From the NCBI GenBank assembly GCA_947034885.2, contig OX344757.2:24732001-24796000 (forward strand): 64,000 nucleotides of DNA, written 5' to 3'. Each line of letters starts with the position of its first letter. Within the stretch, counting starts at the first letter, position 1. This document shows, piece after piece, positions 1 through 64,000 of this stretch. The position numbers and the translations under genes are program-made. The notes under the pieces were generated by a model. It was given only the letters and a program-made list of their open reading frames with translations. It searched no databases and was not told where the DNA came from. The DNA is from Thuidium tamariscinum (taxonomy: Eukaryota; Streptophyta; Bryopsida; Hypnales; Thuidiaceae).

Positions 1-981
1 TTCTCCCAACACCTCCATGATCTTGGAGGGTGGAATAGAACCTAGGGCTTGGCTTATGCCCCGCAACAACCCTCTCTCCTCTAGGTGGTGCTTTCTGAAA
101 TCCTCCAGGTCTCGCAGGATCCTTAGCAAGGGATCCTGTTCCCAGACCGGATCTAACCTCTGGGCTTCCCCGGCTACTACAGGGGTTTCTAGAGGTGGAT
201 CCTCTCTTCCTACCTCTGGAGCTTCGTCTACCTCCTGTGTGCCTCCTTGATGCCCCTCCTGACTCTCATCCTCGGAGTCCTCCTCATCTTGGTCATTTTC
301 AGCTTCCGGATCTGCAATCTCATATTCTATCAATGCAGCCCCTACCTCGTAAGCTTCCATCTCCTTCTCTCTCAAGAGGTCTAACGAATGATACAGATGA
401 AATAGGAATGGTGAAATGGGAGAGGGTTTAGATTTCCCAATTCCTTTCACCATTCGGTCCATCCGGTCCCTCATAACTAACCCCCAATCTATCTTCCTGT
501 CTCCCGACAGCGCACCAAAGACGGTGTTGGCTACGGTGACTGTAATCCTACTAGGTCTATCCGGGTTCAAGATCGCCATCATGAACCGCAGTAGCCTCTT
601 GTGTCTAGCAGACACACACTCTGCTACCGTAAAGCCGTCCTTCGGGTTGGTGGGCCTGCGAAACTTCTCCTGGTGGAATTTGTCCGTCCGGGTGCCCGTC
701 GCATCTCCGCCTTGCTCGAAGGCGTACACCTTACGCCACATCGCTACACTCCACTCCTTTGGCAGCGCCCGGACCGTCCCCTTCCACTCGTTGGTCTGGC
801 CGGCCAGTAGCTCCTCCACCATCGCCTCATCCTTCAGGTTCTAGGGATGAGCCATGAACCCCTCGCAGCCCATCTGCCTGAGGTCTTCCTCCAGCTCCCG
901 CTTGTCTTGTGCGTCAGTTGGCACGACCGGATTCACATTCCGGAAGGCTAGAATCCTTCCTTCCTGCACCTCTTCTGCCAT
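1..981 (-). pseudogene. Element A0 protein, N-terminal half, one in-frame TAG
   Basis: The start ATG (979-981, minus) aligns with the starts in A2 and A4. The reading frame encodes the N-terminal domain shared by the A, B and C element proteins, including the segments VTVANTVFGALSGDRKIDWG and ISPFLFHLYHS, then an acidic linker and the beginning of the coiled coil. The frame is open to the window edge except for TAG at 841-843 (codon 47), which replaces a Trp conserved in A1, A2 and B1. The family is not one I can name. The DWG...SPFLFHLYH pattern recalls the plant transposon-associated domains annotated as putative plant transposon protein, but that is only a suggestion. Confidence 0.7.
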
Positions 982-1529
982 CTCTCACTTGACGCCTACA
1001 CAATCTAGGCGCGGTCCAACTTGACTGAACCTCCCGCGCTCAAGAACCTGTCAGCTAGCGTAGTGCTAATCGCTCAACTATGTACTAGACCGGATTGACA
1101 AATTATCTATCCCTTCTCTTTGTCTGTAGACCGAATACTCTATCTCTAGCCGGAAACCCTTTCTCGAACTGCGTGCAAGAAAGTGGCAGGACCTGGCCCT
1201 GCTTCCCTGGTCTTATACTTTTTCCCCCGGCATTAATTACTGACCGTTAGGTTTAAACCAGTCTGGTCACCTGGGAGAGATCCCGACGATCTCTAGACTC
1301 GATAGCCACTCATTGCCTATCCGGTCTCGGTCGCTAGGTGGGCGGCATCCGGGATTTCTTACGCTGTCCCTTAACGTAGTTTCTGGTTTACGGTCTGGGG
1401 TTTTCCGGTTTCCGGTCTTGGTCCTAATTGTGCGTAACAACTAAGAAAAAAAAAAAAATGGGGATTGAATAGATCCCTCTTCCCGTATTTTGCTTAAGAA
1501 CCCGCTTAGGTGAATTCTAGATTGCCATA
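1..1529 (-). mobile_element. Element A0 (5' part, runs off the window)
   Basis: This is the 5' part of an A-family element on the minus strand. Its terminus at 1529 reads TATGGCAATCTAGAATTCAC on the minus strand, matching the A1 (2376), A2 (34096) and A4 (51729) starts, which read TGTGGCAACC or TGTAGCAACC. The leader carries the A-family promoter region and a poly-A stretch near 1443-1458. The body continues to the left of the window, so its 3' end and target duplication cannot be seen. Confidence 0.85.
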
Positions 1530-2375
1530 GTTTCACTAAGGCCCAAAGCTACGACTCTCATTCAATTCAACAACAATCCCAGAAGCCAATCTTCCTCATA
1601 GTTGGTGTAATGCTGCGTCATTATTCAAGAAGTTGCCACATGGAATCCTGAAATTACTAAATTCCCCGAAATCAAAATCCTAGTGAATATTACGAGTGAA
1701 TATTAGAAACAACCCCAGCGAATAGTATTGGGAGAAAATATGAGGTCAGCAGACCACACTGTGAACGGGGAGATTGATTAGGGAAAAGAGGCAAACAAAG
1801 ATTCAGTGACAAGCTGGAGATTTGTGGCAAGCCGGGAATCTGAGATGATCTCTTTGTTGGTAGTCACATTTTCAATTTCTGGGGTTAAACAAATCACTTG
1901 GACTAATGCATACATGAGTGTTCAATTCTAAGATATTAAGGGAGGCAGTTAGACTGGTGATGGCAAATGAATCACCACTGGGAACGTTGGAAAGCGGTGA
2001 CTTGAAAGTGTCAAATCTTTCCTTGTGTTGAGTGATCTCCAAAACTAAGTCTTGGCTATGATTCTTCAAAAAAGTAGCGTCCGCCACTGCACAAAAGAGT
2101 GCATCATATGAAAATCTGTATCAGCATATTGCATAGAGCACGATTAGATGCAAATTTTTAAAAGCACGTACGAGAAGGTCACGGAAGTGCACAACCCACC
2201 AGAGTCACTCGTGATCACTGCCACAGTTGTTGTCGTCGTCCTGCCGAAGCTTTTGAGGGCTCAATCACCAAGACTCTCACATGACTGCTGCGCCTTCGCA
2301 AGAACCTCTTCTCTCACAGACCTAGATATACCATTACACTTTTCTGGGAGACAGAGAATGATGAGAACAAGCGCA
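1530..2375. other. Gap between two head-to-head A elements; nothing recognised
   Basis: About 850 bp separate the 5' ends of A0 (minus) and A1 (plus). Short open frames exist on both strands, but none shows a domain, a repeat or a convincing promoter. No target duplication links the two flanks. Confidence 0.5.
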
Positions 2376-2687
2376 TGTGGCAACCTAGAATTCACCTGAG
2401 TGGGTTCTTAAACAAAATACGGAAAAAAGGGATCTATTCAATCCCCATTTTTTTGTTGTTTTCATAGTTTGACATACAATTAGGGCTAAGATCGGAAACC
2501 AAAAAACTGCAGATCGGAAACAGAAAACTATGTTAAGGGACAGAGTAAGAAATCCGGATCCAGCCAACCTAGCGACTGAGACCGGATAGGCAATGAGTGG
2601 CTACCGAGCCTAGGGATCGTCGGGAACTCTCCCACGTGACCAGGCTAGTTTAAACCTAACGGTCAGTAATTAATGCTGGGGGAAAAG

Positions 2688-2693
2688 TATAAG
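2688..2693 (+). promoter_or_regulatory. TATA box of element A1
   Basis: TATAAG lies 232 bp upstream of the A1 ATG, in a context (AAGTATAAGACC) that is nearly unchanged in A4 at 52042-52047 and recognisable in A2 on the minus strand. A pyrimidine/purine-rich leader with GAGAGA runs follows. Confidence 0.6.
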
Positions 2694-4186
2694 ACCGGGG
2701 AGCAGGGCCAGGTCCTGCCACTTTCTTGCACACAAATCGAGAAAGGGTTTTCCGGTAGAGAGAGAGCGTGTCCAGACTACAGAGAGAGAAGAGAGATAGG
2801 TGGTCTGTCAATCCGGTTTGGCGCAGACTCGAGTGAGTAGTACAGGATTTGTTGAGAGATTATTGAGCGCGGAGAGTTCAATCAAGTTGGACCGCACCTA
2901 GTTAGTGCAAACAAAGAGCGAGCGATGGCAAGTGAGGTATAGGAGGGACTGATTCTAGCCTTCCGGAATGTCAATCCGGTCGTGCCTACGGACACACAAG
3001 ATAAGCTGGAGTTGGAGGAAGACCTCAGGCAAATGGGCTGCGAGGGGTTTATGGCTCGTCTATGGAATCTGAAGGACGAGGAGATGGCAGAGGAGTTGCT
3101 GGACGGCCAGACCAATGAATGGAAGGGGACGGTCCGGGCGAGGCCAAAGGAGTGGAACGCAGCAATGTGGCGCAAGGTGTATGCGTTTGAGCAAGGCGGA
3201 GACGCGACGGCCACCCAGACGGAAAAGTTCCACCTAGGTAAGTTCTGGAGACCCACCAACCCGAAGGATGGCTTCATAGTGTCGGAATGCATCTCGGAGA
3301 GACACAAAAGGCTACTCCAGTTCATGATGGCAATCCTGAACCCGAATAGGCCAAGTAGAATCACGGTCACCGTAGCCAACACCATTTTTGGTGTACTATT
3401 GGGAGATCGGAAGATAGATTGGGGGATAGTCATGCGAGACCAGATGGTCAAAATGGTGAATGGGATTGGGAAGTCTAAACCTTCCCCCATTTCACCATTC
3501 CTGTTTCACTTGTACCACTCCCTAGATCTCTTGAGGGAGAAAGAGAGAGAGGCTTACGAGGTAGGAGCAACTATGATAGAGTATAAGATTGAGGACCTTG
3601 AGGCCGATAAAGACCAGGATGATGAGGTCTCAAAGGAAGAAGGTCAGGATGAACAACAAGGGGACCCACAAGAGAGAAAAGAGGAGCCAGAGGTAGGGGG
3701 AGATAGTCTGCCGCTGGAAGCCCCCGTGGTTGCAGGAGAGACCCAAAGAGCGAATCCGGTCTGGGACAGGATCCCTTGATGAAGGTCATTCAGGACCTGG
3801 ATGATTTTAGAAGGCACCATTTGGAAGAGAGGAGGTTGTTGCAGGGAGTGTGTAGAGCCCTAGGCACTGTTCCACCTTCCAAAGTCATGGAGGTATTGGG
3901 AGAGTTGATCTAGGAGGCACATGAGAGTCGGGACAAGGAAGAAGTAACCCGGCTAACCAACCAAATCTCAGCCCTAAGGAAGGAGCTTCATCAGAAGCAA
4001 GAGGAGTTGGACGAAGAGAAGCGACTCTCCACTCAAGCCCGAAACACTCTCGGAGAAATCCGGGAATTCATTACCCATCCGGGTGAAGTTGTCAACAAGG
4101 CCATGCTGTTCGACAAGAAGGTGTTGGAGGCAGGTAAGATGGTAGGCCCCCAACTGTTCACGGCGCTGGTGGCTTACAACAAGAAG

Positions 4187-4194
4187 ATGGAGAC
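4187..4194. repeat. Left 8-bp target duplication of the giant hAT
   Basis: ATGGAGAC is the last A1 sequence before the transposon end CAGGGTTG at 4195. The identical 8-mer follows the right end at 24663-24670. In A2, which lacks this insertion, the corresponding coding sequence is continuous. Confidence 0.93.
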
Positions 4195-4199
4195 CAGGG

Positions 4200-4745
4200 T
4201 TGCTTCCGTCGCGTCACGTTCGTCCGTCAGGATGTCCGTCCGCTGACGTGACGGGGAGCCGAGCATCCGTCAGGATGAAATTCACGACAGAATCCGCGAC
4301 AAAGGATGAAAAATCGTGACAGCGGTCGTGGACGCCCTCATGGACGACCTCCGTGGACGGCCTGAAAGGACGTGCTCGGTGGACAGTTCCGATGGACAGT
4401 CCTGGCTGACTGGACGGCTTGGATGGACACTCTGGGTTCTGCGGACGGTCCGGATCCGGTGGACGGTTTTAGGGGACGGCCCCGCTCGCGGGGTATGGAC
4501 GGCCCCGATGGACAGGACGTCCAGTGGACGGCCTGGACGGACGCCTCCAGATCGACGGTCTGGGTACGGTCTACGCTTGGGAAGGACGGCTTGGATTGAG
4601 AGGAAGGTTGGACGGCCTAGGTTTGATGGACGGCCTGGCCGTGCCGTTGACGGTCAGGATGGACGGCCTAGGTTCGATGGACGGCCTGGCCGTGCCGTTG
4701 ACGGTCAGGATGGACGGCCTGGGCTCCGTGGACTGGAACTCTTTA
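4200..4745. repeat. Left terminal GACGGCC-motif cluster
   Basis: A GC-rich block dense in GACGG, CCGTC, GGACGGCC and GTCCGTC words starts inside the left transposon end. Near 4613-4715 it contains a tandem pair of a 51-bp unit. Such subterminal motif arrays are the usual binding sites for hAT transposases, which is inferred here. The first 130 bp closely match the right end of the derivative at 31997-32658. Confidence 0.8.
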
Positions 4746-4859
4746 TTTGTAAGACTTAAAAGTCTGAGTTCATATTCGCAATCAAAATTTTCTCATTAGT
4801 CTATGAGGTTTAACCATCTCTCAAAAAATAATTTCCCATGGTTTTGTATTTTAGGCCTT

Positions 4860-6130
4860 CCATAGTCTAAATATAATATATATTCTGTATTTAAAAAAAA
4901 GATTTTGGTGGTTTGAATCAAAAAAAAGGAAATGGTTTGAATGAAAATAACGTTAATGGTTTGGAATTGTGAATAAAAAAAAATGTAAAACTGGTTTTGA
5001 AAAAAAATGTGTTAATTGTTCGAATAAAAAAATTATGGAAATGGTTTGAATAAAAAAAACGTTAATGGTTTGAAATGTTGAATGAAAAAAAAATATAGAA
5101 AGGGTTTGGAAAAAAATGTGTTAATGGCTCGACCAAAAAAATTTGGAAATGGGTTGGGAAAAAAATGTGATTAGGGTTTGACTAAAAGAAATATGGAAAT
5201 GGGTTGAAATGTTGGAAAAACAAATTTAGAAATGGTTTGGAGAAAAAATGTGTTAATTGTTTGACTAGAATAAATATGGAAATGGTTTAGGGTAAAAAAA
5301 TGGCCAAGTTTTGAGTAAAGAAAAACGGTAATGGTATAGGGTGTTAGAAAGAAAAATATAGAAATGGTTTGGAAAAAAGATGGGTCAATGGTTCGACTAA
5401 AAAAAATATGGAAATGGTTTGAATCAAAGAAAAAGAAAAAGGAAATGCTTTGAATTAAAAAAAAGTTAATAATTTGAAATGTTGAATACAAAAAAATATA
5501 GAAATGGTTTGGAAAAAAAATGTGTTCATGTTTCGACTAAAAAATATATGAAAATGCTTCGAATAAAAAAAAAAATGGAAATGGGTTGAATAAAAAAAAA
5601 GGCAATGGTTTGAAAGGTTGGAAAAAAACTTATAGAAAGGGTCGTGAAAAAAAATGTGTTAATGGTTTGACTAAAAAAAATATGGAAATAAGTTGGAAAG
5701 AAAATGTGTTCAGGGTTTGATTAAAAATAATATGGAAATGGTTTGAAAAAAACAACTTTCATGGTTTGAAATGTTGAATAAAAAACATTTAGAAATGGTT
5801 TGGAAAAAAAATGTTAATGCCTTAATGGTTAAGGCTCAAATTGGAAATAGTTTGAATCAATAAAATGGGAATGCTTTGAATAAAAAAGAACGTTGATGGT
5901 TTGAAATGTGGACGACAAAAAAATATAGAAATGGTTTAAAAAAATGTGTTCATGGTTCGACTAATAAAAATATGGAAATGGGTTCAATCTAAAATATGGA
6001 AAGGGTTTGAATCTAACAAATGGAAATGGGTTAGGGTAAAAAAATGGTTATGGTTTGACATGTGGAAAAAAAAAATGTGGAAAAATGCGGTGGGAAAAAC
6101 TTGGGTTAATGGTTTGATTAAAAAAATTCG
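4860..6130 (+). repeat. AT-rich degenerate satellite
   Basis: Diverged tandem copies share the words ATGGAAATGGTTTGAAT, CGTTAATGGTTTGAAATGTTG and AATGTGTTAATGG with runs of A between them. The larger unit looks close to 100 bp, built from shorter related pieces. The block appears in the opposite orientation at 11535-11915, on the other side of the RING gene. Open frames inside it are repeat translations, not genes. Confidence 0.75.
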
Positions 6131-6509
6131 AAATGGTGGGAATCAAAAACAAAAGCATATATACTTGTGGCATATGTAAAAAATAGAATTTTGGCAATTT
6201 TTAAAAGTGAACTTACAAAATCTACTTTAAGTGAAAGTATGGCATTGGATTTAAATGAACTTGTTGCACATACATTTCAAGCAAACGTATTGAGTATTCT
6301 TTTCATTTGTTCATGGTTAAGTTTTCAGTTTAAGTGTTTAACAGACAATACAGTTGTACGAGAAAAATGAAAATGCTTCATTGCCCAAAAAATGTACTTT
6401 TGCAACATGAGCAACAAACGCTCGTAAATGGTCGTCATAGCCAAATACTATTTACAATACTAATATACTATACATCCGTCTAATGGCCTAACTCATCACC
6501 AGAAGGTAT

Positions 6510-8873
6510 TCAACCTTGTTCTGGTTCTACAATGCCTCTGCCTATACTATTTCTCAAAAAATCTTGCAATCCTTCTCTAGATTGCAAACTGTTCAACGTA
6601 GCCACTACGGTCCGATCATATCGATCGTGCAAGTAGGAAGAAATGGTTGACAACATTTGCACCTCATTGAACGTAGTGTCTTCGATGAACCTCATTTGTG
6701 CCTCATGATCCATGTCTTGGAGTATTCCGATAGGATTTCCACTGGAGTCAAAAACCACATTCTCTGGATGTGGTCGGCGCACGAACTCCTGTCGGTCCAA
6801 GTCCCAATGGCCACCAGCAAGTTGGCCAAAAAATACTCGCCGCCCTGGATCGCCCGCACTAATCAACTTCTTGCACACCTCCGTAATCTCCGCATCATCG
6901 TTCCACGGAATGTCTTGCACGCTACGCACGGCGAGGTGTCTACTGTCATGGCCCCACTTCCACATCCATATCATGTCATTACCCCAACTCCCTCTATTCT
7001 CATCGCCAGGCAAGTTCTCTTCGTTCAACTCGAAGTGTGGGGGCATGTAATCCTCCAACCCAAATTGGACGTACAACCGCCGGTGCAAAGGAGCCTTGCA
7101 TTGTGCGCACCGCTTTCTTGTGACCATGTGCGGAATGAGACATCCGGGGTGGTACATATGTCCACACGTTCCAAGGCAAAATCCACCCTCGGGTCCAAAC
7201 GGTTCCATGCAAATCGTGCACGTCGTTCCATCCTTCACAAACTCGGGAACTATGGGCCACAGTAAGGGGGCATTGCCTTCTCTATCCACGGGCCCGTATC
7301 GATATCTCGCGGTGTTGAATTGGAAGTCTAGATGCGGATGCCCGTCCCAATCAATGCTTGCATTATCGCGATTTGTAGGCAATGTAACTGGAAACATATC
7401 CTCCAGTCGGGCCCACGATGTCAAGCCAAAATAACGTTGGCTACCATCTCTAAATTGTGCAGCTATTCTCCTGACTTCACGCTGTAGTTGTGCGACCTCG
7501 TTCATAGCCAAAGTGCATGCCAATCTCATGTTGCTCATGGCAAGCAACTTTTGCTCCCTCGTAGTTGACGTTTGTTGCAACAATCTATCCTTCATGGCAT
7601 TTACAAATGCCAACTCGTCCTGTAGTCCCTCCAAAGCCGCTGATATAGTCTCCATGTTGGCCTTGGCCTCATTGCACTCGCCCTCTACACGCTCCGCTCG
7701 TGCCACAAGGGCATCGTATGCCACGCGCTCAACGCTTATGAACTCTTGGCCCAATGCATCTGTTGATTGGGTTGCCGCATTTGAACTCTCACCACGAAAA
7801 TGTGGTGTTGGGAATATACCATGAGGCCGCACCCGGCGCACCGTCAACGGGTCAACTGGCTCAATTAGACCATATGTGGCCCGCTCCACGACCTCATCCA
7901 ATGGTGGAGTGCCATCCGTGCTTTGGCGACGTTCACGTTCAAGCAAGTCAATGTTACTTGCTAGTAACTTAGCATTCGTTTCCTCCAAAGCCTTCACTCG
8001 TGCGTTGTGGGCTTGTACCTCCATCTCGTGCCTTCGCTCAGCTTCTGCACCATCCTCACGCAGCTTAATCACCAATGCACGTAATGCCTCTAATTCCCCA
8101 TTTGCTCCAAATACTTCATTAATTGTCATGGACGGGGGAATTGGGTGAATGGCGAGTGGCATGGGCTCGCTTGGACCGGCAATAGGCGCCTCCAATTCGG
8201 GAGCCACCGGATTTTGTTTGTTGGCGCCTTGAGGTGCATTGTCGACCTCCATGGGGTCTGCGGCCGCCGCTTCGTCCCCTTGTGCCCTAGCCACTCCTTC
8301 GCCCTCCAATTGCACTTCAGGATTTGGTGGAATTCTACGGCTTTTAGTAGGGAAACGGCCGCCCCGTTGTTTTGCCGGATACGTGTTCCAATCCACGTCC
8401 TTGCCCAAAAAAAACTCCGCATACGCCATTTGACACAATGCGAGGGTCCCATCCTTCTTCGAGAGGGTCCCCCAAAGTGCCAATGCCACCTCGGTCAACC
8501 GCTTCTTGAACGTTGGGTGTACGCAATACTTGATCAATGCAACGCCAGATCGCACTTGCGTCTCATTTCTCTCTCGTGGAAAATGGCGGTTGATGTGGGC
8601 CCAGTCCACGTATCTCTGACATGTGGTGCGGGTCCATAGCTCAAGCACCTGTTCCCACCCGTGCCCGGCCAAAACTTCACCAGTGTTGAAAGTCGCCCAG
8701 TCTACAGTGCTCCTGTTCCCACGACGCCTCCTGTGTGGGGGTTCACCTTCATGGGTTACCATCTCCTGGTTTTCTACCACTGGGGGGTGATTTCCAGCAA
8801 TTACCACCTCCTGGTTCTCTGCCATGGGGGGGTTCTCTACATGTAGTACCATCTCTCCAGGGTTTAAGGCCAT
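6510..8873 (-). CDS. RING-H2 and coiled-coil protein carried by the giant hAT
   Basis: The gene is a single open exon of 787 codons from ATG 8871-8873 to the stop at 6510. Upstream in-frame codons begin with GTG, and a CAG/G acceptor-like site directly precedes the ATG, so a 5' UTR intron is possible. Regions: a Trp-rich conserved-looking block (about 45-165); a low-complexity Pro/Glu linker; coiled coils (about 255-320 and 370-480); a C3H2C3 RING (about 551-595) with CTICMEPF, CGHMYHPGC and CAQC supplying all eight zinc ligands; and a C-terminal domain of about 190 residues. RING-H2 proteins usually act as E3 ubiquitin ligases, so a role in modifying transposition proteins or host silencing factors is inference. 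The frame is intact, and the gene lies inside the transposon with a motif cluster upstream of its TATA box. A captured host gene is the alternative. Confidence 0.85.
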   Translation of the reverse strand: MALNPGEMVLHVENPPMAENQEVVIAGNHPPVVENQEMVTHEGEPPHRRRRGNRSTVDWATFNTGEVLAGHGWEQVLELWTRTTCQRYVDWAHINRHFPRERNETQVRSGVALIKYCVHPTFKKRLTEVALALWGTLSKKDGTLALCQMAYAEFFLGKDVDWNTYPAKQRGGRFPTKSRRIPPNPEVQLEGEGVARAQGDEAAAADPMEVDNAPQGANKQNPVAPELEAPIAGPSEPMPLAIHPIPPSMTINEVFGANGELEALRALVIKLREDGAEAERRHEMEVQAHNARVKALEETNAKLLASNIDLLERERRQSTDGTPPLDEVVERATYGLIEPVDPLTVRRVRPHGIFPTPHFRGESSNAATQSTDALGQEFISVERVAYDALVARAERVEGECNEAKANMETISAALEGLQDELAFVNAMKDRLLQQTSTTREQKLLAMSNMRLACTLAMNEVAQLQREVRRIAAQFRDGSQRYFGLTSWARLEDMFPVTLPTNRDNASIDWDGHPHLDFQFNTARYRYGPVDREGNAPLLWPIVPEFVKDGTTCTICMEPFGPEGGFCLGTCGHMYHPGCLIPHMVTRKRCAQCKAPLHRRLYVQFGLEDYMPPHFELNEENLPGDENRGSWGNDMIWMWKWGHDSRHLAVRSVQDIPWNDDAEITEVCKKLISAGDPGRRVFFGQLAGGHWDLDRQEFVRRPHPENVVFDSSGNPIGILQDMDHEAQMRFIEDTTFNEVQMLSTISSYLHDRYDRTVVATLNSLQSREGLQDFLRNSIGRGIVEPEQG

Positions 8874-9073
8874 AGTACCTGCACACAATGCCACAACACG
8901 GTATGTATGTACAGATGACTATGCTCTGCTTCCTGTTGCGTGAGGGCAACTGGAATGTGGCAAAGCAATAGCCAAATGCTTGACTTCCTCCCGAATTGCA
9001 ATGCAAAGCTTTTTTCAAGCTAGGACAGAGCAACTCAAGAGAGAAAGCAAGGTTAATTGTGGCTGAATTTGGG

Positions 9074-9080
9074 ATTTATA
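9074..9080 (-). promoter_or_regulatory. TATA box of the RING gene
   Basis: On the minus strand this reads GAGTATAAATCCC, about 200 bp upstream of the ATG. The GACGGCC-motif cluster begins roughly 70 bp further upstream, the same arrangement as at the other two genes of the transposon. Confidence 0.6.
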
Positions 9081-9139
9081 CTCCCCATTACCAAGCCTCG
9101 TTAGGAGTGTTAATTTGTGTCTAATCACATCGCCATGCA

Positions 9140-9930
9140 CCACCTGGAGCCGTTGATGCGGACGGCCATCGACGGCTGGGGCGTCCAGGGAGCGTCGACG
9201 GAGGTTCGGGAGGCCGTCGACAGCTTCGGGATGACGTCACAGAGGCCGTCCACATGTCCGGCGCCGTCAACGAGTTCGAAAACACTCATGAGTTCGAAAA
9301 TCCATAATTACTCCGCCGAATTGCAAATTCGATGGCCCAAAATGGCTCTTCGTGACGGCCTGCCCGTGGTCTTGGACGGCCACTGTTCCGTTGTGGACAG
9401 CCTACCCGGACAGGTCGACGCTCCGGCCCGCAGCCAAATTCTTTGCGGACGGCCTGCCCAGGTCCTGGACGGGCCCGTGTTGCTGGACGGTTTTCTGGAC
9501 GCCCTCCGTCCCCGTGACGGCCTGCCCAGGGCCTTGACGGCCAGGGAGGACTGACCCCTCTATTGCCCCTCCGGAGGGTAAATGTAAAAAATTCCCCCCT
9601 AATTTGTGCCGATTAAATTTTAGATTTCAACACGTCCCCTAGCTAAATCGAGGTCTCTGATTCCAAATAAGAATTCAGAATTTGCAAAAAAGAATTTGTG
9701 TGAAAAATAAAAGAAATTCCAGGGTTTTCTGCAAGGGTAAAAAAGGGGCAATAGAGGGGTCAGTCCTCCCTGGCCGTCCTCGACAGGCCCGTCTTCCTAG
9801 ACGGTTTTAGGGACGCCCTCCGTCCCCGTGACGGCCTGCCCAGGTCCTGGACGGGCCCGTCTTCCTGGACGGTTTTGTGGACGCTCTCCGTCCCCGTGAC
9901 GGCCTGCCCAGGTCCTGGACGGGCCCAATA
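9140..9930. repeat. Internal GACGGCC-motif cluster upstream of the RING gene
   Basis: Two GC-rich blocks (9140-9560 and 9770-9930) dense in GACGG and CCGTC surround a short AT-rich segment. A unit of roughly 85 bp containing CCGTGACGGCCTGCCCAGG recurs near 9450-9550, 9790-9860 and 9860-9925. The vocabulary is the same as at the transposon ends. Confidence 0.75.
9536..9778. repeat. 34-bp perfect inverted repeat around an AT-rich core
   Basis: The arms at 9536-9569 and 9745-9778 are exact reverse complements (left arm begins GACGGCCAGGGAGGACTGAC). The arms include a CAGGGAGG/CCTCCCTG pair like hAT ends, but no direct 8-bp duplication is seen because the flanks are inverted too. It may be a foldback insertion or an inverted duplication. 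Confidence 0.7.
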
Positions 9931-11530
9931 GGTGGGCCCAATATATACTGAATTTCAATTAGGCAGGTGGAATCCAATTAGACAGCCAGGATCCAATTAC
10001 GCAATTGGTATTCATTTAGGCAGTTGAGATGCAATAAGTTGTAAGACAGCAGAATTTTAATGTGGGTGAACTGGTGAAGATTGCCAATGCAGTACCTGTA
10101 TTCTGTAATTTTTATTGGAGCTTAGTGAGTTAACATTCATAGCTTGCATTTCTTTTTAAAAAAATTTGGGATTCATTCATGGTTGTGACAAGTGTGTGAC
10201 TCATTCAGATCTTGTATTTCTTTTTAAATTTTTTTGGGATTCATGATTGTGACAAGTGTGTTAGCCATGTATGCATGGTAGGAGGCAAAGATTGCACTTA
10301 TTTAAATTAAGAGTTGATTTGCCTTTTTCGTGTATGTCTTTAGATGAAAATATTTTTAGTTTTTTTTTCAGTCAAGGAGAAATAGATGAGGAATCTAATA
10401 CAAGTTGTTTCATATTTTTTGGAAGAAAAATTGAATTAATTATTAATTTTCAAACACAATTTGTCATAGGACCCTATTTGTGATCAGTAAGCCTTGAAAA
10501 TCTATACATGCACAGTTTCTAAAAGAATCTGGTTTGGTGAATAAACTAGTAATGCAACATGTAAAAAATGGTTTGAAATGGTTTCTAAATGTGTCCCTTT
10601 CAAAAACTGAAATGAATTCTTCAATTAATCATTATTTCAAAACAATTTCACATTTGAAAGAAGGTAGTTTAACAACCATTTTTTATTTTGAATAAAATTA
10701 GTAGACACCTATAAGTACACTAAGTTACGATTGAATCCATTGTAACTCTAAAACCATCCATTCATATAGTAAAAATCAAATCTTAGCATGCTTCAATATA
10801 ATCCACAATTAGTTTCCTCACAATGAGCTTTCCAATTCAGATTTCAGACCCTCCTATAGTCCTATTAGGCAGATAAAAAAGCCTGCATAGTTTATGAACC
10901 TCCGTGTGAGCTTCCTACCATAATAGTTGATTTGAGAGCAAGAGGTCCTTGAACTTCTTCATTTTAGATGTTAGAATGGATTTGCAGACTTACTGATACT
11001 TGTGTTTTTAAACACAATCGGCTTATTAAATTCCCTAAGTTTTCTTATTATATAAATGAATGTGAATATACTCTTGTACCTTTAAATTGGTTTTAAATAT
11101 TGCATTAATTAGGATTGTATACTATAGTTTAATTTCTCTATTGTGTGCTTTGTTTTCTTATAAATGGTGAAATATAAATAGTTGTAGCTTTGATTTTTGA
11201 TTTTCAAACTCTTTAGTGGCATATAGATAGCATATGCTGTGCGTTTCACCATGTTCTTAGTTCATCAAAATCCTTGAAGCTCACATGTTTCCTTGTATAC
11301 AATGTTTTTGATCTTCTCAATATTTTGTAATTATGAAATGTAGAAAAAAATAGGGTATTCAAAAATAGTCCTTCAAAGAATTTACAAAAGAAAATAGGGT
11401 ACTCTAAAATACACTCCGGTAGCTTTATTTCTACTAATAGGGAGGGAAAAAAACATGAGAAGGACATAAATACCCCCCCATTAAATACCCCATTATCGCA
11501 TGTGGTTACCAAAAGATAAAGGGGGTGAAC
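9931..11530. other. AT-rich interior of the giant hAT; no gene seen
   Basis: Short degenerate direct repeats occur near 9950-10030 (CCAATTA words) and 10131-10262 (two copies of a unit of about 70 bp containing GATTCATG and GTGACAAGTGTGT). Open frames are short and without recognisable domains. Confidence 0.5.
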
Positions 11531-11534
11531 CCCC

Positions 11535-11915
11535 GAGTCTGTTATTCAAACCATTCCCATTTTTTTTATTCAAACCATTTCCACATTTTTTTCCAAACCG
11601 AATCATTTCCATATTTTTTTAGTCGATCCATTAACCCATTTTTTGGTCCAAATCCCTTCTATATATTTTTGCCCAACACCCAAAACCATTAACGTTTTGC
11701 TTTATTCACACCACTTCCATTTTGGGGATTCAAACCTTTTCCCTATTTTTTTTAATTGAACCATTAACACATTTTTTTCCAACCCATTTCCACATTTTTT
11801 TTATTCGAACAGGGCTCGACAATTTCTTTCCAAACCCTTTCTATATTTTTTTGGGGTAACTTTTTTAACCCTTTGACGTGTTTTTTTGGTTCAAACCATT
11901 AACACACTTGCGGAA
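11535..11915 (-). repeat. AT-rich satellite, opposite orientation
   Basis: The words ATTCAAACCATTTCCA, CCATTAACACATTTTTTTCC and AACCATTAACGTTTT are reverse complements of the 4860-6130 satellite. The two arrays therefore flank the RING gene and its motif cluster as a large, diverged inverted pair. Confidence 0.75.
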
Positions 11916-13339
11916 TTCTAACTCTTTCTTCTAGGGTTTATCATACACTTCGGCAAAGAGAGGATTAGAGCGGTTTAGGATTCCGCAGAAGAGTCTGAAT
12001 TCTGAAAATTGGTTGGTGCCCACTAACGGAGTCTTGCTTGCCAGTGCCCCCGTCCTAAACTCCTAATTAGTGCTCGCCATTCACTTATACTTTCATAACT
12101 CATAGTTTCATAACTCATAAGTAGAGTACATGACTACATGACCAGAATATTATGCAATATAGTAATATACTAATATGTACATGTAGTACTAATCTAATTT
12201 CCTAAAAAATACATGCCTAGTCGGATGGCTCCCGAATTTAAAATTGAGAAGTTTAAATCCCTACATATCCGTAGGGCAACTTCTAAAATTTAGGGTCCAT
12301 CACTTCAGCCATTCTCGATATGAGATGAAGCACTGGAAGGCAATGTAAAATTTTAGCCGTGTACATTACACACTACCCACCAACAAGTTTAGGATCATCC
12401 AATTCTGCCATTGAAACGAATTTTGCATAATATAATCAAGCATACCAAATGTGGATTTCACATAAGTCAAATTCAGTATTTGGTGAATTGTTTCATTCAA
12501 AACTCATGGTTTAGCATGATAATTGATTATAAAACATTGGTGATGAATTAGCATTAATTTGCAAAGAGGAGATATGTAGGAAACATCCATATGCACATCT
12601 TTCATACCAAAAAACATCCTAGATTCCTAGTAAGTTACAACAATATAATTGGGTTGAAGAATTCAATTAGGCATTTTATATGACCCCATTTTGTAAAATA
12701 GATGTATGTACGCTTGAATTAGATTTAGGCAAAGTCATTGTACGGAAATGATTTAAGTTCCTCAAGGAGTTATAGTGTGACCATCAAATAGCAAATGCTA
12801 ATTAAGCCGGATTAAATTATTAAAATTAGCTCCTATTTCCTAAATTTACGGGGGAGAATGAAATTAGATGGAAAGGGAGGAAGTAGAGCTTTTTGACGAC
12901 ACAACTGAGAACGGATACGCATCAACCGAAGAGGTATGTGTTTAGACTAGAACCAATAAGTTTAATCATTTCATGTTATTTCTTTTAATTACTTCAAAAT
13001 TTGCAAAATTAGATTGACGCTAGGAAAATAAAGATCAATTACCGAATACAAATTATAATGCACTTCTTAAGTTATTAAATTACTAAACTAGACATTTTAC
13101 CCTCATTTACGCAAAAGTAAAAAGGAACTTAAACCCTAAACCCTAAACCCTAAATCCTAAAACCTTCAGTTGGGCAAGGGCTTTAGGCTGGGTTTTTGAC
13201 CTTCTCAAAATTCAGTGTCAGCCCTTAGATGGGCGGTTTCTGGCCTGTTACCTTATTACCTTGTAGAGGAATTTCAGTTGCACGAGGCTTGCCATTAAGT
13301 CTTCGCTGGCATCTTCACCACCCTGTGCTTCCCCGACGA
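11916..13339. other. AT-rich stretch with a short telomere-like run
   Basis: No gene is seen. At 13131-13162 there are three to four CCCTAAA units, the plant-type telomere word. They are far too few for a telomere and are read as interstitial or chance repeats. Confidence 0.5.
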
Positions 13340-13640
13340 TCCCCTTAATGGTTCAGAATTCCCGGGACGCCCTGTGGGGTCGCGTGGACGGCCTCGTTCC
13401 ACAACGGACCCCCGAATTCCCAGGACAGCTTGTGCGTCCTGTCGACGGTCTCGCAGTTCCTCGACGGTTTCCTGGACGGCTTCGAAATTCCCGGGACGGA
13501 TGGGTGCGTCCCGTCGACGGCCTCATCGTCCTCGACATTCCCCTCGACGGCTTCAGCGCGTCCCCTCGACGGTCTCGGAGTTCCCGACACCCCTCGACGG
13601 CTTTCGAGTTCCTTGGACGGATCGGTCGTCCATGCGACGG
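13340..13640. repeat. Internal GACGGCC-motif cluster upstream of the kinase-like gene
   Basis: A GC-rich block with many GTCGACGG, GGACGGCC, CGTCGACGGCCTC and TTCCCGACA-type words ends 12 bp before a TATA box. It matches the vocabulary of the terminal clusters and of 9140-9930. Confidence 0.75.
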
Positions 13641-13652
13641 CTCGCCAACGAC

Positions 13653-13660
13653 TATATAAG
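13653..13660 (+). promoter_or_regulatory. TATA box of the kinase-like gene
   Basis: TATATAAG lies about 200 bp upstream of the ATG and immediately downstream of the GACGGCC cluster. A short leader follows, with a 52-nt intron ending just before the start codon. Confidence 0.7.
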
Positions 13661-13801
13661 GTGGGCCAGGTCCCCCACTCTGCACGAGTCTCTCCTACTC
13701 TGACGGTGCTCTCTTGCCCTGGATTGGTTGCAGTCCTTGCTTGGGAGCGCGGGTGCTTGCGAGGAGGCTCGGCTGAGGAAGGGGGGATAGTTTTCACATT
13801 T

Positions 13802-13853
13802 GTGAGTACTGAACCCTAATTCCTTGATTTTACCATCGCATATTTTTTTTCAG
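13802..13853 (+). other. 5' UTR intron of the kinase-like gene (52 nt)
   Basis: A donor GTGAGT at 13802 and an acceptor with a T-run ending in CAG at 13853 lie directly before aATGGAC. The size is very short for plant introns but similar to the 58-nt intron in the transposase gene of the same element. Confidence 0.55.
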
Positions 13854-13854
13854 A

Positions 13855-15516
13855 ATGGACGGGCGAGGTGCGTCGAAGCGCAAGGTTGATGAGTGGTTTT
13901 CAGGCATCGGAGATCCTGTTGGTGAGCAGTCTCCAGAATCCATTGACTGCGTATCAGAGGCAGTATTGGCCGGAGAAGGGGTCAGTGGTGCGGCTGGAGG
14001 AGAATCTTCGGGGGCCAAGAAAAAAAAGAGCAGGCGGAGGCACAAGGCTACGAATACAGACGACTGGCCAAGGAAGGCTGCGACCAGGAAAGTGCAGGAA
14101 GTGGCATTGGATTTTTTGGAGCAATATACGATTGCTCAATTGAATACGACCTACGTCTCGCGTGGATTGCAAGGGGTGGAGACAATTAAAAAAAAATTCA
14201 CCCACATGTTTTGGACAACAATGGGCGAGGATGAGTGGCTTGAAGATCGCACAAAGGAACACTTCCGTCGTTGGCTTGACGAACAAGTGCAAACTTGTGT
14301 TTTCAACATCGCCCAAGTCGCTGCATCGGTAAAGGGCTTCAAACAAGATGTAGCGCTGAAGCAACAAGCATTGCATTTGTTGCACAAAAAGGTGTATTGG
14401 TGGCATGACGCAATGCGAGCGCTGTCTTCCAGCAATATCCGCTCTGCCCCATGGTTTCAGCAGAGCCAAAGCTTGTCCCTAGGCCAAGCGGGTGCGGGAG
14501 GAGTGGTATTTCTTGAACGAGGAGTGGTGGTGGTTCCATTGTCAGGCCACAACAAACAAGGGGGGCACGGGAGGGTGCGTAAAGTGAGCCTCCAAAATTC
14601 AAGGCACATTCCCCCCATGATGGAATTGGCGGGCAAGACAGCCCTATATGTGGATCAATTGAAGAAGTCGCGGGAGAAGTTGTCCATCGAGGCTTTGGTT
14701 TGTCCATGTAATCATCCAAGGGTCATAAAATTTTTTGCTATAAATGACATGACCATGGAGTGTTATTCTCAATGGTGGAATGGAGGAACATTGGGAGCCA
14801 TGTTCGCATTGGACTAGAAAAACCGAGATTATGCTGAGATCGGGGAGCTTGCCTACCATGCAACTCCACAGACGATGCAAGAAGCCAAAAGACTCTTGGC
14901 TTATCGTAGAAACCGCACCGAGCTTGCATGGGCGTTAATTTGCATCGTGGATGCGGTGCAACAATCTTCGGTGCTCCACAACGACATCACGCCAGAAAAC
15001 ATCATGTTGCATTTTCCGAATGATGATGGGCGAACAGTGTGGATTGGGCTATGTGATTGGGGAATGGCTAGTCGTATCAATGAAGAAACCCATTCTTTGT
15101 ACCAGTTTCAATGTGCAAGCCAAATGCGGGCTACACGTCAGAAACGTTGGTGGGTGGCCCCTGAATTGATGTATGTTCCTGGAGAGGCGGGCACTTCGGT
15201 ATCCCCCACTCGTGCAGATGGGGCACCGTGTGTTAGTATACATACAGACGGATATGCTGTTGGGAAGCTTGCGGAGAAGATATGGAAGAAAGACCGCGAA
15301 AATACAGAAATGCTTCCCGACCATACAGCGTTTGGTACATTTCAAGCCACATTGGGCGAATTGTGCAAAGAGGACCCACTACAACGACGCATGGTTACGT
15401 ACGCCGTGGGACGAATTAGTGGCGCCCCCTTATTTTGGACTCCACCCGTGGATTGCTATCGCGAGGCCCGCAAGGAGCAAGCACTTCTACAAGAACAAGC
15501 AAGGAATGAAGATTAG
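13855..15516 (+). CDS. Protein-kinase-like gene carried by the giant hAT, one in-frame TAG
   Basis: There are 553 codons in a single frame from ATG 13855, broken only by TAG at 14815-14817 (codon 321); the same frame continues for 232 codons. The N-terminus has a basic, nuclear-signal-like run (KKKKSRRRHK) and a region of about 150 residues I do not recognise. The kinase-like domain covers about 230-510: glycine loop GGHGRVRKV, a Lys in ELAGKTA, catalytic loop HNDITPEN (Asp and Asn kept), CDWG where DFG is usual, WWVAPE as the APE site, and DGYAVGKL as subdomain IX. The residues expected for phosphotransfer are present. It would phosphorylate Ser/Thr or Tyr by family rule; its substrate is unknown. 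The TAG makes this copy a probable pseudogene unless it is read through or is a recent mutation or an assembly error. Confidence 0.8.
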
Positions 15517-15728
15517 AGAATAGTATTTTAGTGGCAATGTAATCGTAGACGTACCTTAGTACTTGCTTTTACCACAGTATAGTCCACGAACTTTGCGTCA
15601 CTGAATTTTGTACTAACTCCTTTTTGAAATAAATATATGTAAATATTTTTGTTCCATTCGAGTATGGTTCCGGTGAGTGGATTTGTGAGTAGTTCTGTCC
15701 CTTCGTAAATTTTGGACTGAATGCCATG

Positions 15729-16655
15729 TTAACCCCTAAAGGACCACGGCCGTTTTTCAACCCAAAACCACTCAAAACTGCCATTTTTGTTCCATTCATC
15801 CATGAAAAACAAAAAAACTAAATTTTTAGAATCTAACCATAGGATCTTGAACTTTACTTAACTAAGATGATGTGGCGAAAATTTCATGAAGTTTGACCGT
15901 ATAGATAGGAAGATATGAGCATTCAAAGTTGGAAAACAAAGTTTTCTTAAACACTAGTTTGCAACTTCAAATGACTTTGTCCTCCATTTATGTAATCTTT
16001 TTGCACTACAGACCTTGAATTAAAATTTTTTTATTGAGAAATTGAGCTAAGAGCTTAGGAAAAAAAATTCACAAAATAAAGACTTTTTGTCATTCTTTAA
16101 AAAATTGTCAAGTAGATGTAGGTCCAAGATTGAAAGAAAAACTAAATTGCAAATATCTCATAGATGGAATTGAAACACAATAATCCCAATGGTGAGATTG
16201 TTCTAGAAAACAAAATCAACCTTGTCCAACAATTTTTTTTTTAAAATTGTGGAAATTGCATTCACAAATGAATCCTAGAAGTTATTTTTTCAAGAAGATG
16301 CTTAGATTGCCCGAAAAACAAGATTGTTCATAACTTTCACATTACTAATCCAAATGGAATGAATCAAAGCTTTACTTGTAGACAAAAATATAATCTATAA
16401 GAAAAAAAAATTATTTTTTTAATTTTGAAGTTTCTGTAGATTTTTTTTCTGCTCGGCAACATAAAAATAATGTTTATGATGGCATAACTTTTGCTCCCGG
16501 TCACCAATTGAAAAAAAATGAATATTTCCACGGAGCTAATCAGTTTTTTTATCTTATGTGAAAATTTCAATAAAATTCATTAAAAATTGAAGTCACAAGT
16601 ACTTGCCCTAATTCTTAAAGTTCCCCGAGGGGACTCTTGGTCCTTTAGGGGTTAA
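15729..16655. mobile_element. piggyBac-like non-autonomous element (TTAA flanks)
   Basis: TTAA at 15729-15732 is followed by CCCCTAAAGGACCA, and the inverse ends at 16651 followed by TTAA at 16652-16655. That gives a 14-bp perfect inverted end starting CCC, a 4-bp TTAA duplication and a 919-bp AT-rich body without a frame. These three features together are the piggyBac signature. It sits between the kinase-like and transposase genes inside the giant hAT. Confidence 0.7.
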
Positions 16656-17036
16656 TTCAGTACTTTCAATCATTTTCTCCATATTCCAGATTACATTTGT
16701 TTTCTTGTACATGGCAAAATCCATAATGATCTCAAAATATCCAAGCATGTAGGTAACCAGCTTCGAAGAATGAATCCAAATTTAAGAGTATAGAACACAT
16801 GGCAAACGACAAAGCAAATATTTCCATTTCTTGGGACAAATATCCATAAATGGATCCGTTGTTGCGTTGTAGAATTTGTGACATGTGAAGATAAAAAATT
16901 TCTACCCATGCGCCCTACATGAGCACAGGAAGCATGTGTAGTATTTATAATTAATGCCGAATTTCACATGCAAGGTATTCAGCCTTACACAATATTACAT
17001 AAGATGACATGGAGACATTTTTTTCCCTATATGCTC
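16656..17036. other. 3' flank of the transposase gene; nothing further seen
   Basis: About 380 bp of AT-rich sequence lie downstream of the transposase stop (minus strand), presumably its 3' UTR. No domain or repeat is recognised. Confidence 0.4.
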
Positions 17037-20000
17037 TCAACGTCTTGCACGTGTACGATTAAGAGCCATGCTCCTTGTAGCAGCCTCTCGCGTGGTTGCT
17101 TGATTGTCTTGAGGTGCAGGTGGAGGACCTCTACGAGTCCCTCTATAATCACTATCTCCCGGAACTTCACCATCTTCACCTATACTAGGACCCATGGATT
17201 CATCATCATGATTGGACGTTGCCCTACCGACTTCGCTTGGTGAGTTGTCAGGGCTGTCTGAGCCTTCACCTACTATAGAAGCCAATCTGCGGATTGTTCG
17301 CCCTCCTACTCCATCTCCAGCGGTATCCACACTGGGCCCCGTCGATCCAGGGAGAAGACCTTCGCGGAGAAATGGTATACTCGCCGCTTCTTCCCTTCTT
17401 AGCCTTCTACGTGTTCTTCTACTCACTCGTTCATTGGTAGGGCTTTCTTCACGTGGCCGCGGGCGTCGATTAGTAGTGTGTGTAGGCGGTGCAACGGGTT
17501 GTTCTGAGGATGGAGGTGCATTCCTTCGCTCGGTCATATTTAGAGTTGGGAAGAGACCGGCCAATCGTGTACCGACTGATGGAGTTTCTTGGTTGGGGCG
17601 GACTCTAGAAGATGAAGGCCGTGCTGAAATTTGGACGGGTGGATCATCCAAGCTAGGCGGTTGTGGTCGCACGCCGATCGTGTCTCGACGCAATGTGCGA
17701 AAGTCTATCTTGACACCAATGGGGGATCTGTGGCTACGAGTGTTCCGCGCCACTGGGGGATCTGTGGCAACGACCTCATCTTCGCCTTGTCTTTCTACCA
17801 CAACGACATGTTCATGTCTCCGGGTACGCATTTCTTCTTCAATCGGCCCTATAACCGGCGAAGGTGGGGCTTCAACCCCTTCGTTTTGATTTCCACCACT
17901 TGACCCCGCAATCGATGTACGTGGCATCCATGACGGACTGCCATCATTTCCCCCGTTGTCATTTCCATCCTCATCTCCCCCGTGGTCATTTCCATCATTA
18001 TCCGCGCCATCAAAGTCAAATACGGACTCGTCAATTAGGGGACCCCTTTCTTGCCTTTCACCCAAAGGCCGAAATGGTGGATCATCATCGCCATTGGAAC
18101 TGTCGTCTGAGTCATCGTTGTTAGCGTCTGACATAACCGAACCACGATCCAAGCCATCTGATTCGGTTGTCATGGAATCTTCGGACAACATGTTCTCAGT
18201 GTACCATCGTGCTGCATCCGCCGCACCCCTTTCCCTGAGAGTCCTCGAATTGGTATAAATGTAAACCAATTCCTCCGCGCGCTCAGATGTCAATCTGTTG
18301 CGAGACTTGCTGTGGACAAATGAATACATGCTCCAATTGCGTTCGCATGATGATGCGGAACATACTTGTGCGAGGATCCTTCTTGCAATAGGTGCAAGCG
18401 TATGAGCAGCGGCTCCGAGAAGATCCCACCATTCATGCGGCTCCAAATTCAAAGTATTCACATCGGGAAGTCCAGCGAACATGCCTTGACGGTCTCGAAA
18501 GGATTGGTACTCAAACAAAGCGGCTGCATATCCCAACCCTCTAACTGCCAATTTGCGTAGTACTCTAAGAATGGCCTCCTTTGCCTCGTTATCATCTATT
18601 AGTATAATTTCATCAAGGAGGAATGGATTGAGCAGGGCAGCTGCGTAGAGCAAATCGGTCTTCATCAAATCCCATCGTTCGTAAAACGCGTATTCAGCAC
18701 GGTCCGCATAATTTGCCTCCAATGAAAATGGTCGATTCCTCAAAGCCAAAACATGCTTTTCTAGCTTCTTCATCATGATCCATGCTTTGCCCATGACCGG
18801 ATGTTTTCCATCAAACTCTCGAAGAGCCACCAACACAGGCTCTACCATATGCACAAAGTTGAGACACCTCCTCCAAAACTCGTCCTTTCGAACCCTACGT
18901 CGAACCTTTTCTGCCTTATTGTGTATTGCAGCGTTCGAGGACCTCACATATTCGTTCCACTGCGGATCATGGACTGTAGATTCCACGGCTTCCTTGACCT
19001 CGGCCAAACGCTCGATCATAAGGAACATGGTCGCAAAACGTGTCTCAATGGGATTCTTCAACATGAGGTTAGGAGAATTGTCGTACGCGCAGTCTAGCAG
19101 AAAGCACCTTTATCACACCCAAACGTGATAATATGACACGGAATATCGTCCCAGGAGATTCTAGACGTTACTAATAGTTGCGTTTTCCGGTTTCTAGGTT
19201 TCTCGGATCAAAACACCCCAAGTTACTACTCTTAATCCGGAATACCAACTTATCTTCCAGACTGTTTTTCAGGATCCGTCTTTTCTTTCCGAATCCGTCT
19301 CTCCACTATTACCGGATTCCTTTCTCAGATCCGGATTTCACCCGGATCCGTCCCAATCCGGAATCCGGTTCCGTCATTCAATAATTGGTTTTTGATACCC
19401 CTGTTTTACCCTCAGGGAGTCCTCTCTTGATCTTTAGAGGGGTAGGGACTTACCACTCGTACACCTCACGCTCTCTTCTCTCAAACAAAAATACATGAAA
19501 ATACCAAAATATATCCGGTGTTGTATTAGGGCCGGATTCGGATCCTCACAACTTCCCGGATAGCTCTAGGCCAATCCGGTTAGCAAGTCACTCAGGACTA
19601 ATTCACTTGCCCTTACTACAACGACAGATTCGAAAACCCTTAGACCCGAAAGGACGTATTTTCCTAGTTCTTCGGATCGACTCAGTGGTTGGCAGACCTT
19701 CCGATGGACAGAACTTTCCTATGGCGGCTGCTTAACTCCGCACGAATCCGCCCCTACGGTTCTGGAACCTCCTCCTCGTCACTCCTGGACTCACACCGGA
19801 TCACCGCTCCGGTGAATTAAAGGTTCCACGCTCAAACTCACGATTCAAGATCCTAACCCTCGGAAGTTGGTCACTCAGTTCGGATTTCAAGTGCCTCAGA
19901 ATCCGGATTCCTCCTCACCCTTCCCTCTTGCCTCTCAACACTTCAATGAACACACCAAGAAGAGACTCAAACGCAAGTCAGAGCTAAAATGTCCATCCGC

Positions 20001-23000
20001 CGGCTCAAATTAAAGAAGGGAATGAAAATACAGTAGAATATGCACTAGGAGGGAATGACAGGCCAACTAACTTGCCTGCCCCTTAAAAGCCAAAATAACA
20101 ATGAAAGTCAAAGCCTAAAAACAGAAACGGAATGCCAACAAGGCAAAAGAAAATCCGAAATAACCAATCGGAGTCCAACCGGATTATCCGAAAAGGTTCG
20201 GTCAGTTGTCCCTAAAGTTCCGGATCGGGGCCCACATCCGGGAAATCCGTCCAGGAAACTTCCGTCCCAAAATCTCAAAAGCCTACCTAACTACTCAAAC
20301 CTTATCCTACTTACGCGCCCGCTTCGATGTCGCGCCCACGGGCGGAACTGAACTTCTTCGCGTTGCTGCCTTGGGAGGGGGGGCCTTCTTGGTGGCGGAT
20401 CGGGTCTGCCTCTTCTGAATCGGAACCGGTGGCGTTCCGCTGTCTTCCGTCGAAGTCTCCTCCGAATCCGCCTCGGAGCTTTCTGAATGCTTTACTCCCT
20501 GAAATCCGCCCTGCCCCCTAACTTCATCACGGATGGTGAGGGGCGGATTATCTTCCCTGTCCGAGTCATCCAAGATGACTGTCTTGCTGCGCGGATCCTT
20601 ACCCGGAACCTTGTCTGGCTCGTTCATGTGGGCGAACTTCTCCGGATTCTCCCTGGCCGGATTCGCCAGGGCCTTCATCCGGATCTCCAGGTCGAGCCGT
20701 GGTGATGCCCTCTTCTCTTGCGGATCCGTAGGTGTGTTGGACGGTCCGGCTGCATTCGGATCCGATCCGAGCTCGCCGAGGTTCTTCACGACCGGCGAGT
20801 TTCCGAGTAGTTTTCGATCCGTCGACATCCGTCCTTGCGCACTGGGGCTGAAGTCCGTAAACACCTGCTGGTTGAGCAAGCTCGACAGTCCTTCCTCCAA
20901 CTCCGGATTGAGAGCCCCTATTAAGGCCCTCATCTCTTTCAACACCCCTTCCATCTTGGCCTGATAATCCACCAAGATGGTGATGACTTTCGATCCGGTG
21001 ACGTGCCCTTCCGTCATCAGCCGGGCGGAAAACAGTTTCGCTTTGATCACCGTATCCGCCGGCTGGGCCACCAACTCTTGCAGGTTCCGGACCAAGGAGG
21101 TGGCCTCCACGATCTTCCCGTTGGCGACACTGAGATCACTCTCCAGGTACGTCACCGTGCTCTGGAGTCCATTCCGCTCTTCTTCCGCCTTCCGTCGTCC
21201 CTCTTCAGCTATTCGGGCCAGATCTTCCGCCTGTCGGATTTTATCCGTCTGATTCCGGGCCACGTCCTCCCACTTCCGGATCTCTTCGTCTTTCTTCTGC
21301 AACACCTCTTGAGTCGGAAGACGGTTGAGGATTTCCGGAATGTCTTCGATCTTCACTGCGCCCAACTTCGTGACAATCTGTTCGAGTATCGCCTCATATT
21401 GGTTGTTGTCTGCGTGCGCCATCATGGCGTGACGGATGATGGTGTCGAAGTGGTTCCGCTTCTTCTTCCCCAGGGTTGATTCGGGTGGATCCGTGTCTGG
21501 GTGTCCTCTCTTATCCGGCGTTGTGGACTTCTTCCGTTCCGGCTTTCGTTCCAACTGGCTGACCGGCTTCTGCTCTTCCGGGTCCTCGTCCATCGGCTCG
21601 TCTTCCGGATCCTCCGGCTCCTTCTCCAACTCATCCGTCAAGCCATACTTGAGGATCTGAACTCCCATCTCATAGCGGAGGAGTTCCGGGCCACTCAGTA
21701 CATCATGGTGGTGGTACAGGTGGAAGAGATAGCCGCTGATAGTGCTGGTCTTCTCCCGTCCCACATGCTCGGCTAGCCGGTTAACTACCCACTGGAGGAC
21801 TATACCCCAGTTGACTATCCGTTTCTCAAAACACCCGAAGATGGTGTTCGCTACCGTTACGGTGACACGGGTAGGCTTTTCCGGATAGAGGATGGGAATC
21901 AAGAATTCCAACATCCGTCTATGCCGGTCGTTGGTGCAATCCGGAACTGAGTATCCGTCCTTAGGGTGGGGCGGATTCCGGAACTTGTTAACACCAAACT
22001 TGTCCGTCCGGGGAGCTAGACCTAATCCGGTTTTATCAAAACCGTATACATTCGCCCAGATATCCGGCGTCCAGGCACTCGGTCTACCCCTCACTGTGAG
22101 TTCGTACTGATTCGGAACTCCTGAGAGGATTTCCTGTACTATCTCGTCACTCTTCACACTCCAAGGGCGCCGGATCAACCCATGACACCCTAGGAAGACT
22201 AGATCATCTTCTAACTCCTTCCGATGCTGCGGATCGGAAGGGATGACTGGCGAAATTGCCTTGGCCGTCACTACCGCTCGCTTCGGATTGGAGGAACTCG
22301 CCATCTCTCCGCCCAAGTCGGAACTTGTCGGTGCGGTCGGCACCGACCCGGAACTAAACCCGGAACCGATCTCTACTGCTCACCACTCTTTCTCTCTCTA
22401 TACGCGCTCCAAAACCTGCACACAAGCCGTACCTCGATTTGCCAAATCGAAAAGGAAAAAATGAAGTGGAGAGGAAGGGTTTATATACCAGTCGGTACCC
22501 TACGTTCCCAGTTCCCCTCGGAACGGCGCGACGTTCCCCGGCCGTTACGCTAGTTTCCGTAGGTCGGCGGCATAGACCCGTAGGTGCCGACCATCCGGAA
22601 CTACCTCGGATCCGTCTTTAGGTATACCGGATCCGTTCTTGACAACATCGGATCCGTCTTTGACAATATTGGATCCGTCTCTCCAAGTTCCGTCTTCCGG
22701 GAAGTTCCGTTCCGGATATTGAGGAATCCGGATCCGGAAACTTATGCCCATAGACCGGAAATTCACCTTGGTCAATCCGGTTCAAACGGATCCCAAGGGA
22801 AGAAGACCCTAATTATCTTCTTTTCGCCATATCTAACCCTAAAATTTTGAAAAATTGAGCTTACTCTATATACTATCTTCCTTTTTTTACTTACCTGATA
22901 TTTCCGGACTGCGACAAGAATGTCGTCGGAAAATGGCGAGTGGCATGTGATGCGTGCGAATGAATTTCACGATTGATTTTGCTTTCTTCACCATTTTGAC

Positions 23001-24176
23001 CACCCAAAGTTGCTTGCCCCAATCTTCAAGTAGAAGGTCAAGTGCATGCGCGGAACAACCTTGGAAATATAGGTGAGGGAATTCGCGAGTAATTTGAGTA
23101 CCAGCCAAACGCATGTTTGGCGCATTGTCCGTACAAACTTGCACCACATTCTGTCCCCCCATCGCGTCAATGTAATCGATCATGCGATTAGCCACATAAA
23201 CAGCGTCTTTGCTTTCGCCTGTAGTGTCCACCGATCCCAAAAATACTTCTCCACTCGTGCACGACAACATTACATTGATCAATGGCCGATGGCTGACATT
23301 GTCCCATCCGTCAGAACATATAGTGACACCGTACTTGTGGATAGGCCCCCTTGTCTTCTCCGCTACCAGTGCAGCCACTTCCTCCTTTGTTGATGTCATG
23401 AGCTTCGTACGTATGGCATTGTAAGGTGGAGGTTTGTAAAGAACTCTGGACTCGGAGGTTGATTTCACGGCATCCACAAAAGCGGGGTGTCTCACCACAT
23501 TGAATGGGATATTTGCTTCGTAGAAAAACTTTGCCCACTTCTTGTCTAGTACTTGCTTTTTGGATGTGTCCATCCCTTCTTGTACGGATAATTGCCTCAG
23601 CGGTCGACTATGGGTCGAAGAAGGGACAGGCGCCTCTGATGATCGAACTTGAGAATTTTGGCCCAAAGTATTTCCTCCCCTCCACTAATTGAGATTGAAG
23701 CATTGGGTAATTCTTGATCACGTACCACCCTCGTTGGATTCGATGACGGTGATGTCACTTCCACATCATGTTCCTCTTCGTCTTCGGAGACCGTAGGAAC
23801 ATTCCCCCCACAATTGAAAAACATAGCCTTCATTGCTGCACTGGCCTTGTTGCACATTCTCACTCCGGGGAGGGTGTCATTTCGTCTATAACCCAAGTGG
23901 AAAAGCAAGCGATCCTTGCGGTAACTAATCTTCGTTTTGCAGAACTTGCATTCTACTTTCCCAGGCTCTTGTAGCCTGTACCAGGGTTCCCATTGTGTCC
24001 TCCCCCCCTCCCATTGCTCCCACTGGTTCTTCACTTGAAACTGCACAAACAAAACAGGTTAGTATTCTGTTTGGATGTGATGTGGAAATAACACTTACTG
24101 CTTTCACAGCAAGTGTTCCTCCCACACTCTTCTTGGACTTCACTCTAGTGCAATGGCTATGTGCCAACCAGGTCAT
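17037..24176 (-). CDS. hAT transposase (BED, DUF659, hATC) with long acidic tail, split by element B1
   Basis: Exon 1 (24099-24176) starts MTWLAHSH; a 58-nt intron (24041-24098) joins in phase to exon 2, which encodes a BED-type zinc finger (CKFC...FHLGY). A frame change near 23690-23735 is either a very short intron or a frameshift. The DUF659 part follows to 22917 with catalytic-type Asp residues in CSDGWDN and CTDNAPN. B1 then interrupts, and the frame resumes at 19073 (SPNLMLKNPIETRF) through the dimerisation domain with ASSCERNWS supplying the expected Glu. After hATC (about 290 codons into the last part) comes an unusual tail of about 380 residues, first Asp/Glu-rich, then Arg-rich. It would cut and rejoin the CAGGGTTG ends. 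This copy works only if B1 is spliced out and the frame change is an intron. Confidence 0.85.
20307..22304 (-). CDS. Element B1 protein, intact (665 aa)
   Basis: The start chosen is ATG 22302-22304 (MASSSNPKR), also kept in B2 and B3; codons further upstream begin with GTG. The frame is uninterrupted. Conserved N-terminal domain (about 20-230): PHPKDGYSVPDCTNDRHRRM, VTVANTIFGCFEKRIVNWG, ISGYLFHLYHH. Then an acidic/Pro linker, a coiled coil (about 310-475), a polar region and a Ser/Lys/Arg-rich end (SKRARK). A and C elements encode the same layout with 30-50% similarity by eye. I cannot name the family; resemblance to plant transposon-associated ORF domains is only suggestive. It has no visible catalytic motif, and the layout would suit a structural, gag-like or nucleic-acid-binding role, which is inference. 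It is the only fully intact copy here, so B1 is probably the youngest. Confidence 0.85.
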   Translation of the reverse strand: MASSSNPKRAVVTAKAISPVIPSDPQHRKELEDDLVFLGCHGLIRRPWSVKSDEIVQEILSGVPNQYELTVRGRPSAWTPDIWANVYGFDKTGLGLAPRTDKFGVNKFRNPPHPKDGYSVPDCTNDRHRRMLEFLIPILYPEKPTRVTVTVANTIFGCFEKRIVNWGIVLQWVVNRLAEHVGREKTSTISGYLFHLYHHHDVLSGPELLRYEMGVQILKYGLTDELEKEPEDPEDEPMDEDPEEQKPVSQLERKPERKKSTTPDKRGHPDTDPPESTLGKKKRNHFDTIIRHAMMAHADNNQYEAILEQIVTKLGAVKIEDIPEILNRLPTQEVLQKKDEEIRKWEDVARNQTDKIRQAEDLARIAEEGRRKAEEERNGLQSTVTYLESDLSVANGKIVEATSLVRNLQELVAQPADTVIKAKLFSARLMTEGHVTGSKVITILVDYQAKMEGVLKEMRALIGALNPELEEGLSSLLNQQVFTDFSPSAQGRMSTDRKLLGNSPVVKNLGELGSDPNAAGPSNTPTDPQEKRASPRLDLEIRMKALANPARENPEKFAHMNEPDKVPGKDPRSKTVILDDSDREDNPPLTIRDEVRGQGGFQGVKHSESSEADSEETSTEDSGTPPVPIQKRQTRSATKKAPPPKAATRRSSVPPVGATSKRARK
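22481..22487 (-). promoter_or_regulatory. TATA box of element B1
   Basis: On the minus strand this reads GACTGGTATATAAACCC, about 180 bp upstream of the ATG. The same string is present in B2 and B3 (42677-42684). Confidence 0.65.
24041..24098 (-). other. Intron 1 of the hAT transposase gene (58 nt)
   Basis: The donor is GTAAGTG, a perfect TACTAAC branch-point-like sequence follows, and the acceptor TTTGTTTGTGCAG comes just before TTTCAAGTG. Splicing joins ...LAVKA to FQVKNQ in phase 0, giving a start codon to the BED exon. Confidence 0.7.
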
Positions 24177-24225
24177 AAGAGCAGAGATCAGCAAGGAAAA
24201 GTGACCTTCAAATACACGGCTTGTG

Positions 24226-24232
24226 CTATATA
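24226..24232 (-). promoter_or_regulatory. TATA box of the transposase gene
   Basis: CAGTATATAGC on the minus strand lies about 50 bp upstream of the exon 1 ATG and directly inside the right terminal motif cluster. Confidence 0.6.
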
Positions 24233-24239
24233 CTGTGAA

Positions 24240-24660
24240 GGCCTGGCAGCAGTCGTCCAATCGACGGCCTGTCCGTTGGTGCACTGTGGACAGCCGCGGA
24301 CGGGACGTCGTGGCCGTCCCCGCAGACGCTCTGGCCGTCCAGCGGACGTCCCACTGTCCAGACGACGGCCTGGCCGTCCCCGCAGCGTGGACGGACTCTG
24401 GACGCCGTGACTGTCCACTGAACAGAAAACTGTCGAGGCGACGGCCTGGCCGTCGCGCCTAAACCCTAAAGCCGCGGACGCTGTGTCCGTCCACGCGATG
24501 GCCAGTCGTCGAGGCGGCCGACAAGCCGTCTGCGCGTTGTCGACGGACTTCATCCGCGCTGTCGACGATGCCGTCAACATTCGGGACGGCCTCTGACGTG
24601 TCCTGCCGCGTCATGACATCCCGACGGGAAAAGCCCACGTCACGTCAAGATAGACAACCC
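24240..24660. repeat. Right terminal GACGGCC-motif cluster and transposase upstream region
   Basis: This GC-rich block is dense in GACGGCCTG, CCGTCC and GTCGACGG. It doubles as the promoter-upstream region of the transposase. The outermost 110 bp or so closely match the left end of the 31997-32658 derivative (shared string GTCAGAGGCCGTCCCGAATG, minus strand). Confidence 0.8.
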
Positions 24661-24662
24661 TG

Positions 24663-24670
24663 ATGGAGAC
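24663..24670. repeat. Right 8-bp target duplication of the giant hAT
   Basis: ATGGAGAC immediately after CAACCCTG is identical to 4187-4194. A1 coding sequence continues from here (GCACTAGAGAAGTGGCG). Confidence 0.93.
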
Positions 24671-26835
24671 AGCACTAGAGAAGTGGCGAGTAGTGGTCAC
24701 GGAGGTCTAGGCTAGCTTTGTCCCGGTTTCAAGACCAGAAGAGCAGAAGATGGAGGTGGAGCAACCAAAGACACAGCCACCACCAGTCGTAGTCACAGAG
24801 GAGGCCGACGTGACCGAGCCTGCGAAGGAAGAAGAGAGGTGGTTTGAAGCCGTGACGGAGGAGCCCGTTCAACAGACCCGGAGTGAAGAACTTAGGGTTT
24901 CCGAGCCCGAGAAGACCAAGGGACTGGAACCGGAGCCAAGTGTGTTATAGAAAGTTGCCAAGGGAACGTCGCCACCAAGGGAGAAGACCAAGTTCATCAA
25001 CTTGATCGGCGATTCCCCAAGCAAGTCATCACCCACGGTCATCGTGCAATCGAAGACCGGTGAGGAAGTGAAGACAACGGTGCAGGTTCGCCCAATATTG
25101 AAGACCGGATTTGGATCCGGGTCGCCAAGCAAGGGACCAGTCTGGATTATCGAGAGAGTAGAGGAGCAAACCCCGCAGAGCAAGGCAGTTCATCATCCGC
25201 CAATCACAGGATTCAAGAGGAGGGTCACGGAGACACCCACGGTGAAGCGGAAGGCCCGGGTAGAAGAAGAGGACGAGGAGTCAGAAGAGGAAGATGAGGA
25301 CTCGGAGGAGGAGACCGACTCTGGTGATGAGTCGAACCAGTACTCGGATGCAGACCAAGCACTGGCGGAGACCTGGAAGAGTAAGGCCAAGGCGCGGGGT
25401 AAGACCAAGCCAAAGCCCAGACCAGTCAAGATGTACCGGTCTCCGGTCAAGAAGAAGCAGCCAGCCCGGAAGGGTGCCTTGCCTATCAAGCGGCCAAGAA
25501 AGTAGGAAGCATTGATACCAGGTAGATAGAAAGGCGACTAATCTTTAGCCAAAGCAGGTTATATTTAGAGTAGGTGTTTTGAACCTAGACCGGATCCGGA
25601 TTTGTAGGATCTGAGATCCTATTTTGTTGGTATTTTTGGAGTTTTGTGGAAGTCAATCCACCCAAGTTATAGAGGAATGTCACGTGGCATTCTTTGAGGT
25701 TGGTGTTGATTCCATTTGCACTTTTAGGTTTGCTCGTAGTTTAGTATTTAAACCCGGTTGGTAATTGAATCCGGGCGCGCATTATGTTATCTTACTTTCG
25801 CAAGTTTTTGTGTTGCAAATACAAGTCAGAGCCTTTCTGATTCACTTTGAAGTGGACTGTGTGCATGGGACCCTGTTGTCGTAGCATAGGAAAGCACAAT
25901 TCCTTCTCTAAGGCGTTAGAATGCACTAATTTAGCCTTAAAGTGACTCGTGTATCGTTCCCAAAGGATTTGGTCAAAAGTTGACGAAAGACCGGAATACG
26001 TTAGTGGTTACCACAACAAAACCCAAGCAAAAGAATGATCCGGTCCTGGTTTAAGGGGTTCCTAGAATTTACCTTGGACCTGATATGAGATCAATCCTTC
26101 GACTTCAGAGAATTACTTCTTCACTTATACCATTATATTTATCATCTTCTTACTTATTCTTACTGAATATGGGACCGGAGACCGGATACTAAGAGTTGGT
26201 CTAGTCCCTAAATAGATAACTGAGTGTAGGTTTAACCTCTGTAATAAGAGGGGTCTGCTTGTTTGGGCGTTTAGGAAGGAAGCTTACTCCTACCCTTCAA
26301 GTTTTAAAGTGTCAGAAGCTCCACTTGTAAAGAAAAATGAACTAATACTAAAACAGACCGAAATACTTCACAACTAGACCGAAACTGATCTGGTCCAGCA
26401 GGTCACGCAAGCACTCCTGCCTAATCCTAACAAATGCTACAACGACAGATTACCCAGTTAGTCTAAGTCCTAGCAAAACAAGGGCGGTAACTTGTGTAAG
26501 AGAGCTGAATTTCCTCACTAGTTGTGGCAAGACATATTTTTGATCTTTCCATTTAAAGTCAGTATGGAGCGGAAAGTCGAAAATTTAGCAACCGGATTTG
26601 TTCAGGGAACGGGTAAGATCCAGAAGTAGTACCAGATAATGTTGTAGAGACCGGTGGCAGAATAATTCCGGTTTATTACGACGGAATACCGGAACGGAAA
26701 AATTCCGGACCCTACAGAACGGATTCTATCCGGATTCAGTCCCAGAACGGAACGGATGATTTCCGGACTTGGACCGATCGGATGAGAACGGGAACGGATG
26801 ATCAGGAACGGAATACCGGATCCATTTCTGGAAAG

Positions 26836-26843
26836 TATATAAG
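26836..26843 (+). promoter_or_regulatory. TATA box of element C1
   Basis: TATATAAG lies about 350 bp upstream of the C1 ATG, preceded by GC-rich CCGGAA/CGGAAT words. Confidence 0.65.
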
Positions 26844-27193
26844 GCCTGACATTTTCAGTTGGCCCATTTGCTCTCAGGCGCTTCGTTGTGTGTTTTTCAA
26901 CCCTCAGCGTTTTCCGCCTTTTCTGTGAGTTGGTTTTCCGCGCGTGTTTGGTGGCGCAATTTTCTGTGACGCGGCTGTCAGTATTAGCAGCGGGTGTTTT
27001 GTCAGAGCGGGCAGTTGTCAGCGGCGCGGGTTTCAGACTGTGCGCTGAGACGCTGGTGTGTGGAGAGGAGTGTGTGTGTGTATGTGCAGGTGGTTATTAC
27101 GGGCGGATTACTTTTGTAGTTGTGTTGTGAGTGTGTGTGAGGAACGGGACGTGCGGCTAGGAGAGCAGTGAGGTAGTTTTCCGGATAGTTGCC

Positions 27194-28876
27194 ATGCCGC
27201 AGCTACGCCGGAAGAGAACCGAGTCCACTACACCCCCACCCTCAGGGATAAAGCTGAAGAAAGTAGTTCCGCTCATCCCTTCCACAGAGCCGGAGAAAAG
27301 CAACTTGATGGCGGACTTAACCGCAATGGGGTGTCTAGGGTTAGCAGAGATACCCTAGGGTTTCAAGGAGGAGCGGATGGTGAAGGAGCTGAAGGGCAAG
27401 GTGTCGAATCAGTTCGACAACACGGCGCAGGGAATGCCGCACAAATGGACGGAAGCGCACTGGAGGGCCGTATACGGGTTCAAACACCAGGGGCACGGAC
27501 CGGCCGGGAGGAAGGTAGACTTCCTCCAAAACAAGTTTAGTGGCACCCCTCACCCGAAGGACGGATACCGGATCATGGACTGCAACGAAGACAGGCATAG
27601 GCGCCTGTTGAAGTTTCTGCTTCCGGTCCTTCATCCGGAGAAACCAACCCGGATCACGATCGGCCTAGCCAACACCATTTTCGGTGCGCTGATCGGAGAC
27701 CGGAAAGTGGACTGGGGCCGGATCATACAGGACCTGATCACCCAGTTACTGAAGAACCTCGGAGGGAGTAGGGCAACTCCGATCTCCCCCTACCTCTTCC
27801 ACCTCTACCACCATCTACAGCTCCTTTCGGATACGGAAGAGAAGACGTGGCACACCCAGAAGATAGTCTTGACGTACGGGGAGACGTCAACGGATGATGA
27901 GGAGAGCTCCGAGTCCGAGACAGAGCGGGAGGACTCGGATAAGGGAGAGGAACCGGAAGTTCCGCTCGTGAAGCGGCAGAAGACCACACCGCCGAACACG
28001 AGGGGATCTCCTCCGGTCCGACACAATCCGGGAACGGAAGGCAGAGCGGGACCATCCGAACCGGGTCAGGCCGAACCAGCAGCAGAGGAAACGGATCCCA
28101 GTGATCCGTTCCTGCAACTGACGGAAATCCTGTGCAACATCCGAGCGGATTGGGAGGTCAAGCGGATCGTCCTGGAGAACATCGCGGGGATGGTCAATGG
28201 CAAACCGGATCATACTCTTCCGACCGTGGTAGGGAATTGCATCGCCTCGCCTGCGGATCTCGCCAAGTTGGAGGAGGAAAACCGGAAACTTCAGGAGGAA
28301 GTTGACGGTTTGAAGGCGGAGCTCCTTGTTCTCAGGGACAACGAGGCCGCTACCAAGGAGATGGCGGCAAAGACCGTCAAATTGGCGGAGCACGTGAAGA
28401 CAACATTCGGGGAACCCGGATCGGCTGTCATCCGGGCTCAACTGTTTGACGAAGAAGTGCACAAGGAGAAGAAACTATCCGGAAGCCGGATAGTCCGGAT
28501 TCTGTCCGACTTCTCCGAAAAGGTGGAGACGACTTTGGTGAAGGTTCGGGAGGCGGCCGAACGGATGGAAGACTGTAGCCGGAGACTGATGGAAATTCCG
28601 GTCAGACTCTCCGATCTGTCTCTACCGGATATTTCCGAAGGGTTGCCTCAGAGACCAGGGAAGGACAGGACGCCGCAATCCAAGAAGTCAGGGCGAGCGT
28701 CAACGGGCAACCGGGAGGTGGCAATTCAGTTGTCGGAGTCTCCTGCGAGTCCGGTTACTGGAGCTCCGGTTGCAACAGACGGAGAACGGAATCGGAACCT
28801 CACCGAGGTCTTCGAGCAGATCAGTAGGGCGGAAAGCCCGACTATAGGATCTAGGGTAGCAGAGCCGGATACGTAG
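27194..28876 (+). CDS. Element C1 protein, one in-frame TAG
   Basis: ATG 27194 opens a frame (MPQLRRKRTE) that meets TAG at 27356-27358 (codon 55) and then runs open to TAG at 28874-28876, 560 codons in all. The stop sits exactly where A1, A2 and B1 have a conserved Trp before K-E/D-E. Regions: basic N-terminus; conserved domain with HPKDGYRIMDCNEDRHRRLL, LANTIFGALIGDRKVDWG and ISPYLFHLYHH; acidic linker; coiled coil (KLEEENRKLQEEVDGLKAEL); and a Pro/Ser-rich tail without the basic end of A. Apart from the TAG, the gene is undamaged. Function unknown. Confidence 0.75.
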
Positions 28877-31800
28877 GTATTAGGACTTTCCTGTTTTTGT
28901 AGTTTTTAACTTAGGAACGGATCAGGAGGAAATCCGGTCCGGTTTAGGAACTTGGAGCAAGTTGGAATCCGTTCCGGTTCAGAAGTAGGTAGGAACGGAT
29001 CCGCCGAGCGTTAATCGTGGCGGACTTGTATGGCGCTTTTTGCTTTTTGCCCATTATTTAAGTCAGTCCCCTCGCGGTGGACTGGGAGTCTTTTCCTTTG
29101 CATTATCTTTGTGTATTCTATTCCCTCTTGCTTTGCGCGTGTATCTCCCGGGTTTGGCAGGGCGGCGTGACGCGGAGTTAGGAAGGCGCAAGTGGTTTTG
29201 CAGGCGACGTTCTCCCTTTGGTGTTTATTTTCCGCGTCTGAGTATATGAGAACGGGTAGAGAAGAGTTGGGAGTGTAATTCTAGTGCCTCAGCGCTTCTA
29301 GGACTTAAGATTCCGGGTGAGAAAGCCGTTGTTAGGCTAGACGAGAGGGAGGGATTCCTTAATCGTGCTAGAGCTCCTGGGTGGGAAACCCAGTTGAGTG
29401 TCCGATCTCCTGTGAGGTCTCACCGTCTTTGTGGCAAACGGAAGAGTTCCGGTTGACGTTGGAACGGACGGATACACTTGTAGCCACCTGGCTCCCCAGG
29501 AACGGAAAGTAGTGGCAAAGTCGTTGTAGTATGAGAAGATCGTACGGGGGATCTCTGTGTGACCTACAATCCGGATCTTTGTCTGGATTGTTGCGAGGGA
29601 TCAAACCGGATCTGAAGTATTTTTAGAATTAACAGGTAGAAAGTGGGTCTTCAGCCACTATAAGTCACGGAAGGAGCGGTGGGCCTACCGCTCACAAAAT
29701 CAAGCGGCGACCCCTCTGATGGTAAAACAGAGGCAAAACTAAAACGGATTGAGGAACGGATGTGGACGGATCATCCGGAACGGATTGATCCAGAGAGGAA
29801 ACCAGGAGCGGAACCCGTAAGGGAGCGGATCCGTTGCAGTCTGACGGAACGGATAAAATCCGGGAAACCGGAAAAGTGAAGGAACGGATCCATTCCGGAC
29901 CAGATTGCTAGAATATCAGTTTTGAACGGGATAACGGGTTGTTATCTCGGGTTGTTTGTGTATTTCCGGTTCTAGATCTAGAACCGGATTATAGAGTTTT
30001 GGGAGCTGTCCTATCTTAATCGCTTAACTAAGCCAGATACTTCACAGAATCTCGTGGGTTCGATCTTTAGAGTCACTTAGTTATACTCTAGAGTGATTTT
30101 TGTGAGTATAATAGGGAATTTACTTACCCTGTGTTGCGACACTAGTCCTTCTTTCTTCTAAAGAGACGGGATCACCATTCAGTTGGCATTTGGCCGGATG
30201 CTCCCAATCTCAAATCTAGACTCTACAAGTGTCTATCTCCGTTGATTACTCCCTAGACCTGTTCCGGAAAACACTGTGGGATCTTACACAAATTCCCTAT
30301 AGTCAAAACCAAATTCACTTTAAGTCCAGAGACCGGATAAACTAAACATCCAGGCACACATTCATCCACACAAGGCTGCAATCCTAACCGTCACAATAAA
30401 ACTTTGAGAGGGTCCCATGTACACAATCTACTTCAGAGTGAATCAGAAAGGCTCTGACTTGTATTTGCAACACAAAAACTTGCGAAAGTAAGATAACATA
30501 ATGCGCGCTCGGATTCAATTACCAACTGGGTTTAAATACTAAACTACGAGCAAACCTAAAAGTGCAAATGGAATCAACACCAACCTCAGAGAATGCCATG
30601 TGACATTCCTCTACAACTTGGGTGGATTGACTTCCACAAAACTCCAAAAATACCAACAAAATAGGATCTCAGATCCTACAAATTTGGATCCAGTCTAGGT
30701 TCAAAACATCTACTCTAAATATAACTTGCTTTGGCTAAAGGTTAGCCGCCTTTCTATCTACCTGGTATCAATGCTCCCTACTTCCTCGGCCGCTTGATAG
30801 GTGAGGCACCCTTCCGGGCTGGCTGCTTCTTCCCAATCGGAGACCGGTACATCTTGACTGGTCTGGGCTTTAGCTTGGTCTTACCTCGCACCTTGGCCCT
30901 ACTCTTCTTGGTCTCCGCCAATGCTTGGTTTGCATCCGAGTATTGGTCCGACTCATCACCAGAGTCGGTCTCCTCCTCCTCATCCTCCTCGTCTGACTCA
31001 TCGTCCTCCTCTTCTACCCGGGCCTTCCGCTTCACCGTGGGTGTCTCCGTGACCTTCCTCTTGAATCCGGTGATTGGTGGATGATGAACTGCCTTGCTCT
31101 GCGGGGTCTGCTCCTCCACTCTCTTGATAATCCGGACTGGTCCCTTGCTTGGCGACCCGGATCCAGATCTGATCTTCAGGATCGGGCGGACCTGAACTGT
31201 TGTCTTCACTACCTCACCGATCTTCGGTTGCTCGATGATTATGGGTGATGACTTGCTTGGGGAATCGCCGATTAGGTTGATGAACTTGGTCTTCTCTCTT
31301 GGTGGTGACGTTCCCTTGGCAACCTCTCGCAACACACTCGGCTCTAGTTCCGGTCCCTTGGTTTTCTTGGGCTCGGAAACCCTAGGTTCTTCAATCCTGG
31401 TCTGTTGAACGGGTTTCTCCGTCACGGCTTCAGACCTCTTGTCTTCTTCCTTCGCCGGCTCGGTCACACCGGCCTCCTTTTCGACTGCATCTGGTGGTGG
31501 CTGTATCTTCGGTTGCTCCACCTCCATTTTCTGCTCTTCCGGTCTTGGGACCGGAACAGAACTAGCCTGGACCTCCGTGACTACTACTCGCCACTTCTCC
31601 AATGCTGCCTCCATTTTCTTGTTGTAAGCCACCAGCACCGTGAACAGCTAGTGGCCCACCATCTTGCCTACCTCCAACACCTTCTTGTTGAACAGCATGG
31701 CCTTGTTGACGACTTCGCCCGGATGAGTGATGAACTCTCGGATTTCTCCGAGAGTGTTCCGGGCTTGAGTGGAGAGTCGCTTCTCCTCGTCCAACTCCTC

Positions 31801-31988
31801 TTGCTTTTGATGAAGCTCCTTCTTCAGGGCTGAGACCTGGTTAGTTATCCGGGTTACCTCTTCCTTGTCTCGACTCTCATGTGCCTCTCGGATCAATTCT
31901 CCCAATATCTCCATCACCTTGGAGGGCGGAATACTGCCCAAGGCTCTGCACACTCCCTACAATACCTTTCTTTCCTCCAAGTGGTGCC

Positions 31989-32666
31989 TTCTGAAGCAGG
32001 GTTGTCTATCCCGACGTGACGTGGGCTTTTCTCGTCCGGATGTCATGACGCGTCAGAGGCCGTCCCGAATGCTGACGGCGTCGTGGACGGCCTGGATGAA
32101 GTCCGTCGACCGTCGACAAGGCCGTCCACCATCGACAGGGCCGTCGAGAAGGCCGTCCACCGTCGACAGGGCCGTCCACGAGGCCGTCGACCGTTAACAG
32201 GGCCGTCGTGGAGGCCGTCGACCGTTAACAGGGCCGTCAAGGAGGCCGTCGACCGTCGAGGAGGCCGTCCACGAGGCCGTCCACCAATTAGGGCTCGCCG
32301 GCTGTAAACTTCAAAGCCTTGTAACTTTTGCAAAAAGTTTTCAAATTGGGCAAATGAGATGTTTTTCGGCATCTACAGAAACTGTAGATGCCGAAAAACA
32401 TCTCATTTGCCCAATTTGAAAACTTTTTGCAAAAGTTACAAGGCTCTGAAGTTTACAGCCGGCTAGCCCTAATCGGTTCGATTCTATCCTGGACGGTCCG
32501 GTCGACGGTGGACGGCCTCGTCGACGGCCCTGTCGACGATTTTTCATCCTTTGTCGCGGATTCTGTCGTGAATTTCATCCTGACGGACGCTCGGCTCCCC
32601 GTCACGTCAACAGACGGACATCCTGACGGACGGACATGACGCGACGGAAGCAACCCTGTTCTGAAG
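31989..32666. mobile_element. 662-bp non-autonomous derivative of the giant hAT
   Basis: The element is 31997-32658 with target duplication TTCTGAAG at 31989-31996 and 32659-32666. Ends are CAGGGTTG at both sides. Its left 110 bp match the right end of the giant hAT and its right 130 bp match the giant's left end (shared GACGTGACGGGGAGCCGAGC, minus strand), so it is the same family in inverted orientation with the middle replaced. It has GACGGCC arrays and a long hairpin, and no gene. Confidence 0.9.
32286..32473. repeat. Near-perfect hairpin with 92-bp arms inside the hAT derivative
   Basis: The arms 32286-32378 and 32382-32473 are almost exact reverse complements with a 3-nt loop (AAA) between CTACAG and CTGTAG. 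A few mismatches occur (e.g. caaagcc vs ggctctg). Transcription would give a long double-stranded RNA stem. Confidence 0.85.
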
Positions 32667-35600
32667 TCATCCAGGTCCTGAATGATCTTCATCAAGGGAT
32701 CCTGTCCCCAGACCGGATTCGCTCTTTGGGTCTCTCTTGCAACCACGGGGGCTTCCAGCGGCAGACTATCTCCTCCTACCTCTGGTTCTTCCTTCCTCTC
32801 CTGAGGTTCCTCTTGTTGCTCATCCTAACCCTCTTCCTCCGAGACCTCATCATCCTAGTTCCTATCGACCTCAGGATCCTCTATCTCGTACTCTATCATG
32901 GCTGCTCCTACCTCGTAAGCCTCTCTCTCTTTCTCCCTCAAGAGATCTAGGGAGTGGTACAAGTGAAACAAGAATGGTGAAATGGGGGAAGGTTTAGACT
33001 TCCCAATCCCATTCACCATTTTGACCATCTGGTCTCGCATGACTAACCCCCAATCTATCTTCCGGTCTCCCGATAGCGCACCAAAAATGGTGTTGGCTAC
33101 GGTGACCGTAATCCTACTTGGCCTATCCGGATTCAGGATTGCCATCATGAATTGGAGTAACCTCTTGTATCTCTCCGAAATGCATTCCGACACTGTGAAA
33201 CCATCCTTTGGGTTGGTGGGTCTCCAGAACTTACCCAGGTGGAACTTGTCCATCCGGGTGGCCGTCTTGTCTCCGCCTTGTTCAAACGCATACACCTTGC
33301 GCTACATTGCTGCGTTCCACTCCCTCGGTAGAGCCCGGACCGCCCCTTCCATTCGTTGGTCTGGCCATCCAGCAACTCTTCCACCATCTCCTCGTCCTTC
33401 AGATTCCATGGACGAGCCATAAACCCCTTGCAGCCCATCTGCCTGAGGTCTTACTCCAATTCCAGCTTATCTTGTGCATCCGTAGGCACAACCGGATTGA
33501 CATTCCGGAAGGCTAGAATCAGTCCCTCTTGTACCTCACTTGCCATCGCTCGCTCTTCGCTAGCGCTAACTAGGTGCGGTCCAACTTGATTGAACTCTCT
33601 ACGCTCAATAATTTCTCAACAGGTCCCGTGTTACTCACTCAAGTCTGAGCCAGACCGGATTGATAGACCACCTATCCTTCTTCTCTCTCTGTAGACCGGA
33701 TACGCTCTCTCTCTGCCGGAAGACCCTTTCTCGATTTGTGTGCAAAAAAGTGGTAGTACTTGGCCCTGCTCCCTGGTCTTATACTTTCCCCCCAACATTA
33801 ATTACTGACCGTTAGGTTTAAACCAGTCTGGTCACGTGGGAGAGTTCCCGATGATCCCTAGGCTCGATAGCCACTCATTGCCTATCCGGTCTCGGTCGCT
33901 AGGTTGGCTGGATCCGAATTTCTTACTCCATCCCTTAACGTAGTTTTTTGTTTCCGGTCTGCAGTTTTCCGGTTTCCGATCTTAGCCCTAATTGTATGTC
34001 AAACTATGAAAACAACAAAAAAAATGGGGATTGAATAGATCCCTTTTTTCCGTATTTTAATTAAGAACCTACTCAGGTGAATTCTAGGTTGCTACACTTA
34101 TCAAAGTCTTATTGTGACGGTTAGGATTGCAGCCTTGTGTGGATGAGTGTGTGCCTGGATGTTTAGTTTATCCGGTCTCTGGACTTAAAGTGAATTTGGT
34201 TTTGACTATAGGGAATTTGTGTAAGATCCCACAGTGTTTTCCAGAACAGGTCTAGGGAGTAATCAACGGAGATAGACACTTGTAGAGTCTAGATTTGAGA
34301 TCGGGAGCATCCGGCCAAATGCCAACTGAATGGTGATCCCGTCTCTTTAGAAGAAAGAAGGACTAGTGAGGAAATTCAGCTCTCTTACACAAGTTACCGC
34401 CCTTGTTCTGCTAGGACTTAGACTAACTGGGTAATCTATCGTTGTAGCATTTGTTAGGATTAGGCAGGAGTGCTTGCGTGACCTGCTGGACCAGATCAGT
34501 TTCGGTCTAGTTGTGAAGTATTTCGGTCTGTTTTAGTATTAGTTCATTTTTCTTTACAAGTGGAGCTTCTGACACTTTAAAACTTGAAGGGTAGGAGTAA
34601 GCTTCCTTCCTAAACGCCCAAACAAGCAGACCCCTCTTATTACAGAGGTTAAACCTACACTCAGTTATCTATTTAGGGACTAGACCAACTCTTAGTATCC
34701 GGTCTCCGGTCCCATATTCAGTAAGAATAAGTAAGAAGATGATAAATATAATGGTATAAGTGAAGAAGTAATTCTCTGAAGTCGAAGGATTGATCTCATA
34801 TCAAGTCCAAGGTAAATTCTAGGAACCCCTTAAACCAGGACCGGATTATTCTTTTGCTTGGGTTTTGTTGTGGTAACCACTAACGTATTCCGGTCTTTCG
34901 TCAACTTTTGACCAAATCCTTTGGGAACGATACACGAGTCACTTTAAGGCTAAATTAGTGCATTCTAACGCCTTAGAGAAGGAATTGTGCTTTCCTGTGC
35001 TACGACAGGTCTACGCTGCCGACCTACGGAAACTAGTGTAACGACTCGGGAACGTCGCGCCATTCTGATGAGAACCGGGAACGTAGGGTACCGACTGGTA
35101 TATAAACCACTCCACCCCACTTCATTTTCCCTTTTCAATTTGGCAAATTGAGGTACGCCTGTGTGCAGGTTTTGGAGCGCGTATAGAGAGAGAAAGAGTG
35201 GTGAGCAGTAGAGATCAGTTCCGGGTTTAGTTCAGGGTCGGTGCCGACCGCACCGACAAGTTCTGACTCGGGCGGAGAGATGGCGAGCTCCTCCAATCCG
35301 AAACGGATGGTGGTGACTGCCAAATCAATTTTGCCACTCATTCCTTTCGATTCGCAACATCAGAAGGAGTTAGAAGATGATTTAGTCTTCCTAGGGTGTG
35401 AGGGTCTGATCCGGCACCCGTGGAGCGTAAAGAGTGACGAGATGGTGTAGGAACTCCTCACGGGAGTTCCGAATCAGTACCAACTCACAGTGAGGGGTAG
35501 ACCGGCTTCATGGTCGCCAGAAGTCTGGGCGGAAGTTTACGGGTTTGAGAAAACCGGATTAGGTATGGCTCTCCGGACGGACAAGTTTGGCGTCTCGAAG

Positions 35601-37876
35601 TTCCGGAATCCAGCCCACCCAAAGGATGGATATTCGGTTCCGGATTGCACGAATGACCGGCATAGGTGGATGTTGGAATTCCTGATTCCCATCCTTTATC
35701 CAAAAAAGCCTATCCGTGTCACCGTGACAATAGTGAACACCATTTTCGGGTGCTTCGAGAAGCGGATAGTCAACTGGAACCTAGTCCTCCAGTATGTAGT
35801 TAATCGGCTAGCCGAACACGTTGGGCAGGACAAGACCAGCCCTATCAGCACCTACTTGTTCCATCTATACCATCACAATGATATACTGAGCGGACCGGAA
35901 ATCCACTCCTATAAGATCGGAGTTCAGATCCTGAAGTACGGCTTAATGGGGGAGTTGGACAAGGATCCAGAGGTTCCGGAGGACGAGCAGATGGATGAAG
36001 AGCCTCAAGAGCAGAAGCCGTCCACCCAACCGGAACGAAAGAAAGCCACGACGCCAGATAAGAGGGGGAATCTAGAACCGGATCCACCCGGATCGACTCC
36101 AGGTAAGAAGAAGAAGGACCACTTCGACGTCATCATCCGACACGCTATAATGGTGCATTTGGACAGCCTCAGTCACTAGGGAATCCTCGAGCAGATCTCC
36201 GTCAAGTTGGGCAGAGTGAAGATCGAGGATATTCCGGAAGTCCTGGACCATGTCCCGACTCAGGAGATGTTACAGAAGAAGGACGAAGAGATCCGGAAGT
36301 GGGAGGACGAAGCCCGGATCCAAACGGATCGGATCCGACAAGCGGAAGATCTGACCCGGGTGGTTGAAGAGGGGTGGAAGAAGGCGGAAGAGGAGCAAAA
36401 CGGGCTCCAGAGCACGGTGAGCTATCTGGAGAGTGACCTCAATGTCGCCAACGGAAAGGTCAGCGAAGCTACCACCCTGGTCTACAATCTGTAAGGGTTG
36501 GTGGCCCAACCGGCGAAGCAATGGTGAGGGCCCAACTGTTTTCCGCCCGATTGATAAAAGAAGGGCACGTCACCGGATCAAAGCTCCTCACCATCTTGTT
36601 GGATTACCAGGCCAAGATGGAGGGGGTGCTGAAGGAGATGAGGGCCTTGGTTGGAGCCCTCAATCCGGAAATGGGTGAGGGGCTTCCGAACCTGCTCAAC
36701 CAGCAGGTTTACATTGACTTCAACCTTGGAGCACAAGGACGGATGTCGACGGATCGGAAACTGCTCGGTGACTCTCCAATCATGAAGAACCTCAACGAAC
36801 TTGGATCGGATCCGAAGGCGGCTGTGAGCCCCGTCATTGTCACTTAGGCCTCGGATTTTTTTTTTTCCGCTTACTGCTCGTATTTAGGGTTACTATGGTT
36901 AAAAATCAACTAAAAAGAGTGCTCACAGTAGGATTGATGCAATTCCTACAAATGATGAAGAATTGGGTCTAATTATTTTGGAATACCTTAAAGGACTCCT
37001 TAGAACCAATTTCTACAACTTATCAGGAGATTAGACATGATATTACGCGATTCACCAGAGATTACACTAGCACCACGGGAGTCCGACAGTCTCCTACGAG
37101 CGTCACGGCGAAGCCAACTGGTGGAGATTCCCTTGTACGGGAATGATTCCTCCCCGGAGGAATTAATTCCGCCACATTGCAATTTCTACTTTGATTAGAC
37201 AGTGTAGGGTTTTAGCGAAACTTTGCACTTGTCATTAGAGGGCTTCCTAGAAGATCCCCTAAAAGTTTCGTAATTTTATGGATTACGGAAATGACTCCAT
37301 GGGAAGTCAACCACTTTTACCGGCAATTGGAAATTCGTAGAAAGTTCCACGGTGATGGTAAAATCCCACTAAAAATTAGGATAGTATGTTTTAGCATAAA
37401 TAAGCGTCCCGCCAAAATTCGAGACATTCTAACATCAACAAGTACCAGAACCGGCAGCATAGACAAGTTTTGATGGTTTTACCAAAACTCTTGCGAGTTG
37501 ACCGGCGCACGGGGAGCATACGGAGTCCGATTCGGGTCAACTTAGACTATTTTTCAATATTCTTGGACCTTCCCGGCAACCCTAGCTTGTCAAAACCTTT
37601 GGGAAAAATCAATTCCAAAAGATAGATTTTCCACCCCTTTTACCGGTTCATGAATGTTAGCGTTGGAGCGCATTTGGGCTCCAAGAGCAAGGGGTAGGAG
37701 TTTTCATAGACTAATTTGGATCTTCTGGAGCTAATGGCGCTGTCCGTTTGGCGATTGGACCATTTCTCCAAAAGTTAGAATAGCTTCAGCAGTAGGGTAG
37801 ATTTTTAGTTCGTTAATTTGGTTTTTTCTTAGTTAGTTTTGTTCGTAACTTGAGGGGGGAGGAGGCCTTGGAAATG

Positions 37877-37883
37877 TATAAAA
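37877..37883 (+). promoter_or_regulatory. TATA-like box in element E1
   Basis: TATAAAA lies between the inverted words GGAGGCCTT and AAGGCCTCC, followed by a pyrimidine-rich leader with repeated AAAACCTCTTTTGAAAACCTC-like words. It may drive a non-coding transcript of E1. Confidence 0.45.
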
Positions 37884-38200
37884 GGCCTCCCCCTCCCCTC
37901 ATTTCACACCCTCTATTTTCATTTTTCAAAACCTCTTTTGAAAACCTCTTATCTTCACTTTCAAAATCTCTTTTTTATCAAACCTCTTTCGAAAACTCTC
38001 TCATACCACTTGCATCCATTCTATCATCTCTATCATTTTCTCAAGTGATTATCTTGCAAGTTTGGTGTCTTCCACTCTTGTTCTTTGACACACTTGAGTT
38101 TCCACTAGTATTTTATTTTGAAGATTGATACCGAAACCATTCGATTTAAGTCTTTTGACAAGGGATTCATAGCCTGGATTGGCTTATCGAGGATCCCCCT

Positions 38201-39602
38201 AAGCACTATAAGAAACAGGTGTTTTTTGGAACATTATAAAAAACAAGGAAATACGTCACTGTTGACAAGATTTCGATCAACGTTGATGTCCCCTAAAATC
38301 CGTTATAAAAGACAAGCAAAAAACATGCCAAAATTTCTTTGGACGCGTGAAAATTTGGCTTGTTTTTTTTTGACATCAAATAAAACAAGGTCTTGCAAGC
38401 TTTGCAAAGGTTACATGTGGAGGGGTCTAAAGTGCCACACAAGCTCTTTTTAGGATGGGCAGTGCCACATGGGACAATTTTTCATCCAACACCATTTTGA
38501 CCAAGGTTGTGACGTGGACTTGAAAAAAAAGTGACGTGGACCCCAAATTAAGTTGACGTGGACCCCCAAATTATGTTGATGTGGACCTCCAAATTATGCT
38601 GACGTGGACCCCAATTATGCTGACGTGGCATGCTTTGTCAGCATATTTTTAAAATTTTAAAATTTTAAATCATGTTTTTTAAGACATCAAATTAGATGTT
38701 TTTTGAAACATCAATTATTACATACCTTATCCATAAGGAAAAATGAACAAAAAATTAAAAATTAAAAAATTAAAAAAAATTAAAATATTAAAAAATTAAA
38801 AAAAATTAAAATGAAATTTTTTATTTATTAAATTCAGCAAGAATTGAAGAAAACTTACCATCTACCATCATGAAAATTTTTGATGGCAAAATGAAGGAAT
38901 TACTTCATTTTAAGTTAATGAGAATGAAGGGGAGAGTGCCTGTATTTATATCCTTTCCTAGCCCTAGGTAAGACAAAAGATATGGGATTCTAAAATATGG
39001 CACTTTGACCATTGAAGTGATTGAACATGTTGACATCATTTCAGACATATACATGTTTTTTTAAACATGTATATGTTGTTTCAGACATCTTCACGTTGTT
39101 TTTGACATTGCACATTAAATACAGTTTTTGACTTTCATATCCCATATAGATTGTTTCTCTTCCTACCACTACAATAGTATAAAGACCAGCTGTTTTCATC
39201 CATCTTATACATTCAAGTCATCCATCTATTCCCTTTTTTTTGACAAAACATGCCATGTGGCTATTTTTTTCCAAATTTTTTCACTTACGGGCAATATTTT
39301 ACTACTGACCGCAAAAAAAAAAATTTAATTTCTATAATCAAAATGGACTTTTTGCTGACGTGGCAGTCTATGTTTTTTTGGATGTCACAAAAAAACATGA
39401 ACTTGTTTTTTTAAACATCATTATAAACATGTTTGTTAATAGTAACATCTACTTGTTCTCCAATTTAGCTGAATATGTTTTTTGAGACATCACATCAAAT
39501 TTTCACTTTTTCACATGTTCACTATTTGACATGTGACGTCCCAAAAAACATGACATGTTTTTCTGCTAACATAACCAAAAACGCAGTTTTCTTATAGTGA
39601 AG
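38201..39602. mobile_element. Non-autonomous CACTA element in E1
   Basis: The element 38204-39599 has ends CACTATAAGAAA (12-bp perfect inverted) and a 3-bp duplication AAG at 38201-38203 and 39600-39602. It is 1.4 kb and AT-rich, with words such as GACATCAAATTAGATGTTTTTT and a run of TGACGTGGACCCC-like repeats at about 38512-38632. No transposase frame is present. Confidence 0.85.
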
Positions 39603-42600
39603 CTTAAACGGGTGATTTGAGTCCTTTTTTGTAACAAGGAAGTTGGGTAGGATCCACACTTCTTTTTGGCTCTTAGAGTAAGCGGAGTTCTGGCAGAACC
39701 ATCCTAGAATTTGAGGTCCACACCTTTGGAACGGCGAAGCTATCGCCAAATTTCTAGGGGCTTTTGATCTTTTTCATTAGATTTGCTCTAAAATTCGGGC
39801 TTGAAACACCCAGATAGTGAAGCTTTGAACTTACTTATACCGAAATTCCAATTTGGTATTTTGTAAAAGGGTCCCTTTAAGAGACCCCAAAGTTTGTGAT
39901 ACCCGTGGCTAGCAACTGCCGGGTTTTAGAAAGGTCAAAATTCCACCGCGGACTAGCAACCAGGGGGGAGCAGCCAGACCAGCCCAGCTAGGGAGAGCAG
40001 CCAGTACCGGCCCCAGCCACCAGCCAGCAGTCGGCACTGTATTCGCAATCGGCACTGCCAACAGTCGGCATTGAGTACAGATGGTTGGTTAACAACCAGC
40101 ACGTATAGACTAGTTATGTTAACTTGATATCACATGAACTGGTTTTATACAAAACCAAATGGGGTGATACCCCAAGGGGTCCCGATTTTGCATTTTTTTG
40201 GAAAATTGTACCACCTGGTGTGACTTTTAGGAGAAAATCTGAAGACTAAGTCTGAGCTTGAGTGTAGGAATTAATTTAGATTAGTTTCTCAAACTAAAAG
40301 GAAGTCAGAGAGTATGAGAATTAGAGAGAAAAACCCAAAACTCCCAAACTGAGTGAGGATTCAAAGTCCAGAACAAACCAAGAAAGCCCAGAACCAAGTG
40401 AGGAGAGGGAAGCAAGGAAGGGCAGGTCTGATCTGGTCAACCAAAGTTGACCAGCCTCCCAAACACACTCCATCCAAATCAGAAGCCCTCCCAACCTGGG
40501 GAGGCATATTAACAGCCTTCAAAGTCAACCCAGAAGGGGTCTGGCTCACCAGAACTTCAAAACACATGTCTAGTTGATAAAACTCACATTGTTGAGGTCC
40601 AGCACAAGCCATTCTCCAAAGATCTTCCCCAAAATTGCAAGTATAAGCTCCAAGATCAAGCGCACAAGTGTGTGTGAAGAAGTGTGAGTGAAGGTTTAAG
40701 CATTAGCAATAGGGGAGGAAGAAAAAGGGAATTGGGTAGTGTGGAAAACCAAATAGAATAAGTTGATTTTCTTAACCATGGATGTTTTAGATTAGAGAAA
40801 AATAGAGAAAAATAAATAAAAGAATAGTTTGACTTTGAGAAGTTAAAGGTTTGCCAATTTGGAGAAAAGTTGGAAAACCGTAGTTGTAGTGGAATTGACT
40901 TTCAAAACCATTTAGTGGTTAATTTCAAAAATTAGATTTTATTAGGATATTTTATAGGTTGACTTTGGGGACTATTTAAAAGAAAAAGAAGGAGCTCGAA
41001 GGATAAAGAAAAATACAAAACAAAGGTAAGGAAAGGAGAGAGGTTTTGAAAGGAAATACCCCATTCAACGATATTCAAACAAAAAGCACCAAGATGGAGG
41101 TGGAGCGAGCGCAAAATGGAGGATTTATCGAATCACATGAAGACCTCGAAAATGCCATGATGGAGGTTAGTCTTTGAAATTCCTTTGTTTCCATTTCTTT
41201 TCCATAATTTCCTTTCAGTCATAGAATTTAGCCAATAGCCTAGAAGCAATACGAATCTAGAATTATCTACAAGACCAGTGCTATAAAAATTTAGACAAAG
41301 TTAGAGTCAATCGGGAATTTAGACTTTTTAGACTTAGAAAGTAAAAGTAGGAAGTGAAAAGCCATAAGCAATTTCGAGGAAAAGTAATTGACCGGTAAAT
41401 TTTGGTGAACCGGACAATGGTCAAAATTTACTTACGATCAATTTATCTAAGGAATACTTAGTAGAAATTAACTTTAGTAACTACGAAGGATAAAAGGATA
41501 AATCCAAAAGAACTAAACCCTTTCGATAAAAAGGAGTCCAACAAGGTAAAAGTTGGATGAACCGGTCAACGGTCCAAATTTACCGTGAAAATTCACAATT
41601 ATCCAAAGTCAAAGATCGAGGTTTTATCGTGGAAGGATAAAATTATTCCTATGAAAGTAAAACTCAAATTAACTATTTAGGTATCCAAAGTTAAAGTAGT
41701 AAAAGAATAGTTAAAAACAATACGCTAATTAGACTAAAAGATAATTAAAGAATAAGTTAAGGATAGAATCCTCTAGAGATATCTTAGAACATAAAAAACC
41801 CGAGAATACTTAGAACTCTATCAACAAGCGATACGTTAGAAAAGAGTGAAACCTTAGCTAGAACCTTTGCTTATTTAGAAAGGTCAAATAGGATTGACCA
41901 AAGCAAGTAAAACCTTAGACTCCCACCAGTATTACAAAATAGAAGACAACTGAAAAGACTTATCTCAAATTCAAAAACCTTAGAGTAAAAGTTATTCTCG
42001 CCTAGCAGTTGTAAGTGGGTGGATTAGGAGTAGGAAGTTAGGAAGATCCATTGCTTGGAAGGCGTAACTGGATTGCACGTAGGTTAGACACCCGCTAGGA
42101 ATCACTCACAAAATAGTAGAACTTGGTTGTGTACACTTTATTCCAAGGGTGGGAATAAAGCGCCCACAACGACTAGACCGTCAACCACACCGACGGGTCC
42201 GCCCGAGAAGAAGACTGCGCCTCGACTTGACTTGGAGATCCGGATGAAGGCCCTACCGAATCCGGCCAGGGAGAATCCAGCGAGGGAAGTATCACAGTCC
42301 GAAAATATCATGTAAGTGAAATAGGAAGATAGTTTATAGAATAGTTCAATTTTTCAAAAAATTTAGGTTTAGATATGGGGAGGAGAAGACAATTAGAGTC
42401 TTTTTACCTTGGGATCCGTCTGAACCGGATTGACCAAGGAAAGTTTCCGGATTGTGAGTGTAAGTTTCCGGATCCAGATTCCTCGGTATCCGAAACGAAA
42501 CTTTCCGGAAGACGGAACTGGCCAAAGACAGATCCGGTAGACTCCAGAACGGATCCAAACTAGTTCTGGATGGTCGGCACCTACAGGTCTATGCCGCCGA

Positions 42601-42676
42601 CCTACGGAAACTAGCGTAACGGCCGGGGAACATCGCGCCGTTCCGATGAGAACCGGGAACGCAGGGTACCGACTGG

Positions 42677-42684
42677 TATATAAA
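42677..42684 (+). promoter_or_regulatory. TATA box of element B3
   Basis: GACTGGTATATAAACC is identical in position and sequence to the B1 promoter, about 175 bp before the ATG. Confidence 0.65.
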
Positions 42685-42857
42685 CCCCGCCATCCTACTT
42701 CATTTTCCCTTTTCAATTTGGCAAATCGAGGTACGCTTGTGTGCAGGTTTTGGAGTGCGTATAGAGAGAGAAAGAGTGGTGAGCAGTAGAGATCGGTTCC
42801 GGGTTTAGTTCCGGGTCGGTGCCGACCGCACCGACAAGTTCCGACTCGGGCAGAGAG

Positions 42858-44847
42858 ATGGCGAGCTCCTCCAATCCAAAACGGATGGTGGTGACTGCCA
42901 AGGTGATTTCGCCACTCATCCCTTCCGATCCGCAGCATCGGAAGGAATTAGAGGATGATTTAGTCTTCCTAGGGTGTGAGGGTCTGATCCGGTGCGCGTG
43001 GAGTGTAAAGAGTGACGAGATGGTGCAGGAACTCCTCACGGGAGTTCCAAATCAGTACCAACTCACGGTGAGGGGTAGACCACCTACCTGGTCGTCGGAA
43101 GTCTGGGCGGAAGTATACGAGTTTGAGAAAACCGGATTAGGTATGGCTCCCCGGACAGACAAGTTTAGTGTCAATAAGTTTCGGAATCCGCCCCACCCGA
43201 AGGACGGATATTCGGTTCCGGAGTGTACGAATGACTGGCATAGACGGATGTTGGAATTCCTGATTCCCATCCTCTACCCGGAAAAACCTACCCGTATCAT
43301 CGTCACAGTAGCGAACACCAATTTCGGGTGCTTCGAGAAGCGGATAGTCAATTGGAGCCTAGTCCTCCAGTATGTAGTTAATCGACTAGCCGAACATGTT
43401 GGACGGGAAAAGACCAACCCTATCAGCGCCTACTTGTTCCATCTGTACCATCACAATGACCTACTAAGCAGATCGAAAATCCTCTCCTATGAGACTGGAG
43501 TTCAGATCCTCAAGTACGGCTTGACGAATGAGGTGGAGAAAGATACGGAGGACCCAGAGGACGAGCGGATGGAAGAAGATCCCCAGGAGCTGAAGCCGGC
43601 CAGCCAACCGGAACAGAAGGCGGAACGGAAAAAATCCACAACGCCGGATAAGAGGGGCAATCCAGACCCGGATCCACCCGGATCAACTTCGGGTAAGAAG
43701 AAGAGGAACCACTTCGACACCATCATCTGACACGCCATGACGGCACATGCGGATAGCAACAACAATCAGGCGATACTCGAGCAGATCTGCTTCAAGCTGG
43801 GCGGAGTAAAGATCGAGGACATTCCGGAAGTCCTGAACCATCTTCCGACTCAGGAGGTGTTACAGAAGAAGGACGAGGAGATCCGGAGGTGGGAGGACGA
43901 AGCCCGGATCCAAACGGATCGGATCCGGCAAGCGGAGGATCTGAACCAAGTGGCGGAAGAAGGCGGAAGAAGAGAGGAACGGGCTCCAGAGCACGGTGAA
44001 CTACCTAGAGAGTGACCTCAGTGTCGCCAACGGGAAGATCACCGAAGCTACCACCCTGGTCCACAACCTGAAAGGGTTGGTGGCCTAGCCAGCGGAAACA
44101 GTGGTAAGGGCCCAACTGTTTTCCGCCCGATTGGTAAGAGAGGGGCACGTCACCGGATCGAAGCTCCTCACCATCTTGGTGGATTACCAGGCCAAGATGG
44201 AGGGGGTGTTGAAGGAGATGAAGGCCTTGGTCGGGTCCCTCAATCCAGAAATGGGAGAAGGCCTTCCGAACCTGCTCAACCAGCAGGTTTACACTGACTT
44301 CAACCTCGGAGCACAAGGACGGATGTCGACGGATCGGAAGCTGCTTGGCGACTCTCCAGTCATGAAGAACCTCGGTGAACTCGGATCGGATCCGAAGGTG
44401 GCCGGACCGTCAACCACACCTACGGAGCCGTCCGAGAAGAGGGCAGCACCGTGACTCGACATGGAGATCCGAATGAAGGCCCTACCGAATCTGGCCAAGG
44501 AGAATCCGACAAGGGAGGATCCGGAGAAGTTCGCCCATATGAAGGAGCTAGACAAGGTTCCGCACAACACACCGGTCATCCTGGACAACTCGGACAAGGA
44601 AGACAATCCGCCCATCATCATCCGTAACGAAGTTGGGGAGTAGAGCGGATTCCAGGAAGTGGAGCGATCGGAAAGCTCAAAGGCGGAGTCGGATGAGACC
44701 TCGATGGAAGACAGTGGAACGTCGCCAGCCCCGATTCAGAAGAGGCAAACCCGTTCCGCCACCAAGAAGGCTCCACCTGCCAAGGAAGCGACGCGCAGGA
44801 GTTCAGTTCCGCCCGCGGGTACTACATCGAAGCGGGCGCGTAAGTAG
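42858..44847 (+). pseudogene. Element B3 protein gene, decayed
   Basis: ATG 42858 opens the B frame, which is clean through the conserved N-terminal domain and acidic linker to TGA at about 43728 (CGA in B1). A frameshift lies near 43965, then stops near 44087, 44452 and 44641. The C-terminal segment (44659-44847) ends SKRARK as in B1. The gene is not functional. Confidence 0.75.
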
Positions 44848-46090
44848 GACAGAGTAGAGTAGTTAGATAGGTTTTTGAGATTTTGGACGGAAGTTTCCGG
44901 ACCGGATTTCCCGAATGTGGGCCCCAATTCGGAACTTTAGGAACAACTGGCCAGACCTTTCTGGATAATCCGGTTGGGCTCCGATTGGTTGTTTCAGATT
45001 TTCTTTTGCCTTGCTGGCATTTCGTTTCTGTTTTTAGGCTTTGACTTTTGTTTTGATTTGGGCTTTTAAGGGGCAGGCAAGTTAGTTGGCCTGTCATTCC
45101 CTCCTAGCGTATATTCATGTATTTTCATTTCTTTCTTTAATCTGAGCCGGTAGGTGAACATTCCAGCTCTAACTTTTGTGTTTGGGATTCTCTTGGTGTA
45201 TTTATTTGAGGTGTTGAGAGGTAAGAGGGACGGGTGAGGAGGAATCCGGATTCTTAGGCAACTAAGATCTGAACTGAGTGATCAATTTATGAGAGCTGGG
45301 GTCTTGACTCGTGAGTTTGAGCGTGGAGCCTTTAATTTGCCGGAACGGTGATCCGGTGTGAGTCCAGGTGTGACGCGGAGGAGGTTCCGGAACCGCAGGG
45401 GAGGATCCGTGCGGAGTTAAGCAGCCGCCATAGGAAAGTTTCCGTCCGCCAGAAGGTCTGCCAACTACTGAGTCGATCTGTGGAACTAGGGAAGTACGTC
45501 TTTTCAAGTTTAGGGGTCTTTTGATCTGTCATTGTAGTAAGGGCAAGTGAAGTAGTCTTGAGTGACCTGCTAACCGAATTGGCTCAGAGCCATCTGGAAA
45601 GTTGTGAGGATCCGGATCCGCCTCTACTGCAAAACCGGATATATTTGGGTATCTTTGTGTGTTTTGTGTATTTTATTTGAGGGAAGAGAGTGTGATGTTT
45701 ATGAGTGGTGAGTCCCTACCCCTCTAAAGATCAAGAGAGGACCCCCTGAGGGTAAAACAAGGGTATCTAAAACCGATAAATTGAAGTGACGGAACCGGAA
45801 TCCGGATTGAGATGGATCCATGTGGAAGTGAAATCCGGATCCGGGAAGGAAATCCGACAATAGTTGGGATACGGATCCGAAGAGAGGTGATGGATCCGGG
45901 AAAGGGTCCCGGAAAATTAAGTGGTATTCCGGATTGAGAGTAGTAACTTGGGTGTTTTTGAGTTGGGAAACCTAGAAACCGGAAAACGCAACTATTAGTA
46001 ACGTCTGGAATCTCCTGGAACGATATTCCGTATTATATTATCACGTTTGGGTGTAATAAAGGTGCTTTCTGCTAGATTGCACGCACGACA

Positions 46091-46935
46091 GTACCTTTTT
46101 TTTTCCTCCAAACTCTCACTTCAATCATATGCTACGAAGATTTGAAGCTTAGAACCTTGTGGTGCTAGAAAAATAAAGTAGATTTAATTTCAAAGTCAAA
46201 CAACCCAATCCCACAATGTGAGTGCTGGAAAACTTGAATTTGTTCACTTTGAACACAAAGATCTCACAATCTATGCGGTCATAATTTTTGAATTTTTTTT
46301 CCATGTAGTCTTGTACTAGTTAGGTGTGAGATCATACGATTAGACATGTGTAGAAAATGGTTCCTGATTTCTTTTACTCTTTGATGTAGAAATGGCAGCT
46401 CGAGGTGTTTTTTTGAAGGAAGAAGGCCTCGGTTTTTGACGGGTTCATTTCTACCGTACGGAAGTGAAGACTACATGACTTTATCTAGAGCTCTCACATG
46501 GAATTAATCGTGGAAAACTATGACCTTTGGATTTTTAAATTATAACAATTATGGATGATCCTCTTCATAGGCAAAAAACACAAATTTCGGAAGAAAAACA
46601 TTACAAAAAATGAATGATGACTTTTTATCCTCTAGAAAAAAAGGGTCTTGGAAATTAGAATCCAAGGCAAATGTTGTGTTTTTTCGGTAAAAAATTAGAA
46701 ACGCACAAAACTCCCTCTAATTTGTACACATTTTTGAACAAAAAGAAGAATAGGGGGATGAAAGTCAAAACGAACCAAATGAGATCCTACAAAAAGTTTG
46801 AAACATTAATGTAGATAGGCATGAATGTTTGAAATTCCACGACCATAAATATTACTGTATTGTTAAGAGCATCTTCGAGGAACTCAAAACCACTCTAATT
46901 ATTTTGTGCTATCAATCACACTCAATCAAACCTTT
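46091..46935. other. AT-rich sequence; no gene seen
   Basis: About 850 bp without a frame, repeat or element end that I can support. Confidence 0.5.
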
Positions 46936-47037
46936 CACTAGAAGAAAAGCCTGAAATTTTGCGTTTGTTTCAACACAACGCGTCAAGTGAGTTGTGTTGA
47001 AACAAACGCAAAATTTCAAGCTTTTCTTCTAGTGTTT
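46933..47037. mobile_element. 99-bp hairpin MITE with CACTA-type ends
   Basis: The element 46936-47034 starts CACTAGAAGAAAAGCCTGAA; the other end is its near-perfect reverse complement, leaving an 11-nt loop. The 3-bp duplication is TTT (46933-46935 and 47035-47037). It is small enough to be a pure stem-loop. Confidence 0.85.
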
Positions 47038-47514
47038 TGTTTCAAAACCAATCAAAAATAAAAGTTTGGAAAAAAATCCTTCAAATCTTCTTCATTTGTA
47101 AAGAATGAACGCCCTAAACCTCCAAGAGCTTTTCTTTTTTCCCCCACTTTAACTACTCCTTTCGTTGAAAAGACATGGTATCTGCTCCCTTTTTCCTATC
47201 TAATTGCAGTTCCTAAATAAATTTTGAAATACTTCTTGCATTGAAATTTTGAAAAGTAGGTGATGCAATGAGTATGCCCATTTGTTACTCTACAACACCC
47301 TAGTTCACAAAATACAAAGGTTTGTTCCACCTTGTCTAGAATTTGCCATTGAAAATTGGAAGAAGACACATTACGTCCTCTAGTAACTTGGTCCTTGGGG
47401 GCTTCGATATAGCAAATTTATGATGGATTGATCATTATGTTTCGTTCATGAACTTTGATTCATTCCTTTTCAACTGAGAACGAACCCTAGAATCCTCTTT
47501 CCAATGAGGTTTTC
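47038..47514. other. AT-rich sequence; no gene seen
   Basis: No frame, repeat or element boundary is recognised before the tandem array begins. Confidence 0.45.
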
Positions 47515-48239
47515 CGCCTCTTCATCCAACAACCGAGCCGACGGCAATTGACGGATGAAGTTTTGAAAAAGAAACTTCATCCGCCCCCATCTCCCTCGCA
47601 CAAAGTCCGATCAACGAGTGCCACATCATGTCTGGATCTTGCAAGGAAGGCCTACCATTGCATCCGCTCAAAATCCAAATGCCCTTCCTGCGTGGCGAAG
47701 TGCTCCCGTAACCCCTCACATGTTGACCTCAGTAAAAATCTCTTTTATGGCCCGAGATGAATGCATCACCTCATAGGTGCTCAGACACGCTTCCCAAAAA
47801 ATGTCTTGCACTCTTCCACCCAACACCCGAGCTTGCGGTAATCAACGGATGTAGTTTTGAAAAAGAAACTTCATCTGCCCCTATCTCCCTCGCACAAAGT
47901 CCAATCAACAAGCACCACGTCACGTCGAGATCTTGCAAGGAAGGCCTACTATCGTAACTGCTCGAAATCCAAACGTCCTTTCCGTGTGGCGAAGCGCTTC
48001 CGCAGCCCCTCGCATGTTGACCCTAGTAAAAATCTATTTTTATGGCCCAAGATGAATGCACCACCTTGTAGGTGCTCAAATGCGCTTCCCAAAAATGTCT
48101 TATACTCTTTCATCCAATACCCGAGCCGGCGGCAGTCGACGAATGAAGTTTGGCACCACGAAACTTCATCCGCTTGTATCTCCTTCATACAAAGTCCAAT
48201 TGACAAGCGCCATGTTATGTTGGGATCCTGCAAAGGAGG

Positions 48240-51100
48240 CCTCACTACAAAAAAACTGGGGTATAAATGACTGCGAAAAATGACTGAAAATGAGTCATTT
48301 TGGACCGAGATGACTGAAAAATGACTTTAGGCCCTGTAGTCATTGTGGACAAGTCATTCTTTAAATGACTACGGGTGTATTATCACCATCCATTTGGAAA
48401 TTGGATGACTAATAGATGAATCTGTCTAAGGGATAAAGAAATTTTACTTGAAAATTTTGTGAAAAGGGTAGGCAGCTGACCATTTTTGGGAAAATTTCAC
48501 CTACATAGCTGTCCACGTAGGTTAATTTGTAAGTCATTTCTAAGTCGCGGTATAGTTGAAGTTTTGGTGATGTGTCAGTCATTGTTCAATTGTCAGACAG
48601 TCATTATTTAGTTGTCAGATAGTCTGACTAATGCTGACGTGGACAATGATGTCAGTAAAATTGAAGTCATATTCTAGTTGTGATATAATTACATTTAAGG
48701 GCGGGGTCTCTGACACGTGGCACTTAATAATAAGGGGTTTTTGAAGTTGCATCTTAGTCATTTTTGAGACATTTTTGTTTTAGGGTGAGTTATATTTTAG
48801 TTATGTCTTCCTTCTCTAAAGTAGTCATTCAACAGTCACATATGAATACATTCAAAGTTCCTCAATGATACACCATACACCATACACATGCAATACACCA
48901 TACAACATATACAATTCATCATATATAATATATCATGTAGAATACACCATACACCATATGCCATACATCATTTCAAAATCCACTTAATATGTGGATACAA
49001 TTAGATGAAATGACAAACCTTTTATAGAGGAAGGATAGTAGTAGGCAAGACAAAGCTTGTGGGATATGTAAAACCTAGGAATTGTATTACAAGTCATATT
49101 TTTAACCTCATTGAGGCATAGTAGACTAACTTTTTTCAAAAAACTTTGAACTAATTAAAGTTGGGAAATCAATCTCACTTTCATCTCCAAAAATTTGTTT
49201 TAGATTTTAAGCCTCTAATCAAAAGTTATAAATAAAATTTACTAAAAGGTTTGAAAAGAATTGACACAAGGTGCCAAATTAGTAGTAGAGTAGTTGTGTA
49301 GTAGTTCAAAAGTATTGAGTAGTCATTTGGTAGTTACAGGAAGTCATTTGGCAGTTGTAGGAAGTCATTTTGTAGTAAAACTAAAGTAGTGGTGGTGGTA
49401 TTTGCACAAGGAAAAAATGGAACTTAACAAATGTCATTGAATTCATCTAAATATCTTACTATATGTTTATTGGGACATTTAGTAATTCAAGTGTAAGGCA
49501 TATGAAGTGTTCAAAAGTAGTTCATTGACAATGGTACAAATTTTCAAAAGTCATTATTGGCATAATGGCATATAGATAGGAGTTTAAACAAATCATACAA
49601 ATGGATCCTAAGGAAGAAATTTTTTTAATGCTAACAAAGACAAAGGCCACTTGTAATGCATCATTTCCAAAAAAAAGACAAAAATATTCTATTGAAATTT
49701 TTTTTTAAAAGAAAATGAAGAAAATAAACAAGGAGTAGAATTATTGGAATGACTAAAAGAAAAGTTATTAGCTCAAGAAAGGTATTAGGATATGAGTGTT
49801 AAAAAATCATAAATCAGATGAGTATAGTTGCATCCTAGTAATTTTGAAATGATTATTGTCTATGTTAGCATATTGTCTTTACTACAAGAAAATAGGGGGA
49901 TAAATTAAATGACTTGTCTACAATGACTACATTGGCAACAATGACTACAAAATGACTACAAAATGACTATTTTGCAGTCATTGTTGTTGGTGCAGTCATT
50001 GTGAACAAGTCATTTATCCCCCCATTTTCTTATAGTGTTTTTCCATCTTAAGAGCAAAATTTTTTAGCATAGCCCTACAAAAAACTTTGTAGTAATTCTT
50101 AAGTTACATAGTAGTGAAGTACAATTACATCATCGGGAAGCTCACTTAGTGTATCTATCATAAATCATGTACCAACAAGTCATTTTTAGACTCTTTAAAT
50201 ATATATTTTTTAATAAATTATAATTTCAACCTATAATTTTGAGCTTTGTCCAATAATGACTATAGATTTCTATTGCCAAAAAATACCATACACCAACACT
50301 ATATGCCCAACTCAAATAATGTATGAAATGATTTTTAGAATAAATTGAGAAATGAACTAAAATGGCACAATTAAAAATTCAAATATTTCTTGAGGATACA
50401 TTTAGATGACCATTGCATCAATAATGAAGAAAAATGAACTTTCAATAAAGAGTTATTTTTAGAATTGAAAAATAAATTAGACCATTTTTTCTTGTATAAA
50501 ATAGGGGTGTGAAATTATTTTCAGCTCTACAATATATTTTCATATCATGCTCTACAATGTTTTTCATATCATGCCCATCTTTAGAGCAAAAAATTACAAC
50601 ATGACCCTACAAAAGACCTTGCAGTCATTTTAGAGTCACACAGTAGTAAAGCGCAGTCGTATTCTAGTAGTCTTAGAATAATTTCCATCCATGTCAACAA
50701 GTTGCCCTGCCCGTCCTTGGCTTTAAATATGGAAATTTAGCCTTTCTGTAACCCTTTAGTCATTTTCGATTCGTGAAGTAGTGAAATTAAGTTACAATCA
50801 ATAACTATGTCATACTCATTAATGACTCTAGCATCCACGCTGATTTTTCCCTTCCTTTTGTGCTCTTATTGATGGCACTCTGAATGAAAAAATGTAGATG
50901 AATTTTGTTGTCTATCATGTCTTCATCTTCTAGTCGCACTCATAACTGAAAAATGACTAAAAAATGACTAGGACTATGTAAATTCAGCTGGGTTGGTGCA
51001 ATTACAGAGGTACTAGTCACTATTTAGTCAAACCGGACATTTAGTCATTTCTGAGTCATCCCTCTACAGTCATTTATACCCCTCTTTTTTTGTAGTGCCT
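48240..51100. mobile_element. Non-autonomous CACTA element, 2.86 kb
   Basis: The element 48243-51097 has left end CACTACAAAAAAACTGGGG and right end (minus) CACTACAAAAAAAGAGGGG, followed by a shared GTATAAATGACTG. The 3-bp duplication is CCT (48240-48242 and 51098-51100), and the array unit it interrupts is continuous across it. Many ATGACT/AGTCAT words near both ends look like subterminal binding sites. No transposase frame is seen. Confidence 0.88.
49880..50037. mobile_element. 158-bp CACTA MITE nested in the 2.86-kb element
   Basis: The ends are TACTACAAGAAAATAGGGGG (first base mutated) and, on the minus strand, CACTATAAGAAAATGGGGGG, each followed by ATAAA...ATGACTTGT. Flanks are ctt and ttt. 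The inner part has several AATGACTAC repeats. Confidence 0.7.
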
Positions 51101-51190
51101 ACCATCGCATCCACTCAAAATCCAAACCCCCTTTGGCATAGATGCATGGCTCTCCCAACCAAGTGTGCGCATAACTCCTCACCCTTACCC

Positions 51191-51728
51191 TCCTTGCTGC
51201 GGGAATCAAATGGGAGGATCCATATTGTTAGATGCGCGCTGAAAAATCAAGCACAGTAGACCCAAAAATCGCAATTTTTGACTACATTCAGGTCTAGATG
51301 TAGTACATTTGTGACAAAGGATACAAAATTTGTTACAAAGGATATAAAATTTATGTACAAGTGTAAGTTTTATGACTTCTATTAATTTTCCATACACTTG
51401 CATGTAAGTTTTATGACTTCTGTTAATTTTCTTCTTTAAATATGACAAATCCAAGGATATTAAAAAAATAGAGGGAAGATAAAAATTAAATGATTTTCAA
51501 TAATTCAAAAGATTATTTTATTATTTTATTAGTCTTCATGGCATAATAGGATCCTAGCATATAAATAAACCATAATTAAATTAAATAGAAAAATTTTAAA
51601 ATGGTGAATGCATTTAGACTATTGGAATTAAATAGATAAAATAGGGGCAAGTTAAGTGCCAAATAAATTCCAAATATTCAAAAGACTTTTCTTGTAGTCT
51701 CCATGACATATTTCATGTCTAGGATTTT
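51191..51728. other. AT-rich sequence; no gene seen
   Basis: A short duplication (TTTTATGACTTCTRTTAATTTTC) occurs at about 51368-51390 and 51410-51433. Nothing else is recognised. Confidence 0.45.
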
Positions 51729-52041
51729 TGTGGCAACCTAGAAATCACGTAATAGGTTTTTTAAACAAAATACGGGAGAAGGGAACCATTCAATCCCCAT
51801 TTTTTTTATTGTTTTAGTAGTATAACGTAAAAGTAGGTCTAAAATTGGAAATTGGAAAATAGTCTTCCAGAAGTACAGAAATACGTTAAGGGACAAAGAA
51901 AGAATCCAAACCCGGGCAGCCCTAGCGACTGGAGACCGGATAGGTAATGAATGGCTACCGAGGCTAGAGATCGTCAAGAACTTTCCCACGTGACCAGGAA
52001 CGTTTAAACCTAACGGTCAGCAATAAATGATGAAGAAAATG

Positions 52042-52047
52042 TATAAG
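52042..52047 (+). promoter_or_regulatory. TATA box of element A4
   Basis: TATAAGACC lies in the same position relative to the ATG as in A1 (about 235 bp upstream). Confidence 0.55.
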
Positions 52048-52279
52048 ACCAGAGAATCGGGCCAGGTCGTGCCACTTTCCAGTTCGCAAATCAAGAAAGT
52101 GGATCTTGACAAAGAGAGAGGGTGTATCCAGGCTACCAAGAGAAGAGAGAGAGACAGTCTTGGTATCCAGTCTGGTACAGACTTGAGTAACCAGGATCGG
52201 AGGTTGTGGAGAGATAAGCGTGAGAGGTTGGGTCGATTAAGTTGGTCTCCATCTAGTTAGCGAGAGCGAAAGGCGAGCA

Positions 52280-54385
52280 ATGGCAAGCAAAGAGCTAGAG
52301 GAAGTAATCCTAGCTTTCCGGAATGTCAACCCGGTCGTACCCAAGAGAGAGCAAGACAAGCTGGAGCTAGAGGAAGACCTCAAGCAGATGGGGTGCGAAG
52401 GTTTCCTGGGCTGTCCGTGGGATTTGAAGGACGAGGAGATGGTGATCGAGCTTCTTGAGGACCAGTCCAATGAATGGAAGGGGACGCTGCGGGCGTTGCC
52501 CGAAAATTGGACAGCTGTTGTGTGGCGCAAGACATACCTGTTCAACCACACGGGAGATGGACTCGCCTCCCGGACAGACAAATTTCACGTGGATAAGTTC
52601 TGGAGACCTATAACTCTGAAGGACGGGTTCACGGTAGCGGAGTGCGTGGTGCCTAGAAACCGGAAGTTACTCCAGTTCATGATGGCCATTCTTAGTTCGG
52701 AGAGGCCGAGTAGGATTACGGTCACCCTAGCAAACACCATCTTTGGTGCATTGTCAGGAGACCGAAAGGTGGATTGGGGAGTAGTAATGAGGGACCAGAT
52801 GATCAAGATGGTAAATGGGATAGGGAAATCAAAACCCTCTTCCATCTCACCATTCTTGTTCCACCTGTACCATTCCTTGAACCTCTTGAAGGAGCATGAG
52901 AGGATAGCCTATGATGTAGGCGCGGCCATGATAGAGTACAACATAGAGAAACCGGATATAGATGTAGAATCGGAAGATGAGTTCTCAGACAAGGAGGGCC
53001 AGAAAGGGCAACAGGAGGGACTCTAGGAGAGAAAGGAAGAACCAGATGTAGGAGGGGATAACCTACCTTTGGAGGACCTAGTTGTAAGAGTAGAAACCCA
53101 AGGAACAGATCTGGTCTGGGACCAGGATCCCTTGGTAAGAATCATCCAAAATCTGGATGATTATCGCAAGTAGCACATGGATGAGAGGAGGGTGTTGTAA
53201 GGGCTATGCAAGGCCCTAGGCAATGTCTCGCCCTCCAAAATCATGGAGAAGGTGGGCGAACTGATCCGGGAGGTGCACAAGAGCGCCAACAAGGGAGAAA
53301 AGGAGAGGCTTACCAACTAGGTCTCTGCCCTAAAGCGAAAGCTGCATCAGAAGCAGGCCGAGCTAGACAAAGAGAAGTGGCTTTCCACCAAGGCCCGAAA
53401 CACTCTCGAAAAAATCCGGGAGTTCATTACACATCTGAGCGAGGTCGTCAACAAGGCAATGATGTTCGACAAGAAGGTGTTGGAGGCCGGGAAGTTGGTA
53501 GGCCCACAGCTCCTCACAGTATTGGTGGGCTACAACAAGAAGATGGAGGCTACGTTGGAGCAGTGGCGCGATGTCGTAGCCGAAGTCCGGGCGAGCTCCA
53601 TCTCGGTTCTAAGACCGGAAGATGCGAAGATAGAGGAGCCGGAGTTGCAGCCACCACCAACCATAGCTGCGAAGGAGAAGGCGACATCTGAACCTCCTAA
53701 GGAAGAAGAAAAGAAGGCTGAGGAGGTGGCAATTCAAGAGTCGGACCAACGGACCGAAATTGAAGACCCGAAGGCAATAGAGCCCGAGAAGTCCAAGGGA
53801 CTGGATCCGGAACTAAGCGTGCCACAAGAGACCGTCAAGAGTGTCTTCCCACCACGGAGGGAGACCAAGTTCATGGACTTGAACGGTCTATCTTCATGTA
53901 AGTCTTCACCGACCTTGACTGTGTAGTAGAAGGCTGGAGAGGTCGTGAAGGTTGTGATTCCGATCCGTCCGATACTGAACACTGGATCCGGATCCGGATC
54001 ACCAGTCAAGGGCCCGGTCCGGATCGTCAAGAGAGGAGAGGAACAAACGCCACAGAGCAAGGCAGTTCACCCACCACCCATCACCGGATTGATCAAGAGG
54101 AAGAACCCAGAGCCCCAATTGGTGAAGAGGAAAGCCCGGATGGAGGAGGAGGACTACGAGACGGAAGAGGAAGATGAAGATTCAAAAGAGGAGTCCGAAT
54201 CTGGTGAAGAGTCGGATCAGTACTCGGACGCTGATCAGGCGCTGGCAAAGACAAGGTAGAGTCGGGCCAAAGCAAGAGGGAAGGCTAAGCCGAAGGCGAA
54301 GCCGGTCCAAATGTTCTGGCTTCCGGCCGGAAAGAAGCAGCCAACCCGGAAAGGTACCTCACCTACCAAGCGGCTAAGGAAGTAG
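52280..54385 (+). pseudogene. Element A4 protein gene, decayed in the middle
   Basis: ATG 52280 (MASKELEEVILAFRNVNPVV) opens 248 clean codons covering the whole conserved N-terminal domain (VTLANTIFGALSGDRKVDWG, ISPFLFHLYHS), the best-preserved A copy for that part. TAG at 53024-53026 ends it; stops at about 53171, 53199 and 53318 follow. The coiled coil and later parts are readable (53459-53926 open), with more stops near 53926 and 54257. The last codon is TAG 54383-54385. Confidence 0.75.
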
Positions 54386-54870
54386 GGAGTTAACTCTAGG
54401 TAGATATGGAAGGCAGTTAACCTTTAGCCAAAGCAGGATATAATTAGAGTAGAGTTTTTTTTTAACATTAGACTAGATCCAGGTTTATAGGATCTAAGAT
54501 CCGATTTTGTTGGTATTTTTGGATTTTGTGGAAGTCAACTTGCCCAAGTTGTAAGGGAATGTAACATGGCATTTTCTAGGTTGGTGTTGATTCCACGTGC
54601 ACTTTTAGGATGTGCTTGTAGTTGTTTAGTATTTAAATCCGGGTTGTAGTTGAATCTGGTGTGCGTTTTGTTATCTTACTTTCACAAGTTTTTGTGTTGC
54701 AAATACAAGTCAGAACCTTTCTGATTCACTCTGAAGTGGACTGTGTAAGCTTGACCCTGTCAAAGTCTTGTCGCGACGGTTAGGATTGCAACCTTGTATA
54801 GAGAGAAAGTGCACCCGAATATTGAGTTTATCCAGTCTCTAGACTTAAAGTGAATTTAGTTTTGATAGGG

Positions 54871-54940
54871 AATTTGTGCAGGGTTGCTATTTGGCGAGCC
54901 TGTGAGCATGAGCTTGTGAGCCTATGAGCTTGTGAGCAGG
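54871..54940 (+). mobile_element. Left end of a second hAT-like element
   Basis: CAGGGTTGCTATTTGGCGAG starts at 54879 inside A4, preceded by AATTTGTG (54871-54878) as the expected 8-bp duplication. Subterminal short repeats GTGAGCATGAGC/GTGAGCCTATGAGC follow to 54940. No matching CAACCCTG plus AATTTGTG is found up to 64000, so the right end is probably outside the window or lost. Apart from the first 10 bases it does not resemble the giant hAT. Confidence 0.55.
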
Positions 54941-55222
54941 AATATCTTTTTGAAGAAAAAATGAATGAAGGACCTATGACCGTGGGTTTAGGACATTGTG
55001 AAGTTCCATATATTTGGATTTATTTTTGGAAATTTTGAGGCATTTGCAAGTGTTTCTTGAAAATAATTTTTATACCAACCAAATGTAGTTGATTTGGATA
55101 GAAATTACATGATGCAAAAATGTAATGGAAAGAAACTTTGCCTAAGATGTAGCTATAACATACACAAATTTGATAATAATCAAAATCCACACATAATAGT
55201 TTATTTGGATTGTTTGTCAATC

Positions 55223-56651
55223 TCATTGAATTAAAGTTGTTATAGACTCCATTGTGAAATCTTCAATCATATCTAATTTTGAGGTCTCTGCATCCTCAGA
55301 TGTTGATCCATTGAATACAAAACCTACAACATTGAAAACATATATACCTGTTTAGTATTTTGGTTTAGAAAAATTAAATTTTGCAAACATCAATGCCATT
55401 CGTTTGGCATATACTAGAAGATAAAAAGACTTCTTTAGACTGAAGAGAAAATTTTGTTTTTTCATCATTGTACTTGGTGACATCAATCTTCTATGACTAA
55501 AAGAGGATATGATACAATGTTATATTTTTGAAGTATAAAAAACATCATGCAAACAAATAAAATTTAGGCAAATTTACTTACTAATTTTTGACTTCGTAGA
55601 AAACTTCTTTGTCACCACAAGAACGTCTAGATTTTGTGATGCAACAATTGCCAACATTGGTTCATTTAGTTGTATTGTCACCATACTTAGAGAGCCTTCT
55701 TCATGGATTTGAGGAGAGTGTTGAAGATGTCTTTATCTACCTGTAAAATCACAATGTAATAACTTATGCTACAACAAGCAATTAATTGAAAATCAATGCA
55801 CTTGAAATCAACAAAATCAAATATATTAATTCAATGACGTATTTTGCAAATTAGAATTCAAATATACAATAATTTTAAATTGACTATTGATATGTAGATG
55901 CAGTATAGTTGAAAACTAGATTACCTTCATTGGTTGTGCCTTTGATGAGCATCTATATTATAATATATGTTAAAAAAACAAATATAAATCAAACAACAAT
56001 GAAAATTACTACATATTAAAATACCATGATAATAGTCTCTAAAAACCATAACATCTTTGAAACCCCCCAAAATAGGAAGACGATGAGAACCAAAAGTAAA
56101 GGTAAATTGAGGTACCTCTAGAACCTTAGCTAGATTCAGTTGGGTTTCTAATGGTACCTCAATATACCCACCCTTTAGGTCTAACAATTCATTTCATAAA
56201 ATATTGTGAGTGCATTGATAAATCTAATTACAAAATATAATTCACACTTATACGACATATATGTACACATAGAAACTCACTAATGCCAAGACATATAAAC
56301 ATATCAAAAAAATACTTTTTAAACTACCAAATTTGATTTCTTGTAAATCATAAAGAAGGCCCCTTTCTTGAAGTAATTTACTCTTATGAAATAAGTTCCA
56401 AACCCTTGATTCTAAATCTTTCTCCTCCATCCCTGTACATAGTTTTCTATGTACTTCAACTATCATGAGATTTTGTAGTTGATCATGATGTTGTCTTACC
56501 TAACCACCCCTTTGAAGTACTCAATAGCTACATCTTCAATTTGTAAAAACACTAGAATTGATATCCACTTCAACATCAATGCCCATAAACTCTTTTCCTT
56601 CAATTCATGATGTTTCATCTTGAGCCTAATTGTGTCATTGGCTACTTTAGT
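55223..56651 (-). pseudogene. Exon-like fragments of an unidentified gene
   Basis: Minus-strand exon-like blocks carry plausible splice sites. Block 56500-56651 (TKVANDTIRLKMKHHELKEK...) joins across a 67-nt GT...AG intron (56433-56499) in phase to a block from 56432 (MEEKDLESRVWNLFHKSKLL). Others are near 56030-56187 (GGYIEVPLETQLNLAKVLEV), 55570-55735 (MVTIQLNEPMLAIVASQNLD) and 55223-55323, which ends in TGA. The coding look and the in-phase join argue for a real gene or a captured piece of one. I cannot name it. It lies just inside the second hAT-like end, so transposon capture is possible. Some blocks have stops between them, so it may be defunct. Confidence 0.4.
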
Positions 56652-57226
56652 CTATACAATTTAATCTTCCAATGTATGGATCAAGCACAATATGTTGGTC
56701 TGAAAATGCAATTTCAATACACCATATACTGTAAATGAGCTAAATTAATAAATTAAAAATAGAACATTGAATAGAAGTTGAAGAATCTAATGCAAAGCTA
56801 TAATGATGCAAGGATTGAAATGTATATAAAATCAACACCAAGCTTACTATGGCTATATTATAGATATATGAATCTAATAAGTGAAAGAAGATAGAAACTC
56901 TAAACTTCAATCAATTTATATCAAACAAATAATTTTAGTGAAAATTGAGGTGAATGAAAATCACCTTGTGCCTGCCTAAAGTATCACTACAAAAACAACC
57001 ACAATATTCCTCAAACCAAACGCCAAAAATATAGATTCAAGAATAATTCAAAAAACTATACTTAGTGTTGAAATTCTCAATGAAAATACAAATTGCTTGC
57101 ATGTACAATTTTTCTAAGCACTAGGCACTAAGCACTACTTAGATGTGATTGTTCAACTTGATCACAAGTACAATCGTGCGAGTTCAATTACTCTAGTATG
57201 TCACTTAGGCTTACCAAGTCAACATC

Positions 57227-57343
57227 TTAAGCTTTTGATGCTATAATATTACTTGGCAATCCAACTTTTTGAGTTGCAAGAGTCAAAAGTCTTCTAATAT
57301 CTTCAATTTTCTCAACCAAAGGTGGTTCCACTAATGAAGACAT
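57227..57343 (-). other. 38-codon coding-like block
   Basis: A minus-strand frame from ATG 57341-57343 to TAA 57227-57229 reads MSSLVEPPLVEKIEDIRRLL and onward with balanced, protein-like composition in very AT-rich DNA. It may be an upstream exon of the 55.2-56.7 kb gene, read without certain splice sites. Confidence 0.3.
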
Positions 57344-58810
57344 CAAATCTAATTATCCTTCCTTCATTGGCATCTATAAATTGTTCAAAATAATGTTACA
57401 AAAGATATATTTGATAAAGAATGATGTCATGTTACGTTCAAGGCATCAAATTCAATATCAATGGTTCCAACTTTAAATACATTTTATATATGTGTGCAAC
57501 TACCAAAAGACTTGCTTTCATGAATACAAAGTAAATAATCTATTATAGTAGGTACACTTAAAAGCACAATTGACCTTAAATTGCCATCTAGAGAGTGTGA
57601 ACATTTCCAAAGTTATATATATACTACAAAGACTATAGATGGTGTTGTCAAAAACAAACTTTGACCCTTAATAACTTTTACAAATTGTATCCACATGCTC
57701 CGTTTCTTAATACATTGGAATGTGCTTTTATTTGCCAACAAGCTAGACTATGTGAAAACTGAAATAGTCTAATATAATAGTAACTAGGTACAATACCAAT
57801 TTGTAGTAATTTTAGATGTACACACCTTACATTAGGAAAAAAGGGATGTGGATGGATGTCTCATCCACCTTATGTGCATAATTGTGATGCCAAAGTGGCT
57901 AAAAAACTTTAAATATTCTATAAAAAAGACCAAAATTGGAATACTAGCATAATCTACTCTTAGAGAGCTAACTAGATCCATTTGGCCTTCCAAGTGTACT
58001 TCATTTTAGTACCTTGAAATTTGGTACCTTCAAAAAACCAATGCCATGAAGATCCCAATTCATCAAACCAAATTTACACTTCCTTAGATAACTATAAGAA
58101 ACTATAAAAAGAAAAGAAAAGAAAAACTTCAAAAACTAGTCCTCTTCTTTTTACAAAACTTGACATTGAAAAAAACCAAATTCTATAGCACTATATCAAA
58201 AAGTTTGTAGTCTATGTGGTAATAATTTATTAAAAAATAAATAAATAAATAGAACAACAATTAGGTACCACAAATGGAGGGATTTAGGGGTGTTTTGCAT
58301 CTTTTCCCCCAACTACAAATGCTTCTCATCATCTCATGTAAGAAGAATTTAAAACCTTTTTTTTCTCCTCACAACAACCTTCAACTATACATGCATAATG
58401 AAGCAAATTGAAAAAAAAAATTAATTTCAATGTTTGGTTGGAGGTAACAAAATCTTTTTGCAAAAACCATGCACGCACCCAAGGGAAAGGTAGATTAAAC
58501 TAGCTTCAAGACCCTATTCTGATCCAACTAAGATCTTGCAGGTAGTTCAAGCTACCCCACTTTAATCACCTTTATGAATGAGTAGAATTTTATTCTTTTT
58601 ATCAAATATAAAGAAGATATTGAGAGATAGTCATTTTAGTTGGGTCAACTTCAAATGCTACTCATGCCACATAAAGTTGTGGCCCTATATTTTCTCTTCA
58701 TACCAATGTTCAATTTCAAATTATTTATTGTGCAAGTTGTGAATTATTTTCAATTGACTTATAATCAAAGGTGTATATTTAATCTTCAAACGTACATAAA
58801 ATAAAAGTAG
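57344..58810. other. AT-rich sequence; no gene seen
   Basis: There are no long frames, element ends or repeats that I can support; further small exons cannot be excluded. Confidence 0.4.
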
Positions 58811-58814
58811 CAAT

Positions 58815-59270
58815 AAGTACTTTTTGAGGCTCAATTGGATCTGAAGGACCTTGGGGTGTTCCTTGGTATTACTCCCCATGTAGGTACCATGTAGTATACT
58901 AGAACGTGTTTTTTGGTCATGGTTTCAAATTTCTTGGACAAATTTCTTTCAACTTGTCAAGGGTACCTAGAGTAGGGGTAGTTCCAAGTACCTTTTGAGG
59001 CTCAGTTGGATACAAATGACCTAGGGGTGTTCCTTGGTGTTACTCCCCCATTTAAGTACCATGTAGTGTAGCAGAACATGTTTTGTGGTCATGGTTTCAA
59101 ATTTCTTGAAAAAATTTCTTTCAACTTGTCAAGGGTACCTAAAGTAGGGGTATCTCCAAGTACCTTTTGAGGCCTAGTCGGATCCGAATGACCTTGGGGT
59201 GTTCCTTGATGTCACTTCCCATTTAGGTACCCTGTAGTGTACCAAAACATGTTTTGTGGTCATGGTTTCA
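58815..59270. repeat. Tandem repeat, about 171-bp unit, 2.7 copies
   Basis: Units begin near 58817, 58990 and 59158 with AAGTACCTTTTGAGGC and share ACCTTGGGGTGTTCCTTGGT, TTAGGTACCATGTAGTGTA and AAGGGTACCTAGAGTAGGGG. No coding role is seen. Confidence 0.8.
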
Positions 59271-59275
59271 ATTCC

Positions 59276-59480
59276 TATAGGGGACGGCGGAGCTTTGATT
59301 ATTAGTATTTAAAGAGTTGTGTGTCCCCCTCTTCTCCCTCTTCTCTTGGTCCCGGGGTTAAGCTAGTCCCATAGGGGACGGCGGAACTTTGCTTATTAGT
59401 ATTCAAAGAGTTGTATGTCCCCCCTCTCCACCCTCTTTCCTTGTTCACGGGATTAAATCAACCCCATGAGGGACGGCGGA
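59276..59480. repeat. Tandem repeat of about 95-110 bp with GGGGACGGCGGA
   Basis: Two units and part of a third start with CATAGGGGACGGCGGAGCTT and contain ATTAGTATTTAAAGAGTTGT followed by a C-rich stretch. The third (about 59463) is partial. Confidence 0.7.
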
Positions 59481-60360
59481 GCTATGGCCCCCCAACGTCC
59501 TTAGAAACTCGAAGTCTTAGCCACGTGTCAAAACTCCTCACCCTCACGACGAAGCTTTGAACCCCCAAGTCTTAGCGGGGTGTTAAATAACCTTCCCCTT
59601 GAGTTAGTATCAATGTTTAGTGTCCAACACGGTTGGCACTAAGTCAACGTTTAGCATCCAACAACTAGCATTGGTAAGCCTTTGAGGGGAGAGCAACCAT
59701 TGGATTAACCCCTTGAGCAACCATAACTTGTTTTTCTTAAGAAACTCTTAGTTCTACTTGAGCAACAAAAAAACAAATATTGCTTTCGGACTCCAGCCTA
59801 GCGTTGGAGCCCCAGCCAGCCAACCGGGCCAGCGGCCGGGTTCGCAACTGGGCCAGCAGTCGGGTCCGCAACCAGCTCAGGGGAACGGGGGTCCTTGGGG
59901 TCCAGAGGCCTTAGGGTTTGAGGGTCCTCGGGTTAGAAAATAGTCTAGGAACTAGTTGGGTTAGAAAATAGTCTAAGAATTAGTTGGATTAGAAAATAGC
60001 TTGGAGATAGTGGAGTTAGAAAATAATCTAGGAAATAGTGGGGTTAGAAAATAGTTGAGGAGAAAATCTATTTGTAAAACCACCCGGAAGGGGATAATTA
60101 AAAGAAGCGGGACCAAGGGCCAAATTGAAGCCGAAGGATGGCTATGGTGGACATGGCGTGGGGCGCAACGGAGCCGGAGGAGGCCGCCACGTACACACTA
60201 GAGGTGGGCTTCTAAACCTTAACTCAAATCCGTCTCTCCTTGATGCAAATGTTAGAACAAGCAAGCGGTTAAAAGTGAAGGCTACAAACTAATTACGATT
60301 AGGAACCCGTTATTAACGAGTATGAAATGAAACAAAGGAGCAATCATGAGTTAAAAGGGA
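59481..60360. other. GC-mixed stretch, probably the body of E2
   Basis: A Ser/Gln/Pro-type low-complexity segment (59800-59880, GGCCAGC/CCGGGT words) resembles one inside E1 (39960-40060), and TTAGAAAATAGT words repeat at 59930-60060. No gene is recognised. Confidence 0.4.
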
Positions 60361-60377
60361 CAAGTAAAAAGGACCGA

Positions 60378-60490
60378 ATACACAGAGTAGAATACTCCAA
60401 TCCAAATACATAGAGTAGAATACTCCAATCCAAATACGTAGAGTAGAATAATCCAATCCACATACGTAGAGTAGATTAGTCCAACCAAAA
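60378..60490. repeat. Minisatellite, 28-bp unit, about 4 copies
   Basis: The unit is AGAGTAGAATACTCCAATCC plus AAATACAT with small changes in each copy. Confidence 0.85.
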
Positions 60491-60699
60491 ATACGAGGAA
60501 GTGCATACCATACATAGAATAGACTAAAGAAATATGATACGTAGGAATAAGAGTAACCCCGTACGACACGTAGAGGTAGACTAGACCCACATAGGATGTA
60601 GATTAGATTAATCAAACCCACAATGCATGAAGTAGTGTAGGAAAATACCACAAGTAGCGATAGAAAACCATAATCACTTGGGCAAGAAGGAAACCACGC

Positions 60700-60866
60700 C
60701 CCAAATAGAAACAAAACATACATCAAAATAGGTGGGTTAGTATAGAAGATCCATTGCTTGAAAGGCACAATGGATTGACGCTTAGACATCCATAGGTAGT
60801 AGAATCATTAGGACTAGAGCCTGGTTGTGATCACTTGATTCCAAGGGTGGGAATAAAGCACCCACA
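60700..60866. mobile_element. 3' end of element E2
   Basis: The sequence GAAGATCCATTGCTTG... to TTCCAAGGGTGGGAATAAAGC and the final CCCACA at 60866 match the last 150 bp of E1 (ending 42168). It is inserted in element C2. Its 5' end was not found, so the extent to the left is uncertain. Confidence 0.65.
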
Positions 60867-62591
60867 GTAGGATGGTCTAGATCCTTTCCGACTTCGCCGA
60901 GTAGGTGGAGACGACCTTGGTAGAAGCCCGGAAGGCTGCGGACCAAATGGAGGACTGCAACTGGAGATTGACGAAAATTCTGATCCGGCTTTCCGATCTC
61001 TCTTTTCTGGATTTCTCCGATGGATCGACTGCGAAGGGAGGGAAGGATAAGACGCCCCAGTCGAAGAAATCCGAGTGGGCACTTGTCGGACCTCCGGGGA
61101 AGACAATTGACTTGGACTCACCTGCGAGCCCGAGTGCTGAAGTTCCGGACCCGAACCTTGTGGAGGGAAAACGGAACTGGAACCTCAGTGATGTATTTCA
61201 ACAGTTAGATCCTAGGGTAGAGAGCCCTACGATAGGCTCTAGAGTAGCAAAAGTAGATGATTAGTTGTTAGTCTCTTTGTGTTTTTATTTTTGAACTTAG
61301 GATTGGGACTAGGAAGTAATCCGGTCCGGATTTAGGAACTTGGATCGGGATGGAATCTAGTCCGGTTCGGGGGTAGCTTAGAACGGATTCGTTCCGGTTT
61401 GTGGATCTGAAACCGGGAAGGGATCCGGTTGGGAGTAGGTAGGAACGGATTTGCCGAGCGTTGATCACGGCGAACTTGTATGGGCACTTTTTTCTTTTTA
61501 CTGAATATTTAAGTCAGTCCCCTCGCGGTGGACTGGGAGTCTTTCTCTTGCATTTCTTTGTGTATTTTATTTGCTCTTGCTTTGCGCGTGTTTCTCCCAA
61601 GTTTGATAGGGTGGCGTGACATGGAGTTAGGAAAGCGTGAGTGGCTTTGCAGGTGGCATTCTCCCTTTGGTGTTTATTTTTCCGTATCTAAGTGTATGAG
61701 AACGGGTAGGAAAGAGTTGGGAGTATACTTTCAATTCCTCAACGTTTCTAGAACTTAAGATTCCGGGTGAGAAAGCCGTTGTTAGGCTAGACGATAGGGA
61801 GGGATTCCTTAGTCGTGCTAGAACTCCTGGGTAGAAAGTCCAGTTGAGTGTCCAATCTCCTGTGAGGTCTCACCGTCCTAGTGGCAAACGGAAGAGTTCT
61901 AGTTGACGTTGGAATAGACAGGTACACTTGTAACCACCTGATTTCACATGAACGGAAAGTAGTTCCAAAGTCGTTGTAGTATGAGAAGATCGTATGGGGG
62001 GTCTTTGTGTGACCTGCAGTCCGGATTTCTATCCGTACTGCTGTGAGAGATCAAACCGGATCTGGGGTAACTTTGGGGTTAGAGGATAGGAAAGTGGGTC
62101 TTCAGCCACTATAAGTCACGGAAGGAGCGGTAGGCCTACCGCTCACAAAATCAAGTGGCGACCTCTCTGATGGTAAAACAGAGGCAAAGCTAGACCGGAT
62201 CACGGAAAGGATACGTGTGGACCATCCGGAATGGATTGGTCCCGAGAGAAAATTAGGAGCGGAATCCGTTAGAATACGGATTTGTTATAGTTTGGCGGAG
62301 CGGATTAGTTCCTGGAAATCGGAATAGTGAGAGACCAAATTTGTTCCAGACCGGATTGTCAGAATACCGGTTTGCACGAGAAAGCGGGTTAACGTCTTTG
62401 GGTTGTTTGGGTGTTTCCGGTTCTAGATCTAGAACCGGATTAGAGAGTTTTTGGACTGACTCATCTTAATCGCTTAATAAGGCCAGATACTTCACAGAAT
62501 CTCATGGGTTCGATCTTTAGAGTCACTTAGTTATACTCTTGAGTGGTTTTTGTGAGTATAATGGGAAATTTACTTACCTTGTATTGCGACA
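60867..62591 (+). mobile_element. Element C2, 3' part
   Basis: The sequence is collinear with C1 from about 28485 to its end; the terminus TTGTATTGCGACA at 62591 corresponds to C1's end at 30141. The 5' two-thirds are missing left of the E2 junction at 60866. Confidence 0.88.
60905..61263 (+). pseudogene. Element C2 protein, C-terminal fragment
   Basis: The fragment matches the end of the C1 protein: the segments ADQMEDCNWRL, DKTPQSKKSEWA and ESPTIGSRVA align with C1's AERMEDCSRRL, DRTPQSKKSGRA and ESPTIGSRVA. A TAG just before 60905 replaces Lys of C1. The stop is at 61261-61263. Confidence 0.75.
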
Positions 62592-64000
62592 CTATATAAG
62601 TTGAAAGATTATAATTTTTGAAATGAGATTTATGTCATTATGTGTTTATGTATTTATGTATTTATGTATCGTGAAACATGGACAATAGACTTTGAACCTT
62701 TTTAGAGTAAATTTTTTGCTCTTGGTGAATTTGTACATCTCTACTATTGAGTGTTAAATCTTGTTAGATATGCTTATGGAAATTTTTGAAAGCAAATATG
62801 GAGTTTAGCCTATTCTAAGTCTTGCTACAATGCAAAGAGGTTAAGTGAATTAGCAATACAAAGTCATTTTTTGATGATTTCTTAACCCTTCATGAATTGA
62901 AGCACCTAAAAGCATCTTTGCTTTTCAAGTGCTACAAGTCTAAATGTCACTAAGGTATGAAAATCCCAATTGTACAATCTTGTAATATGCATGTTGTAGA
63001 TGACATGAAACAAATTTGAAGTCATTTGGCTACATAGATTGCAAGATTATAATACTTTACTATTGAAAAAGATACTCCAATTTTCCTAGAAGTACATTTG
63101 GAGGTGAAATTTAATTTCTAAACCTAATAAAATGGAAAAAGTCTAAATTTTAATGTGATTAAAAGCCTACATTCAAAAATGTTGGTAGAATGATGAAAGA
63201 ATATATCATTTGAATGACACATTGAGTTTGTAAAATTATTTTGAAATGTCAAAAAATAGTATGAAAAGTTGCAAAAAACACATCTATGGTTGAACTACCT
63301 CTACTATAATGTTTCTTATTTACTCATAACTATTTGGATAGATGTAAAATTTTAACCATGAAAACTAAACTAGTATGTGAAATTTTTTCAAATCTTTTTA
63401 TTTGAAAAACAAATATTGTATAAAAAAAAAAATAAGATGCCAAAATTCACCGCAATCCAAAATGTCTTGATTTTGAACTTTGAATTGCTTTCAAACATTC
63501 AAAAGAACTTGGATTGTTATGAAATTCTTACAACAATAACTAGAATCTAAAGAAAATATAATCCAACAAATTTTACTGAAAATAAACTTTGAATGAAAAA
63601 GATGCAAGCCCCCAAAGTTGTAGCCAAAAGAATGCAATTTGGTGAATTTAAATTGAACTTATGAACAGTGAATGGCTTTTATAAAATGATTGCATCTTGT
63701 ACTCATCTGAAAATTTTACCACACACTAGACTACTATCTATGGTGTTTACAAACCGTTTCTTCCCCCCCTCCTTGCAAAGTACGAAAAGATTTTGGTGGT
63801 CGTTGATGGTTACCATCCACGGTGCATTGGAGCCCTCTTACCGATGAAAATATACTAATCAAAGGTTTTACAAATATATGATTTAATGTTCAAAGGATGC
63901 ACAGTCTTTCCTTAAGATTACTTGACTATTCAAATCTTTTTTAACATCTTCTTCCCTATTAGTACATGATCATTGCTCTTGCTTCAATTATTGTTGTTCT
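62592..64000. other. AT-rich sequence to the window end; no gene seen
   Basis: There is no element end, repeat array or frame that I can support. Confidence 0.5.

What the first reader, a model, noticed from the sequence alone, without database searches (positions are those of the whole stretch)
4195..24662. A 20-kb hAT transposon that moved as one unit with RING and kinase-like genes
Seen: CAGGGTTG inverted ends, an identical 8-bp duplication (ATGGAGAC) 20 kb apart, and a host reading frame (element A1) that resumes at the right flank. Inside are a hAT transposase plus two unrelated regulatory-type proteins. Known: most hAT elements are a few kb with one or two transposition genes. Inference: this is a giant, multi-gene hAT whose accessory genes may modify the transposase, DNA repair or silencing.
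Basis: partly seen in the sequence, partly recalled or inferred. Interest (0 to 1): 0.92.

Follow-up and report, generated by a model that had tools for sequence, protein, structure and literature searches.

The report
Giant hAT transposon with accessory genes
A large cut-and-paste jumping gene carries, besides its own transposase, a RING-finger gene and a protein-kinase gene, and many near-identical copies in the same genome keep these genes together, which suggests that some jumping genes of this kind bring their own regulatory toolkit.

Summary
The element at 4195-24662 has exact CAGGGTTG/CAACCCTG ends and an exact 8-bp duplication; two paralogous host copies are uninterrupted there. In the source genome (363 Mb) 39 of the other 39 scored left-end matches are 97-98% identical. 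I read 7 of these 39: 7 of 7 are 16.7-17.2 kb and carry RING, kinase and transposase regions; duplications are exact in 6, one mismatch in 1. Of 78 listed RING loci, 57 have a listed kinase 6.4-8.3 kb away; chance gives 0.27. The window copy is 20.5 kb only because a 3,838-bp transposon sits in its transposase gene; 7 of 7 others lack it. The promoter regions of all three genes share a GACGG repeat cluster with both transposon ends. Differences among copies lean synonymous for RING and transposase, not significantly for the kinase. My text searches listed no giant hAT with such genes. What the RING and kinase proteins do is inferred only; the RING match lies just under Pfam's cut-off, but its eight zinc ligands are invariant in 5 of 5 sequences.

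The parts
4187..4194 (.). left copy of the 8-bp target-site duplication ATGGAGAC
4195..24662 (.). the whole hAT element of the window (20,468 bp, including a 3,838-bp nested transposon)
   Evidence: ends and duplication; seven colinear copies elsewhere
4195..4760 (.). left end with a GACGG repeat cluster (22 GACGG)
6510..8873 (-). RING-H2 protein gene, open; ORF stop to stop is 6510-8918, first ATG taken as start
9075..10000 (-). RING promoter region: TATA-like box at 9080 and a GACGG cluster (25 GACGG in 9081-10000)
13200..13658 (+). kinase promoter region: GACGG cluster (12 GACGG in 13200-13652) and TATA-like box at 13653
13855..15516 (+). protein-kinase gene with one in-frame TAG at 14815-14817 in this copy
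17037..19073 (-). 3' part of the transposase gene (hAT dimerisation domain and a long C-terminal tail)
19079..22916 (-). nested transposon, 3,838 bp, ends TGTCG/CGACA, 5-bp duplication AGAAT at 19074-19078 and 22917-22921, ORF of 690 codons; absent from 7 of 7 other copies read
22922..24058 (-). 5' part of the transposase gene (DUF659); frame broken in this copy
24227..24662 (-). right end, also transposase promoter region: TATA-like box at 24232 and a GACGG cluster (15 GACGG in 24233-24662)
24663..24670 (.). right copy of the target-site duplication ATGGAGAC
31997..32658 (-). miniature relative with the same ends, duplication TTCTGAAG, GACGG-rich (28 GACGG)

Best explanation
This is a giant hAT DNA transposon family of about 17 kb with three genes of its own: a hAT transposase (single frame of up to 1061 codons), a RING-H2 protein and a protein kinase. 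Shown: the three genes lie between one pair of ends, have spread together into many near-identical copies, and each begins just behind a cluster of the GACGG repeat that also fills both ends. Inferred: the transposase cuts and pastes the unit; it (or a host factor) binds the GACGG repeats both as subterminal end sites and as promoter elements, so that occupancy of the ends and expression of all three genes are tied together; the RING protein works as an E3 ubiquitin ligase and the kinase is active, and they act on host silencing, repair or cell-cycle proteins, or on the transposase, so that so large a unit can amplify. The copy in the window is a decayed member: transposase frame broken and invaded by another transposon, one stop in the kinase, RING open.
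For: Ends, duplication and two empty sites. 39 other left ends at 97-98% among 40 scored of 311 candidates. 7 of 7 copies read are colinear over the whole length with own 8-bp duplications, 6 exact and 1 with one mismatch. RING-kinase linkage at 57 of 78 listed RING loci against a shuffled mean of 0.27; 24 loci with RING, kinase and transposase all listed, 9 of the 24 stop-free in all three. Transposase has DUF659 and hAT dimerisation domains; its only 4 matches among solved structures are transposases, two of them named Hermes, weak at E 2e-4 to 4e-4. Eight zinc ligands of the RING invariant in 5 of 5 sequences; relatives in other genomes or metagenomes, 4 for RING and 12 for kinase. GACGG clusters at both ends and before all three genes, none of 2000 resamples as high in any of five stretches, recurring in 7 of 7 copies. 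Ratio of nonsynonymous to synonymous below expectation, RING 0.63 and transposase 0.54.
Against: The kinase ratio (0.66, p 0.077) is not significant, its stops among singletons (5 of 64) are no rarer than expected (6.4%), and it is open in only 3 of 7 copies read and 52 of 79 scored. In the transposase the few shared differences are all nonsynonymous (5 against 0). The RING match is just under Pfam's cut-off (26.9 of 27.3 bits). Linkage of RING and kinase with a hAT was not tested in any other genome (searches found nothing). Lists are capped and the 7 copies read are not a random sample. No protein activity, expression or transposition was tested.
Confidence: 0.7

Rival explanations
1. Passenger genes: RING and kinase were host genes captured by a hAT and hitch-hike without use to it, in the manner of Pack-type transposons; any synonymous bias is a remnant.
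For: The kinase is open in only 3 of 7 copies read and shows no significant constraint among copies. Accessory genes of unknown use are known in other giant elements (PMC12477816, passages).
Against: Both genes are full length with their own promoter-like regions that share the element's end repeat; RING is constrained among copies and relatives of similar length exist elsewhere; searches of the genome with remote relatives listed only loci that look like this family, though the lists are capped and not every row was checked.
Confidence: 0.2
2. Composite element: RING and/or kinase belonged to another transposon that once inserted into a hAT, and the composite then amplified.
For: Nested insertion is common here: a 3,838-bp transposon sits in the window copy and some linkage distances are longer by 2-4 kb.
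Against: A scan inside the element for further hAT ends with duplication found only the outer pair; a looser scan gave one poor pair, 10455-14299, with 14-bp ends of weak match, taken as chance. The promoter regions carry the hAT's own end repeat.
Confidence: 0.08
3. Artefact: the two ends belong to different elements, or the structure is an assembly error.
For: None found.
Against: Seven colinear copies on six contigs with different duplications and two paralogous empty sites.
Confidence: 0.01

Closest known systems
hAT superfamily elements (Ac, Tam3, Hermes) and Gulliver of Chlamydomonas
   Same: 8-bp duplication, short CAGGG-type ends, DUF659 and hAT dimerisation domains, subterminal repeats
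   Different: usually one gene and a few kb (recalled); the longest plant hAT consensus in PMC6027215 is Gulliver, 7144 bp (passages); here about 17 kb with RING and kinase genes
Giant KDZ, EnSpm and Sola-1 elements of algae and fungi
   Same: 10-30 kb, accessory genes, nested insertions, transposase often broken in single copies (PMC12477816, passages)
   Different: other transposase superfamilies; the one accessory protein described there is a ParB-like/DNA methyltransferase fusion, not RING and kinase; their nested insertions are generally shared among copies, here private to the window copy among 8
ToxhAT / ToxTA of wheat-pathogenic fungi
   Same: 14-kb element with cargo, once called hAT (PMC12506042, passages)
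   Different: TA duplication and 74-bp ends; its authors place it in Tc1/Mariner, probably non-autonomous

Membership tests
hAT superfamily | 8-bp target-site duplication | tested here: met
   window and 6 of 7 copies exact, 1 of 7 with one mismatch
hAT superfamily | short terminal inverted repeats of CAGGG type | tested here: met
   CAGGGTTG/CAACCCTG in the window and 7 of 7 copies; fits the plant pattern [T/C]AGNGNNG quoted in PMC6027215
hAT superfamily | transposase with hAT dimerisation domain | tested here: met
   Dimer_Tnp_hAT 1e-9 and DUF659 4e-36 in P0130, above cut-off; weak matches to Hermes structures
hAT superfamily | DDE catalytic residues | tested here: inconclusive
   CSDGWDN, CTDNAPNM and SASSCERNWS look like the three motifs (recalled), but no residue-level alignment to Hermes was made
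Giant KDZ or Starship elements | KDZ transposase or tyrosine recombinase (DUF3435) | tested here: not met
   no such domain in the ORFs scanned from the element; not every small ORF was scanned
ToxhAT / ToxTA (Tc1/Mariner type) | TA target-site duplication | tested here: not met
   8-bp duplications
Pack-type capture element | fragments of host genes with a parent copy outside the element | tested here: inconclusive
   genes look full length; no outside parent listed with remote queries, but lists are capped
RING E3 ligase | eight zinc ligands in C3H2C3 order | tested here: met
   C567 C570 C585 H587 H590 C593 C604 C607 invariant in 5 of 5; Pfam score 26.9 bits, cut-off 27.3; ligase activity not testable here
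protein kinase | kinase domain with Lys, HxD, DxG and APE motifs | tested here: met
   Pkinase 35.8 bits, cut-off 31.7; AGK, HND, CDWG and APE in the window and most of 12 relatives; P0119 has HNN, P0124 lacks the C-terminal part; activity not tested

The most novel reading that the evidence does not exclude
A DNA transposon with its own regulon: one repeat (GACGG) serves both as transposase-binding end repeat and as promoter element of three genes, and the RING ligase and kinase form a self-encoded module that disables host silencing or repair checks so that a 17-kb hAT can burst to a hundred or so copies.
Probability: 0.3. Interest if true: 0.88.

Novelty: new variant of a known kind. Interest (0 to 1): 0.72.

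Why it matters
hAT elements are usually a few kb with one gene (recalled; the longest plant consensus in PMC6027215 is 7144 bp). A young, many-copy hAT of 17 kb with a RING and kinase pair shows that this superfamily, too, can grow into multi-gene elements, as known for KDZ, EnSpm and Sola-1. It gives a testable case of a eukaryotic transposon that may encode its own counter-defence by ubiquitination or phosphorylation, with copies in which all three frames are stop-free (9 of 24 fully listed loci).

Tried and rejected
Searches of viral contigs and of bacterial and archaeal genomes for relatives of RING and kinase found none, so linkage in other species stays untested. Rfam at its gathering scores found nothing in the window. 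The predicted structure of the RING protein is poor (mean pLDDT 45.8), so no fold search was made. No solved structure matched the kinase relative P0117 by sequence at E 0.01. Rejected: assembly artefact; two unlinked ends; a further hAT nested inside the element. A first thought of a 2-bp duplication for the nested transposon was wrong; its ends lie further out, with 5-bp AGAAT. The copy number of 109 loci can count a copy with a large internal insertion twice, as it does not merge parts shifted by more than 1.2 kb.

Full report
What is there. The sequence shows CAGGGTTG at 4195, CAACCCTG ending at 24662 and ATGGAGAC directly outside both. In the window, of 11 pairs of near ends with a near duplication, two are perfect: this one and a 662-bp miniature element at 31997-32658 with duplication TTCTGAAG, whose ends match those of the large element (93% over 145 columns left, 82% over 137 columns right, the latter including some flank). 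The host is itself a repeat with four copies or parts in the window; two of the others are uninterrupted where this one is split.

Other copies. One search places the window at C9:24732001-24796000 of a 363-Mb assembly in 19 contigs. The left 300 bp gave 311 candidates, of which 40 were scored; the 39 besides the window are 97-98% identical. I read 7 of these 39: 7 of the 14 plus-strand hits among loci L002-L030, not a random sample. All 7 are colinear with the window element from end to end, 97-99% identical over most long blocks and 91-96% in the blocks at the repeat-rich right end; they are 16,726-17,200 bp long, and all 7 lack 19079-22916. In 6 of 7 the exact unoccupied sequence is seen at the nested site; in the seventh (C6:12747945) my text pattern did not match, but the alignment runs on. 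Duplications differ from copy to copy; 6 of 7 are exact, one has one mismatch.

Do the genes stay together? Protein searches of the genome scored 56 RING matches of 1327 candidates, 79 kinase matches of 639 and 43 transposase matches of 765; the right end scored 40 of 355 candidates. Merging the five lists gives 109 distinct loci (some copies with insertions may count twice), 24 with RING, kinase and transposase all listed, 9 of these 24 stop-free in all three. With two more searches by remote relatives there are 78 RING and 88 kinase loci, 57 linked in the expected orientation at 6.4-8.3 kb, against a mean of 0.27 and a maximum of 2 in 200 shuffles. 21 of 78 RING loci and 31 of 88 kinase loci have no listed partner. 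The lists are capped, so that is not evidence of absence: the kinase at C9:59476 is one of the 31, yet its copy, read in full, has an open RING frame.

State of the genes. RING is open in 6 of 7 read copies and in 43 of 56 scored; the transposase is a single open frame of 1061 codons in 5 of 7 (1032 in another, split in the last), and 34 of 43 scored are stop-free; the kinase is open over 560-567 codons in 3 of 7 and in 52 of 79 scored. The window copy keeps RING, has one TAG in the kinase where the closer relatives have E, Q, K, R or H, and has its transposase N-terminal parts in different frames, where copy C11:1948575 reads through. Intact copies exist.

Selection. Singleton differences among 8 copies (7 for transposase) were compared with the expectation from 99 intergenic singletons in 4,390 bp, CpG transitions kept apart. 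The nonsynonymous to synonymous ratio relative to that expectation is 0.63 for RING (53 to 36 observed, p 0.021), 0.54 for transposase (50 to 37, p 0.004) and 0.66 for kinase (36 to 23, p 0.077). Against: the kinase's stops, 5 of 64, are about the neutral share; in the transposase the shared differences are 5 nonsynonymous and 0 synonymous. The copies are young and the spectrum rests on few events, so these values are rough. In other genomes or metagenomes RING relatives (4 listed) are 42-53% identical over 79-93%, and kinase relatives (12 listed) 31-86% by the search's local alignments, 27-86% in alignment A2. No DNA of these was available, so no ratio could be computed across species.

A shared repeat. 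GACGG or its complement occurs 205 times in the window; 102 lie in five stretches totalling 3.0 kb: left end, right end, 0.9 kb before the RING gene, 0.45 kb before the kinase gene, and the miniature element. None of 2000 first-order Markov resamples of any of the five reaches its count; of eight control upstream stretches seven have no [CG]GACGG and one has 2, and that one overlaps the miniature element by 101 bp. For the longer GACGGCC 45 of 49 sites lie in the five stretches, but the kinase stretch is weak (2 sites; 14 of 1000 resamples as high); of 38 GC-rich control stretches one has a single site. TATA-like boxes lie just gene-ward of the RING, kinase and right-end clusters at 9080, 13653 and 24232. 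The clusters recur in 7 of 7 copies. That a hAT transposase can need subterminal repeats is reported for Kat1 (PMC4763223, abstract start in the listing); that it is so here, and at promoters, is inference.

The nested transposon. 19079-22916 has ends TGTCG...CGACA and a 5-bp duplication (and the sequence). Close to its ends are GTAAGT and TGCTAG; splicing there would leave 42 nt and join both transposase parts in frame across that site. This is read from sequence only. A relative lies at 42292-46090 (82%).

Standing. Membership in hAT is met on duplication, ends and domains, with weak support from Hermes structures. What is new is size and content. ToxhAT, once called hAT, has been reassigned by its authors (PMC12506042, passages). 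The longest plant hAT consensus in PMC6027215 (passages) is 7144 bp; I recall that Gulliver was first described as about 12 kb, which no call shows. Giant KDZ, EnSpm and Sola-1 elements with accessory genes are described in PMC12477816 (passages). In a review of giant transposons the word hAT was not found (PMC6431247, find only). Text searches listed no giant hAT with RING or kinase genes; the library holds open-licence papers only, so this is no proof. Most likely the element works as a cut-and-paste hAT whose transposase-bound repeats also drive its genes, with RING and kinase proteins acting on host proteins or on the transposase; this last step is inference with low certainty.

Noticed in passing
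19079-22916: The nested 3,838-bp transposon has splice-like sites near both ends (GTAAGT, TGCTAG); if spliced, 42 nt stay behind in frame with both transposase parts. Its relative at 42292-46090 keeps both sites. It encodes an ORF of 690 codons without a Pfam match.
   Followed up: partly
31997-32658: A 662-bp miniature element with the large element's ends, a long internal palindrome and duplication TTCTGAAG, inside another copy of the same host repeat.
   Followed up: partly
1-1527, 2376-25876, 30140-34368, 51729-54878: The host of the insertion is a repeat in several copies; the copy at 30140-34368 has 268-bp inverted ends at 98% identity. Its family was not determined.
   Followed up: no
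right end of copies, e.g. G000:C9:66143-66908: A tandem repeat of about 113 bp near the right end varies in copy number between elements.
   Followed up: no
13130-13165: About five tandem TAAACCC units (plant-type telomere motif, recalled) inside the element, upstream of the kinase gene.
   Followed up: no
54879: CAGGGTTG stands exactly where host copy 3 loses similarity; no partner end with its flanking 8 bp was found downstream.
   Followed up: partly
4909-6150 and 11542-11900: AT-rich minisatellite of TGGTTTGAATAAAAAAA type in the left part, and a shorter inverted relative between the RING and kinase genes.
   Followed up: no
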